Shown here in pieces: positions 1 to 64,000 of a stretch of 64,000 nt of DNA (the stretch's first letter is position 1; every line of letters begins with the position of its first letter). The position numbers and the translations under genes were made by a program. The stretch lies in the NCBI GenBank assembly GCA_000310025.1, contig FN649729.1:4032455-4096454 (forward strand), in the 5' to 3' direction. Under the pieces are notes generated by a model. The model was not told the origin of the DNA and did not search any database. It saw only the letters and a program-made list of their open reading frames with translations. This DNA is from Ectocarpus siliculosus (Eukaryota > Sar > Phaeophyceae > Ectocarpales > Ectocarpaceae).

Positions 1-488
1 TGTTTAACCACCAACAAAGACGCGCAAAATGTGGCATTGAAATATGGAGTTACAATGAATCATACCACAGCGATCTTTCCCTACGATGGTGGAGATCTGA
101 CGTGCAAGAATGCCCGGCACGACACCCCCAATCCCAAGCCAGGTCTCTCAAGGAACGTTACATGCACCTGCCTGAAGAAGTAGTCAGATCTCAGTTCCAG
201 GCGTCGGTGACGAGATCCGCAACACCATCATCTGTGTCCCCGTCACTCCAACCCGGGTCGTCGCTCTTCCCACTCAACCTGTCAGATCCCCCATCGCTGG
301 ACCCAGATTCGCCCGAAACCAACTTGATCAAATCGTCGAGCGCACCGACCGAACCGTCGCCGTTCTCGTCCGACTCGGGGTCCTCCAGTTCTGCGTTCTT
401 CGATTCCGCGGCCTCGCCAGAGGAAACGTCGTTGCTCGCAGGTGACCTGGGCTGGAGTTAAATGAGCAGTGCCAAACGCCGCTTCATC
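1..488. other. No gene recognised at left edge
   Basis: An open frame runs from 102 to 461 on the plus strand, but it is Ser/Pro-rich without recognisable domains and is most likely shadow coding. The stretch lies downstream of the minus-strand nuclease-like gene and may be its 3' flank. I see no repeat or RNA gene here. Confidence 0.4.
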
Positions 489-1692
489 CTAGTAGAAGAA
501 CAAGGTCGCCAAAAGCTTCACGCATTCGTCGACATCCACGGCCCACGTGCCGTCCTGCTCTTCGAAGAACAACGGCTTATCAAACAAACCTTCCGTCCGT
601 ACGCTCTTAAGGACGAGTACCCACATCTTGTCGAACGGCAGCCCGGAAATTGCCGGGAGGCAGTCACAGCCCGACTCCAGGAAGGTTAGGGCGAACAGAC
701 GGACCTTGTCGTTGTCCGTGGGGATCCAGTTCCCGAAGGTCAATGGCGGCCACGCGGACTCGCTTCTGTCCTGGAGTTCGCAGATGCTGGCGAACACTCC
801 GTTCATCCACAGGAACTTGGTCTCGCCACCCACGACCCTCAGAACTGTCACATCAACTGCCCTCTCGCCACGGGGCGTGAGCCAACCAGTTGTCATCGCC
901 AGTAGAATGATCATCCATAGGTCCGTGTCTACCGATGAAACGACCCACTTGTCGAAGCTTTTCCCCCAGTACTTCTTCGCCCAAGCGATGAAGTGTATCA
1001 CGGAGAGCTCAGCCTCGCCGATGTATGGCCCACGCTGTCGCTCGACGCCCTCGATCGTGTCGGTTCTGTCTCGAAAGTGAAGGAGTGGTTCAGTTTCGGG
1101 AAGCGCCTCCCCGGCACCTTCCCTTGCCATCTCGAGACCTATGCCCTCGGCATCTACACCAGGTGGATGATCAGCACTCAGATCAGGCTCACCTCCAACG
1201 CCATAGAATGCGACGATTCCATTCGGCTTGGTGTCGCCGGTCCAGACATCATCAGCTAGCACGCGCGTGGCGAGGTGGGCGGCGATTCCGTCCCGCGCCG
1301 CCTTGCCATCGGCTCGAAGCCATGACCCATACTGTAACGAAGGAACCGGGTCCGTTGACTTCGGGTCGAAGGTCCTAGAGCACTCACCAAGTTTCTCGCT
1401 TCTCCCAAGCTGTTCGTGTCCTTTGATCACGGGCACCAGTTCCTGTCGGTCGTAGCACACCACGAGTAGCTCCGTCGACTGCAGCCACTTCGACAACAGC
1501 TGCTTCTTGAAGTAGTCGATAATCCCGCAGTTCCCTTCTCGAGATATTCCGGGTGCACCCCTTGGTGGATAGACACGGGGAGATCCACGCCATGAGCGTC
1601 GGCTTCGTAAAACGGGTCGTCTGCGAATCCATCGGCACAATGTTCTCTGACCCATTTCCCTGGACCTGCCGCCTTGTTGGCGTGCTTGGCTC
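489..1692 (-). pseudogene. FEN/XPG (PIN-domain)-like nuclease gene, frameshifted
   Basis: The frame ending at 489 contains motifs like those of structure-specific 5' nucleases: a DTDLWMI block (acidic pair in a hydrophobic strand) and SGCDCLPAISGLPF, which resembles the GCDY...I.GIG signature of FEN/XPG enzymes. An upstream block, CYDRQELVPVIKGHEQ, precedes them. The first part of the protein (from SGAKHANKAAGPGKW, about 1690 to 1540) is in a different frame from the rest, so a one-base shift lies near 1530. A plausible splice acceptor (polypyrimidine, then TATCAG) sits at 1693-1694, so upstream exons are expected but I could not place them. Known of the family: metal-dependent cleavage of flap or branched DNA. 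Inferred here: a decayed or erroneously sequenced copy. The assignment rests on motifs only. Confidence 0.5.
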
Positions 1693-1915
1693 CTGATACG
1701 TTAAAAGGAGAGATTTCCAACAGGGGTGTATGGTGGTGGTGGTGGTGGGTTGGGGGTGAACACAATGCGATGCGGTATGCATTACGGTAATAACAGTCAA
1801 AACACGGGCGTGGAGAATGGGTAAACTTCGGCTGGGAGCGAGAGCTCGAGATGGCAACGCTCTTCAGCGCTTAGTCTGTACAGTCAGACTAACCCGCTAC
1901 AGAGTCAATACATAT
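1693..1915. other. Spacer between two minus-strand gene fragments
   Basis: It contains a GTGGTG-type trinucleotide run (about 1731-1748) and no supported gene. Part of it may be intron sequence of the gene ending at 489. Confidence 0.4.
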
Positions 1916-2665
1916 CTACTCGTTTAAATTGCGCACGCTCTCTCCCTCACCTCCCGTCGCGTTCGCCATGCTGTACGGCGTGGCCGCTCCTATGGACGCC
2001 ACCATTTCCAGCATCTGGTCTTGTGTCACCACACCCCCGCCTTCTCTGGCGGCATCAAACATGTTCAGCGTGAGGGCCTTCCACTCTTGGCCTCCAGCGT
2101 AGGAATTGCCGACGGAGTCCTTCAGTGCAGACGACCTCCCTTGACTCTTCGTGGCCTTGTTGGTGCTGTTCCTAGCCGGGATGGAGAAAACCTTCTTCTT
2201 GGTCGCGCCCTTTAGTTTTTTCTTCTTGAAGACGTAGTACAGGACACACTCGTGCATTTTCGCACGAGCTTTGGCGGCCGCGTCGATAATCTCTTGCCAC
2301 TTGACCGGCGGAAACACTCTCCCGTCCAACGCCACGACCTTGTCTTTGCCATCGTCGCCTTTAAATGCCGGGCTCTCTCTCAAGCAGTCCATCGCCGCCC
2401 TGACTGCTGGCGCACGCTTCACCGCCAACTCTCTGCAACGGTCTCTTTCTGTGTGTGGTTTCTCGATGAAATGCGATTCGAAGTCGAAGATGGCGACTTC
2501 ACGAAGCTGGGCAATCGGTTCCAGCTTTTCTATCGTGCTCGAAATGGCCCTTTTCGTCAACGTCTTGTAGAGACGATTGGACACCTCCTGCCGCTCGTCC
2601 AAGCCGATTCGCGCAAAAGTGTCAGCGCGAGTGAGACGGAGAATAGCTGGGATACGACCCTCATA
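1916..2665 (-). CDS. Unrecognised basic protein, 5' end unresolved
   Basis: The open frame runs from just after a stop at about 2666 to a stop at 1916 (249 codons). There is no ATG near its start, so either the first exon is missing or the gene is truncated. The protein is charged, with a central Lys-rich stretch (FKKKKLKGATKKK) that could be a nuclear localisation signal, and an N-terminal half rich in Arg/Lys/Glu helices. I recognise no family. It lies tandem to, and on the same strand as, the nuclease-like gene, so the two could once have belonged to one unit. Codon periodicity and length make it more convincing than surrounding frames, but expression is unproven. Confidence 0.45.
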   Translation of the reverse strand, partial: YEGRIPAILRLTRADTFARIGLDERQEVSNRLYKTLTKRAISSTIEKLEPIAQLREVAIFDFESHFIEKPHTERDRCRELAVKRAPAVRAAMDCLRESPAFKGDDGKDKVVALDGRVFPPVKWQEIIDAAAKARAKMHECVLYYVFKKKKLKGATKKKVFSIPARNSTNKATKSQGRSSALKDSVGNSYAGGQEWKALTLNMFDAAREGGGVVTQDQMLEMVASIGAATPYSMANATGGEGESVRNLNE

Positions 2666-2807
2666 TCATTGCGCGAATAACTCGACACCTCCGTCAGATG
2701 ATCTACCGCGAGGAACTGGTACTTGTCGTTGCCGGTGATGAAAAAAATGGGGGCGATACGGCGAAGGCCTCAAGCCCCGGGTCATGTGTCATGTTTGACT
2801 CGTACCA

Positions 2808-3083
2808 TCATGGCAAAGCACCGAGTCTATTTTTAACTTCAAGACAGACGTACTTGCCCAATCGAAGCCCAGATTTTCTATAAATTGTTATGATAGCCTG
2901 ACCCTGACCTAGCGTGGTTGTATCGGGCATTTCCATCGTATCTTTTGGATGGGGATCGTGTATCCAGTGGATGTACATGCGCAACATGAACGAGCGTGCG
3001 TTCGAACCCCCAGGCGTGGGCTCTCCTGAAATTTGAATTTTGAACACACCATGCTTATCTCCTGCCACACTAAATCGCCTCAA
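2808..3083 (-). CDS. Possible coding fragment, no family recognised
   Basis: A 91-codon minus-strand frame begins with TTG rather than ATG. Its composition is protein-like (GVFKIQISGEPTPGGSNARS, then alternating hydrophobic strands), but no domain is recognisable. It may be an exon or a relic belonging with the minus-strand fragments to its left. Confidence 0.25.
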   Translation of the reverse strand: MRRFSVAGDKHGVFKIQISGEPTPGGSNARSFMLRMYIHWIHDPHPKDTMEMPDTTTLGQGQAIITIYRKSGLRLGKYVCLEVKNRLGALP

Positions 3084-3480
3084 ACCTTTTGCATTAGGTG
3101 GCAGTGAGACCTAGGTATATGTCGGCAGCATAAGTAGGCTGCAAGACGCCAACCTTGCGTAGAGGTCGGTTCGCGTGTGAAGCTTCCTCGCTGATTTTGG
3201 AGCTGCTGCAGTGTGGTACGCTCTGGCTAAAGATCAAATTTCTCACCCTACCATGTGTTTCTGGGCGTATTAAACATACCCTACTGTGCTCTTGCATCGT
3301 GTTAACATATCTCTCGAGTTGTCTGGGCAGATTAGCTTCTGGTTTGCCCTCTAGAGCCGGTCCTGGGTGTGGAGGTCTGTTCCGCCGCGAGCCGCCTCAT
3401 CAGAGGGGTTTCCACAGGGGGCTGCTTTCCCGTTGGAAGCTTTTTTTCTCACACTTACTTTTTTTTTTTTTCAGTCGTGC
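3084..3480. other. No gene seen
   Basis: Non-coding by eye. It ends in a T-run at about 3461-3472. No RNA gene or inverted repeat was noticed. Confidence 0.35.
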
Positions 3481-3960
3481 AGCACTGGGTTGCACTTTGC
3501 GGCTCAGGATCTGTGGAGCATTCGCACGGGTGGGGACAGGGGAAAGGAGTCTAGACATCTACGCCAATGGACTCTCGGAGATAGCGAGTGTACACGCCTT
3601 CCCGCCGAAATGGTCGAGGTAAGGGTTCCCGGTTTCCCTGTCGGGTTGCTCTTTGCCGTTGCTCCCTCGCTGGACCCTCCCTAGACCATCACGCTAGCAC
3701 AAAGCCAAAGCGAGGTACCACGACTCATACATACATGTTTTGCGTCCATCGCCTGGTTTTTGTGTCCCGTAGTTTCGTATTGTTACCAAACTCGTACAGT
3801 GGTGGGGTCATGGACGAGGATGCCCGTTACTGGTGCTTTACGGTGTGAACGCCCAGCACGCCCAGATCAACGCTCAGCTCACCGGGAGCCGAGACAATGC
3901 TCTTCGTGAGCTGATCACTCAGACTATGGGAGTCGCCTCAGGGGATCCAAGACAGTGACT
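3481..3960 (+). repeat. First copy of a segment repeated at 7160-7860
   Basis: Matching blocks appear in the same order in both copies: a block around 'GGAGCATTCGCACGG...CCAATGGACTCTCGGAGAT' (near 3505-3590 versus 7203-7275), and an NAQ/HAQ-encoding block followed by 'TGATCACTCAGA' (near 3850-3925 versus 7745-7845). The membrane-protein frame present in the second copy is broken here. This is a diverged duplication in direct orientation. Confidence 0.6.
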
Positions 3961-4133
3961 TCGCTGTTGACTCCCACCACAGGTTGGACCATTTTTTTTT
4001 CCAAGGCAGTGACCTCCCTGTTGACTCCCACCACGGTTTGACCATTTTTTTTTCTTCCGGGTTGGACCATTTTTTTCCAAGACAAATGACTTCGCTAGTG
4101 ATTCCCACCACGGGTTGGACCATTTTTATCCGA
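3945..4133 (+). repeat. Minisatellite of about 53 bp, short array (about 3-4 units)
   Basis: Units follow the pattern GTGACTTCGCTGGTGACTCC, then CACCACGGGTTGGACC and a run of 7 to 10 T. They belong to the same family as the long array at 5936-6910. Confidence 0.8.
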
Positions 4134-4884
4134 GACAGTTAGCCCTGCGCCTGACCCCCCAAAATGTTGTATGCGCGTGGCACGGCTATTCGGCTTTCTC
4201 TGGCCAAAACAAAGTTCTTCCGCTCGTCCGGTTGACGACGCCAAACCTTGTTTTGACTTGATATTAGACAGCGAGAGGAGAACGTGGAATACTCGATGCC
4301 ACAAACGAACTGGCTCTTGCGGTTTAGTACACGCCTGTGAAGAGGACATATGCGTGTTTTTGTCGGTCAGTTTTTCAATCGGCGGATTCTATCCCATCAA
4401 ACCCTTTGCAAATCAAGTATTTTTCGGCCAAATTCACAGCGGCCGCAAGGGTGTGGACCTTTTGCGAAAATCGCCACCGACCAAAACATAGCTACCGTTC
4501 TCACGGAGGTGATACAAGAAACCGCTCCAGAATCCGCGCTACGGACGTCTCTCAGTACGAATCCTTAAATGGGGTAGTTTTGGGGTTGACGCACGGGTCC
4601 AAAAGTCCAGAAAAAGTCCCCGCCTGTCAAGCAAAAAAAAAATGTGGTGACCACACAACCAGCCGATTATGTGTTGACGGGCGGATCAAGGGCGCGGAGG
4701 TCCACTGCCGCCTGCAGGGCGATCATCTAGGAAGCGAGCTCTGGAAGGATCAATGCTAGGGGGGAGGGTGCGAGGGGGTGGTCTGTCTGGGATTTGGGAA
4801 CGGGGGCGAAGCAGGCGCGACGTTGGAAAAAGCTCACATTGATGTGTGGGATTGATTTTTCCGTGCGTTTTTTTTTTGCTCATG
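4134..4884. other. No gene seen
   Basis: Several short overlapping frames exist on both strands, none with recognisable protein features. It includes an A-run near 4635 and a GGGGG-rich patch near 4760-4810. Confidence 0.35.
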
Positions 4885-5760
4885 AACTGACTTTTGGGCA
4901 ACATTGCTTGATCCACCACCGACGCTGCACTGCAGCTCTTCCTGCCGTTGCTTCGCCATTAGTGGCAGTGGTTTCCCTGCTTTCGTCGCAGTGTCTCTTC
5001 AACCCCTTGAAGGGGCGGGTAGGGCAGCGGCGGCCTCAGCTCCTTTTTGTACCATGGTGTAAAATTCAGTCCACCTGCCCTTCTTTTTGGTCGGTGTTTG
5101 TTTTTCCGCTAATCATCTCCAAAGTGTGCACTGGCGCAACGGCACTGCCACCGGCGCTACTGCAGCTGTTGCCACCGTCCCTGCACCACGAGTAGCAGCG
5201 GTTTTCTTACTTTCCTTGCAATGTCTATTGAGCCCCATAGACGGGCAGTGACGGGGGTGGTCGTTGCATACCCGTTTGGGTGTGAAGTGATGTAGGGTGA
5301 GATCGCTGCCTCTTCCGTGTGCGTGTGTGACGCGTCGTTCAACTGACTTTTGGGCGACATTGCTTGACTCCACCACCGACGCTACACTGCAGCTCTTCCT
5401 GCCGTTGTTGCACTACGAGTAGCAGCGGCTTTCCTTCTTTCGTCGCAGTGTCTCTTCAACCCCTTAGAAGGGCGGGAAGGGCGGCGGCGGCTTCAGTTGC
5501 TGTAATGTTGTAAAATCAGACCCACGTGCTCTCGCTGATCTGGTGTATTTGGTGATTTTTTTTCCGCTCATCCGCTCATCTCTGAAATTTGTGCCAGCGC
5601 GCAACGGCTCTACCGCCGGTGCTACTGCAGCTACTACGACCGTTCTTGTGGCATGAGTAGCGGTGACTGTTCTGTTCTCTACGCAATGTCCTTGCGGCCC
5701 CACAGCCGGGTGGGAACGGAGACGGCTGCAGCAATCCCATTTCGTCGTCAACTCAAAAAA
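4885..5760 (+). repeat. Tandem duplication of about 460 bp, built from about 230-bp subrepeats
   Basis: The block starting 'TGACTTTTGGGCAACATTGC' at about 4888 recurs from about 5345 with few changes. It runs through 'CTGCAGCTCTTCCTGCCGTTG', 'TTTCGTCGCAGTGTCTCTTC' and 'AACCCCTT.GAAGGGCGGG'. The intervening halves (about 5115 and 5590, with 'GCGCAACGGC' and 'CGGTGCTACTGCAGCT') are more diverged relatives, giving an A-B-A-B pattern. No gene is evident in it. Confidence 0.7.
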
Positions 5761-5935
5761 AAACAAGACACACCAAAGCCGATTGTGCAGTCTTTTCAAC
5801 TGTTGAACTGACGTGGCCGCCAAAAATGTGGGGATTGATTGGCCACGAAACAAAAACTTCAAAAGAATGGGCTGTTCGAAAGAACATCCGCTGGACAGAA
5901 AATTGGCCCAAAAAGAGGGTCAGGCGCAGGGCTAA

Positions 5936-6910
5936 CAGTGACTTCGCTAGTGACTCCCACCACGGGTTAGACCATTTTTTTTTCCCGAGACAGGGACTTC
6001 GCCGGCGACTCCCACCACGGGCTGCACTTTTTTTTGTTCCAAGACGATTGACTTCGCTGGTGGCCCCCACCACGGGTTGGACCATTTTTTTTTCCAAGAC
6101 AGCGACTTCGCTGGTGACTCCCACCACGGGTTGGACTATTTTTTTTCCGAGACCGTGACTTCGCTGGTGACTCCCACCACGGGTTGAACCATTTTTTCTC
6201 CAAAACAAGTAACTTCGCCGGTGACTCCCACCACGGGTTGGACAATTTTTTTCCCCAAGACAATGGCTTCGCTGGTGACTTCCACCACGGGTTGGACCAT
6301 TATTTTCCAAGACAGTGACTTCGCTAGTGACTCCCACCACGGGTTGGACCATTTTTTTTCCGAGACCGTGACTTCGCTGGTGACTCCCACCACGGGTTGA
6401 ACCATTTTTTCTCCAAAACAAGTAACTTCGCCGGTGACTCCCACCACGGGTTGGACCATTTTTTCCCCAAGACAAGTGACTTCGCTGGTGACTCCCACCA
6501 CGGGTTCGACCATTATTTTCCAAGACAGTGACTTCGCTAGTGACTCCCAGCACGGGTTGCACCTTTTCTTTCCACGACAACTGACTTCGCTGTTGACTCC
6601 CACCACGGGTTATACCATTTTTTTCCCCAAGACAAGTGACTTCGCTGGTGACTCCCAGCACGGGTTGGACCATTTTTTCCCCCCACGACAATTGACTTCG
6701 CCGGTGACTCCCACCACGGGTTGGACCTTTTTTTTCCAAGACAAGTAACTTCGCCGGTGACTCCCACCACAGTTTGGATCACTTTTTTTCCAAGTGGCTT
6801 CGCTGGTGACTCCCACCACGGGTTGGACCATAATTTTTCTTCCGGGTTGGACCATTTTTTTTCCAAGACAGTGACTTCGCTGGTGACTCCCACCACGGGT
6901 TGGACAATAT
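5936..6910 (+). repeat. Minisatellite of about 53 bp, about 18 units
   Basis: Each unit reads roughly GTGACTTCGCTGGTGACTCC, then CACCACGGGTTGGACC, a run of 6-10 T, and CCAAGACA. I count about 18 units. Units 4-7 and 8-11 resemble each other in order, which suggests higher-order duplication. Long minus-strand frames through the block are simply translations of the repeat. Confidence 0.9.
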
Positions 6911-7159
6911 TTTTTGTGTGACATTTTTTTCCGAAAATTTTGGCGATGAGAAAAAATGGCCATATCGGCACAAAAAAAACATGCTGAAATTTTCGTTGAA
7001 CCGGTCCAGGTTCGGTTACCCGGTTGGAAGGACCGGTTTGTTTGAGAAAACAAAATGACAGCGGAGGCCAAGCGTGGCTTCCAACCTCACTCCACCCACC
7101 AAGTGTACTCCGCCGTACCAAAATCCGTTTCTTGCGGTTTAGCTTAGAGTCAAGAGCAG
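6911..7159. other. Spacer, no gene seen
   Basis: Non-coding sequence between the minisatellite and the second copy of the 3.5-kb segment. Confidence 0.4.
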
Positions 7160-7860
7160 GAAAGCTCACTCCTGTTGCAGTTGCTGAGGTGCTCAGGACC
7201 GGTGGAGCGTTCGCACGGATTGGGACGGAGAGAAGGATTCTTGATACTACGCCGATGGACTCTCGGAGATCCCGCCGAATGGTCAATGTTGGTTCTCTTT
7301 TCCGTTGCTTTCCCGCTGGAGCCTTCCTCCCACTACAGTAGCCACCAGTATTTCTTGACAAGGTATCACCACCCCTGCGCCCGCTTTCTCTCTCTCTCTG
7401 GTAGATCCACCCGTGGTCGACAGGCGCCAGCACCTGGTTTCTGTTGCTGGCAATCGAGAGATGGGATCCATCATACATGGGTACCTGAAGCTCAGGAGCT
7501 CATTTTTGGCGACGGGAGAGCTGGGATCATGGGCGAGGCCATGACGTAGAATTTGGGTTCAAAATAACGCTTGTGTTCTACTCAGTGTATGCGTCTCATG
7601 CACCACGTGGGAGAGAGGGATGGTGCGGCAGCGATGAATATTTTCTTTGCCCTCGTTGTAGTAGGAGGAGGTTTTGTCATGTTCGCGATCAGGAGCAAGT
7701 CGTTCTACCTCCTCAAAAAGCAGCTCGTAGATTTCGAAGAGAGTGTGAACGCTCAGCTAAACGCTCAGCACGCCCAGCTTAACGCTCAGCACGCTCAGAT
7801 AAACGCCCGACTTGAGACGGTGGCAACGGGCTGATCACTCAGAAAATGGGAGCTTTTGTC
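7160..7860 (+). repeat. Second copy of the segment at 3481-3960
   Basis: It shares ordered blocks with 3481-3960, but here the small membrane-protein frame is intact. The extra length relative to the first copy lies between the two shared blocks. Confidence 0.6.
7634..7834 (+). CDS. Small predicted membrane protein with NAQ/HAQ coiled repeat (66 aa)
   Basis: The ATG at 7634 opens a short protein. It starts almost directly with a hydrophobic segment (residues about 3-19, IFFALVVVGGGFVMFAI) suited to one membrane span. A charged stretch (RSKSFYLLKKQLVDFEE) follows, then a repeat of the NAQLNAQHAQ type (about residues 39-60) with a hydrophobic residue every few positions, as in a short amphipathic coiled coil. 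It ends at 7834. An upstream in-frame start at 7571 is possible but would place extra residues before the membrane segment. A decayed homologue lies at about 3820-3920. The function is unknown; single-span proteins with such repeats occur in algal viral and mobile DNA, but that link is a guess. Confidence 0.4.
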   Translation: MNIFFALVVVGGGFVMFAIRSKSFYLLKKQLVDFEESVNAQLNAQHAQLNAQHAQINARLETVATG

Positions 7861-8094
7861 GGTTAGATCACGGGTGATGAGGGTGTTTAGCCGACTGGTA
7901 GCTTTTGAACCGATATTGTGACGGTTCAACCATAGATGAAGCGTTTTTTGTCTGTTGTGAGGGTCAACAAGCTTGTGGATTTAACTAGACAGAGGCAAAA
8001 GCTGCGGAAGTTGGGCTAGGCGCCGACCTAGAGACATGCACCGAACCAAAACCAACACCCATTCGCCTTCCATATAAATAACTCCCCCGCCTAC
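7861..8094. other. Spacer, no gene seen
   Basis: Unique-looking sequence between the small membrane protein frame and the inverted module D array. Confidence 0.4.
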
Positions 8095-8310
8095 CATGAA
8101 AACGAGTCCGACCGGGACTCCGACCGGGACTCCTACCGTCACTCCTACCGTCACTCCTATCGCCCATCATTTATCATTTTCGGCACGGGAAGAAAAATGA
8201 CTCCTACCGGGACTCTGACCAAGACTCCTATCGGAAGAAAAGTGACCCCGACCGTGACTCTTACCGTCACTCCTACCGTGACTCCTACCGTGACTTCGCG
8301 GGTCCTACTG
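8095..8310 (-). repeat. Module D array (TGACTCCTACCG repeat), inverted copy
   Basis: Short tandem units of TGACTCCTACCGTCACTCCT type; the other strand reads GTCACGGTAGGAGTC. The same array occurs in plus orientation at 20140-20360, 22165-22250, 36340-36570 and 40355-40430. Confidence 0.8.
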
Positions 8311-8321
8311 TTCCCCTTAAG

Positions 8322-8805
8322 ACAAAACACCAAATAAATGCCATAGAATATTCAGGGGGCTTCGATGCCGAGTTTGCCTCCGGACTGCACAGGTAGGTGG
8401 AGCTCCAAAGAGAAAACACCAAAAAAATGCCATAAAATACTCAGGGGGCTTCGATGCCGAGTTTGACTCCGGATTGCACGGGTAGGTGGAGCTCCAAAGA
8501 CAAAACACCAAAAATATGCCATAAAATACTCAGGGGGCTTCGATGCCGAGTTTGCCTCCGGGTTGCAGGTGGAGCCCCAAAGAGAAAGCACCAAAAAAAT
8601 GCCATAAAATATTCAGGGGGCTTCGATGCCGAGTTTGCCTCCGGATTGCACGGGTAGGTGGAGCCCCAAAGACAAAACACCAAAAAAATACCATAAAATA
8701 CTCAGGGGGCTTCGATGCCGAGTTTGCCTCCGGATTGCACGGGTAGGTGGAGCCCCAAAGACAAACACCAAAAACATGCCATAAAATACTCAGGGGGCTT
8801 CTCTG
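8322..8805 (-). repeat. Module C array, about six units of about 87 bp, inverted copy
   Basis: Units contain 'AAAACACC...ATGCCATAAAATA', then 'CTCAGGGGGCTTCGATGCCG', 'AGTTTGCCTCCGGATTGCAC' and 'GGGTAGGTGGAGC'. The reverse complement appears as 'AAGCCCCCTGAATATTTTAT' arrays at 22000-22120, 36150-36335 and 40255-40355. Confidence 0.85.
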
Positions 8806-8867
8806 ATGAATCGGAAAACGTCGCTGATAGGGAACCGAAGCAGCCCGAAAGCCCAAGAAGAGCGGAA

Positions 8868-9407
8868 CAGAATTCCCCGGTAACCTACTACACAACGAAG
8901 TGCAATCCTGATCTATTCACGAAAAAAGTATCGACTTGAAAAAATAAAACAGCGAAGCTAGCCCTGATACCGACATTTAAGATGCATTTGCCCAGGTAAC
9001 AGGTCCTCTCACCAGGTGCAATTCTGTCACTTCTACGGAAAAGTCTCGACTTGAAATATCTTTCAGAAAATAGCCGTCAAGCGACACGTGATATATGGAT
9101 CGTTTTGCCTAGAGCTATACGTACGAATGAATCACGTGCACACAACACGGGTTTTGAAAAGTCTCGACTTGATCAAGTCGAGACTTTTTCTCACGTCAGA
9201 TTTTCTGAGCCACATTCAGTCCGTGCAAAGCCCGCTGCTGTCAGCTCTTTCGGGGGCGAAAATTTGACTCAAACGTCCGCGCGCGGGATCTGATTTTGCC
9301 AAGACAAAAAACTATTTGAAATTTCAATTTCGGGAATCGTCCGAGGCTGGAAATTTTTTTTGGCCCATCCCAAAAGCATGCCAAAACATGCTGTCGTTTT
9401 TCGTCAA
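8868..9407 (-). repeat. Left arm of a long inverted repeat (about 540 bp)
   Basis: This block is the imperfect reverse complement of 33580-34110. Shared landmarks in opposite order include the anchor (8879-8892), half-sites AAAAGTMTCGACTTGAA (8924-8940 and 9039-9055), a 32-bp palindrome (9157-9188), 'GCCACATTCAGTCCGTG', 'GTCCGCGCGCGGGATCTGAT', and 'CATGCCAAAACATGCTGTCG' at the inner end. Similarity fades just beyond about 9407. Together with the right arm it encloses about 24 kb. Confidence 0.85.
9157..9188. repeat. Perfect 32-bp palindrome in left inverted-repeat arm
   Basis: A perfect palindrome centred on TGATCA, with the half AAAAGTCTCGACTTGA. The right arm carries the same palindrome with a paired change (GTGTCGAC). 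It could form a cruciform or bind a dimeric protein or recombinase. Confidence 0.9.
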
Positions 9408-9639
9408 GGTACGTGTTTTTGTGCGACTACGCTCTCCAACGACTTGAGGTCGCCAGTGACTTCGCCAGTGGCTCCCACCGCGGGTTCGAGCCAAGCAAAA
9501 ATGGTCCCACCCGGAAGTAGGGGAAGGAACAATGGGTAGGGTGTCTATCGAGAGGTCAACAGCGAGGTCAACGCAATAACTGCCCCCCCGGTGCCTGATG
9601 GTTGCAACGAACACTAGACACTCGCCTGGATCTAGTGGG

Positions 9640-9815
9640 AAAAAACTGAAGTGGCTGGCAGAGTCGGAGGAGGAGTCACTTTTTTTGGTTGAAAAAAACT
9701 GAGGTGGCCGGAAGAGTCGGCGGAGGCAGGCTGGCAGAGTCGGCGGAGGAGTCTGCGCAGGAGTCACCTTTTTTCTTGGAAAAAAACTGCAAGTGGCCGG
9801 CAGAGTCGGCGGGTA
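9640..9815 (+). repeat. Short module B array
   Basis: Repeats of 'GAAGTGGCTGGCAGAGTCGG' and 'AGGAGTCACTTTTTTTGGTT' type, the same family as at 19690-19960, 20935-21895, 34110-36130 and 39905-40250. Confidence 0.75.
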
Positions 9816-9817
9816 CA

Positions 9818-9892
9818 GGGTGTCACAAAAAAGTGTCACAAAGTGTCACAAAAGTGTCACAAAAGTGTCACACAAGTGTCACACAAGGGTGA
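9818..9892 (+). repeat. Microsatellite GTGTCACAAAA, about seven units
   Basis: Tandem units of 10-11 bp (GTGTCACAAAA with length variation), directly after the short module B array. Confidence 0.9.
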
Positions 9893-9964
9893 CCCGAATA
9901 TCATTCCCCGTTCCAGGGGTCGGGGCAAATTTGGCACAAACTTTTGCCCCTTCGCGTAACCAAA

Positions 9965-10178
9965 CACAACCACGCCGGGTTGGAGGGGAAGGAAGGCAAG
10001 GGCGAGAACAGAGACAGTCGGAGAGGGCTGTGGAGGCCTCTGCTAGTAGGAGCTGATGATTTCGCGGATGAAGCTTCTACGAGCGGTGAGAGGGTTTGAT
10101 CGGTTTCGTACGACCTGCTGCGCTCAGGCCTTTCGCTCGTTCTTGTTGGCCTCACCTCCGCTCCTCCCCGCTGTACCC
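9965..10178 (+). repeat. Dispersed repeat, first copy (partner at 18992-19236)
   Basis: The sequence from 'GTTGGAGGGGAAGGAAGGCA' through 'CGGAGAGGGC', 'CTTCTACGAGCGGTGAGAGG' and 'CAGGCCTTTCGCTCGTTC' is matched closely and in the same orientation at 18992-19236. No protein is convincing in it. Confidence 0.75.
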
Positions 10179-10330
10179 GGGAGAGGAGAGACGAAGGAGG
10201 GAAGGATGTAGTGTGTGGGCAGCTGATTTAGATGAGATATCGCGCTTTGACGCGGCTCAGTGGGCGTGGACACTGGGAGCTTGGCGGTCGAGCACGCTGC
10301 AGGGGAAAAGGTGTGCCTGTGGTTTGTGAA

Positions 10331-11673
10331 AGGGAAATAGACAAAAAAAGTGGGTATACCCACCCCTTTCTCGGACAAAAGTGGGTACTCGAAAATCCAG
10401 CGCGCGCGCACTCCATAGGCGACCCCCAAACGAACTCATAACCCCATTCTGACACCTGGGCGACACAGCCAGGGACCATACACAGCACGGGCATCGATTT
10501 TTCCCCACTTTTAGGCACATCTTTGGCCCTAATACCGCCGATGCGCGCAAGGCCTCACCAGAGTGCCCACTTGTGTCCAACATCGCGGTGGGTATACCCA
10601 CCGGCGTCAACTAATTTTTTCATGTACCCACTTGTGTCTGTATTTTGACCCACTTTTGTCCAAAATGTACCCACTTTTGTCCACTTACGGACGGGCGAAA
10701 ATCGAGCGGAAATCGACCTCCACGTCACCGCACGGCAGAACATCGAATAGCCTCGGAACGTCTCAGAACCTCCCAAAACCGTATCCATGGCATCTTTCCT
10801 ATCCATGGCTGCCGACTGCGGACCGACCACGGAAGAACATGCCAGAAACATGCCAGACCCCTTCGGAACCGGCACGGGGAGATACCCGCGGCAAGCCCGG
10901 CAAGTGGCGCACTAACGGCACGCCACAAACGAATGCGTAACACACAACGGACAACACAACCAACGGGTCGCGCATACAGAACAAAAAGACGCGCAAACAG
11001 CAACAACACGCGCAAACAGCAACAACACACACACAAAAACACCAACCACCACGACGAGTGCACACCGACTCGTCACGGCAGCAGTAGGCTTGCCGCGGGT
11101 ATCTCCCCGTGCCTGGTATCTTCCCGTGCCGGTTCCGAAGGGGTCTGGCATGTTTCTGACATGTTCTTCCTTTCGTGGTCGGTCCGCAGTCGGCAGCCAT
11201 GGATAGGAAAGATGCCATGGATACGGTTTTGGGAGGTTCTGAGACGTTCCGAGGCTATTCGATGTTCTGCCGTGCGGTGATGCGGAGGTCGATTTCTGTT
11301 CGATTTTCGCCGTCCGTAAGTGGCAGGACAAAAGTGGGTACATTTTGGACACAAGTGGGTCAAAATACAGACACAAGTGGGTACATGAAAAAATTAGTCG
11401 ACGCCGGTGGGTATACCCACCGCGATGTTGGACACAAGTGGGCACTCTGGTGAGGCCTTGCGCGCATCGGCGGTATTAGGGCCAAAGATGTGCCTAATAG
11501 TGGGAAAAAATCAATGCCCGTGCTGTGTATGGTCCCTGGCTGTGTCGCCCAGGTGTCAGAATGGGGTTATGAGTCGTTTGGGGGTCGCCTACGGAGTGCG
11601 CGCGCGCTGGATTTTCGAGTACCCACTTTTGTCCGAGAAAGGGGTGGGTGTACCCACTTGTGTCTATTTCCCT
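10331..11673. mobile_element. Foldback element: large imperfect palindrome with arms of about 570 bp
   Basis: The two halves are long inverted repeats around a spacer of about 200 bp (about 10890-11100) rich in CAACAA/ACACAC. The outer ends read AGGGAAATAGACA at 10331 and its complement ending at 11673, followed inward by a GTGGGTATACCCAC palindrome and several GTGGGTAC/GTACCCAC-TTTTGTCC motifs. The arms differ by scattered substitutions, so this is not an assembly mirror. No transposase is visible and no clear target duplication was found. Known parallel: foldback or MITE-like DNA elements. Most frames in it are mirror images of one another and are not listed. Confidence 0.8.
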
Positions 11674-12952
11674 AATATAAAACCAAGTGTTCGAATTTTT
11701 TTCGCGTTTTTTTGTCATGAAATCCTGCTCGCAGCCGAGCTTGCACTGATTCGATCGCAACCGTACGGCGGTGTTGTAGTGTGTACGTGTATACACACAT
11801 GCACACTGACTGTAAAATGTAAAATATATCTGGTGGACATAGCTACACAACCAACTCCTGCCTCTTGCACGATGCAGTTTTTTTTTTTTTGTATGCGCAA
11901 CATCACGTCACAACGTGTGCCCGCTGTTGTTGTGCCCGTGATGTTCAACTAACTAACTGCACACACCTGGCACCTGGCAAACACCACTACTTGCATGCCG
12001 CCGGACCATGCTGGCAAACACCACTACTTGCATGCCGCCGGACCATGCGCGCTCTTGCGCACTGCTGTATACTTCAGATAAGGGTTCGGGTGTGCCAGGG
12101 TACGTGGGGTTGCGTAACGCTCGCTCTTCTTGTAACCTGAGGCCTTCAAAACAGCCGTATCGATATCGAGTATCGATACTCGATACGTATCGAGCCATTT
12201 TCGGGATATCGAACAAAATATCGGTATTTGTGTTTTTTTCTCCATACGATTGGCGTATTGTATCGAACCCTTCTGCCCGACCAATATCCAACACTGGTAT
12301 TTTCGATTGTCTTGCGTTCGTTAATCCCGCCGCTCTTTGATGCATTCACGCCCGAGTCACCTTTGATATCGTGCGATGACACCAGGATACAGCCTGAAAC
12401 GAGGCACCACGACTGATGCATACATGGTTTGCGTCTACCCTCCGCTTCCTGTGCTTCTCTATGGTGTGCCGTTGCCAAAATCTCAACGCTCCCCATGTGA
12501 AGCTCACCATTACGTTGAATAACACCCCTCCCATTCTTGCGCTCTATAGAAGAGGCCAGGGAAAGAGGAAAATGAGGTTTGAGCACGCTACTTTTGCTAC
12601 AGTGATGTTGTAGGGTAGTATACGAGTGTTCTTCCTCGGTTTCGTGACAATATTCGGAGAGGAAGCTTCAAAAACGAAAAAAGTGTCATCTGGGAGATGG
12701 TCTGCAGCAGTAGCGTGGGAGACCGAGTCCACGACTTATTTTGGCCTCCCGAACGGTAGGCATGGACGTTTGATCTCGTTTTTCTTTCTGAAGTTGCTCA
12801 GAACACCTATACCAAACTCATGTGTGATGGAATAAGGTATGATCCTCTGCGTTCCAGAGATATCGGAGCTCCACTACACTTTTTTTACCCCCAAAAATAC
12901 ACCTTGCATCCAACCAAAAGTATCTTGTAGTCAAGAGCACGACACGCTGGGT
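11674..12952. other. No gene seen; small repeats and a palindrome
   Basis: It holds a 37-38-bp perfect tandem pair (about 11975-12050, 'CAAACACCACTACTTGCATG'), a 22-bp perfect palindrome at 12164-12185 centred on ATCGAT, and a T-run near 11878-11891. Short frames on both strands show no domains. Confidence 0.5.
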
Positions 12953-13450
12953 TATGTGCATTGGCGGGGCCCGCGAATTAATGGTATAGACTTATCTAGC
13001 GTTGTGCAGAAGACCGTTCCTGTGCGTTACATCCACGCCGAGAAATATACATGCATATGTATCGCCGCAAAACACCGCCGATTTTATCGTGGGGACCCCA
13101 CCCCAGAAGTACCGTCCACTCGTGTGCCAGACCACGAGTCCACGTTTGGTTGTTTGCAGTGGCGGGGGGCGCGAATTAAACCTATTGACCATACCTGGGT
13201 ATGCGCAGAGCGTCGTTGCCTCAGGTTACTTTCACGCCGAGATCTGTACATTCATGTGTATTTGATCCAAAACCTGTAGGAGTCACGAAATATGACACCC
13301 CCCAAATCACCCCGTACTGTCGAGCACGGTTACCAGCCTTGCATCGGCGAGGGCCGCGAGCGAAGGGTGTAGAATATATCCTAGCGTCGTGCAAAACACC
13401 ATTTCTGCTCCTTGTGTCCACGCCGAGAAATGTGTATATACGTGTATGAA
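12953..13450 (+). repeat. Three degenerate direct repeats of about 190-200 bp
   Basis: The landmarks 'GGCGGGGCCCGCGAATTAA' (about 12962, 13163, and more diverged at about 13344) and 'CACGCCGAGA' (about 13033, 13231, 13420) recur at roughly 182-201 bp spacing. Translation gives related W/H-R-G-x-R-I/A-K blocks in one frame for the first two copies, so a decayed repeat protein is possible but not supported. Confidence 0.55.
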
Positions 13451-13943
13451 CCGGCCTATCTTGCCGCAGCCACGCACAGGTTTTGGGAGACCCCGGGCGG
13501 CCTATCCCCGAGGTGGCCTTCGATTTCGGCGTTTGTTTTAGCCTTCACCAGGCCCCTAATTTATCCTGCTTTGCGCCCTCGCTGCCTGTACAACCACACC
13601 CCCCATCAGCCGCCGACCCCATCGAACGAACCGGCACCGGAGAGGTGTGGAAGTAGGAAGGGCGGCAGCCGGCGGGGGCGCAGGGGACGGTGAGTTTGCG
13701 TTGGGAATGCTGTTCGTGTGTGAGAGAAAGGCGGGAGAGATCAGGGGCTGATCGTGTTTGGGGTTCCTGTGGTTCTTGCGGTGCTTGGCGGTGGTGCCTG
13801 GTACATGTAGTGGGATTTTCCAGCGGTTGTGCCTCGGATCCCTGTTGTTTCGCAAGCATCTTTGTCTTTGTTCATTTGTGCCCTTGGACAAATCTGCGAA
13901 ACCACACCACCTGCGAAACCTCCCGCCTCCTGCACAGCGAAAA
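13451..13943. other. No gene seen
   Basis: GC-rich sequence with several overlapping short frames and no recognisable domains. It is the 3' side of the minus-strand gene at 13944-14459. Confidence 0.4.
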
Positions 13944-14459
13944 CTATTTTCGCCCAATGTATCCACGGGTGTTCATGTCCGTCACCATCGAATTCAGAAA
14001 CAAGTCAGGCCGGTACTCGAGTTCCAACTGCTTTGTCACCCACGAAACCCACTCCGACGTGACGTCTGGGACAACACCAGTCCCCCGAAAACCGTGGTCC
14101 ATCATCCAAGCTGCTACTTCATATGCCTCGTATTCAATCACAGCTGCCCAGACGATAGCACGTTCTTTCTCTCCGATGACAAAGTCTGGCTTCTCAAGGC
14201 GTCGGATGAGATGTTGTTGTTGCACTGGCTTCCAGTGCCGGTCGTCAATGACTTTCTGTGAAAGAGCAATCGCTCTTGTGCTATTTAGCAGGGACATCGA
14301 CATGAAACCTCTGGGTAACATGGTATCCCAATCCATCAGGTGGTGGAGCTCCGGGCTACTGGCGATGATCAAAATATGTGTGCTGCAGAATTTCATGTCG
14401 TCCGTACTGAAAAACCCCATGGTGTCGAACACACGCTGAGATTCCTCTTCGCTCTTCAT
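13944..14459 (-). CDS. Unrecognised intronless protein (171 aa)
   Basis: The ATG at 14459 (MKSEEESQRVF) is preferred. A longer frame to 14534 exists, but its extra residues are of low quality and include what looks like a splice-acceptor-like stretch. The protein is mixed alpha/beta in character, with Trp-rich C-terminal blocks (AWMMDHGF, SEWVSWVTKQLELEYRPDLF) and a conserved-looking GTGVVPDV turn. I recognise no family, signal peptide or membrane segment. It is the first of several intronless genes in the inverted-repeat-bounded island, and its stop lies about 90 bp from a Gly/Arg-coding low-complexity stretch. What it does is unknown. Confidence 0.5.
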   Translation of the reverse strand: MKSEEESQRVFDTMGFFSTDDMKFCSTHILIIASSPELHHLMDWDTMLPRGFMSMSLLNSTRAIALSQKVIDDRHWKPVQQQHLIRRLEKPDFVIGEKERAIVWAAVIEYEAYEVAAWMMDHGFRGTGVVPDVTSEWVSWVTKQLELEYRPDLFLNSMVTDMNTRGYIGRK

Positions 14460-14534
14460 GGCTTCGCTTGTGATACTAGGAACATAAAAAAAATGTGATA
14501 TATGGAACGGCCTGCTCAAAGATGGAGATGTCAC

Positions 14535-15177
14535 ACTACACAGCTACTCAGTGGGCTCTGGGAGCTTGGCCCGCGGAGAAGGGGGGTGAGATGAGTCTGT
14601 GGTTGTATGTACTCCAATTCCACAGCAGTGTTTGCCTCCCTCCGTTCGCTTTCGATTTGGCTCATGGCGACGCGTTCCCCACTGAAAGGAGGCACGCGGC
14701 GCCCTCATTACCTTGGTTCGTCTATCCTCTTGTTCCCGTGGCCGGTGCTTGAGTATTGTGCTCATATTCAACTCCAGTCACCCGCTGCTCCTGGTGCCTA
14801 ATACACAAAATGTGCGTTTGATGCCACCCCCTGTCAAACGCGTCTTTTCTGCCCCGTAGTACTACTCAAAGCGTTCAATGGCGCTTATGTTGTAAAAAGG
14901 CACGACTATTTTTGCAGCATCGTGGGCTGAAAAACGGGCACCGTCGTCAATTTGCAGACTCCATTTGGTGTTGCCATCGTAACCAAGGGTCTTGGGGAGG
15001 CCCGGGGAAATGGCAGGAGGAGCGCTGCTGGAAAAAGGGCATGGCTTGGCAGGGAGGAGCGTGGGACGGCATGGCTTGGGGAGGACCAGTGGAGAAGCGT
15101 TGACCTGGGTGAGTGTATGCTTTTCCAATCACGCCCAACGTGAGAAGAGTCCGTTCCATACAGCACAAAATATATCT
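14535..15177. other. Intergenic, no gene seen
   Basis: Short frames only. A purine-rich GGGAGGAGCG/GCATGGCTTGG stretch with small direct repeats lies at about 14990-15090. The start region of the next gene is at 15178. Confidence 0.4.
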
Positions 15178-15897
15178 ATGCTTGCTTTCAAGCCCAAGAT
15201 GCCTGGCTTTAACAAGAATAAGAAGAAGCGCAGCGAGAAAAAAAAGGCCGAGAAAAAGGAGAAGAAGAGTCTTCAAGCCGTACCACCAGCAGTGCCAGAA
15301 GGATGCATCCATCCAATGTCCAAATGCAGTAGGCTCCTCGGGGGATACCTGGTGTATGGATGTGGCTGTCCGATCACGAGGGTGACGTGTTGTAGTAACA
15401 AGCTCCCTGCCACAACCAGGGAACCACTCAGGGCATGCACTGGTTACACCTCGATAGCTGGGAGATGCCCTCACAACGTTTTGGAGAACGCCAAGTTTTA
15501 TAGAAGGACGATGGGGCTAGAACTGCGTGCTAGGGTCGGTGTCTGTGGTTTCGCCGACAGAAACGGGCATGATGTGCACATTGTTTACGGCGCATTCATC
15601 CTGATGGGGAATCAGTGGCAAGATTGTGAAAGCTTCCACGCGTGGTTGGAAGACTCAAACGGGTGTATTTACGACCACGTAGACCCGCAGACAACAGAGT
15701 TGGGGGAGATCTGCGGCGCGGACACCTCCAGGGTTGAAAAGTATCAGCGGTTTGTCGGGCTTTCTAGGGAGGATATTTTCGCAAAGTATGGAGTGTGGTA
15801 CGAGAGCCACGAGGCTGGTATGGCAACCGAAGCCAAACTCAACGCTGAGATAGATATGGGGTTCACACAGCCGTGGCCCCTCGAGTGTTTGCCGTAG
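15178..15897 (+). CDS. Cys-rich protein with HAW...D motif, possibly papain/transglutaminase-like (239 aa)
   Basis: The ATG at 15178 is preferred over an in-frame start at 14992, because the extra 62 residues are low-complexity. The N-terminus is strongly basic (KNKKKRSEKKKAEKKEKK, residues about 12-30), a likely nuclear signal. Next comes a Cys-rich block (GCIHPMSKC, YGCGCPITRVTCC). The C-terminal half has FHAWLED followed by GCIYDHVDP. A His-Ala-Trp then Asp-Pro pattern is typical of the catalytic His/Asp region of transglutaminase-like cysteine hydrolases, and a Cys in GRCPHNVLENAKFY upstream could be the partner. That is a resemblance, not a proof. The stop at 15897 is only 10 nt from the stop of the convergent RING-like gene, indicating compact gene packing. 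Confidence 0.6.
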   Translation: MLAFKPKMPGFNKNKKKRSEKKKAEKKEKKSLQAVPPAVPEGCIHPMSKCSRLLGGYLVYGCGCPITRVTCCSNKLPATTREPLRACTGYTSIAGRCPHNVLENAKFYRRTMGLELRARVGVCGFADRNGHDVHIVYGAFILMGNQWQDCESFHAWLEDSNGCIYDHVDPQTTELGEICGADTSRVEKYQRFVGLSREDIFAKYGVWYESHEAGMATEAKLNAEIDMGFTQPWPLECLP

Positions 15898-15907
15898 CAC
15901 AAGTTAA

Positions 15908-16597
15908 TTAATCAATGTGATTGTCAGCACGTTCCCTCAGTCTAGCTTCTCGTCTAGCTTCTCTCTCCTTGACCCGTTTCTCGAGCGCGTCCCTTCGCTG
16001 GTACTGCCTTTCCAAATTCCTCCAATACGGTACTCTCTCATCCAAGCACGCGGGGTGCCTACAGTCTTCGCCGAAACTCTTCTCGGATTTACATACCGGG
16101 CAACCTGCATCCTCTTTGTTGCATCGCGAACAAAGCATGGCCGTACAGTAGTCACAAAAAACTTTTTGCCACCAGCTAAACTCCGATTCCCAACAAATCG
16201 CACACGACTTGTCCATGTTCTGTCTACTAAAGTAGTTTGTCCACCACTCCACGCCGAGGCGTCTCCAAGGCTCAATCTTACGCACTACCCCGTCCCAAAT
16301 GACGTGGTGACCGGAAAAGACTGTTCCAGGATTTATGTATGCTCGCCCGACCTCTTTCTCAACCTCTGAACGCAAATACTCCTGGAACTTCGCGTGAGAA
16401 CCCTTGCCGCACGTGATGAAGGCTTTCAGCCTACTTCCAGCGCTTGCCTTGATGGCGTCTTGGACAAGGACGCCTACTTCGTCGTTGGAAGCATCTACGG
16501 GTAAAATCAAACGTTTCCAATGCCAGAAACCTGCATTCAGCAAACCACGAACAACATCCGAAGGATAGCTTTCGTCCCACCAACCATTGATCTCCAT
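15908..16597 (-). CDS. RING-like zinc-finger protein (229 aa)
   Basis: ATG at 16597, stop at 15908, no intron. Residues about 132-172 hold eight Cys in the order CAIC, 11 residues, CDYC, four residues, CSRC, six residues, CPVC, which fits two zinc ions in a RING or RING-variant finger. Known of the family: many such fingers are E3 ubiquitin ligases recruiting an E2 enzyme; others only mediate binding. The N-terminal part (residues 1-115) has no recognisable domain but resembles a small globular alpha/beta unit. The C-terminus is a basic/acidic helix (LEKRVKEREARREARLRER), likely coiled. It is convergent with the gene at 15178 and lies 93 bp downstream of the HNH gene on the same strand. Confidence 0.65.
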   Translation of the reverse strand: MEINGWWDESYPSDVVRGLLNAGFWHWKRLILPVDASNDEVGVLVQDAIKASAGSRLKAFITCGKGSHAKFQEYLRSEVEKEVGRAYINPGTVFSGHHVIWDGVVRKIEPWRRLGVEWWTNYFSRQNMDKSCAICWESEFSWWQKVFCDYCTAMLCSRCNKEDAGCPVCKSEKSFGEDCRHPACLDERVPYWRNLERQYQRRDALEKRVKEREARREARLRERADNHID

Positions 16598-16690
16598 TTT
16601 GCTTCAATGAGAGTGGCGCTCTTTACCCGAGGCAAAAGAAAAAAAAGTGGGCCCAAATACACCTGTGGGTAGTGGTGAAACCCACAAACC

Positions 16691-17908
16691 CTACACCGTA
16701 CTCAGGGCGGCATACTCTCGGCCGTCGGCTTTCCCTTCAAACTTATCGAAACGACTACAGTGAGCCCTCAACCAGCCATCATCGTACATCCTAGCCGTTG
16801 CAAATTGTTTTGGGATCAAGCTTTGGAGGCGATACTTCCTGTGCGTGCCACCCCGTTGGTAGAGATGCAGTATCTTCTTTAGGTACGCCACCAACATCGC
16901 TCTCTTGTCGTTCGTTTGAGTTCGAATTCGAACGCTGAGCCGCAAGCTGTGGACTTCATCGACCATCGACTCATACCTCGTTAGAGTATTTTGCGATAGA
17001 TCGTGCCACACAACAGTTGTCGTGAAATCCTGCATTCCTTTGAAACCCAGAAGTGTCAATATTTCTACAAGCATCTCTCCAGCCAAGATGTCGTTTACCT
17101 TCACACCCTGGTCTCCTCCAAGTGACACCATGTTCGAAAGTAGTTTTTTCCTTGTGACCTCGTTGAATCTCTTGAAGAAACAACTGTTCATGATCCGCCG
17201 CTGATGTTTTTCGAAGTACTGCACTTCTTCTCCACTGATTCTGTGAAGAAAGTATTTCTGTGCCGCATGTTTTCTGAGAAAAGCGAACTCTCTCGGCGTG
17301 GCTTTCCCGCCGACGCAAGCCCTCTTCACGTCTCGTACAATATCCTCAGATGCCCCCAGCGTGTCCATTTCCGTCATGAAGTACAGATCCTCTGTTTCGC
17401 TCCAGTCCTTTCGCCGTTTTTCCAGCTTTACTCGAACGTCCTTATCTTTCGTCCCAAGGCTGATGTTCAGGAAGTGAAGTCCTCTCAAATGTCGTAGATC
17501 ACCGGGTGAGAGCTCCTCGTGACGGCATTTCTGGTCAGCTGTGCCATCACACACGTACAGCCTATTGTCTTCACACAGTTCGGGCAGGACTGCAATGTCT
17601 TCCTCAACTATTCTTCTCTCCATGGACGATTTTGTGCGGTGGCACTGTACGCACAGTAGGTGGACATTGGACCTCTTAGTGGGCCCACCAACCTTTACTG
17701 GAATGATGTGATCACAATCACAATTCGCCGATGGAAGTATCTCGATCGGTCTCTCACAGTATGCGCACCGACCCCTCTGAGTACTGAAAAGGACATCGCG
17801 AAACGGCCTTGCAGACCTCCTTTTCGTCGATCCAAACAAGTGTTTCGGGCCAATCCAAAGAGGATGGTGCTTGCCGTCCCTGTATGTTGCTATGCGTAAG
17901 AAGCGCAT
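16691..17908 (-). CDS. HNH endonuclease-domain protein (405 aa)
   Basis: The ATG at 17908 (MRFLRIATYRDGKHHPLW) is chosen. A TTG further upstream is unlikely in a eukaryote. Residues about 43-98 form an HNH/McrA-type domain: CAYCERPIEI, then CDCDHIIPVKVGG (the DH pair carrying the metal-binding His), TKRSNVHLLCVQCHRTKS with the central Asn and the second Cys pair. The four Cys would bind structural zinc. The remaining 300 residues are charged and helical, without recognised motifs, and may bind DNA. HNH proteins are found in homing endonucleases, restriction systems, and viral and mobile elements of algae; the long extra C-terminus argues against a simple homing enzyme. The gene is intronless and compact with its RING-like neighbour downstream. 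The nuclease assignment is firm, the biological role is not. Confidence 0.8.
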   Translation of the reverse strand: MRFLRIATYRDGKHHPLWIGPKHLFGSTKRRSARPFRDVLFSTQRGRCAYCERPIEILPSANCDCDHIIPVKVGGPTKRSNVHLLCVQCHRTKSSMERRIVEEDIAVLPELCEDNRLYVCDGTADQKCRHEELSPGDLRHLRGLHFLNISLGTKDKDVRVKLEKRRKDWSETEDLYFMTEMDTLGASEDIVRDVKRACVGGKATPREFAFLRKHAAQKYFLHRISGEEVQYFEKHQRRIMNSCFFKRFNEVTRKKLLSNMVSLGGDQGVKVNDILAGEMLVEILTLLGFKGMQDFTTTVVWHDLSQNTLTRYESMVDEVHSLRLSVRIRTQTNDKRAMLVAYLKKILHLYQRGGTHRKYRLQSLIPKQFATARMYDDGWLRAHCSRFDKFEGKADGREYAALSTV

Positions 17909-18407
17909 AGTGTTTCTTTGTGACAACAATAACGAGAGTGACCGACAAACGTGTGGCTTGAACCAAATCTTTGACGTCCAGAATGTATATGTTTTGGCTA
18001 GTTCATTGAGGATATTGCCAAAAGGTGCTTCTTTGTTGTTTTTTCTCCTGACGCCCCTACCTACGTGGCGTTCTCGTCTCTTGCGTACTTCCGCTGCCTA
18101 CATGTATACCCAGAATTTGCGCAAATCGGCAATGGCGAAAACAACAAACACAAAAAAAAAAACTTTCATGATACGTGCATTACTGCAAAATCCGCGTACG
18201 TTGCGTTCTGTATTTTTCTCCCCGTGTAGTCTGTGATAACTCGCTGCTCACTACCGTTCGTTACTACCTGCAGTTCAGAAATGAGAGCGTACTCCCTTTC
18301 TCCCGCCCGAACACAAAACACCATTCGGCAGTGGTAGTGGTGACATGTGGCAGTTGGGTAAAACGTGTACTCCAGCGGGTAGACGGGCTCAGTAGGAGAC
18401 CAGGGTT
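17909..18407. other. Intergenic, no gene seen
   Basis: The upstream region of the HNH gene and the 3' flank of the next minus-strand gene. An A-run lies at about 18157-18163. No promoter element was confidently identified. Confidence 0.4.
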
Positions 18408-18767
18408 TCAAACGTGCTGTATTCCAGCGGGTGCTTCACTTGTACGTACGTCCGCCTCGCGTGCTTTTCGTCTCTTGCTAGCTCGCTTGGCGATGATTTG
18501 TGCCTTGTTTTTCTCGTAGTATCTTTTCACTGCCTCTCTGTTGGCGATCTTCTGCCTGTCCAATATGTCCTGCACATTCCCCGACTCAACTGCTTGGTCC
18601 AGCCTGTTCTTCACAGCCTGAAGTACTCGTATGTTTTCGGTGTCCGTGGCGAGTGCCTTTACCTTTTCCCAAGACTGAAGGATGTCTTGGATAGCTTTCT
18701 GCCGTTCTTCCTCGTGAAGAACTAGCTCGACTTGTGATTTTGAGGTGGGCTTTTCTTGTGCTGGCAT
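18408..18767 (-). CDS. Small charged helical protein (119 aa)
   Basis: The ATG at 18767 (MPAQEKPTSK) is taken as start. A longer frame to 18881 lacks protein-like character upstream. Nearly the whole product is predicted helix rich in Glu/Gln/Lys (LHEEERQKAIQDILQSWEK), with a strongly basic segment near the end (RYYEKNKAQIIAKRASKRRK) that could contact nucleic acid or act as a nuclear signal. No family is recognised. It sits on the same strand as the RING-like and HNH genes and completes the intronless cluster of 15-19 kb. Confidence 0.5.
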   Translation of the reverse strand: MPAQEKPTSKSQVELVLHEEERQKAIQDILQSWEKVKALATDTENIRVLQAVKNRLDQAVESGNVQDILDRQKIANREAVKRYYEKNKAQIIAKRASKRRKAREADVRTSEAPAGIQHV

Positions 18768-18991
18768 TTTTCTCGTGTGTCGTGCCCAATATTTTTTTGT
18801 GACTGGATATGTGAGGAAGAACTGGCATTTCTGAAGCGTCTCAAACCGACAACTGCAGGGCCACTTCCAGCAGGATACCATGATGCCCCTACTCTCAACG
18901 GATTTCTGGGCTCAAAAGGGGGCCGCTTAAAAATTCTTCTAAGTACCCCTGCGGAGTTGGGGGCACCGTGACTACAGCCGCGGCGTTGTTC

Positions 18992-19236
18992 ACACAACTA
19001 CGCCGAGTTGGAGGGGAAGGAAGGCAAGTGCGAGGACAGAGACAGTCGGAGAGGGCAGTGAAGACCTGTGCGAGTGGATGACGAAGATTTCGCGGGTGAA
19101 GGTGGCTTCTACGAGCGGTGAGAGGATTTGATCGTTTTCGTACGAGCTGCTGCGCTGAGGCCTTTCGCTCGTTCCGTGAGCCTGAATCTCGTCCGTGTGG
19201 CCTTACCTCTGCCCCTCCCCGCTGCACCCCGACGCA
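18992..19236 (+). repeat. Dispersed repeat, second copy (partner at 9965-10178)
   Basis: It matches 9965-10178 in the same orientation, with an additional insertion ('CGTGAGCCTGAATCTCGTCC') in this copy. Confidence 0.75.
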
Positions 19237-19689
19237 TAGATGTATTGAGTGAGTCTATGTTTCGATTCTCATACCCTTTGGTGCGCTGTGTGCGCCAAAC
19301 TCAATTTTCGGCTTGCTGATGGCTTCGATGACACCCCCCAGAATTTTCGAAAGATAACACCCCCCAATCCGAACCATGGCATTCACCCCCCTAGGACCGC
19401 CAGGATGAGCTATCTCCATGATTTTTTCCCGCAAAGTTGCTGAGAACACCCATCCACAGCCTGTGTTCAACGCACGACGTTGTGCTATGCCTCTTTCTCG
19501 GGGCGCTATACTTTTCTTTTTTGTTTTCCTATGTTTCACTCACGCAGTCTGTTTGCCGCCTTCCTGTGAAAGGTCAGTACTACTGTACCCCACCGTTCTC
19601 CACGAGTTTACCGATTTACGCGTAAGCAAAGGTATTTTCGTGACCCTCTCGTCATAACGGAACTTTCCTTAGCATGTCTTGTCACAAGG
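19237..19689. other. No gene seen
   Basis: It contains a CACCCCCC-rich patch ('GACACCCCCCAGAATTTTCG') and short frames without domains. Confidence 0.4.
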
Positions 19690-19960
19690 TTTGCGGAGGA
19701 TTCACTTTTTTTCGTGGAAAAAAGCTTAACTTAAAGTAGAAGTCTGCGGAGGAGTCATTTTATTTTCATGGGAAAAAGCTGAACAGAAACTGACGTAGCC
19801 GTCAGACTCAGCGGAGAAATCACTGTTTTTTCTCCAAAAAAACTGAGGTGGTCGGCAGAATTCGGCGGAGGAGTCGATTTTTTGTGGAAAAAGCTGAAGT
19901 TACAGTAGAAGTCTGCGGACGAGTCATTTTTTTACTTCAAAAAAACTGAAGTGGCTGGCA
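19690..19960 (+). repeat. Module B array
   Basis: Degenerate units of 'GAGTCATTTTTTT...AAAAAACTGAAGTGGC' type. It is followed by an anchor motif at 19976-19989. Confidence 0.75.
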
Positions 19961-19975
19961 GATTCAACGAACCGG

Positions 19976-19989
19976 TGTAGTAGGTTACC
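19976..19989 (+). repeat. Anchor motif TGTAGTAGGTTACC
   Basis: One of five copies (8879-8892 inverted, 19976-19989, 21909-21922, 34083-34096, 39888-39901). Each lies at a junction between repeat modules, and the outermost two enclosing copies lie at the ends of the long inverted repeat. Confidence 0.85.
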
Positions 19990-20139
19990 GGGGATTTCTG
20001 ATCCGCTACTTGGGACTTTTGGATTGCTTGAGTCCCCTTGACTCGATACCAAAGCCAGACCTGTGCAATCCGGAGGCGACCTCCGCGTCAGGCACGTCGG
20101 AGTCTCGGTTATATCTAAACTTTTTTTTTCGGGCCGACA

Positions 20140-20760
20140 ATGATAAGCGGAGTCACGGTGGGAGTCGTTTCAGGCGAAGTCACGGTCGAGTCCTGGGCCG
20201 AAATCGGTAGGAGGAGTCACGGTGGGAGTCACGGTAGGAGTATTTTGCTGGTGCCGAAAATGATACACGGTGTCACGGTAGAAGTCACCGTACATGTCAC
20301 GGTAGGAGTCATTTCAATGGTAGGTGGAGCAATGGTAGGAGTCGCGTTAGGAGTCACCGGCGGGGTCAACTATTAGAAGTCAGGGGTGGGGTCAATTCTT
20401 AGAAGTCAGGGTGGAAGCCAGCGGCGGGGTCAATTTTTAGAGGTCAGGGTGGTAGTCAGCGGTGGTGTCAACTACTAGGAGTCACCGGCGGGTCAATGAT
20501 TAGAAGTCAGTGGTGACGTCAACTATAAGAAGTCAGGGTAGAATCAGCGGCGGTGTCAATTATTAGAAGTCAGGGTGGAAGCCAGCGGCGGGGTCAATTA
20601 TTACAAGTCAGGGTGGTAGTCAGCGGTGGTGTCAACTACTAGGAGTCACCGGCGAGTCAATGATTAGAAGTCAGTGGTGACGTCAACTATAAGAAGTCAG
20701 GGTAGAAACCAGCGGCGCGGTCAATGACTAGAAGTCAGGGTGAAAGTCAGCGGTGGTGTT
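20140..20760 (+). repeat. Module D array followed by module E array
   Basis: 20140-20360 holds GTCACGGTAGGAGTC-type units. 20360-20760 holds units of about 38-40 bp, GTCAATTATTAGAAGTCAGG then GTGGAAGCCAGCGGCGGG. The same D-then-E order recurs at 36340-36710 and 40355-40695. Confidence 0.85.
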
Positions 20761-20892
20761 TAGGAAGTCTCCCTCGTGTGTGTGGGTGTGGGAATGCTGT
20801 TGCGCTGGGGTGTGTATTCGATCAGTGTGACCGTTGCTGCAGGGGGCCGTGTGCAGATACCGTCGCCAGTACCTGTAGATCAAAAAGAATTC
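20760..20892 (+). pseudogene. Orphan copy of the CRCG Cys-rich module
   Basis: Translation gives PRVCGCGNAVALGCVF, then DQCDRCCRGPC, closely matching the C-terminus of the gene at 22366-23718. No body of the gene precedes it, only repeat arrays. The DNA from 20750 to 20940 is nearly identical to 36700-36860, so both orphan tails descend from one duplicated segment. Confidence 0.65.
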
Positions 20893-20934
20893 TCATCAAA
20901 CTCACCAAGCACATGGTCAAAGACTTTTTTAAAT

Positions 20935-21895
20935 GGTTGCTGGCAGAGTCGGCAGAGGAGTCATTTTGTTGCTGGCGTAGTCGGCGGAAGAGTCATTTTT
21001 TTCAGGTCCAACAAAACTGAAGTGGCTAGAGGAGTCGGCGGAGGAGTCATTTTTTTGCAGGTCCAATAAAACTGAAGTGGCTAGAGGAGTCGGCCTAGGA
21101 GACATTTTTTTCAGGTCCAACAAAACTGAAGTGGCTAGAGGAGTCGGCGGAGGAGTCATTTTTTTCAGGTCCAACAAAACTGAAGTGGCTAGAGGAGTCG
21201 GCGGAGGAGTCATTTTTTTCAGGTCCAATAAAACTGAAGTGGCTAGAGGAGTCGGCGGAGGAATTATTTGTTTGCAGTTGAACTTGATTGAAGTTGCTGG
21301 CGGAGTCGGCCTAGGACTCATTTTTTTCAGGTCCAACAAAACTGAAGTGGCTAGAGGAGTCGGCGGAGGAGTCATTTGTTTGCAGTTGAACTTGATTGAA
21401 GTTGCTGGCGGAGTCGGCCTAGGACTCATTTTTTTCAGGTCCAACAAAACTGAAGTGGCTAGAGGAGTCGGCGGAGGAGTCATTTGTTTGCAGTTGAACT
21501 TGATTGAAGTTGCTGGCGGAGTCGGCCTAGGAGTCATTTGTTTGCAGTTGAACTTTATTGAAGTTGCTAGAGGAGTCGGCCTAGGACTCATTTTTTTCAG
21601 GTCCAACAAAACGGAAGTGGCTAGAGGAGTCGGCGGAGGAGTCATTTTTTTCAGGTCCAATAAAACTGAAGTGGCTAGAGGAGTCGGCCTAGGAGTCATT
21701 TTTTTCAGGTCCAACAAAACTGAAGTGGCTAGAGGAGTCGGCGGAGGAGTCATTTTTTTGCAGTTGAAATTGATTGAAGTTGCTGGCGGAGTCGGCCTAG
21801 GAGTCATTTTTTTGTTGAACTTGATTGAAGTTACTGGCGGAGTCGGCCTAGGAGTCATTTTTTTCAGTTGTAAAAAAACTGAAGTGGCTGGCAGA
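20935..21895 (+). repeat. Module B array, units of 54 bp and related units
   Basis: Units such as GGCTAGAGGAGTCGGCGGAG, GAGTCATTTTTTTCAGGTCC, AACAAAACTGAAGT alternate with a variant carrying TTGCAGTTGAACTTGATTGA. Because 54 is a multiple of 3, both strands stay open for about 280-320 codons, which is a by-product of the period. An anchor follows at 21909. Confidence 0.9.
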
Positions 21896-21908
21896 TTCAA
21901 CAAACCGG

Positions 21909-22250
21909 TGTAGTAGGTTACCAGGGAAATCTGATCCGCTACTTGGGACTTCTGGGTTGCTTCGGTCCCCTAGACGTCACCACCATTGAGAAATCCACGT
22001 CGAAGCCCACTGAATATTTTATGGCATTTTTTCGGTGTTCTGTTTTTGGCCCCCACCTGTGCAATATCCGGAGGCAACCTTCGCGCCGAAGCCCCCTGAA
22101 TACTTTATGGCATTTCGCGGAGGAGTCATTTCGCGGAGCAGAATAGGAATCTTTTCGCCGAAATGGTTGGCGAAGTCACGGTAGCAGTCACGGTGGGAGC
22201 TTTTTTTCTCGTGCCGCAAATGATAGATGGAGTCACGGTCGGAGTCGCGT
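21909..22250 (+). repeat. Anchor followed by modules C and D
   Basis: The anchor at 21909-21922 is followed by a shared 'CTGATCCGCTACTTGGGACT' block, two module C units (about 22000-22120), and a short module D stretch (22165-22250) just upstream of the gene at 22366. Confidence 0.8.
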
Positions 22251-22365
22251 ACTGTAAGTATCGTAGGGGAGACGAGGATGCGCCGTTTTTTTCAGTGACA
22301 TTGTTGACAGTTCAGGTTAGACCAGTGGACACGGCGACAGTACTCCAGTCCCAAAAACAGCAACC

Positions 22366-23718
22366 ATGATCTGCAGCATTTGCTCCTGCGAGTTTTACAG
22401 CCAGCACCATCATGGAGTCCCCCTGACTATCGTGTGTCAACAGTGCGCTACCTCAAGTGACCTTGTCACCAAGACTGATGCCCTCTCAGCAGGGGCAAGC
22501 CTGTCTGATTTATACAGCATCCGTAGGCTCTACGCGCCAAATCCCCATTACAGAAACGGGGCAGACATGCAGCTCTTCATTCGTGAGGAGGTGGATGTGC
22601 TTGTGAAGAACGCAGCCGACCTTAGGCGTCGAAAAAAAGAAGAAGGTGATCACAAGAGGGCCCTATCGGAGGCGAAGCAGCAGGCTGTGAAAGAATCTCG
22701 GCTGGCATGCTTCGCAAAACGAATGCAGGCTTTCGATGATATGGTACCCACTCCTGGCCTGGTTGCGGGGGATTTTTGTTCGGTCGGGAGTAAGACCCCG
22801 AAGATTGGAGTGAGAAGCCTCCTGATCAGAAGGGCGCTGTGGAACAAGCTGTCTGGGGTTCCAGTTCCCTGGAAAGTTGTAGTGTTCGAGTGGGCGGTCA
22901 CCAACAAGAGGCTCACTTCAGATGCAGCGAGCCTGGTGGAAGGTGTCCAGCATGAAAAGCACTTGTTCGAAAAGTTTGCCAATTCCGAGGGTAACAGGAT
23001 CCTGTCCTTTCTGGACGAGGTGGATCGGTTGGTGTTGATGCATCTGAAGCCCGTTTTCACAGGGCAATTGTACGGCCTTCGCGTCCGCCAACTGTCCGGT
23101 CAGCGGGTTTATCTTTGTAACGAGGTAGCACGACTCCTGAAGCTACCCTTTGGCCGAGTACTGGCCAAATTACACGACTCCAAAAACTGCTGGATAGGGA
23201 AGTATCTATTTGTAATGCGGCCCGAGCGCGTGGCGCTAATCTTAGCACCCCATTTCCACGCTCGAACGAAGCGACAGAGGCTACTGAGGCGTGACATGGA
23301 AGAATGTTTCGAGAGGTGGGGGCTAGATTTAATGGAAGACAAGCACCCGCGAATTGATGAAGTGTGTCGCTATTTCGGGGGCGACATTGTAGACGTCGAG
23401 TTGTACACGGCGGCATGCGCTATACTGAAAGCCAAGGTGCACTACCAGCAAGCAGTCGACGCGGTAACGAAAAGAGTCATGTTCACACCCGGGGCAACAT
23501 GGAGAGAAGTGACTGAAGATCACATCAAGGAGCAGCGGGAGACGCAACTGATGAGGAAGGAGGACAAACGCTTGGACGAACATTCTGGGAGTGTCCCTCG
23601 TGTGTGTCGGTGTGGGAATCCTGCTGCGTTAGAGTGTGTGTTCGATCAATGTGGCCGTTGTTGCAGGGGGCCATGTGAAATAGATGGACAACATCGTAGT
23701 GGACCCGGCGTCTGGTGA
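22366..23718 (+). CDS. Unrecognised protein with C-terminal Cys-rich CRCG module (450 aa)
   Basis: The ATG at 22366 opens with a CxxC-type pair (MICSICSCEF, then VCQQCATSS), suggesting an N-terminal zinc site. The middle is helical, Lys/Arg-rich and intronless, with blocks such as LLIRRALWNKLSGVPVPWKVV and RVYLCNEVARLLKLPFGRVL; the latter resembles a helix-turn-helix or BRO/KilA-type DNA-binding segment (inference). The C-terminus reads PRVCRCGNPAALECVF then DQCGRCCRGPC, a probable second zinc-binding module. Two orphan copies of this module occur at 20760 and 36711. The gene ends at 23718, overlapping or abutting the start of the BRO-N-like frame. The same order, CRCG tail then BRO-N-like gene, is repeated near 36.7-38.0 kb, so the pair is probably a functional unit. 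A DNA- or RNA-binding role is likely but not demonstrated. Confidence 0.6.
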   Translation: MICSICSCEFYSQHHHGVPLTIVCQQCATSSDLVTKTDALSAGASLSDLYSIRRLYAPNPHYRNGADMQLFIREEVDVLVKNAADLRRRKKEEGDHKRALSEAKQQAVKESRLACFAKRMQAFDDMVPTPGLVAGDFCSVGSKTPKIGVRSLLIRRALWNKLSGVPVPWKVVVFEWAVTNKRLTSDAASLVEGVQHEKHLFEKFANSEGNRILSFLDEVDRLVLMHLKPVFTGQLYGLRVRQLSGQRVYLCNEVARLLKLPFGRVLAKLHDSKNCWIGKYLFVMRPERVALILAPHFHARTKRQRLLRRDMEECFERWGLDLMEDKHPRIDEVCRYFGGDIVDVELYTAACAILKAKVHYQQAVDAVTKRVMFTPGATWREVTEDHIKEQRETQLMRKEDKRLDEHSGSVPRVCRCGNPAALECVFDQCGRCCRGPCEIDGQHRSGPGVW

Positions 23719-25024
23719 TATCGGAGTGTCAAGCATGGTCCAGTGTGCCAACCCCGAAGCACACCCCGGATCTATCCTGCGGAGCGTCAACGGCGTCCTA
23801 AAAGACGTCACAAGCGTCCCGGCGATAACCAAGCGCTCGGTCAATCAGAAGTCCACCGTGGTTGCGATCTAGCCACGTGCAACTATATCCTAGACAACCT
23901 GCCCGGGAAGAAATGGGCTTCGTGGAGGCAAGAATCGGGGGAGACGTTCAAACGCTCTCTCGCCGATCGTGTCGAGCAAGTTCGTACTGGCATTTCTGGT
24001 GGTGATCCCGACGGTGCCGATGAAGAACCCAAAGAACCCGAAACCAAGGCGTCTGTGCTTGAGAAGTCGCTGAGGACAATCGGAATTGTCGGATCCATCC
24101 ACGTCGACGAGGCCTCCGGTAAAGGCTCGATTATTGATGTGATTAAGCTTCTGTGCCCCGGCGCAACGGGAGACTACGCGAAAACAGCCCTCAGCCGAGT
24201 GATAGCCAACGATCAAGACGAACAACACGAGTCGGATCAGGGGGATCCGACCTACTCAATCGCGGAACGCGTGGACTACATCCAGATCAACGGAAAAGGG
24301 CGCACCACCCCCGTGAGCGACGCCAAAACCATCACCGAAATCATATGGCTCCTTCCCGCGAGGGCCGCCAAGGAATTCCGCCGCCAGTCGGCCGAAACTA
24401 TCTGTCGCGTTCTCTCGGGGGACACCTCTATCTGCGAGGAGATCGAGTCTAGGTGTGCTCGCCTACAGGGCTCTGAGGAGGGAAGGGCCTTTCAACGCTT
24501 CGTGGGCGGTGAACCTGACGGATCGCCCGCGAAGAGGGCTCGCATCGGTCCGGAGATCAAGGAACTTGCTACTGAAGAACAATACCAGGCCTACGTGTCA
24601 TCCCAAGTGCAGCGTCACGTCGACCAAGAGACGTTTCAGGTGAATCTTCACCGTGCGAACAACGAGGTATCGCTGGTGAAAGCTGAGGTGTCGCTGGTCA
24701 TGGCCATGAAGGAAGCTTTCGAGAAGATCCACCCCCTGGACTCCAGGGGGGAAATCGAGTTGAGTGATCGCATCTTTGACAATCAGCACCGTGCCTTTAG
24801 GCGTGCTTCGGGTGATACGCATAACAACGGAACCCGTCAACCCTTGGTCGTCGCTACCCCAGCCGCGCCTACGGACCCGGGGACGTCAGCGCCGACGCCC
24901 GAGTGTCACGCCACGGTGCGCGGCGATGAAACATCGATTGCCATGGTTTCGACCGAGCTCGGTGTGAGCCTCGGTGAAAAGGCCGGTCAAGTCGGCAAGA
25001 AGATGAAAGCCCTGTACTATCTTA

Positions 25025-25389
25025 TGTTGATTGGCCCCAAGCCGAGTGCTGCTGGATGAGCACGGCTGTCCCGTTTGACAATGTGAAGAGATGGTTAAGT
25101 CTTTTTATTGGTCGTCCTCGTAGACACAAGCAACGGAAGAGAGTGGGCACCCAGGTGCATCACAAACACCGAGGCACGCGAGCAACAGTCACAAGACGCA
25201 TTCGGAACTCGGAATACATGACACCAAGGAATGCGCGACAACTTGCCAAAGATCCTACTACCGGAGATACCCCGAAGATCCAAATGACCGATGGACGGTC
25301 ACGCACTTGCGCACCTGCATAGCTCAAAACCACACATGAGTACTACCGCAATAGCCTTCGTAAGGATGGCATAATCCACCTCACGAACA
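25025..25389 (-). repeat. 3' LTR of the copia-type element
   Basis: 365 bp, TG...CA ends, apparently identical to 27999-28363, with the polypurine tract immediately to its right. Confidence 0.93.
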
Positions 25390-26710
25390 CCCTCCCTGAT
25401 TCTGTACATCATAACGAATGCTCTCAAAACCAAAGCGCTCAGGGTACTCATAGAAAACTCCAAAAAGAAACAAAAATAAAACAAACGAAGGGAAACCCGG
25501 CCACCGGATCAAAACCCTCCGCCCCCACGGGTCATCCTGCTGATTGAACTGTCAACACAATCAACACAGCAGTCACAAAGTTGCAAACCTACACGTCTAC
25601 AACTGTCAGGCATTTGTACTACCCCTTTTCAAGTAGTCCCCTCCCAGCCAACAGGATCCCTACTGTATCGAGTTGCTGTCAGCACCGCGGCGCGCCTAAG
25701 GCCACAAGCACCAATGCCAAATTGCAGCGGAAAAACGTAAAACCTAACGCTACATCGCTAAATGACATTTTTATAGAGGGCGATCAACCAAGAGGAAGAT
25801 CAAGCAGTATCTCAACCACAACGGTACCCCGCTTCGAGAGACACTGGACCTAGACATTTTTTGCTACTCCTTCACAAGTAACTCCCCTCCCAGCAACAGG
25901 ATCCCTACTGCTGTATCCAGCTGCTGTTAGCAACGGGGCGCGTCTGCAACCAACCCCGATCACCATTGTCGATCACATGACAGTGAGGGGTGCCCCCCTC
26001 GGTCTGTACATCAATGAAAGATCATATAAAAGGGCAATCAACCACATGTTAGGGGAGGGTGCCCCCTCTCAGCCTACACATCAGAGGACGATCGAAGCAG
26101 CATATCAATCACAAACAGTTCATCAACCAGCCTGCTGGTACCTGCTAATATGAGAGACGCTGGTAGCCATCTATCACGGAAGAAGGCGTCATTCATCAGC
26201 CCTCCCTGATTTCAGGCAAAATAATTCCGAACATCATCAATCAAATTGGTGTGACCGCAGTGCCCTGCGGATCACCATTCCTCAAAGTGAGACGACAACG
26301 GAATGCCACACCATCCTCAGTATTTCATCGTGCAATAAGCCTCATCATGGCTCAACCTACGCGGTTAGTTACTGAGATGCGCATGGTATACCGGACAGGC
26401 AACATCGAGTTTCGTGGACTGCGTTCGTATCCCGATCGATCACACAAGAAAAAAAAACAACGAGCGAACGGCGGAAAAGTAACAGGCCAGAAAAAATTCC
26501 CCTTTGTACTTTCGTCAGTCGTATCATCAAAATCGGCTCTTGATGGGGAAATGCCGACGAGCCGAATTGCACGCAAGGCACGAAAGCGAACGGGCGTTGA
26601 TGCACCGCTGGGAAAACAGATCTAGACAACATCAGAGTGCTTCGTATGCGACGTCCAACTCTACACCACCGACTCCAACTTCAATCGCGGCGACTGCAGT
26701 TTCAGTTCTC
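25390..26710. other. Interior of the retrotransposon without coding potential
   Basis: Between the 3' LTR and the zinc-knuckle region I find no integrase or reverse transcriptase motif on either strand. Two diverged copies of a block around 'AGTCCCCTCCCAGCCAACAG' (about 25635 and 25880) and of 'GGGTGCCCCC' (about 25987 and 26055) suggest internal duplication. Confidence 0.5.
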
Positions 26711-27955
26711 GATGGGCAGTTTTTCGCGTTGTGCCCCTTTTTTCCGCACCTCTGGCAAAGCTTCTCTGGGCATGCACTCGCATAGTGGTCACCATCACAG
26801 ACGTAGCACTTGACTCTCTTATCGCTAGCTATATTCGCCTCTTCGTAACCTCGGTTTTGTTTCGGACGTCTCTTTCCTCCCCCCCTTCCCCTCTACTGCT
26901 ACGAACGCATGATGGTTAGCTCGCCGATCACTCTTCCCCTTCTTTTCCTCCGCTTTCAGTTGCCCAGCCCGTGTGCGAAGCACTCTCAAAATCTCTTCTT
27001 CATCGAGTGTTTTCTGGGCGAGCAGCTGTTGCTTTTGAATCTCGAATTCCGGGGAAAGCGCATCGAGGAACCGCGCATACACGAGCATTTTTGGGATGGG
27101 CTGGTCGAATGCCAACTCTAGGTTAGTCACTACGGACTTGAACTCCTGGAAAAACACTCGGGGTTCCTGGTTCTTCCCTTGTTGGGCATTATAAAACTTT
27201 CCGATCAGCGAGATCTGCTCGCCGCCGGTCAAGGGGGTGAATGTTTCTTCTAACGCACGCCACGCTGCCGAGGGCCCCTTTCGATCGTACACCAGCATTT
27301 TTGTGGAGTTGTTGGATATCGCTCCGGTCAGCATCCCCCACAAATCCCGGTACATGGCTATCTCCCCTACTTCCACTCCTTGCTCTATCATGCCATCATC
27401 GTCTACGCCTAGGACCTCAATGTCTCTGCTGTCGCTCAAGGCGCGACCCATCCCACAAGTCTGAACCTGCGTAATGAAATCGTTTCGGAACATCAGCCAG
27501 TTTTTCTAGTCTCCGTTGAAGTCCAACTGTTTCAGGCGTGGGATACGGGCATGCGAGCTGAAAGCATACCGTGAAGCTTGCTCCTCTCTGCTGATTCCCT
27601 CTCGCGAGATAGCACCGTGTGGTGTAGGCTCTCGTGTTTCCGGGCCTCGCAGTCCTCTCGCTCCCTCGAGCCCTCGTCCAGTATTCGGCGCTTGGTCTAG
27701 CTGACCCGCGCCAGGGAAGGCGTGCGTCCTCCCCTGTGACTCCCCCCCGCCGCCCGCTGCGGTCGCACTTCCGGCGGGCGGTGTCCCGGGCACTAACCGG
27801 GACAAGGTGTTCATGATGCCTTCCAGTTTCTCCGTCACCATCTTCTCCATTCTGGTGCTGGCGTCGCCCACGGCGTCGTCGATGGCCGTCCTAAGCTCCT
27901 CATGAGTCGGGCCAGCCTCGCCCCCGCCAGAGTTCACAGAGTCGTTCGAAGACAT
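26711..27955 (-). pseudogene. Retrotransposon gag (UBN2/copia type) with stop and frameshift
   Basis: From an ATG at 27955 (MSSNDSVNSGGG) the frame runs through a disordered Gly/Pro/Ala-rich N-terminus to an in-frame TAG near 27510, continues in the same frame through the capsid-like part (blocks MLVYDRKGPSAAWRALEETF and LIGKFYNAQQGK), and stops at 26825. About 10-15 codons before that stop the reading must shift by one base to enter two CCHC zinc knuckles (C-x2-C-x4-H-x4-C twice, about 26711-26815). Known of the family: Ty1/copia gag forms the particle shell and binds RNA. Here two lesions would prevent full-length gag, although the LTRs are identical. The element infects nothing; it is an algal genomic retroelement. 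Confidence 0.85.
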
Positions 27956-27998
27956 GTGTGTCTGCCGCACTAGACTATGACGTTAACGCCACAAGAAG

Positions 27999-28363
27999 TG
28001 TTGATTGGCCCCAAGCCGAGTGCTGCTGGATGAGCACGGCTGTCCCGTTTGACAATGTGAAGAGATGGTTAAGTCTTTTTATTGGTCGTCCTCGTAGACA
28101 CAAGCAACGGAAGAGAGTGGGCACCCAGGTGCATCACAAACACCGAGGCACGCGAGCAACAGTCACAAGACGCATTCGGAACTCGGAATACATGACACCA
28201 AGGAATGCGCGACAACTTGCCAAAGATCCTACTACCGGAGATACCCCGAAGATCCAAATGACCGATGGACGGTCACGCACTTGCGCACCTGCATAGCTCA
28301 AAACCACACATGAGTACTACCGCAATAGCCTTCGTAAGGATGGCATAATCCACCTCACGAACA
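27999..28363 (-). repeat. 5' LTR of the copia-type element
   Basis: 365 bp with TG...CA ends, followed on the right by the TCTTA target duplication (28364-28368). Confidence 0.93.
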
Positions 28364-28448
28364 TCTTACGTACGGCAGCGTGGCAAGTGCCAACATCCCC
28401 AAGCGGACTGCCACCTTTAGAGGAAAGCAGTTTCGTGAAACGCATTAA

Positions 28449-29769
28449 TTGCGTGACAAAGACCTCATGAAGCAGGCAACCAGGGAAGTGGCTGGCGACA
28501 CCAATCTGCATGGATGAGCCCAGATATTGATCCCAGAAACATGGACCGGGTGGTGGGCTTCGAGTTTTCGTTGCTTCGACGCTGGACGTTGCTTAAGAAA
28601 GCATGAAGGAACTTCGGGTTAGGGTTAGGGTTAGGGAGGACATAGCCAAACGGAGGTCAGGGTTAGAAATATCCAACCCTGGGGAAAAAGGTTGCTATTC
28701 TCACTGGACACTCCCCTTTCCAACATGTACCTGCGGAGACTTTGACCCGAGTCGATGGAGGGGTGTGTTTAGAGCTTATGTAACTGCACCCTTTTTCCAG
28801 GTCAGACAGAGAGCAGGAAGTCAATGGAAAGCCGGACACAACGCCGCTGAGATAAACTACCGTCGCAATCGATCATACAACAACCTCTTCAAACACGACA
28901 GGAACCCACCGCGTCTTACCAGCGCAAGTCATTTACAGCGCGGTGAACCATCTCGCGATTTCGACTCCCAATTGAAAAGTTCTCCCGGGACCCTGTCTCG
29001 AATCGATTGCTGTGGCATCCCAGTGACCACCACCTGATCGCAATAGTCGAATGCATCATCCCGCGCTTAAGAGTGTCCGAGTGATCTCAGGACAGACGTC
29101 AGTTTGGGGGTATTGATGACCATATTAACCTGGCGGTCAGTTCATAGCGTGACCTGTTTGGTGCAGCGGATCAGTCCAGGCATTGACTGGAGGGATTGCC
29201 TTTGCCGTAGACGCGCAACAAAATCCGCAGTTTCACACCAATACAAGAACCAATGTCTCGTTTTAATAAAGATGTGTCTACCAGGCCTGACACACTCGAT
29301 AAAGGCTTTTTGACCCCTCCCAGTTGCGTACTCAGGTCAACCTAAATCTCTCGCCCACGCGTCTGCCACCATCGGTGCTCTTGGAATAACCCGCTGTTGC
29401 CTTTCGGCTCTCACCTACAATGATCGCTCTCTTCAAAACATCGACACACCAGTGAGTACCGACGAGTTGGCCAGCTTCGGGCTCTTGCTAATTCCGGGGC
29501 TCTGGAAGCTGCATTGTGTCGTGTATTGAGTTCCATGTGAAGAATTTCAGTTCCACATGTTTTCGACTTTTACTCACTTGGGCAACAATGGCCACGTGAA
29601 ACTGTGCTGTGTGTGCACAAGGTATTGAATGCATCCTCCCGCGCTGAAGACTGTCCGAGTGGTCTCAAGACAATCGTCAGCCTGGGGGTATCAAAAACCA
29701 AGATAGCACACTCACCAACATTTCCAGAGCAGCCTTGTTTTTGGAGTTTGGTATGGAAATAGTCTGGAA
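28449..29769. other. No gene seen; one repeated segment
   Basis: A block 'GAATGCATC.TCCCGCGCT' through 'GTCCGAGTG.TCTCA' and 'TGGGGGTAT' occurs at about 29048-29120 and again at about 29627-29695. Short frames show no domains. Confidence 0.45.
28616..28636 (+). repeat. Interstitial telomere-like repeat GGG(TTAGGG)3
   Basis: Three perfect TTAGGG units preceded by GGG. TTAGGG is the telomere repeat in many stramenopiles. It lies about 170 bp downstream of the end of the split BRO-N-like gene. Confidence 0.85.
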
Positions 29770-29844
29770 GTGTATGCTGGCGTTGTATGCGTTGTGTGCT
29801 CGAGTGTCTCGGCTTGTGTTTGTGGAAGAGATAGCCCGGAGAGG

Positions 29845-30062
29845 TCGCCGAAGACGTCGCCGAAGAGGTCGCTGAGGAAGTCGCCGGAGATGTCGCCGAG
29901 TCGGTCTAAAACAAATATCAGAGTAACACAAATCAACAACCACAACAACTACCTAGTGGCCTTCTTTTTGATGTGGTTTGCCGAAGTCGCCGAAGAAGTC
30001 GCCGAAGAAGTCGCCGAAGAAGTCGCCGAAAGAGTCTACAGAGGAGTCGCCAAAGAACTCGT
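29845..30062 (+). repeat. GTCGCCGAAGAA tandem repeat
   Basis: Units of 12 bp (GTCGCCGAAGAA) are perfect at about 29986-30035 and degenerate at 29845-29900. They encode VAEEVAEE in one frame (29770-30129), but the surrounding sequence does not look like a protein. Confidence 0.75.
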
Positions 30063-30254
30063 CGAGAACCCCGACTACTATATTTACTACCAAGTCAACA
30101 CGATGAACCACCAATTCTACTACGCTTAAAAGTGAACTAAAGCGCTACCCCTCAGTTTCGCCCCTACTGTCAACGATATATGCCGACGCTTCTGTTCAAG
30201 TCCACTACAAATCCTTAACGGTCCACTACAAATCCTTAACGGACGTCGCTCCAC

Positions 30255-30835
30255 CCGAACGTCGATCCACCTGAGAGTATTGGGAAGGCAAGGGGAGGGG
30301 AGAACGAAGGATAGGTCAAGCGTAGTGACGGCATTTCAATGGCGTGCGCGATATTTATTTTTTTTGCAAACTGGGAGGGAAAAGACACGGCAACAACCTA
30401 GCCACAGCAGTCCGACGGCGTGCTGCCCGGCGGGTCGACGTCGTTTTACCTGAGAGTATTGGAAAGGCAAGGGGAGGGGAGAACGAAGGATAGGTCAAGC
30501 GTAGTGACGGCATTTCAATGACGTGCAATGGCGTGCGTGATAACGTTTGTCTTTGCGAAATGGGAGGGAATAGACACACAACAAACGAACCCCAGCCTTG
30601 GTCGGCGGGTTGACGTCGCGTCCCCTGAGGATTGAGAAGGCAACGGGAAAGGGAGAACGAAAGGATGGGTCAAGTGTAGTGACGGCATTTCAGTGGGGTG
30701 CGCAAATTGGGAGGGCAACGATAACAAATGGACCCCAAGAGCCTCCCCATTCTTCACCAACAAAGAACGGCAAGGAGGGAATAGTTAAAGGGTCGTTCAC
30801 GTAGTCAAGGCATCTCACGTAACGTGCGTTTTTTC
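30255..30835 (+). repeat. Three to four degenerate direct repeats of about 180 bp
   Basis: The block CCTGAGAGTATTGGGAAGGC...GGGAGAACGAAGGATAGGTC...GTAGTGACGGCATTTCA recurs at about 30270, 30450 and 30627, with a worn fourth copy near 30760-30830. Confidence 0.75.
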
Positions 30836-30889
30836 TAGTATGGATTATCTGTACAGAGTTTGGCGCCCATCCTTGATAGGAGTACACTT

Positions 30890-31015
30890 AGACAGCACCC
30901 GGACGCCCAGCCTACTCGAACCCACACTGAAGTTTCGACAGCACACGATTGCCAGGCCTACTCGGATCCGCACCGAAGTTTATAGAGCACACGAGCGCCC
31001 AGCCTACTTGAACCC
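30890..31015 (+). repeat. Three units of about 50 bp
   Basis: Units of 'GCCCAGCCTACTCGAACCCA' followed by 'CACTGAAGTTT.GACAGCACACGA', three times with substitutions. Confidence 0.7.
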
Positions 31016-33579
31016 ACGTCCGAGATTGCACATCATGCTCGTGTTTGTGGGGACGAAAAAAGATGTTCAAGCGTCGTCCGCAGATGCCTTGATTTCTTTC
31101 AACAATCCACGGAGGGAAACAAGGGCACGCACCGAGACAAAACAAAAAAGGCAACAATGGCACAAGCCAAAACAGTGTCGATAAATCATGCACACATGGG
31201 TTGAGACATTCTCGCATCTGGCGATATCTGACGTAGTGTGCATTGGATGGGGGTTGGTCTACGCTTGTATAAACTTGGGCAAGCCTGGCGGGAAACTGGT
31301 GTGAAAAAGGCGGGGAAAAGGCGGGGAAAAGGCGGGGAATTACGACGGAAATAGCAGGCCATGTGTTTGCGCTCACATCAAGCCTCTGCGATTTCTATCT
31401 CATGCGCGCTCTATCTCACCTAGCAATCCTTATAGCGGTGCGAGGAAGTCGAGAAGGGTCCCGGTGGGGTGGGGAGTCAAGCCTTGCATGCGTCTTTGCT
31501 GGATATCACCGGGGGAAAACGTGACGAAGCAAAGGCCGAAAAAAAAATGTGAGCAATCACGAAAAATGCGTCAGCGGAGAATAATAGCGTGCTGTCACAC
31601 ACACGAGGATCCACCTGGTTCCTCCTGGCATGATCCAGTTTTTCCCCTCTGATGTGTGGATTAACATAACTTGCTAGCTCTAACGCTTTCATACTGCTGT
31701 GGGACTGCTGTCAGCCGGTGCACCTTCCTCGTTCTCTCTTATCACGCGTTCTCTCCCTCCGTTTGGCGTGTTTTCAGCATGTGCGTCTCGGATGTGTTGC
31801 GCATTTCTACGGAGGGGGAGACAAACGAGGACACGCCTCACACACAAACACACACCCATGGGGACTGTCTCTTGTGTATGTCCTTGGCATCTACCTGGCT
31901 ATCTCTCTCTCTCTCTCTCTCTCTCACTCTACCTGCCTCCTTCCTCGGTGCTTGTTTGGGCCGCATTTTTTCGACCGTGATGGTACACATCTCTGCTGGG
32001 GCTCAAAATACGTACATGCACACGCACGTACCCTCATGTCTCACCTGTCTGCCGATGGTGCCTGTGTGCCGTGTACTCCTCCTGTGGGGTGGTGTGTGTG
32101 TGGGGTGTCGGGGGTGTGGGGGGTGTGCTGGTGCGCGCTTGCTTGAAGCATGGATCGTTCGAAACCTTTTTCAGCATGTTTTGCGGGGACAGGGGATGCT
32201 TGAAGCTGAACGGTAACATACACTGCAGAACCAAAAAAACGATTCAATAGTTCGCCAGAGACGTGGTGTAGGTGCCATGAACCCTCGTGTGCTGTGTACA
32301 CCTCATTCTCGTGTGGTTGTTCACCTCCGTGTGCATCCTACGGGACGTACCAATCGTTTCATCTCCAGCCGTGGACGCGCGAGATCAGCATTCCCGAAAA
32401 AAAAAGAAAAAAAAATAGAGGAAAATAGCTTCACCGGATTTGTGGGGGACCCGCTTGGAAAAAAAAATGACCACCCTTGCTGTAAAGTTTGTTTCGCGGT
32501 CGGGCCCCTGGTGCCCGGAGACGATCTCCCCAGCACGCGATTCGACACACATTACCATGGCTAGACCGGACTGGAAACCGAGAACCGACGGAAGGCCGCT
32601 GGTGAGTGGTACGCATTAGGTCTGATATTAGCTCTGATACTGGTCTACTTGTATCGACCTGCGCCTCACACATACAGCGTTCCTTTCAAACAGTCCAGTT
32701 CGTTAGTGAGAGACTGAAGCTGAAGCTCTCGTATCACGTACCAGGGCAAGCACACAAAGAGGCGTTGGCGACAGAGGCAAAACAGAAAGGTGCACCGAGC
32801 TGCTGCTGCTACTGCTGCTGCTGCTGAAGAACATCCACACGGTGCTGCTCCTGGCGCTGCTGCTGCTGCTGCTGCTGAGGGGGTGGGGCATCCACACGAT
32901 GCTGCTGCTACCGACGCATCGGCGCCGTTGGGTGACACCACCGAAACGGATTCTGACCGGATATCTTCCGATGAGGAGACGGAGGGCCCGGGCATGGAAG
33001 AGGACGAGGATGTTGACGCAAAGGGTAGGTGTTTCTTGCTTGGTTGCCGTTGTTAAAGAAGTGTGTGTGCTGAGAGCAAATCTGATTCTTCTCCCTGTCT
33101 ACAAAGTGCACCTATTCCTTGCCCTGCTCGGTTTCCGTTGTTACAGGGTCTACCGCGCCGTTGGTGTAAACGCCGAGAATAAATTCTCGGAGGAGGAGGA
33201 GAGGCAAACACGAGCGGACATTTCCAAGAAGATGACTGCTGCCTTTGAAATTCGAGGAGATACATTACAGTACACAAGCACCGTGTTGTTCTAGAAGGCG
33301 AAAAAGAATTATATCAAAGACTTTAATCGTGTTGAAAGAAATGGTCCAACCCATGCTTGGGGCCACCAGCGAGGTCAATGGTCCACTCGGAAGAGGAAAA
33401 ACATAGATCTCAGATTGGAGGCAACCGCGAGGTCTTCTTCTCGAGGAAAAATTGTCCCACCTGGAAGACAAAACGGTAGTCAGACCCGCGGTTGGCGTCA
33501 GCCATAGGTCACCATCCTCAGAAAATGGTCCCACCCGGAAGAAACTGGTCAAACTTGGTAGTCGGAATAAGCGCGTCTC
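31016..33579. other. No gene supported; simple repeats
   Basis: It contains AAAAGGCGGGG x3 (about 31308-31336), a CT run (31903-31925), a GTGTGGGG-rich patch (about 32090-32130), and CTG/GCTG triplet runs (about 32800-32880) that are Ala/Ser-coding in various frames. 33340-33540 holds diverged single relatives of the 53-bp minisatellite. None of the frames shows a recognisable domain. Confidence 0.45.
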
Positions 33580-34110
33580 GACCAAAAACGACAGCATGTT
33601 TTGGCATGCTCTCGGGATGGGCCAAAAATTTTTTCCAGCCTCGGACGATTCCCGAAATTGAAATTCAAAAAAGTTTTTTGTCTGGGCAAAATCAGATCCC
33701 GCGCGCGGACGTTTGAGTCAACTTTTTGCCTCCGAAAGAGCTGACAGCAGCGGGCTTTTCACGGACTGAATGTGGCTCAGAAAACCTGACGTGAGAAAAA
33801 GTGTCGACTTGATCAAGTCGACACTTTTCAAATCTCGCACCGTGTGCACATGATTCGTGAGTATAGCTCTAGGTAATACAACCCATGTGCCACGCGTCGC
33901 TTGACGGCATTTTTCTGCGAAATATTTCAAGTCGAGACTTTTTCGTGAAGTGAATGGATTGCAAAAACCGAGAGGACCTGTTCTCTGGGCAAATGTAGCT
34001 GCAGTGTCGAAATCATGGTTTTGTGTTCGAAAATATTTCAAGTCGAGACTTTTCGTGTATCTAAGTGGATTGCGCTTCGTTGTGTAGTAGGTTACCAGGG
34101 AATTCTTGCT
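33580..34110 (+). repeat. Right arm of the long inverted repeat
   Basis: Imperfect reverse complement of 8868-9407. It holds the 32-bp palindrome (33797-33828), half-sites at 33926-33942 and 34037-34053, and the anchor at 34083-34096. A partial third copy of the outer end lies at 39838-39905. Confidence 0.85.
33797..33828. repeat. Perfect 32-bp palindrome in right arm, covarying with the left one
   Basis: Half-site AAAAGTGTCGACTTGA around TGATCA. Relative to the left copy both symmetric positions have changed (C to G and G to C), so pairing is kept. Confidence 0.9.
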
Positions 34111-36130
34111 GCCAGAGTCTGCGGAGGAGTCATCTTTTGATTAATTGAATAGAAACCTGAGGTGGCTCCAAGAGTCGGTGGGGAAGTCATCTTTATATTG
34201 ATTGAATGAAAACCTGAAGTGGCCGGCGGAGTCGGCTTAAACGTCTGTGGAGGAGTCCGCGCAGGTGTCACCTTTTCTCGTGGTAAGAAACTGAAGTGGC
34301 CGGTGGAGTCGGTAGAAGAGTCGGCGGAGGAGTGTGTGCAGACTCTTTTTCTCGTGGTTAAAAACTCAAGTGGCCGGCGGAGTCCGCTCAAAAGTCTGTG
34401 GAGGAGTCTGCGCAGGAGTCCCTTTTTCTCGTTGTAAAAATCAGAAGTGGCCGGCAGAGTCGGCGGAGGAGTCATTTTTTCTCATGGTAAAAAACAGAAG
34501 TGACCGGCAGAGTCGGCGGAGGAGTCATATTTTCTCGTGGTAAAAAACTGGAGTGGCCGGCAGAGTCGGCGGAGAAGTCTGCGGAGAAGTCTGCGCAGGA
34601 GTCCCTTTTTCTCGTGGTAAAAAACTGAAGTGGCCGGCAGAGTCAGCGGAGGAGTCATATTTTCTCGTGGTAAAAAACTGGAGCGGCCGGCAGAGTCGGC
34701 GGAGGAGTCATTTTTTCTCATGGTAAAAAACAGAAGTGGCCGGGTAATTCTGCGGAGGAGTCTGTGGAGGAGTCTGCGCAGGGGTCACTTTTTCTTGTGG
34801 CAAAGAGCTGAAGTGGCCGGGAGAGTCGGCGGTTAGGTCACTTTTTGTTTCCAAGAAAACTAAAGTGGCCGGAAGAGTCGGTGGAGGGGTCCCTTTTTCT
34901 CGTGGTAAAAAACTGGAGTGGCCGGCAGAGTCGGCGGAGAAGTCTGCGGAGGAGTCTGCGCAGGAGTCCCTTTTTCTCGTGGTAAAAAACTGAAGTGGCC
35001 GGCAGAGTCAGCGGAGGAGTCATATTTTCTCGTTGTAAAAAACAGAAGTGGCCGGGTAATTCTGCGGAGGAGTCTGTGGAGGAGTCTGCGCAGGGGTCAC
35101 TTTTTCTTGTGGCAAAGAATTGAAGTGGCCGGGAGAGTCGGCGGTTAGCTCACTTTTTGTTTCCAAGAAAACTAAAGTGGCCGGGAGAGTCGGTGGAGGA
35201 GTCCCTTTTTCTCGTGGTAAAAAACTGGAGTGGCCGGCAGAGTCAGAGGAGGAGTCTGCGGAGGAGTCTGGGCAGGAGTCCCTTTTTCTCGTGGTAAAAA
35301 ACTGAAGTGGCCGGGAGAGTCGGCGCAGGAGTCCCTTTTTCTCGTGGTAAAAAACTGAAGTGGCCGGCAGAGTCAGAGGAGGAGTCTGCGGAGGAGTCTG
35401 GGCAGGAGTCCCTTTTTCTCGTGCTAAAAAACTGAAGTGGCCGGGAGAGTCGGCGGAGGAGTCCCTTTTTCTCGTGGTAAAAAACTGAAGTGGCCGGGAG
35501 AGTCGGCGGAGGAGTCTGCGGAGGAGTCTGGGCAGGAGTCCCTTTTTCTCGTGGCAAAAAAACTGAAGTGGCCGGGAGAGTCGGCGGAGGAGTCATATTT
35601 TCTCGTGGTGAAAAACTTAAGTGGCCGGGAGGGTCGGCGGAGGAGTCTGCGGAGGAGTCTGGGCAGGAGTCCCTTTTTCTCGTGGTAAAAAACTGAAGTG
35701 GCCGGGAGAGTCTGCGCAGGAGTCCCTTTTTCTCGTGGCAAAAAAACTGAAGTGGCAGGGAGAGTCTGCGCAGGAGTAACTTTTTTTTTCGTTGTAAAAA
35801 ACTGAAGTGGCCGGGAGAGTCGGCGGAGGAGTCCCTTTTTCTCGTGGTAAAAAACTGAAGTGGCCGGGAGAGTCGGCAAAGGAGTCTGCGGAGGAGTCTT
35901 TGCAGGATTCTGCGGAGAAGTCTGCGCAGACTCTTTTTCTCGTGGAAAAACTGGAGTGGCTAGCAGAGTCGGCAGAAGAGTCTGCGGAGGAGTCGGCGGA
36001 GGAGTCTGCGCAGGAGTCACGTTTTTTCGTGGTACAAAACTGAAGTGGCCGGCAGAGTCGGTGAAAGAGTCTTCGTAAGAGTCTGCGTTGGAGTCACTTT
36101 GGAGTCTGCGGAGGAGTCAACTTTTTTCGT
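34110..36130 (+). repeat. Longest module B array (about 2 kb)
   Basis: Repeats of AAAAACTGAAGTGGCCGG, GAGAGTCGGCGGAGGAGTC, TGCGGAGGAGTCTGCGCAGG and AGTCCCTTTTTCTCGTGGT in mixed higher-order combinations. Short frames on both strands are translations of the array. Confidence 0.9.
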
Positions 36131-36149
36131 GGAAAAAAGCTGAAGTGGT

Positions 36150-36710
36150 CGCCAAAGCCCCCTGAATATTTTATGGCTTTTTTTTGGTGTTTTGTTTTCG
36201 GGGATCCACCTGTGCGATCCGGTCCGCCAAAGCCCCCTGAATATTTTATGGCTTTTTTTTTGTCTTTGGTTTTCGGGGATCCACCTGTGCAATCCGGTCC
36301 GCCAAAGCCCCCTGAATATTTTAAGGCATTGCACGGTAGGAGTCATTTGGCGGAGCAGAGTGAGAGTCTTTTCGCAAAAAATGGTAGGTGACTGAGTAAC
36401 CCGTAGGAGTCACGGAGTGACGGTAGCAGTCACGGTGGGAATCACGGTGGGAGTATTTTGCTCGTGCCGAAAATGATACACGGTGTCACGGTAGAAGTCA
36501 CCGTACATGTCACGGTAGGAGTCATTTCAGTGGTAGGTGGAGCAACTGTAGGAGTCGCGGTAGGAGTCACCGGCGGGGTCAACTACTAGAAGTCAGCGGT
36601 GGGGTCAACAATAAGGAGTCAACGGCGGGGTCAACAATAAGGAGTCAGGGTGGAAGCCACCGGCGGGGTCAATTATTGGAAGTCAGGGTGAAAGTCAGCG
36701 GTGGTGTTTA
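36150..36710 (+). repeat. Modules C, D and E in series
   Basis: C (two to three 'AAAGCCCCCTGAATATTTTA' units with 'GGGGATCCACCTGTGC', 36150-36335), D (GTCACGGTAGGAGTC type, 36340-36570), E (GTCAACTACTAGAAGTCAGC type, 36570-36710). The same order appears at 40255-40695. Confidence 0.85.
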
Positions 36711-36848
36711 GGAAGTCTCCCTCGTGTGTGTCGGTGTGGGAGTGCTGTTGCGCTGGGGTGTGTATTCGATCAGTGTGGCCGTTGCTGCAGGCCGTGTGCA
36801 GACATACTTGTAGATCAAAAAGAATTCTATGGTCAAAGACTTTTTTGA
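36711..36848 (+). pseudogene. Orphan CRCG Cys-rich module upstream of a BRO-N-like gene
   Basis: Encodes GSLPRVCRCGSAVALGCVF, then DQCGRCCRPC, ending at a TGA at 36846-36848. It matches the C-terminus of the 22366-23718 protein, without the rest of that gene. It lies 83 bp upstream of the ATG at 36932, the same relation as in the other locus. Confidence 0.65.
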
Positions 36849-36931
36849 ATGGTCCACTTTGGTGAACTTCGCTTGAACTTCGCTGCGCGCATGAGCTCAC
36901 AGCTCTATTCTCACCCATCATCAAGCAAATT

Positions 36932-37996
36932 ATGGACACCATTATCGACAACGTAGATAATGCTACTATTCGGGTTGACACCCCTACTCAAAAGGGGAGC
37001 GTCATCGACGTGGTGAGGATGGTTCTCCAGTGCAACTCCAGTGCGGCCAATACTTACTTGTGCAACCTCAAGAATGACTATCCCGAGTTGGGCAATCAGC
37101 TCACCCAACTCCGAATCAATGAAAAAGGCAGGCTTACCCCTGTGGCGGACGCCAAAGCACTGGTCGAAATCGTGTTTTTTCTCCCCGGTAAAATTGCGCG
37201 CGACTTCCGCCGCAAGAGCGCTGCCAAGGTATGCCGTCTTCTCGGTGGGGATTCAACTCTCATATCTGAGATCGAGCAACGCCGCGCCCAACTTGAAAGC
37301 AGTGCTGCCGGTCGCGCCACGCAAAACTTTCTTCTGGGAGGAAGTTCGGAAGGGAGCCCTGAGGGGGGTTCTGAAGTGGAGATTTATCAAGGCATGCCGA
37401 CGGGATTCCGTTTCCTCGCTGATTCCCAGCGCCAGCTCGTCGCGAAGGAAGTTGTCGAGCTTTCCCTTGAACGCGAAAGGCAAGCTCTTGAATCCCAAAA
37501 GCAAGCTCTTAAGCGCCAGAGGGTTGAAGATTTGGTCGGGAGGTACACACTTCTTCAAGACATCGAGGTGGACCTGGACGATCGGACCAAGATTGAGATC
37601 AGGGACAACGTGTCTCTTCTCACCAAGAGGGACCTCGCCATCGAAGGAGGTCCGACAAACACGGAGAGTTCCTCTACAAGTTCTCAACTCCGTCTGACGC
37701 AAGACCCGAAGACGCCCACCCATTTGCTCGGCGCCGAACAACGTGGGCATGAAACTGGGATTGTTGTTGTCGCGGCAAAGATGGGGGTACGCGTTCCCGC
37801 GGCCATGTCTGGTTCAATCGGAAAATTAATGAAGATTTTGTACAAGAAGAAATACGACTTGCCGGCCGACTGGGACGGTTTCGTAAAGCGCCAGACGCTC
37901 TTACATGGAAGGCCGATTTTTGAGAATTGTTACTACGAGCGTGATGAAGACATTGTGCGGAAGGCTATTCGGGTTAAGCTTGGGTTGTCGCAATAG
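36932..37996 (+). CDS. KilA-N/BRO-N-like protein, intact copy (354 aa)
   Basis: ATG at 36932, stop at 37996, intronless. Residues about 25-115 form the conserved part: KGSVIDVVRMVLQCNSSAA, then LRINEKGRLTPVADAKALVE, IVFFLPGKIARDFRRKSA and CRLLGGD. This pattern (T-P-V, L-P-G, R-R, G-G-D) is shared with the split paralogue at 23.7-28.4 kb and with a widespread group of algal and large-virus proteins whose fold resembles KilA-N/BRO-N DNA-binding domains (my assignment). A long coiled helix follows (RQALESQKQALKRQRVEDL). The C-terminal domain (about 265-354; GIVVVAAKMGVRVPAAMSG, then KILYKKKYDLPADW) is also conserved in the paralogue and resembles a P-loop-free small DNA-binding fold. A regulatory or DNA-binding role is likely. 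Confidence 0.7.
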   Translation: MDTIIDNVDNATIRVDTPTQKGSVIDVVRMVLQCNSSAANTYLCNLKNDYPELGNQLTQLRINEKGRLTPVADAKALVEIVFFLPGKIARDFRRKSAAKVCRLLGGDSTLISEIEQRRAQLESSAAGRATQNFLLGGSSEGSPEGGSEVEIYQGMPTGFRFLADSQRQLVAKEVVELSLERERQALESQKQALKRQRVEDLVGRYTLLQDIEVDLDDRTKIEIRDNVSLLTKRDLAIEGGPTNTESSSTSSQLRLTQDPKTPTHLLGAEQRGHETGIVVVAAKMGVRVPAAMSGSIGKLMKILYKKKYDLPADWDGFVKRQTLLHGRPIFENCYYERDEDIVRKAIRVKLGLSQ

Positions 37997-38445
37997 AATG
38001 GCATTGTCCGGGAAGGCTTCAGCAAAATTTTGTTGAATTATGTTCCGATTCTAGGTCGGCGCCAATGGGTTAGTTTGTGTCATTTTTCGATTGTGGGTCG
38101 GTGCCATGGTTCAACTAGCTCATTTTGTCCCGATTCTAGGTCGGCGCCATGGCTCAAGTGGTACATGCCCGGGTTGACACGGACAACGGACTTGAAATCA
38201 ATGGTTGACCTCAGCGAAGACATCGTGGTCAACGCATGTGTTGACCTCAGAGCAAACGTTGAAATAGTTTTATTTTTTGAACTCTTGAATTAGAGGAAAA
38301 TATAGAGTCACGCGACAAAAACCTCGCCTGGAAAACGGCGCCGCGAGACTCGTATCCAAAAAACCTCTCGGAAACATCGAAAACCTAAGGAAAAACTGCA
38401 CCTGGCTCCGCGCCCTGCTTACCCTACGACCCAAAAAACATAAAG
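37997..38445. other. Intergenic with a threefold short repeat
   Basis: 'CGATTCTAGGTCGGCGCCA' recurs three times with variation (about 38047, 38090, 38132). This is the shared 3' flank of the convergent BRO-N-like and ankyrin genes. Confidence 0.6.
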
Positions 38446-39555
38446 CTACTTCTTGGGTCCTGAACCCGACTCCTTCTTGGATTCACCACGAGCTTGGCCT
38501 TGGGGTACACCTGGAGGTGCTACGCCCGGTAAGCCTGGAAAACCCTGAACTCCTCCCTGGAATGGCATGCCAGGCATGTATCCAGGCATGAAACCAGGCA
38601 TGAAACCAGGCATGTTGTTGGCAGGCACAATGCCGGGTTGGGCTTGCGGGAGTCCCCCTCCGCCCGCTGCTCCCCCACCCGAGTGGTTCGAAAAAGTCTC
38701 ACAAAATTGGGCCACGACGCCGAGCGCAGAGGAAAGCTCGTTGATTTTGTTTTCTAGTTTGGCCGCGCGTTTCCCAGCCGAGGAGTGTTCATACAGCAAG
38801 TCGACCGCACGCTCCAAAACACCCACTTTGGACGCGTCCCCGCCATACGTTTTCTGAATCAATTGCGTCGGAGTCATCTCTGCTTGAAAATCAGAATCCA
38901 TCTTGTCCCCAACTGCGGAACGTTCCTTCGCGCCCGCCTCCAATAGTAGTTCTAAGCATGCCAAGTCACCCACCGCCACCGCCTTGTTCGCGATCATATG
39001 CAGAATGGTCCCGTCCCTTTCTGACCCGGCGTTGACATTTGCGCCGTATTTGATCAAAAGCCTTAACATACTCCCGTTCAAGAAAGAGGCTGCGTTGACA
39101 AAAACATAGTCATCATCGGTGGGGTTGGCCCCCGCCTTCAGGAGTGCCTCAACTGCATCAAACCTTCCATGGCTGACTGCCCAAACCAGAGGAGTGTCGT
39201 CATTGCACGAATCTCTTTCGAGCTCAAGACCTTGCTCGACGAGAAATTTGACAACGTCGGAATCGCTGCAGTTTCTCTCGACGAAAGTCCAGATCAACTC
39301 CTCTAGTTCTTCCTCCTCGAAATCAAACTCAGCGTCCTCCTTGACCTCCTCTAGAAGGTCTATGGAGGATATAAAATCACCATCGTCGTGCGCCCTAATC
39401 GCCTTGTCCAACGCCTTCTTCATTTTCTTGGTGGCCTTTTTGACAGCAGCTTCATTGGCCTGCCCACTTGCAGCTCCGATGGACGTCCCTTCCCCCTTGG
39501 TGACAGTCCCCTTTGAGGACTTGGCGGCCTGCGGCGAGGGCTTTGCGTCCTTCAT
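38446..39555 (-). CDS. Ankyrin-repeat protein (369 aa)
   Basis: ATG at 39555 (MKDAKPSPQAAKSS), stop at 38446, no intron. Residues about 110-235 contain at least three ankyrin repeats: DTPLVWAVSHGRFDAVEALL then KAGANPT; a diverged one around SMLRLLIKYGANVNAG; and GTILHMIANKAV then CLELLLEAGAK. The N-terminal third is a charged helix after a Lys-rich tail. The C-terminal third is Gly/Pro/Met-rich (repeats of the PGFMPG and PGYMPGMP kind) and probably disordered. Ankyrin repeats bind other proteins; the partner is unknown. It lies tail to tail with the BRO-N-like gene. Ankyrin genes are common both in brown algae and in large algal viruses, so origin cannot be told from this. Confidence 0.8.
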   Translation of the reverse strand: MKDAKPSPQAAKSSKGTVTKGEGTSIGAASGQANEAAVKKATKKMKKALDKAIRAHDDGDFISSIDLLEEVKEDAEFDFEEEELEELIWTFVERNCSDSDVVKFLVEQGLELERDSCNDDTPLVWAVSHGRFDAVEALLKAGANPTDDDYVFVNAASFLNGSMLRLLIKYGANVNAGSERDGTILHMIANKAVAVGDLACLELLLEAGAKERSAVGDKMDSDFQAEMTPTQLIQKTYGGDASKVGVLERAVDLLYEHSSAGKRAAKLENKINELSSALGVVAQFCETFSNHSGGGAAGGGGLPQAQPGIVPANNMPGFMPGFMPGYMPGMPFQGGVQGFPGLPGVAPPGVPQGQARGESKKESGSGPKK

Positions 39556-39837
39556 GGTGGTAAAAGAGAAGACGTCGGAGTGAGAGAAGAAGTTGAGAGT
39601 AAGATTGGGGAGTGATGGGGAGGGGGGTGGTGGAGGCGATGTGCCAAAATATTATTCTCTTAAACTATTAACTTTGTAATCCGATTCTGTGGATCTTTAT
39701 AATAAATGCCTGCTTTTCATTTTCATTTTCAACGTACTACTATACGGACTTCAACTTCAACTTTCTCGACAGCAGTAACGCCAAACCGCCTCGCTATAAC
39801 TCACCTCAGACAAACCAACTCATGTCGTAATATATAA
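39556..39837. other. Upstream region of ankyrin gene
   Basis: It contains a short AT-rich stretch ('TTTATAATAAATGCC', about 39696) and no gene. Confidence 0.4.
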
Positions 39838-40695
39838 ATATTTCAAGTCGAGACTTTTCGCGGATATAACTGGATTGCGCTTCGTTGTGTAGTAGGTTAC
39901 CAGGGAATTCTTGCTGCCAGAGTCGGCCGAGGAGTAAGGCATTTCACGGTAGGAGTCGGCAGAGGAGTCTGCGCAGGAGTCACGTTTTCTCGTGGTGAAA
40001 AACTGAAGTGACTGGCAGAGTCTGCGGAGAAGTCTGCGAAGAAGTCTTTGCAGGAGTCGGCGGAGGAGTCTGCGTAGACTCTTTTTCTCGTGGAAAAACT
40101 GGAGTGGCTGGCAGAGTCGGCAGAAGAGTCTGCGGAGGAGTCGGTGGATGAGTCTGCGCAGGAGTCACGTTTTTTCGTGGTACAAACTGAAGTGGCCGGC
40201 AGAGTCTGCGTTGGAGTCACTTTGGAGTCTGCGGAGGAGTCAACTTCTGAAGTGGTCGCCAAAGCCCCCTGAATATGTTATGGCTTTTTTTTGGTGTTTT
40301 GTTTTCGGGGATCCACCTGTGCAATCCGGTCCACCAAAGCCCCCTGAATATTTTAAGTAGGAGTCATTTCAATGGTAGGTGGAGCAACGGTAGGAGTCGC
40401 GGTAGGAGTCACCGGCGGGGTCAACTATTAGGAGTCACCGGCGGGGTCAACTCGTAGAAGTCAGGGTGGAAGCCAGCGGCGGCGTCAATTATTAGAAGTC
40501 AGGGCGGAAGCCACCGGCGTGGTCAATTATTAGAAGCCAGGGTGGAAGCCAGCGGCGGGGTCAATTATTAGAAGTCAGGGTGGAAGCCAGCGGCGGGGTC
40601 AATTATTAGAGGTCAGGGTGGTAGTCAGCGGTGGTGTCAACTACTAGGAGTCAATTGTAAGAAGTCAGGGTAGAAATCAGCGGCGGGTTCAATAT
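39838..40695 (+). repeat. Partial inverted-repeat end, anchor and modules B-C-D-E
   Basis: 39838-39905 repeats the outer end of the right arm (half-site then anchor at 39888-39901). It is followed by module B (39905-40250), C (40255-40355), D (40355-40430) and E (40425-40695). It has no CRCG tail or BRO-N-like gene after it. Confidence 0.85.
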
Positions 40696-40785
40696 TGTAT
40701 TTCCGGAATAATTCCGACAAGATATCCAACCCAAAGTTAACTTCAACTTCCAGCTCAAATTACCAATACCAAACCAAGTCGAACC

Positions 40786-43700
40786 TCACCTGTATGACGA
40801 CTTCCACGTCCAAACTTCCTCGAACTTGATCAAAGCCGCTGTAACATCGTCCGGGGTCTTGTACATGTCATAGAAGCTCGGAAATTCCTTCTCAACGTGC
40901 TTCTTGACCTCGGGGTCGAAAGCAACGTCTTCGCTGCAGCTCCTTCGGCGAAGCAAATCCTCCAGGGCACTCATGTTTCCAGTGTTCCCCATGTCTCCCT
41001 GAAACAAATGCTTCTCGACGAAGTCCATGACGGGGGCCGACTTCCCCGACTTCTCCCTCGGGGTTTGCTGAGACTTCGTCCTAGCCCTCTCATTACGCTT
41101 GTTCTTCTCAGAATGGTACAACTTATTGATGCACCGGTTGACCCCCATGAGTACCTCTTTCTCATCGGGCAAAACCACGAACGTCTTGGGGCGAGCTCCA
41201 CCACCTCCTGTGAACCCTCCTCCTCCGCCTGGGAATCCGCTGAAGGCGCCTCCGGAGTTGAAGTTGGCAGCTTGCCCAGGCATTATGAGAGCTCCGAGGC
41301 CACCTGCACCAGGAAAGCCGCCTACACCAGGGAAGCCGCCTCCGAAGCCAAACCCGGCGCCGTTAACCTGGTCCACGTCATAAATCACGAAGTTCAAGAT
41401 TAAACTAAACTAAGTTCAAGACTAAACAAAACAAGTTCAATATGAAAAAAAACAAAATGAAGTTCAAAATTAAAAACGTTCATTGGACTTCAATGCTTAC
41501 CTGAGGCCCGAACTGGCCGGGGAATCGCGCGTAAGGGTTGGGCTGAACCGCGGGAGGCATGAAACCTTGGCGGTAAGCTCCTCCGAGAGACATGTAGTTG
41601 CCGGAGACTCCTGTGCCGTAAAGGTTGGGATGCTGAACCACGGGAGGCGCCTGTGTTATTAAACCAGGGCAACATCGAGAGGGACGCGTTACTACACTTT
41701 GTACAACTGTCTCAAAGGTGTACTCTTCAAGCAGTTCGTCTTACAACAACTTCCTCACCTGATACGCGGGTGGACCATATGCCCGCGGTCCCATTTGCCC
41801 CATGGCCCCAAAGCCGCCACCTGGATGCCCTCCGCTGTACGGTGCCTGCGGAGCCTGCGGAGCCTGCGGAGCCTGCGGAGCCTGCGGAGCCTGCGGAGCC
41901 TGCGGAGCCTGCGGAGCCTGCGGAGCCTGCGGAGCCTGCGGTGCCGGCGGTGCCCGCGGTGCCTGCGGTGCCTGCGGTGCCTGCCGTAGTAGTTGCCGTA
42001 GTCGTAGGGGAAGCAAATGCGGTAAACGTAGGAAAAAAGCAAAGTGCAAAAAAATCAAAGTAGTCCGAGATCTCTTCGCAAAATTTAACGCTTGCACAAA
42101 CTATTGCAATTAGCACCCACCTGAACCTCCTGAGGACCACCGCGCATCGTTTGCATCTCCTCCTTGAGCTTCTTGACGACCTGGACAAGGTCGACCAACA
42201 CCTCCTGTTGGGTGGAAGCCGCGGATTCCTTCTTGGGCCCCTCCCTGCCGTCGATGCCCATGGAGTGAATGTCAAACCTTTCCGCGAAAGCGGGCTTCAG
42301 GGCAGTGTAGTTCTTCTGGGCTCTTTGGAGGGTCGTACGGCATTCGCGGACGACTCTCCTCATGTTCTCATCGATAGAGAGGTCAATGCCATTGGCGAGG
42401 GCTCGAGCCACGACCATGGTGATCTGGATACTCCTGAGAATGCCTTCGTTCACCCTCGGGAGACCGAAGAATTCCTCTGAGATCCGAGTGAACAGCCCGA
42501 ACCGGCGGGTGCTGTTGATCATCTGTCCCTTGGCGTCGAGAGGGCCGTTTTGTTCGTCGAGGACGTATCCCTCCAACTTGATTCGGGCCCGACCGATGAC
42601 GACCATCGTAGCGTAAGCTTTTTCGATCAATCGGTTTTCGCGTGCAAGGCGATCTGTCCACCGTCTGATTTCCTCAAGGCGTAGCCGTTCTTGCAGTCGT
42701 AGGGGAGGATGTCGACCAGCCTGTCAGCTTCGATCCCGATCAAGTCCTGCCTGACGAAGGTGTTCATTGCCCACATCTCCGTCTTGTCCTGCTTCCTGAT
42801 GCACGCCGAGGTGAAGCTGTCGATGATGTACAGGGCCGCGGAGAACAGACTGATGTCTTCGCATGTGACCCCCTTATCTTTAAGCCTCTGCGCTGCTGCC
42901 TTGATCTCTGGCGTGAACAGGTGGTTCTCGTTCTCCCTGGTGCCCGGGTTTTGGCCCTCCTTCTTCAGCACCTCCCAGCACAGGTCGACGTCCTCCCCAA
43001 CCAACTCCATGATTGGCTTCAACCTGTCCTTTATCAGGCTCATGACCATGAAGTCGACATGCGGGGCAAGTGTCCACGGATTTGCCAACCTCCCTTGCTG
43101 ATACTTCCGGCCGGGCCCAATCTGACCTGAGACATGGTGAAAATCGTGGCGTGGTTGGTGAAATTTGTCCACAAAGGTATGTATATACAATTAATTGCAC
43201 AAAGAGGCACCTGTCTAAGATCACCCACGTGCCTCACCTTGGTTGTTTACGTAGATCTCCTTCTCATTCCTCACGATGTTGGCGACCAACCTGAAGTACG
43301 TTAAGACTTTGTCGAACACCGGCTTGTCTCCGTCATCGTTGTCAGGCACCATATACACCGATCGTTCTCGCAGCTTGAAGAGCACCCTAGTCTTGGAGTA
43401 GACGCCGTCGAGGCTGGTTGGAAGGAGCTCACCCTCCCTGTTCAACGTCCGAAGGATAGAAAGAGGAAGGTCCGGGATCCAATTGCCATCAACTGCCAAG
43501 AGTGCTTCAAGTGCCTTCGTCTTCGTTGTAGGCGCCTCAGTATCAGTATCCTGCGAGTGCTTGGCCCTATCTTCCAAAGCCTCCTTGCCGAACTTCACGT
43601 TCGCGGCAACGGCTTCCAGTTCCTTCAACGTGAGAGGGTAGACGGCGGATTGGAGGCAAACGGGTCTGTTGAGGCGAAACGCCTGTAGAAGAGTCTGCAC

Positions 43701-45439
43701 CAGCGTGGAGATAAGTTCCGTTGCGATTGACTTGTCACGGAAGTAGAGCTTGCTCCCGAAGATCCCCATGCTGCCGTTGTGGAAGCTGTACTCCGTGTCT
43801 TCAAACCTCTTCAGACCGAGCATTTCTAGCATGGAGCCTTCCCGCGTGGTAAACCCTTCTAAAGTCTCTTCATCGGGCACCACCCGGAGCGTCTCTTGTA
43901 CCGAGATTACCCGAAGAACCCTCCAAATCATCGGTCTGATCTTGGTCATGCCGTCCAACCTCTTCTGGAGGCGGGTAATCTTGCCCTGACGTTCGGCAGT
44001 AGGCTTGACCCTCTGCTTGAGTTGCAGCTTGGCGATCTCTGCCTCGGCATCCGTAGTAAACCTACTCTGAGCGCAGGAAGCTTTCCCTTCGATCCTGTAG
44101 TGGTTCGGGACGAAGAAGTCCGGGATGGCGACTACCTGGTGTAGGAACAACAGGAACTTGCGCTGAGCTGCCTCCACAGTTGCCACCCCTTGCTCCCTTA
44201 CGGCGTGTTCTAGGACGAAGAGAACCGACACATCCAAGGTTCGTCCACCAACTTCGATCATGGCGCGGTCGTGCTTCGTGTTCACCACCTTTCCCCTGGA
44301 ACTCCCCACAAGGATCTCCGTGCCCTCCCTCACACCAAGCTCGCCCGCGTCGTACGGGAAGGTCTTCATGAACACGTCCAGAATCTTTTTCTCCTTGAAC
44401 TTCTCGGGGTCAAAGAAAACGTCGACGCCTTCTTTCAACGGAGCCTTCGTGGAGTCCTCGGTCAGAACTGCGTCAAGAACGTCACACGCGTCCCGAAGTG
44501 TGATGTCTCCCCATGTTCTTCGGCGCTTGATTGCCTACAGCTTCTGCCTTGAACTTTGCCGCCTCCTCCTTCTTTCCCACGGGGGCACTTTTGAACAAAG
44601 GATCGTAGAAGTCATGGTGGTCACGTTTCTTCCTCTCCTTCTTTGCAGGCCTCACAGGGGTACCTGGTTCGCTGGGCTCGACCGGATCGACGGGTTCATC
44701 CTGCTCCTCACCCTCCTGTTCCTCTTCTGCTTCATCGTCGATCTCAGCGTCCGAGTCCGGAGGTGAGTCTGAGTCTGACCCATACTCGGAGTTGTAGTAG
44801 TCGTCCTCATCGTCCGAGTCCACGGCAAAAGAGGCACCTCCTTCATTTTTGCGCTTGGTAGACGACGCTCGAACGCCGGTTTGCCCGGCAGCCTCGAGAT
44901 GCTTCGGGCCGTAGCTCACCCAAGCCGACGCCCCGGTAGTCCCCGCACGGTTTCTGTTCGGTTGCAAAGGACGACCAGACCTTCTGGGTCCTTTGGCTTC
45001 CGGGACTTCCTCCTCCGAGACCTCTTTCTCCTCGACGACCTCGACGATAGCTTTGCCCTTACCCTTCCTGGCTTTACCCTCGGCTTTCTTGTCGGCTTTC
45101 TTGTCGGCTTTCTTCTCGGCTTTGCTCTCGGCTTTCTCCTCGGCTTTCTGCTCGGCTTTCTGCTCGGCTTTCTCCTCGGCTTTCTCCTCGGCTTTCTTCT
45201 CAGCTTTCGTCTCGGCTTTCTCCTCGGCTTTCTCCCCGGATTTCCCGTCGGCTCTGCCCTCGACCTCGTCCCCGGCGTACGCACCCTGACTTTCAATTGT
45301 CTTGGAGGATACATGGTACCCGGGATTCCTAAAGCTTCCTTGGTATTCACGAGGTTGAAATGCGAGGGTTGGCCGCGTTTCTCCAACGAGTTGGTTGGGT
45401 TTCGGAACCCGACCTGAAAGGGTCGCCTTCGGAGGTGGC
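40786..45439 (-). CDS. Large multi-exon gene, low-complexity and Gly-rich protein of unknown function
   Basis: Exons on the minus strand: 45439-43238, 43126-42121, 41980-41759, 41650-41501, 41367-40786, all with GT-AG introns and matching phases. The protein begins (as seen) Pro-rich, then carries a Lys/Glu/Ala repeat of the [12 protein letters not shown] kind, an acidic stretch, and a long globular part (43.2-44.5 kb) that I do not recognise. A helical domain (42.1-43.1 kb) follows, then an Ala-Pro-Gln repeat encoded by a 9-bp tandem repeat (41830-41980), and a Gly-rich tail with a short helical end. The reading frame shifts near 44.5 kb and near 42.65 kb with no credible intron, so the model is one gene with two indels (natural or sequencing) or adjoining genes. 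A first exon likely ends at 45568 (donor GACAG/GTATTT). A donor-like CAGGTGAGG at the last codon leaves the 3' end uncertain. Confidence 0.6.
41830..41980 (-). repeat. 9-bp coding minisatellite (GCCTGCGGA on plus strand)
   Basis: About sixteen units of nine bases encoding Ala-Pro-Gln in the spliced frame. The variant units (GGTGCCTGC) are at the splice-acceptor side. Confidence 0.85.
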
Positions 45440-45568
45440 CTGCAGAGTAAGAAAAAAAAGTATTCAAATTTTTCACCCCACTTGAAGACGTGCATTTTCG
45501 TGTGTATTTTCGGAAAGTGTCTTTTTTTAAGAAGATGTATGTTCAAGTGTCTTTTTGAGGGAAATACC

Positions 45569-46916
45569 TGTCGGGTGGCGTCAGTGAGGAAGTAAACTTC
45601 AAGGTACGATCGGACCTAAGAGTCAGCACGAGGTGTCAACAAAGAAGTCTACCCCGAGGTTGACTCGGAGGTTGACTCGGAGGTTGAGGGACGGTAGATA
45701 CTTGAAAGCGTGTATTTTCGGAAAGTGTCTTTTTTTTTCAAAAAGATACGTGTTCAAAGTGTCTTTTTTTCAAAAAATATCGCAAAAATCGCCAAAACGT
45801 CTTTTTGAGAAAAAGACCCATTGGGTTGTATAGGAACATGGGTCAACCGATATTTTTGAAAAAAAGACGTTTTGAACCGGTATCGTGCCGTTTCAAACAG
45901 ACCCAACCGGTATCGTGTCCTTTTGAGATGGGTCTTTTGCTGGAGTTGTGACTCGCACGAAAAAGCTTGGAGTTGCGGTGAAAATCCTACCGGACGTTGC
46001 ATGGTCTGTCGTACTGCTGTAGAACTACAGCAGAATGTACTGGTGTACGACTTGGTAGGCATGCAGCTTGCAATTCTTGGCTGGCTCGCGTGAGGTTTGT
46101 TGTTGTTGCGGTGCTACATCCCACCGTCAGCCACGCTGTCTTTCTGTCCGATTATGTAGGTCTATGCAGCACTCTCCATAGCACGTCTACAGTAGTCTAG
46201 AACTCGTTTGTCTCGTGATGATGCACTTGGCCGTGGGGTGTGTAAGTGCATCTCTCTCCTCTCCCACTCTCCGCCGCGAGACCACACATCCATCCATCCA
46301 GATCCACTACAAGTACCCTGTCGAAGTGCGTCATGCGGCGTCTTCTGATCCTTTCGGAGCGTCAACCATGCGGCGTTCAACCATGCAGCGTGTCTAGCAT
46401 CGCGGTTGACTTCAGTGGTTGAAAGCAAACATCCACATCACTTGACTCTACCCGTTCGAAACAAGCCACAGTCCAAGGAGATGCATCCACAGTCGAAGGG
46501 TGTGTATTGAAGTCTTTGCAGTGAATGGGGTAGAAACCCTGCCGGATATTGGGCATTGGGCATATTCTCAAGGTGTCCCTTGATTGGAAAAATATATATG
46601 CCTGCAAATACCATGGCCGACGACACGGTCCCATTTCGATCAACGCAGGGTACATGTCGAGTAACAGGGTAAAGATGTCGAGAAGCGTAGCCGTGGCAGG
46701 GTATACCCCGGTCTACAGGTGAAACGCGAGGTTGAAATTGGGCACGTTCAAATCAACAACGGTCGGTTTCACCTTGATCCAGAGTATGTACCCGCCTAAG
46801 ACAGAATTTGACTAGAGTACACCCCGTCGATTAGCTGCCGAAAATCTCACTCCCACTGTTCTTGTGTCTGCCCGTCATTGAGGCAGGTTGCGCCGTGCCG
46901 TTCGTGTACCACCGTG
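45569..46916. other. No gene supported; short T/A-rich repeats
   Basis: 45480-45930 holds several copies of 'GTGTCTTTTTTT.AAAAAGA' in both orientations, and 'AACCGGTATCGTG' twice. 46.1-46.9 kb shows nothing recognisable. A block 'GTTGCGGTGAAAATCCTACC' at about 45973 is related to the repeats at 47.4-48.7 kb. Confidence 0.45.
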
Positions 46917-47650
46917 TCGTCCGAAGCTCGTGGGTAAGAAGACCAAGCAAGTCAAGACCTTCTTCCGCCCACCCGCCCCCCACAATACCACGTTTGTTTC
47001 CAAGAACGGACGACAAGGCAACACCAAAAAGGCGAGAGGGGGGGGTCTAGGTTCTAGACCGGAGTACGGTGTTTCGTCGAGAGATTTATGTTTATGGTTC
47101 TCGGCAGGTAGGTGTCGAGAGATCGAGGAGATTGATTTCTGATTTGTTCTGGGCAGACGTCGAGATCAGAGGGCGATCTCTGATTTCTGATTCCTGTGCA
47201 GATCGATGTCGAAATCGGGACCTCTGGTGGTTTCTTGGCAGCAGCTGTCGAGATCTAGCTGGATTTCTCGGCGTGCAGACGGCTCTCTGTGTACTTGTGT
47301 ACTGCTCGCACGCCGTTAATTCGTTACGATGATAGCTGGTTCTACCTGGCCGCCTTGGCGCGAAGCCTTGGCTTGCGGTGAAAATCCTATCAGTCGTCGT
47401 CGTCGTCGTCGTTCCGGCGGCGGCGGCGGCGACTCCGGTAGCACTTGCACGTGCGCAGTTCAAAAGCTCGCGCGAAGCCTTGGCTTGCAGTGAAAATCCT
47501 ATCACTCGTTATGTCGTTCGTTCTATATTTCCGACTCCGGTAGCACTTGCACGTGCGCAGCTCGCTTGTCGTCTTTAGAACAGGGAAGCCGGCTCGTTTG
47601 CTACTATTCTACAGTACCAGTACCGGGCGTCGTCGTTTCAACCAACGTGT
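46917..47650 (+). repeat. Segmental direct duplication, first copy
   Basis: From 'GTGGGTAAGAAGACCAAGCA' through 'GGCGAGAGGGGGGG', 'GTTTCGTCGAGAGATTTATG' and on to 'GTACCAGTACCGGGCGTCGT', this matches 47814-48860 closely. The second copy has an insertion after about 48260. No convincing gene in either copy. Confidence 0.8.
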
Positions 47651-47813
47651 GTGTTTGTTTTCTAGAGCAAACAAGTACGGCAGCAGCTCTCGCCGGTCGT
47701 TGTGGCTCGCTCGTCTTCGTCTTATCGCCGATGAGCCACGCAGCGGCTGACCCCCCTCGCTCGGCCTCGCTGCCCCTTGTCTCCCTCACACTGAAGCAGG
47801 TCGCGCCGTTCTG

Positions 47814-48860
47814 TGGGTAAGAAGACCAAGCAAGTCAAGACCTTCTTCCAAGTCAAGACCTTCTTCCGCCCACCCGCCCCCCACAATACCACGTTTGTTT
47901 CCAAGAACGGACGACAAGGCAACACCAAAAAGGCGAGAGGGGGGGGGTCTAGGTTCTAGACCGGAGTACGGTGTTTCGTCGAGAGATTTATGTTTATGGT
48001 TCTCGGCAGGTAGGTGTCGAGAGATCGAGGAGACTGATTTCTGATTTGTTCTGGGCAGACGTCGAGATCAGAGGGCGATCTCTGATTTCTGATTTCTGTG
48101 CAGATCGATGTCGAAATCGGGACCTCTGGTGGTTTCTTGGCAGCAGCTGTCGAGATCTAGCTGGATTTCTCGGCGGGCAGACGGCTCTCTGTGTACTTGT
48201 GTACTTGTGTACTGCTCGCACGCCGTTAATTCGTTACGATGATAGCTGGTTCTACCTGGCCGCCTGCCTTTGCTTTGGGGAATGGGGGGGGGAAAGGCAA
48301 GGCAGGTAGGCAAGAAACCTGGGGTAGAGAAGCTGGAGCCCGTGACACCGCTATTGATATGCTAGCTCGCACGAAGCCTTGTTTTGGCTTGCGGTGAAAA
48401 TCCTACCAGTCATTGAAGTATCGTTCTGTCCGACGACGCTCGGTAGCACTTGCACGTGTTCGGTTCTTGGCTCGCACGAAGCTGCTGTTTGTTCGGCGGC
48501 TTGCGGTGAAAATCCTATCAGTCGTGGTCGTTCCGGCGGCGGCGACGCCGGTAGCACTTGCACGTGCGCAGTTCTTGGTTGGCGCGAAGCCTTGGCTTGC
48601 GGTGAAAATCCTATCAGTCGTCGTCGTCGTTCCGGCGGCGGCGGCGGCGACTCTGGTAGCACTTGCACGTGCGCAGTTCAAAAGCTCGCGCGAAGCCTTG
48701 GCTTGCAGTGAAAATCCTATCACTCGTTGTGTCGTTCGTTCTTTATTTCCGACTCCGGTAGCACTTGCACGTGCGCAGCTCGCTTGTCGTCTTTAGAACA
48801 GGGAAGCCGGCTCGTTCGCTACTATTCTACAGTACCAGTACCGGGCGTCGTCGTTTCAAA
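47814..48860 (+). repeat. Segmental direct duplication, second copy, with extra tandem units
   Basis: Homologous to 46917-47650. It contains four copies (about 48375, 48485, 48590, 48695) of a unit of about 105 bp, 'AGCCTTGGCTTGCGGTGAAA' to 'GTAGCACTTGCACGTGCGCA', where the first copy has two (about 47365 and 47475). Confidence 0.8.
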
Positions 48861-51204
48861 ACGTTTTTTTTCGCGAAATCTTGTTTGTAAAGCAACAAGG
48901 AAATGGGGTGCAAACAATGCATTTGTTGCAAATGCGTGTTTTGTCATGAACATCGTTTAATATCGCATCAACCCTTATTCTCGAACACCTCCGACCACGC
49001 AGCTCAAACCCAGTGCTTCTCGGCACACAAAACGCTACCTTCCAAAGCGGCGCTCCACCTCGATCAATACGTCCCTTGAGCATTCCTTTACTAAACGCAG
49101 AAGGTTTGAGTACTTCCCCGCTCGTGGTACTGCCGTGGCTACGACACTTGTGGAGGACAGCAAGACCTGTAGTTCCTGCGAAGAAACGAGGAACTTGTTC
49201 TCAGTGCTACAGTAAGCGTTTCTCGCCATACGAAAGCTAGACTCGTTGCACCGAAATTCGCCCCTCCGCGTGTTTTACGGCCCAATTGGCCCCCCTAAGC
49301 CACCCCAACACTACTCTTCCACCTATTATCCCCATTATTCATGTACTACGCAGCCCACACACTTTCGTTTTTTTATTGCGCAGTACATGAGAGGTTTAAG
49401 TGATCCACTCACTCAAAAGCATCCCAGGACAGCACAGCACAACGAAAACTCCCCCGAAAACTGTGTTCGACCGCCCTTGAAAACCGTTGCTGGAGGATCC
49501 ACCTTGACATGTACCCGGGCTGGTATGCAGTCGGAGCTTCCGGCACTGCAGCCTCAACAGGTGAACTAGCGAGGGGAATTGTAGAAGCTGGCTACGCAAC
49601 GCTCTTATCCAACCGCAAGTGTCGATCTGTCAACAACAAGCCCGCCGCCCGCACAATGAACCGCTAGCGTAATCATCTCACGAGCTAGTTTCGAACGCAC
49701 GTGAAGCCTTCAAGTTTGGCATTTGTTTTCCACCGATCGTGTGTCTGAAAGCCCCCGACGGTAACGAACACACCAATTCCCGAAACGACCAACTGCTGCG
49801 TTGCGGCTGCCGCAAACTAGGTACGACCATGTTGTAGCGCCCACAACGAGCTACTGGCCGTACGTGAGACACCATCCATCAGTTCCATCCCCCACACCTC
49901 CCACCTGGGGCCACCTAGAACACCACCATCATCAAGAAAACCACCCGCGCGACTCCCCCCCCTTATATCGAAAGGCTGCCGCCCAGCAAGGGTACCACGT
50001 CTTTGTCGCGTCAACACAAACAGACTCAAGGTGCAGACGGCAAACGCAAGAAGGTCGAGCAAGAGCACCGACTGTTCTTGCTTGTCAAACAGCAGCGTGC
50101 AATCTTTAACCACAATTACAGAAACTCGCCTTTCTGTGCCACAGTCCGCGGTCGCCGTTGGCTCCTCTAACGACCTTCACACCCCATCAGCATCGCCCCA
50201 AGGCACAGGTATCACATTCTTTATTTGGGCGTTTTCAAGGCCGAATCGGACCGGTTTCCACGAAATATTTGACCGAGGGTAGGGTAATTCCTATCCGCCG
50301 TCGCCTTTTCGAATCCTGAGGGACGCGGCGCATCCTGGTCTAGCCCACCGACCATGCATTTTGCAACAAACAACTTCCCCGTGATAGGTCCTGATCTAGC
50401 CCGCTGACCATGCATTTCGGAACAAACCAAGTCCGTCGTGGAAGACAAACACGCCGTAAACGGTGCAGCAACACCTATAAGCCACCGGTAGGCCAGTGGT
50501 AGTCAAGAAGCGCATACGTACCCTTGAGTCTATAGAGGAGGGACGTGCGCAGTGCCTGCCGAAACCTCGCGTAAAAAGAAGGACACCTCGAGAGCTGTGG
50601 CCCGTACGAAAACCTTTCCAGTGCCGCAAGATGTTTCTTTCGATGCACATCAGGGAGTGTTTCAGACCAAAACTCAATACACGAGCTACGCACTCGATGG
50701 GGGCAAACTTCACCATACTTCCGTACGATGTTGCGGAACCCCTCTGGTGGGGGGGGGGGCGCACCCCCAAACAGGGTGCCAAAGAGCGTTAATCCATATA
50801 AAATTTGTCTTCGTAGGACCACAGCCTTCCCCACGAGCAAAACAAACATCTGAAGGTCCATCGAGACGAAGGACAACCGGTAAGGAACAAGACACAACAG
50901 TATTGACACCACACATGCACGATTAGGTATGTGACGGAAGGTAAGATTCGCCGCGCTACGTCCCTCGCGGCTCGCTGGTTCGAGAATTTTTTGCTGCTCC
51001 GTTCCGCTTGCTGCCTTGCACCGTGTCATCGCTTTGTCGGCATCACGTTCCGACGTCGCAGCAGAGTCAATCAAGTCAACGGGCGGAGGGAGAGGCGGGG
51101 TGAGGTACGAAGGTGGTGGCAACGAACGAGTGGTGGCGACACGCTCTTGGTCACCCGTACCCACCACTAGGCTCGGATCACACAACAACGGGCCACACGG
51201 TTAA
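48861..51204. other. Intergenic, no gene supported
   Basis: 3' flank of the hydrolase gene. One small direct repeat is visible: 'CTGATCTAGCCCGCTGACCA' near 50391 and a near copy near 50335. Longer minus-strand frames (e.g. 50475-51188) lack domain signs and probably represent 3' UTR or spacer. Confidence 0.4.
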
Positions 51205-54200
51205 CTACTTGCTCACCACGCAGGACCTCGGGCCGGCGACCGACGTTCCCGCGCCTCTCCGCTCCGATCTCCCGTCCTTGTGCAGGGAGTGCTCGAGGTG
51301 CGTCACGAACCGCGCCAGCTCGGTCGGCAGCCACCTGCCTTCCTTCACCATGGCGTCTCCCCCCGCAACCTGCCGCGTGCTGTCCCCGTCTTCACCGCCC
51401 AGCCCGTCCCAAGCACTGCCGCCCCCTTCCGTCCCCAAAGGAGCTCCGTTGATAGAAGGCGGTGTGCCAGAAGCGGACAGGACGGCGGCACCCACATCCG
51501 GCGGGGTATACTCCGCATCCGGCGCCTCAGGAACCGACTCGGGATCGTCACGCCAGGCTGAAGGAACCCAGCTCCCCCCCCAGGGGGAGCCGCCCCACTT
51601 GCGCGGACGCCCGGGGGTCTTGCGCTGGAGAGCCGTCGACAGCACGCCGGACATAAACCTGCGTGTGGGTGGGTGCCGTGCGCATCGACGAGGCGCGAGG
51701 GATGCTACGCGGTCCGTGAGACATGGGGCAACGCCGGAAGCGCACAGATAGTCGCGGAGAGGTGGGTGGAATGGGAGTATATTGATGGCGGATGGAAAGC
51801 CACCAAGCATGCACATGGATGTAGTGTAGTAGCAGGACCACACGCAAACGGTGTGCTGGAAGATGGACAAGAACGCCACTTGGAAGGCATACGTTTCAAA
51901 CAGAAGGGTGCACCGTCCGCAGTCAGGGGCATCGCGGGCGAAAGATTGGAAGTCGAGTTCCCAGAACTATTGGAAAACAATGCAAGAGAGGAAATTCGAC
52001 GTTCGGCAAGCACGTTCCTCCGACAATGCTCGTCAAAACTATTTCGTGGCCTTCCCGGAGAAATGGCCTCCAAGGATCGCCCGAAAACACAACACCCAAA
52101 CACTGCTTGCCAATCCAGACACACGACCGAGGGTTTCGTCGCCCCGCCGCGGCTGAGTCTCCCGGTACACCCGCAACCCGCATGGGTGCTGCCCTCCAAC
52201 CCCAAGGTCTCACCCGCAGTGCCCCCCGTAGGTGTGGTAGACGAGGCGCACGGGGGCGCCTGCGGCCCTCTCCTGCTCCGGCAAGTGGTCGCCGTCGATG
52301 AAGGGGTCGTCTTTGGCGTTGACCACCATGAGCGGCACCCTGACTCTCGAGAGGTAGTTGGACGCGTTCACGTCCTCGTAGAACTCCTGGGTGGTGGGCA
52401 CGGCAGGCAGGCAGGCGTCCATGTTGACGGGCAGGAGAGGTGCACCACGCAGCAAAGGTCATGTCGTATGCAGGGGAGGTGGGGATCAGCGGTAAAGGAT
52501 AGGCCGTGAAGAGTGTTGCTGATTCGGTGTCGTAGCGAGACGCTGGGTCTGCCGTTGGCTTCCGGCCAGACCCAGCGCCAACCCTAACGTTGCCTGACCT
52601 AACTCTAACCCCAAGGTTGCACGCAGTTTTCTCAAGGCGAAACCATAGTACGACGACGACGACGACGACGACAGCAGCGAAACGCACGTCTGGGGAGGAG
52701 AAGTCGAAGACAGGAGACAAGATGTGGCTGTTGAACTGGGTGAAGGTCTTGACGTTCTGGACGGTCTCGAGGCTGAGCTTCTCCGGGAAGGCCTTGGCGT
52801 GAGCAGCGGCCTTCATATTCATCCACCCCATGAAGATCGGTGTGTACACGTACCTGTTGCAGCAAACGAACCGCGTTTCGAGGTTGCAGGAAACGAGAGG
52901 GACGTGCGCGATTTAGATTATGATATTTTAACGTCACGCTCATCAACGAACGCATATAGCATCTTCGCGTCATAAGCTAACGAGGAAGGGGCTAAATCGC
53001 CACATGACGGGGTATTTTTCAAGCTATCTCTTCCCTTCCAACGGAATGTTATTCGAGCTAATCATTTCCTTGCTACGGGATCATTTTCGAGCTAACTTTT
53101 TTTCCAACGCGATATTGTTGGAGTCATGTCTTACCTTCCAATGGGATCTTTCTCGAGCTTCTCTGCTGCGACCTTAGGCTCGAACGGTACGCAGCCGACA
53201 GCCGCGCCGTAGATGCCGAGGTCCCGCGCGCGATCGCCCTGTGGGGGAGATTGGGAAGTGCGGGCAAGGCAATGGAGAAAGGACAACGCCAAAGGGTCAG
53301 TCGGTAACACCGGAGGGGGGAACGGAGCACACCTGTTGCAAAGGTGTAGCAGTGTAGCCACCTCACGGCTGTGATATGGAGGTAACAACAACCGCCTTGA
53401 AAGAGTGAAAAGGTCGTGAAACCGCCTTGCAAACGTGAAACGGCCATGAAGCCGTCGTGAAATCGTCGTGAAAATGTGAAACTGTTCGTGAAACGGCCGT
53501 GAAACCGTCGCGGGACAGGCCTGGATGAGGTCGCCAACAACCTGGCGTGATTTACTTTCGAGATATTCAAGGCATTTGGGCAAGACTGGGCGGAGTGAAG
53601 GCTGCTACCTAGCAGTAGCGGTGTTTCGAGAGCTCTTGACTTCCCCGGGTTCATTGGATGAAAATTGTAACTCCGAGTTAATGCACAACGATGATTGGGC
53701 CGGGCTGGCGCACACTCACTCGTTCGTGATTCTCTCAAATCATATCCGATGCCACCCTGAGATGAAAACCACCACACCACCCTGGAGGTAGCCGTAGCTC
53801 GCGGGATGGCCTGCGAATCACTAACGCTAACGTTACACACCATGGCCTGCGGATTACCGACGCCAACGCTTGACACCATGGCCTGCGGAACACTAACGCT
53901 AACACCGGGTGCGTGGGTGTTTTTCACCTGCTCCCCCAAGAACTTGACGATGACGTTCCCTCCTAGGCTGAAACCACTCAGGTAAATCCGGTCCCATGTG
54001 CCTGGAAACTTGCGGTGGATCTCTTCGATCTGGATACCACCACGGAACAAGGAACAAGGAAGAAACCAATATAAACGTGGCGGAAGCGCGGGAGAACAGC
54101 AAACAAGTACGGATAAGAAACATGAAGAAAATGACTTTGAAACTAGAGGCCAGATAGCTCGGTACATCAAAAGTCGGCATGGCGGGAGATCGAGGAGAAA

Positions 54201-57200
54201 CACAAATAATAATAAAGCAGCAAGCAACACACGAAAAAGAAAGTTTGTTGTCGAAGACCGAATAAACTGTAGTTTATTGTGCACGGAAGAATTCGGAACA
54301 TCTCCCAGATCTACGGTTGTATTTGGGTTCTTGTTGTGGCGTGTTGGTTGGGTTGTCTTGGTTTGGTTTTCTGGGGTCTTACAAAAAGAAAGGTCTCACG
54401 GAGTTCTCATTCTGCTGCCTCGCTGCTCCTGCATCAAGAGTATGATAGACGCGTGTCTACTGGACCAAGGGCCACGTGTTGAGGAATGCACAGTGTGTAA
54501 CACGCAGCCCGCGTCGGAGGGTTACGCGGGAAGGAGGGCAGCAGCTAGCTACATCGAAGTTTGGACCCGTAGGTCCACCAAAATTGCCACCACACGGCCG
54601 AGACCAAGCCACCGGCTCAATCACGACAACTCTTACGGACGTCTGAAGGGGCAAGGGCGGGCGCGGGGAGGGCGGGGTAGTCTGTTGTCCTCGGCTGCTG
54701 CAGTAGAAGCTCTCTTACCACGTGAAGTAGATCATCGGTGAAACCAAGGTGGTAGCCTACAGGATACTTGCTGAGCTGCCCGCTGCACCCCCGAAAGTTC
54801 AGTGCCGCCACGTCAAATCTGCAGGGAGGCATGTCGGAAGGAGGGCAGAAAGGGATACCATCAGTCTAGCGGCCGTTCAGCAACGACACAAGACAACGCA
54901 GAGCAATGGCTAAATGGCTACGGCATCATGAGGGGGCCGTACCAAGGCAGCTAAAACTTTAAAATCCGGCCTCTCTGCAACCGCTATGATCTCTCATGGC
55001 CGCGAATTACTCTCTCAAATCCCGTACTTTCTCCTATGAAAATACCCATTAATACGCCGTAGCCGGTACTCTGTCCCGGTCCTACCCGTTCTTCGTGTAG
55101 ACGTTTGAGAAGCGCTTGGTAAGCGGCGCCGTCGAGCTCCCCTCGAGCCCATGGAGCACCAGCACGAGCCGCCGCGTGCCCCCGCTCCCTTGGCCGCCCT
55201 TCCCCTTGCTCCTCTCCGCCATCCAAGACGGGTCGTTATCGTGGACTGGCTCCGGCGCCGCCGGGTGGCCAAGACCAAGGTCGTTGCCGTGAGCGCGCTC
55301 GGCCAACTCGGCCATTTCTCGGAGCTCCTCCATGTCGTCCGTCATCTTCGGATGAGGGAAGAAGAAGATCAATGAACAGGATTGGGTGAGGTTGTTTATT
55401 GAACCCGCGAGTCATCGTGGAAAACACATGGCTTTCAAGACACGAAACGTTTGTGGTTGGAGCGGGTAGATTCTGAGGGCGAGCCGGAGAGAGAGAGACA
55501 GCTGCAAGGCGTTAATTGTACAACTAACGGAAAATGAGCACAAGGCGGCCAGTGCGGCTACATAACTGGCCAGCATGTGCACCCCCTCCCGCGGGCAACC
55601 AACCCGCCCGGAGACGGTTACTGTTGCTGCTGCTGCGTACCTGCAAGTCGAGCCCTTCATTGATGGTGCCTTCGAGTTCTCCATTGAATAGCGCATCAGC
55701 AGCAGCTCCAGCAGCAGCAGCAGCAGCAGCAACCTGGCTGGTGTCGGTGTCGAAACGCCCCGAGGTCTTCTCCTGCACGCGAACGGAGTGCCCGGAATTG
55801 AACAGTAAGCGAGGGGGTACACACCCGGTGCAAGAATACCACACTTTTCGAAGAAGGCTCTGAAAGACGTACACCCGGTGAAAAAATACGGCACGATTGG
55901 AAGAGGGCTCTTGAAACTGGTACACCCGTTGGGAAGATATGGCACTGGCTCTTGAAACAGTTACACCCGGTGCGAAATACGGCACTATTGGAAGAGGGTC
56001 ATTAAAAGAGGTACAACACCCAGACACGATGTGATGCACTGACGACAAATACGCGGGCAGCGCTCGAGTCCCAGCTGAGATGCTAGTTCGTGTGCTGCCA
56101 AAACGTAGAGCCGCATACGAGTCATATGTGCGATCGAACCACAGCATACCTTTCGACGAAGAGAGCCGTCAGCTACTGATTGGACCAGCAGGTTAGAGGG
56201 ACGTTTCGTTTTTGTCGCGTGTGAGCAACAACAACCATGTCGACAACAATACAAATAGAAAAGACATCACCAGCGTAACAACAAACGAGCTCCACTACAT
56301 GTCAAAGTTTTAGTTGAGGTCTATAGCCTTGGGGGGGGGCACACCAGAGAGACAAGCGGGTACATACCCTGGGGTCGTCCTTGACGGGTTCCTCGGCGGG
56401 CAGCCAGTCTATGTCCACGAAATCCCCGTCGGATGTGGGCCAGCGCTCTCTCCAGTACCCTAGCGGCTGCAATAGAAACAAATGCAGGCCAGAATATTGG
56501 ACGGGGAAGAGGGAGAGGTGGCAGCAGAATCCGCAAGGGAGATAGGACGAGGGGATACAACGGAGAGCGGGACGCAAGCGAAGCAATGACCTATGATTCA
56601 GCCCATGAAAAGGGAAGATTCCAACATGATGCAATTTCCCGGACTGCTGTGTACCCAGGGACTACAATCTAAAAGGAGTTGTGTGGTCGTTGGTCTGCGG
56701 TGCGTACATGAAAGCATACCTGTCCGTCTACCTCCTTATTCCCTTGCTTACAGTTCTTCTGCTGATACAGCTCGCGGCGAGGGCTTCACTCTGACCGACA
56801 AAAGAGGTTACGCTTTCGAGAGCAGCATTTCTCCGTTCTAATGTCGTTTGTTCTAGCAATGGCTTGTTCAGTCTTTCTCAAAAGGCATCTACATAGATCG
56901 TTCCAGAGTGCATTAAAGCAGGGTACCATAACCACGGGTTTCCTACCACTTGGTGCCATCGGGTCCTTGATCTGATCATTATCTTTTCAGGGGGAAAACA
57001 CACGTGTGCAATAGACCGCCGCCTCCCTACACCATCCTCGAAAAAGGTGCGGGGCGGCAGAATCGGTGCTCTCGACACCTCTACTGTATCGCTGCTGAAG
57101 AAGCTTATTGGTGTACCAGCTGCTTCCACTAGGAACTCCGGACGACCGAAAAAGGTTTCTGGCGAGCTGAATTGGACACAAAATGAAACAACCTGCTGTG

Positions 57201-57499
57201 TTCATGGTACAAGGTAAACACAAACGTACCGTTCTGTCGCCGAGGAGTTTCTTTTCCATGTCTCCGGAGGCGACGATGGTGTGGAGGTGAGCGTTACGCG
57301 CCCATACAGGGGGAACGTAGTCCCTTGCGACGAACGAATCAACCGCATCCCGCATCTCCGAAACGTTGGCGTCCCACGGGGGTGCTGCGCGGCACGCATC
57401 CTGTTGCTGCTTGGTCGAGAAGAGGAATAAAATAGGGGGGAAATTCTTCAACAAGTGAGCAAAAGGTCGCTCTTCATATTTTGATGCTTCATTCGGCAT
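51205..57499 (-). CDS. YheT/EMB8-type alpha/beta hydrolase, ten exons
   Basis: Exons (minus): 57230 up to about 57400 or an ATG at 57499, then 56466-56368, 55772-55641, 55345-55086, 54818-54719, 54029-53928, 53238-53135, 52853-52688, 52386-52214, 51658-51205. All junctions are GT-AG and all phases agree. The spliced order gives the family landmarks: YVPPVWARNAHLHTI near the N-terminus, WPTSDGDFVDIDW, the oxyanion strand LVLVLHGLEGSS, FDVAALNFRGCSGQ, the nucleophile elbow GFSLGGN (Ser), NAKDDPF (acidic residue) and GGHCG (His). Known of the family: serine hydrolases of the ABHD1/3 and plant EMB8 group, acting on lipid-like esters. An Ala-rich insert of about seven residues lies in the 55641-55772 exon. 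The extra C-terminal tail is long and low-complexity. The true first exon is uncertain: a polypyrimidine/CAG acceptor at about 57400-57410 suggests another upstream. Confidence 0.88.
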
Positions 57500-59593
57500 C
57501 GAGTATGTAGGACTGAAACATAGTTCCGAGCTATTGTTTCATGGCCCGGCTGCCAGGCCCAAATAGTTTGGTTCCCTACACTCGCAATCCGGCGACATTC
57601 GTACACAAGGAGGCCGACGAGGTGCCAATCCTGGCGGACAAGAGGATTCACTCACGCCTGGATGTATGTGCACGTCAGGGATGGGGCTCATGAAGTATTT
57701 TTACGTTGTTCTCAGTGCTGCACACCTCCTTTTATTTCGACTGAGCTAGCTACTGTAGGTAGGACGTGTGAATGCACACAATACACTTTTTACTTCTTGT
57801 GTACAATCTCCTATAGTCCGCAGTACCAGTTCCTCCGATAGGTTTTTCGTCCCCTTCTTTTGTCTAACGATATTGTATGCATGGCAAGCTTTAGAGCCTT
57901 GACCCGTAATATCCTCTCTTTCGCTGTGAGGGGCCACGATTCCGGGTCACACTGAACTATCTATGGGCGGCACGGCCTTCAAACCGCCAAGATTTCAGCA
58001 ATCCTCTTTTTCCCTTGAAAACTGAAAACAACAATGAACACATGAGTTGAATGTTTGAAAATTCAAAATTCAGTTTTCACACAACACTTCTATAATATGT
58101 GCAGAATTCCAGATTGTACTCAACGAGCAATTGTTATCTTTTTCTTGTAGAAGTGGTAACGAACATCACGCCCGGATTTTGATTGAACTCACGACCCTCT
58201 GAGGACCAATAAATTTTTTCAAGCGTACCGTCAGACCCACCACTGGGAAGCTGTGTTGTAGGGCGGTGGGAGCTCGACAGATCGTTTTACCGCCCGTCAC
58301 ACACGAAAGATATACCCGATCGAATCTTGGGTTCGATCAAAATATCTGACTAGGGTTACAACAGTTGTAGAACGAAATAACTATAACTAACATGTTGATC
58401 AGTCACCCTAATCTCAGATCCCGAGGAGATGGCAGCGTGTGTGCAAACGCAGGGACCGACAGAGTATGTACCCTGGAATTTAAAAATTTATGCATTTCGA
58501 CAGTTGCTCGCATGATGTTGTTCTCTTCTTCCTGACGTGTTGACTGACCTCCTCGTCGCAGGCCGTGTTCTGCCAAAAATTTCCGTGCACAGCAATGTAC
58601 AGCAGCAGTGCCCCACACGGCTGCAACGCAGCTGAGCCTCAGCAATCAAAAAGAGACACACAGCCTGCAGGTACTGCTTTTGTATTGTTGTACACACGCA
58701 CATCGATCGTAGAACACGCCCACCTGATGCAGATCCTCTGGCGAGGACTTTTCGCGGGAAGGCAGCACCCTCACAGCTCGAAAAACATCAGAGATTCTTG
58801 CCCCTGACAACACCCAGCCACAGCTCGCCGAGAGCAGAGCGAAGGCGACCGACGCGCGAAGGGCCACGCTCGATGGCCTCATTACTGCGATGGACGGAGA
58901 CAGGTGGCTGCTAGGGGACATGCTCCTCCTTCCGCAGAAGACGTCGTTCGTAGCGGTGTCCAGGACAGGTTGAACTGGGTGTAAATTTTCTAGAAGCGGC
59001 TGCTGACGATCCTGTGACGCGCCCCCCGTGTAGCTGCTGCTTTGAGCTGCCGGTCATGCGTCCAGTGCTGCCGCTGCACGTTCCACGCCCACGAATGCCT
59101 TGCACCCGAAGCACGAGGACGGCGACGCGGGCACCTTGGGTGTGGGGGTGCTGTCTGGATGCCTATGCCTCTGGAGACAACAAGGGGGAAACGATAAGAG
59201 CGAGCGAGACGTCAGAGTCAAAGAGCGAGAATCTCCGGTATCTCCGGTATCTCCGGTATCTCCGGTATCTCCACCACAGTCTCGACCTCCGAAATCCGAA
59301 CCGAACCAAGCCGCTCCCTCGTTGATTAATCCCGCGGAGAGCGGAAGCCACAGCAGTAGCCGTAAATGCTACGCTGTTGACTAAGCGGGTGAGGTGTGCA
59401 ATAGCATCGGACATATAGGTGGCGGCATGACAGATCCACTCGCAATTTCGCGATGACACGATGGTCCCCAGCAGAGGGCCTCCCTTGTGATTAAGGAAAA
59501 AAAAAATACACGCACAGAAAGACTACCCATTCGAGTAACCACAGCAGTCGAACGGGATGTGGTGGAGCCTTTTCAGTGAGTGGAGGCATGTTA
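57500..59593. other. Intergenic, no gene supported
   Basis: AT-richer than its surroundings at 58.0-58.5 kb. A fourfold 10-bp repeat (CTCCGGTATC) lies at about 59231-59270. Short frames lack domains. It may contain the 5' exon or promoter of the hydrolase gene. Confidence 0.4.
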
Positions 59594-60394
59594 GGGCCGG
59601 TCTTAACGAAGGAATCGGTTCTCGATTTCGAATTTGATTATAAGAATACAAGAGTCGGATCTATACCTAAATCCGACATGGCCTGTGTGTCTTATCGATG
59701 AAAGCACGAACGAGTTTTTTTGGGAAATCGTTTCTCCTTGTTGTTGTGTACACGTACGAAGAAGCCGAACAGGCCGGTTGATGACAGCCCCGCGGTGACG
59801 TGGATGCTGTAAACCCGCCGCAACAGCATTGGACACACAGCGACACAGCCTTCCCACAGCAGTCTGCACACATCGCCACGCTCGACGGAGCTCCTACAAG
59901 AGAGGTCAAAAGAAGAAGGCCATGCAGGTGCTGGTGCTGCCGCTGCCCCTGCTGCTGAGGATGCTGGTGATGCTGGTGATGCTCCTGGCCACGCCCCCCG
60001 CCTTGCAAATAGGACATTCTTCCTCTACTGCTCTTGCGCAACAAGGTGCCCCACCGTGGGTGTGCCTGTGCGCACTCCGTGCTGGATTGGTGTCGCGGCT
60101 TGGTGTGGCGCCTTGCCACGGCACTACTTTCTGTGCGTCAGTGCGTCACTTGCCGTCGACTGGACCGCTAATGTTCGAAGTTGGTTTCGTTTCACCCAAA
60201 TCGGGATCCGATTAAATCATTTTACCTTTTTTTTTATTCCCGATTTGGAGAGGGGGGATCCGATTATAAGTCCTAAAGATTCCACGGGTTCCAGAACTTT
60301 TAGCCAATCAACAAGAGAGTTCTTTGGATCTTGTGGTTTTATAATCAAATCGGGAAGTGAAATCGAGAACCGATTCCTTCGTTAAGACCGGCCC
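59594..60394. mobile_element. MITE-like element with terminal inverted repeats, 801 bp
   Basis: The left end begins GGGCCGGTCTTAACGAAGGA, followed by ATCGGTTCTCGATTTC. The right end is its exact reverse complement for about 36 bases, ending at 60394. Inside lie further subterminal repeats of the GGATCCGATTA/AATCGGG kind. Left flank TTA resembles the TTA/TAA targets of PIF/Harbinger elements, but the right flank is not a clean match. It has no transposase, so it would be non-autonomous. Contents include CTG-rich simple repeat (about 59930-59970). Confidence 0.8.
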
Positions 60395-61464
60395 TTTTAG
60401 TGGACGGAAAATGGGACGTCGCCAACGTCGCCTCTTGGCAGATTGCGCCGCCGTTTGACTCCAAATAATTCGTTTCGAGACAAAAAAAAGAGAAAGAAAC
60501 GCAGATTTGAGGGCGAGAAGAATTCGGCTGCTGTACTGTAGACTGGCTGACCTCCAGAGACATAGAGACAACAGTAGTTTCCTTGCCGCTGTCGCTATGG
60601 ACATGTCCCAACATTTCGCGTACCCAGGTCATGAAACCGTTTTGTGCCGAGGCAGCGAGCATTCCTGTAGAGCATGAACCGATCGCTCTTCAACACACGG
60701 CAGCAGTTGTAGTAGTTGGTGGCACTTTCTCGCGCCGTCGATATGTATGCGTGCAGTGAATTGAAACAAGTCCATTTTTCCATGGATTCCTGCACTCGCG
60801 TACATGACATCATCTAGGTTTCTCTCCCCCCACCGACTGACCGGGTCATACATTGGCGAAAGGGAAACTCCAAACAAGTATTGTAGTCATCGGTGTGAAT
60901 CCCTCCCCCTGTCCCTTGCTCCGCTCGTAAAGCTAGCCCCGTCTCGCCAACTCTTTCGACCTGGTAGTGCGGCTACCAACTTTTCATATGAGAGATTTAC
61001 GACAAATGTTGAAGTCGGCGTGCCGCCGACACCTTCTTCATAGCCGTCACCACCACCACCACGACACAGAACCCAACCCGAGTGCGACATACAACACATG
61101 ATGAGCCTACCAGAACCATCCTGCTTTCAAAAATATCTGCATCTAGAAAAATGAAACTTAGTTTAACGGTAACCCTTTTTCAGGTTCCGCGACCGACGTA
61201 TGTCGTGCGAACCCCCTCCCCCTGCGCTGCCGCGACCAAAATAAGGCACATCTGCGTTGCCCCCTTGAGGGCCGCCGATGTATTCGAGTGATTGCTCATC
61301 ACACAGATCCACGTCACTTCCAGAGCTTTCGACCTAATGTGCCCCCAAAAAAGGACAAAAACTATACCCTGCTTACATGGGAAAGGTGTATGTTCGCTCG
61401 TCCCATCTATTCTGGCGCCAGTTTACACGGGAGAACAATTAAATCTCCGCTGGAGTTGGTGCAC
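60395..61464. other. Intergenic, no gene supported
   Basis: 3' flank of the 2-oxoglutarate dehydrogenase E2 gene. I noticed nothing beyond short shadow frames. Confidence 0.4.
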
Positions 61465-63541
61465 TCAGAGGTCTAGCAGCAGGCGCGTCGGGTCCTGGAC
61501 CTTAAGGGCAACCGACTTAAGGAACGTCACCGCCTCCCGGCCGTCGATGAGCCGGTGGTCGTAGGTAAGGGCGAGGTACATCATGGGCCTTGCCACGACT
61601 TGACCCTGTGGACGCGTGGGCGGGGGAACACACAGCAGAACAGCACCACGGAACGGCGGGGCAACAAAATATGGTGAGGCACGAGGAAGGCAGGCATTGG
61701 TGACGTTGAAGCTCGAGAGGGCTCAGCCCCCCGTGCAAAACGCCAATGTTTCTCTCCATTCCGAGTTGGTTATTGTGTCCAAAAGAAAACATTACGTGAC
61801 AAAAATGATTGATGGTGTAAAATAGTTTTTAGTGTCCCGTGTAAAAACCGTCAGTCCGACCTGGGCACTAAAGCAGAAAGTTAAAAAAGGGCACAAGACA
61901 CACGCGGGCAAACGTTAACAACAAAACAAACGCAGCGAACAAGACAAACAACGAAACAGGTGGAACCAACTTTACGAGGTGGCACACTCCAAAGCAACGA
62001 TATCTATAAACATACAACGAGACGTGGTGCGAGCGTAAGCAGAGAGACATGGCAGCCTTACCCCCCCGCCCTCCAATACGGTCAGTGATACGTGAGGTTT
62101 CCAACTTTGGAGGCAAGACCGACCAGCGGCTACCCAGCGGCCGCAAAATATCGTCCGTGGCATTTTCGAGCCAAGCAAACGACGTTCGACCCTCCCCTCC
62201 TTCTCCCCTTTTGCCCATACACCCGGAAACACTACAAACGACCGGGAGGACAGCCACGAACACACACGCAAGACGCAACATCGACAAAAACAAATCGGGT
62301 GGTGGAAGATGAAAAGCGGAGATTTTCACGCGGCTTAACTACGCAGAGCGGGGACACAGCGAATCATCCCCTTATGCTAACACTCACGTCGGGTCCGACG
62401 ACAGCCCGCATCTTGGTGGCGTGCATGCCGAGGATGGCTGATTGGGGGGGGTTGATGATGGGCGTGCCCATGAGAGATCCGAACACCCCTCCGTTGGAGA
62501 TGGTGAACGACCCTCCAGCCATGTCTTCGAGCGCCAGAGATCCCTGCCGTGTGGGTCGTGTGTAGGTAGCATCGTCAAGAAGGCCGGCAAAGGCGCGGAG
62601 GCGGGAAGGGGGAAGGGGGTGCGAGCGTGGGTCAGGGCACGGTCCTGAACACTCTATTATAACAAATGCCGACGCAAACCAAGGAAGACACGTTGGATCG
62701 GCCGTACGCAAGTTATGGGCACTCAACCAAACGCTTTACTGTGTCCACCACCATTTGGACCAACACAGGCGTCGTATCCGACCACGGTTGTGTAAGGCGC
62801 ACAGAAGGCCGCCCGTCCGACGAAGAGGGTAGAGGGTTAGACGTGTTGTTGCACGCCCGCGCAGGTTACCAGCCAACACCCTGTTCCAGTTCTATGATAC
62901 ACCTAGCTAGGCAGAGCCAGCCCTTGTTGCTGGCCACGCAAAGCCACTTCTTTGCTTCAACTCCTCTCGTAGCGAGGCCTCCGGGAGGCAAGTATTTTCT
63001 CAAAAATGGCTGATGGCTTCATTACCCCCCGACGATAAGACCAATCCGACCCAACAACACCCGAGGCCTTGTCTGGCAGGATGCCAAGGTGCATGCTGGT
63101 ATGCTTGTAAACACCAGCCTAACGACATAAGGGGTGGAGCGCCTCCTCCGACTCCCAATGTACAAGAACATTTTTTCCGCACGGGTGCATGGTGTACATT
63201 AGTAAACACCAACCTAACGAAACGAGGAACGGTGCACCTCCTCCAACCTACTAACCTACGATCATACAGGGAGCAATATTTACGAACACGTGCTTCGTTG
63301 TCTTGTTTTCGCAGACACGCATAGCCTCTGCCCGCCGCGTTGTCTGGGGCAGGATACGCCAAACGTTTTGAAGCGAAAATCACACAACACATGATGCAAT
63401 CTCTTGGCTACGTCGTAACATCAGACTTTAATAACACAACGACCAACAACCTCGCACAGCACGCATGTTGCGATCACCACGCACGCACCTCCTTAGCCTT
63501 CCTGCCGTACTCTGCGATGGCCTTCTCCACGTCCGCGAAGC
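61465..63541 (-). CDS. DLST: Dihydrolipoamide succinyltransferase (E2 of 2-oxoglutarate dehydrogenase), last three exons
   Basis: Exons (minus): 63541-63489, 62543-62388, 61605-61465; the stop is TGA at 61465-61467. Splice sites are GT-AG and phases agree. The coded segment is the end of the acyltransferase catalytic domain: [53 protein letters not shown] and [19 protein letters not shown], ending in LLLDL. The YDHRLIDG motif holds the catalytic His and Asp. Known role: transfers the succinyl group from the E2 lipoyl arm to CoA in the mitochondrial 2-oxoglutarate dehydrogenase complex of the citrate cycle. The SNGGVFGSL and final LLLDL features fit the succinyl-specific enzyme better than pyruvate dehydrogenase E2. 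The lipoyl domain and earlier exons lie beyond the window edge. Confidence 0.93.
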
Positions 63542-63851
63542 CTGGGTACCGAACGACCGAGCGGTGTTGGCAGGTCAGGTGCGGGCACAAGCACGCGAAT
63601 AGCAGCGCAGGGACGGAGACAAAGCAGCACGACATACGTCCACAGCAGCGACATGCAAAAATTAATTCAATTGCGAGAGGTATCGGCAAGAGGATTTTGC
63701 AACCGCGGAGGGGGGGGGGATGCGTACGTCGAAAGAGGGTGCAGGGTTTGGTGCTGTTGCAGAGAACTGAACAGATCGGCGACGTAGCGAGCGATCATGG
63801 TCAAGAACCAGGACCACCGGCAAGTGTGCGTGCCTCGGTGGTTTTGTCTGT

Positions 63852-63882
<31 letters not shown>

Positions 63883-64000
63883 GGGGGTGGGGGGCCCCCA
63901 AAAAAAACCTTTTTTCGGCGGCCCAAGCTTTCCCACCTGGGTCAAACAAAAAAAACCCCCCCCCCGAAAAGGCCCGGGAACCCCTCCCCCGCCAGGTTTA
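63542..64000. other. Intron/flank and low-quality end
   Basis: Up to about 63850 this looks like intron sequence of the E2 gene. From 63857 a run of about 24 C is followed by compressed homopolymers (G, A, C runs), typical of an assembly or read edge. Frames here should not be trusted. Confidence 0.7.

Follow-up and report, generated by a model that had tools for sequence, protein, structure and literature searches.

A repeat-rich island in an Ectocarpus siliculosus chromosome is probably a transposon-invaded piece of a giant virus genome of phaeovirus type

Introduction

Two long inverted repeats in a chromosome of the brown alga Ectocarpus siliculosus enclose a set of compact, viral-type genes, which raises the question of whether these repeats are the ends of an element or part of something larger. 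The stretch analysed (64,000 nucleotides; hereafter the window, to which all coordinates refer) had been given an initial annotation in which about 24 kb were read as an integrated linear, viral or plasmid-like segment that ended at the inverted repeats and was later invaded by other elements. The genome of the phaeovirus EsV-1 has dense gene islands, large repeat regions between them and inverted repeats at its ends, and Ectocarpus chromosomes have been reported to contain viral pieces carrying repeats and ankyrin remnants (PMC2373305). Published complete phaeovirus endogenous viral elements measure 288–407 kb, and punuivirus-type insertions are characterized by long terminal inverted repeats (TIRs) and a target-site duplication (TSD) (PMC13236599). 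Our best reading of the locus is a partial phaeoviral insertion of ~32 kb that has been invaded by transposons, with the inverted arms as a repeat block from the interior of the viral genome.

Results

The long imperfect inverted arms of the initial annotation were recovered by alignment. The left arm (8869–9430, plus strand) matches the reverse complement of the right arm (33558–34106, minus strand) with 83% identity over 564 columns (E 7e-161), at a score of 636 against 29 for the best of 50 shuffles. A search of the assembly, which skips very common words, returned five rows, namely the two arms, a 71-bp piece at 39841–39911 and two 32-bp matches at the palindromes described below. Because the arms were found at this locus only, the case that the initial annotation had held against its own reading, that of widely dispersed repeats, does not apply. 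By sequence match, the 71-bp piece (minus strand) is a partial third copy of the arm, and its outer boundary is that of the right arm. Each arm contains a 32-bp perfect palindrome (9157–9188 on the left, 33797–33828 on the right; against a maximum of 22 bp in 20 Markov controls) and, alongside it, spaced copies of the half-site. The right palindrome differs from the left at two positions that are mirror-symmetric, an arrangement with a chance probability of ~1% given two substitutions. A perfect palindrome with spaced half-sites in each arm suggests that the arms carry a putative replication or end-forming signal. The palindrome had no match in IMG/VR.

Tandem repeats of three families occur between and outside the arms. 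Outside the left arm are 89-bp repeats (8319–8801, minus strand) of the family found on the opposite strand at 36155–36330. A ~53-bp minisatellite forms a short block on the inner side of the left arm (9631–9812) and a long array that adjoins the right arm on the outside (34113–36148), followed by 89-bp and 164-bp arrays (36155–36853) with a gene-tail remnant of EsV-1-191 type at 36729–36788. The same minisatellite, 164-bp and 89-bp arrays lie at 19693–22115, upstream of a relative of EsV-1-191, again with a gene-tail remnant (20781–20840), and a third copy of the module is present at 39954–40712 (all on the plus strand). When the repeats of 34107–36930 were searched against the genome, all 17 matches fell at 8128–40637 of the window. 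The arms therefore do not enclose the island as had been proposed, since beyond them there are private related repeats and another gene of a viral family. Nor is it supported that they are the ends of an element: island-related repeats continue beyond both, the outer boundary of the right arm is duplicated at 39.9 kb, an intact gene of a phaeoviral family lies outside at 36932–37996, and no TSD of 5–12 bp was matched within 6 bp of either arm end.

The viral origin that had been suggested for the island was supported by the presence of two phaeoviral gene families. Two genes belong to the EsV-1-210/211 family, the first inside the arms (23743–25024, plus strand) and interrupted by an LTR element, the second outside them (36932–37996, plus strand) as an open reading frame (ORF) of 354 amino acids. 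A total of 68 homologous proteins were found for the family, of which three are named from Feldmannia species virus (FsV). FsV B5LWM3 (E 4.6e-36) and EsV-1-211 (E 6.2e-20) are among its BFVD matches; scans of viral contigs gave no matches to it. In a tree of 40 rows (36 of the 68 matches and four genome pieces), the intact copy groups with Feldmannia virus: 36932–37996 and two FsV proteins fall in a 19-row clade (support 98/97), and P0037, the copy on contig C16, belongs to a separate clade of 16 rows (98/94). The initial annotation of a BRO-N-like protein was not confirmed by sequence, as none of 32 family members matched Pfam Bro-N at E<=0.01; Foldseek on a structural model (pTM 0.39) gave weak matches to Bro-N/antirepressor proteins (E 0.002–0.4).

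The second family is represented by a protein of 450 amino acids (22366–23718, plus strand), earlier named 'CRCG', whose reading frame is open and which is a relative of EsV-1-191 (BFVD, E 1e-14). At the level of sequence it bears an XPA/RAD14-like domain at its N-terminus. Pfam XPA_C was matched by 16 of 20 family members (E<=0.01), the window protein itself scoring 20.1 bits, below the cut-off of 25, and all nine PDB matches of the family profile were XPA/RAD14 (best 4.3e-6). In the XPA-like Cys4 pattern, C3, C6, C24 and C27 are nearly invariant. Two more distant relatives on contig C16, taken alone, gave no XPA match.

The remaining genes are less directly connected with phaeoviruses. The HNH endonuclease (412 amino acids; 16691–17929, minus strand) was confirmed by Pfam (HNH, 1e-10). 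It had only two homologous proteins, the best 88% identical (P0001), and the HNH region has six further genome matches, of which three (contigs C3, C15 and C33) are on contigs where no other phaeoviral gene was seen. The cysteine-rich 'HAW' protein (301 amino acids; 14992–15897, plus strand) is likewise an open frame, with four matches elsewhere in the genome: one at C16:4312352 (48%), two on C201 and one on C2. Relatives of the HNH, HAW, CRCG and 210/211-type genes are all found at 4309–4327 kb of C16, the contig with the only capsid-gene match (Capsid_NCLDV) in the genome, and the HNH and HAW genes have a phaeoviral connection only through the location of such relatives. The 229-amino acid ORF at 15908–16597 (minus strand) matched no Pfam or PHROGs family and has no second copy in the genome; its description as RING-like was not confirmed. 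In the stretch at 28.4–33.5 kb no viral gene was identified.

Later invasion by other elements is evident at two places. A Copia-type LTR element (25025–28363) with a gag-like ORF on the minus strand has 365-bp LTRs that are 100% identical and a 5-bp TSD, TCTTA. A fold-back element (about 10331–11673), with arms 95% complementary, belongs to a dispersed host family with at least 28 other near full-length copies at 86–99% (40 of 136 candidates scored). Host elements that are dispersed in the genome are inserted within and beside the region, the base composition of which showed no clear difference from its flanks.

Several element classes were compared with the island. It contains genes homologous to those of EsV-1 and FsV (the 210/211 and 191 families), as does a phaeovirus endogenous viral element. 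Among 125 ORFs of at least 100 amino acids, no capsid or polymerase hallmark gene and no Pfam match to a transposase or integrase was found, and ORFs of this size gave no match to a tyrosine recombinase or telomere resolvase; the resolvase search did give matches on C16 and, below the cut-off, on C271. A DNA transposon or punuivirus-type insertion is not supported by the position of the inverted repeats, which are not at the outer boundary, and no TSD and no transposase or integrase was found. Polintons (Mavericks) have a protein-primed polymerase, a retroviral-type integrase and capsid genes as hallmarks, and this class is not supported, as none of the 125 ORFs had a Pfam match to polymerase, integrase or capsid.

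Discussion

We consider it likely that the region, which begins at ~8.1 kb and reaches at least 40.6 kb, is part of the genome of a phaeovirus-type giant virus (Nucleocytoviricota) that was left in a brown-alga chromosome and later invaded by host transposable elements. Two phaeoviral gene families, repeat families private to the locus and later insertions were all observed. It is described as a fragment rather than as a complete phaeovirus element because capsid and polymerase hallmark genes were not found; their absence also means that the island could be a separate element with phaeovirus-like accessory genes. We propose that the virus would have used the route of entry by tyrosine recombinase that has been published for phaeoviruses and that most of its genome would then have been lost. 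The arms may represent, in two copies, a repeat block internal to the virus, in which iteron-like half-sites surround a perfect palindrome amid intergenic repeat arrays, and their inverted placement would stem from duplication or rearrangement inside the viral genome. Such a block would most likely have served viral DNA replication or end formation, rather than acting as the TIRs of a 24-kb mobile unit.

One alternative is a self-contained mobile or linear element of ~25 kb, with the arms as its TIRs, phaeovirus-like genes as cargo and flanking repeats acquired separately. Long inverted arms at this locus alone, with viral-type genes between them, would fit this model, which we nevertheless hold to be unlikely, as each arm has related private repeats beyond it, the boundary of the right arm is repeated at 39.9 kb, the arm pair occurs once in the assembly, and neither a 5–12 bp TSD nor a recognisable transposase or integrase (ORFs of at least 100 amino acids) was found. 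The 24-kb arm-to-arm unit is thus probably not a self-contained element, and the arms look more like part of the repeat equipment of the virus itself than like the termini of a mobile element. A host-born inverted segmental duplication that captured viral genes is very improbable: host elements do occur in and beside the region, and its base composition is not clearly unlike that of the flanks, but the arms and tandem repeats were found nowhere else in the genome, whereas the host elements are dispersed, and phaeoviral gene families are present at two places across the segment. That so repeat-rich a region was created by the assembly is scarcely credible, as the arms show 17% divergence and differ in their flanks and therefore are no mis-joined duplicate.

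Another possibility is that the arms are telomere-resolution sites like the phaeoviral telRL, at which a resolvase cuts the palindromes and seals hairpins, so that the 24.6 kb between them would be, or derive from, a hairpin-ended linear molecule or replication intermediate. As this concerns the same virus and adds a more specific function, it overlaps with our preferred explanation and the likelihoods of the two need not share a total of one. The mirror-symmetric palindromes with their half-site copies are what such sites might look like, and a telRL-like palindrome, together with a telomere resolvase that is universally conserved, has been described for phaeovirus insertions (PMC13236599). 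We regard the proposal as doubtful, however, since the island has no resolvase match, each arm retains the two halves of its palindrome where a resolved telomere would not, direct half-sites at a spacing are also compatible with an origin, and 30 kb of the provirus region on C16, with one 10-kb piece half masked, showed no perfect palindrome of >18 bp. Rather improbably, the 24.6 kb between the palindromes could descend from a linear sub-genomic replicon with hairpin ends that belonged to an FsV-like virus. This would be a defective minichromosome or a satellite of a giant virus that became fixed in the host chromosome, and the arms would be a phaeoviral signal for end formation or replication, present in duplicate and made up of palindrome and half-site iterons.

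A phaeoviral fragment agrees with what is known of Ectocarpus endogenous elements, which share EsV-1/FsV gene families, compact genes and gene blocks separated by repeats and of which smaller chromosomal pieces have already been reported (PMC13236599; PMC2373305). The island differs from complete elements in its size, ~32 kb against 288–407 kb, and in having no match for capsid, polymerase, tyrosine recombinase or resolvase. Phaeovirus elements join the host at CC junctions with attP inverted repeats, and attachment ends of this kind were not located here. Its inverted repeats and palindromes resemble the terminal inverted repeats of EsV-1 and the phaeoviral telRL in the association of inverted repeats with a palindrome and in their phaeoviral context; telRL is one junction, whereas here two complete palindromes lie 24.6 kb apart. 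Punuivirus-type insertions also have long inverted repeats around giant-virus-like genes, but no TSD or integrase was found in the island. The protein at 22366–23718 shares an N-terminal Cys4 sequence domain with the XPA/RAD14 nucleotide excision repair proteins; unlike XPA, its remaining ~330 residues belong to the family shared with EsV-1-191. The literature searched gave no mention of such a domain in a giant-virus protein family.

The locus indicates that giant-virus insertions can be reduced to small remnants, rich in repeats, of which the internal ones mimic transposon ends. For the Feldmannia-virus side of the phaeoviruses, its arms provide a candidate element of palindrome plus iterons that can be compared directly with the published telRL site, and the EsV-1-191 relative draws attention to a family of giant-virus proteins in which an XPA/RAD14-like sequence domain occurs.

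Phaeoviral genes in the island

The island, which we read as a phaeoviral fragment running from about 8.1 to at least 40.6 kb of the window (C4:4032455-4096454 in the 189-Mb assembly), holds two phaeoviral gene families, repeats confined to the locus and later insertions. Phaeovirus proviruses, along with smaller segments of viral origin, have been described in Ectocarpus genomes (PMC13236599, PMC2373305, PMC12993054, PMC11541908). Base composition is uninformative on the island's origin, as GC taken in 1-kb steps ranges from 0.47 to 0.63 and shows no clear break there, and absence of introns is weak evidence because some published genes of endogenous viral elements contain them (PMC13236599).

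An ORF of the EsV-1-210/211 family at 36932-37996 sits outside the right arm of the inverted repeat. It has 68 homologues, three named Feldmannia species virus (FsV) and one an EsV-1-210/211 paralog, and its structure model (mean pLDDT 76.0, pTM 0.39) matches FsV, EsV-1-211 and FirrV-1 proteins in BFVD. In a 40-row tree built from four genome pieces and 36 of these homologues it falls in a 19-row clade with two FsV proteins (98/97), and P0037, a copy on C16, belongs to a separate 16-row clade (98/94). The other copy in the island (from 23743) pairs with a further C16 copy, L009; we are unsure of this placement because both lie on long branches. A genome search for the family gave 19 matches, of which two are in the window; the other 17 are spread over C16, C179, C476, C201, C274 and C2. 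The viral gene is adjoined by a 369-aa ankyrin-repeat ORF (38446-39555); ankyrin remnants near viral pieces have been described in Ectocarpus (PMC2373305).

The protein encoded at 22366-23718 has 19 homologues and matches EsV-1-191; it is of the EsV-1-191 type, a giant-virus family, with an XPA/RAD14-like sequence domain, and remnants of the tail of such a gene are present at two sites (20781-20840 and 36729-36788). Relatives of the HAW gene (14992-15897) occur on C16, C201 (two) and C2. A Pfam scan (E<=0.001) of the 8.0-45.6 kb interval, covering 125 stop-to-stop ORFs with 100 or more residues, gave matches to HNH, ankyrin, XPA_C, one Yae1_N and collagen-like repeats, with no transposase, integrase, polymerase or capsid; the initial annotation had likewise recognised an HNH endonuclease (16691-17929) and no transposase or integrase. 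The HNH protein has two database homologues, neither named, and its HNH region matches six further genome sites, of which those on C16 (two) and C179 are near 210/211-type genes and those on C3, C15 and C33 (one each) have no other phaeoviral gene seen there. Relatives of the 210/211, CRCG (22366-23718), HNH and HAW genes are all found at C16:4309-4327 kb, and the sole capsid match is on that contig. A 229-aa ORF (15908-16597) has no Pfam family match and no second genome copy. For the 405-aa ORF at 43221-44438 just one further copy was found in the genome, lying on C267 (181 residues at 86%, with one stop), and the island may or may not extend past 40.7 kb.

The inverted arms

The reported long imperfect inverted copies are real: 8869-9430 and 33558-34106 have 83% identity over 564 alignment columns and a score of 636 against 29 for the best of 50 shuffles. 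Arm matches in the assembly comprise five rows: the arms with each other, a piece at 39841-39911 and two 32-bp palindrome matches. The proposal that the arms are the ends of an integrated element was not supported. Tandem repeats of three families (approximately 53, 89 and 164 bp) occur both outside the arms and between them, the 89-bp copies external to the left arm being on the opposite strand to those external to the right arm. The right arm's outer boundary, with the neighbouring repeat, recurs at 39.9 kb, and a search up to 6 bp from each arm end found no target-site duplication of 5-12 bp. All 17 matches of the repeats at 34107-36930 fall inside 8128-40637.

Each arm carries a 32-bp perfect palindrome (9157-9188 and 33797-33828) made of two 16-bp motifs, AAAAGTCTCGACTTGA, head to head, and the motif recurs within each arm at 111-118-bp spacing. 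The longest palindrome in Markov controls (n=20) was 22 bp. Nine copies of AAAAGTCTCGACTTGA with at most three mismatches are present in the window against 0.75 expected; genome-wide, all six exact copies and nine of the 19 with at most one mismatch lie in the window (reversed control, 3). The two palindromes differ at two mirror positions, and the changes are complementary, an outcome with a chance of about 1% given two substitutions. Conservation between the arms is uneven, the inner side of the palindrome (202 matches, 15 substitutions, 2 gaps) being better kept than the outer (220 matches, 56 substitutions, 14 gaps; Fisher p 2.7e-5), for which constraint or gene conversion could be the source. 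The combination of palindrome and iterons makes a protein-binding replication or end-forming element the likeliest role for the arm block. A rival that we retain is that the palindromes are telRL-type sites, at which phaeoviral telomeres are resolved, although no resolvase match was found in the island. A cluster of 11 CTTCCATGGAAG-type palindromes (at most two mismatches) is present at C16:4605435-4606317 (5435-6317 of the piece L074); four other C16/C179 stretches scanned have none and the whole window two, and the cluster may represent a repeat or linearisation region belonging to the C16 provirus itself.

Later insertions and origin of the locus

The suggestion of later invasion by other elements was borne out by a copia-type LTR element (25025-28363) that breaks the first 210/211 copy. 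It is very young, with 365-bp LTRs that are 100% identical and a 5-bp target-site duplication; it has a weak gag-like match (0.0023) and no recognised pol. A fold-back element at 10331-11673, with arms 95% complementary, has at least 28 other near full-length copies genome-wide (86-99%). Also observed were a dispersed, minisatellite-flanked element of about 1.8 kb (4135-5940), much of which is covered by a 90% copy in a provirus region (C16:4592208-4593573), tandem repeats in open frames (12-bp at 45022-45297, 9-bp at 41813-42010) and a 266-bp direct duplication at 47038-48205 (99%, starts 0.9 kb apart).

We propose that a virus may have entered this locus via a phaeoviral tyrosine recombinase, the arm block probably having been duplicated within the viral genome, and that the rest of the virus would then have been lost.
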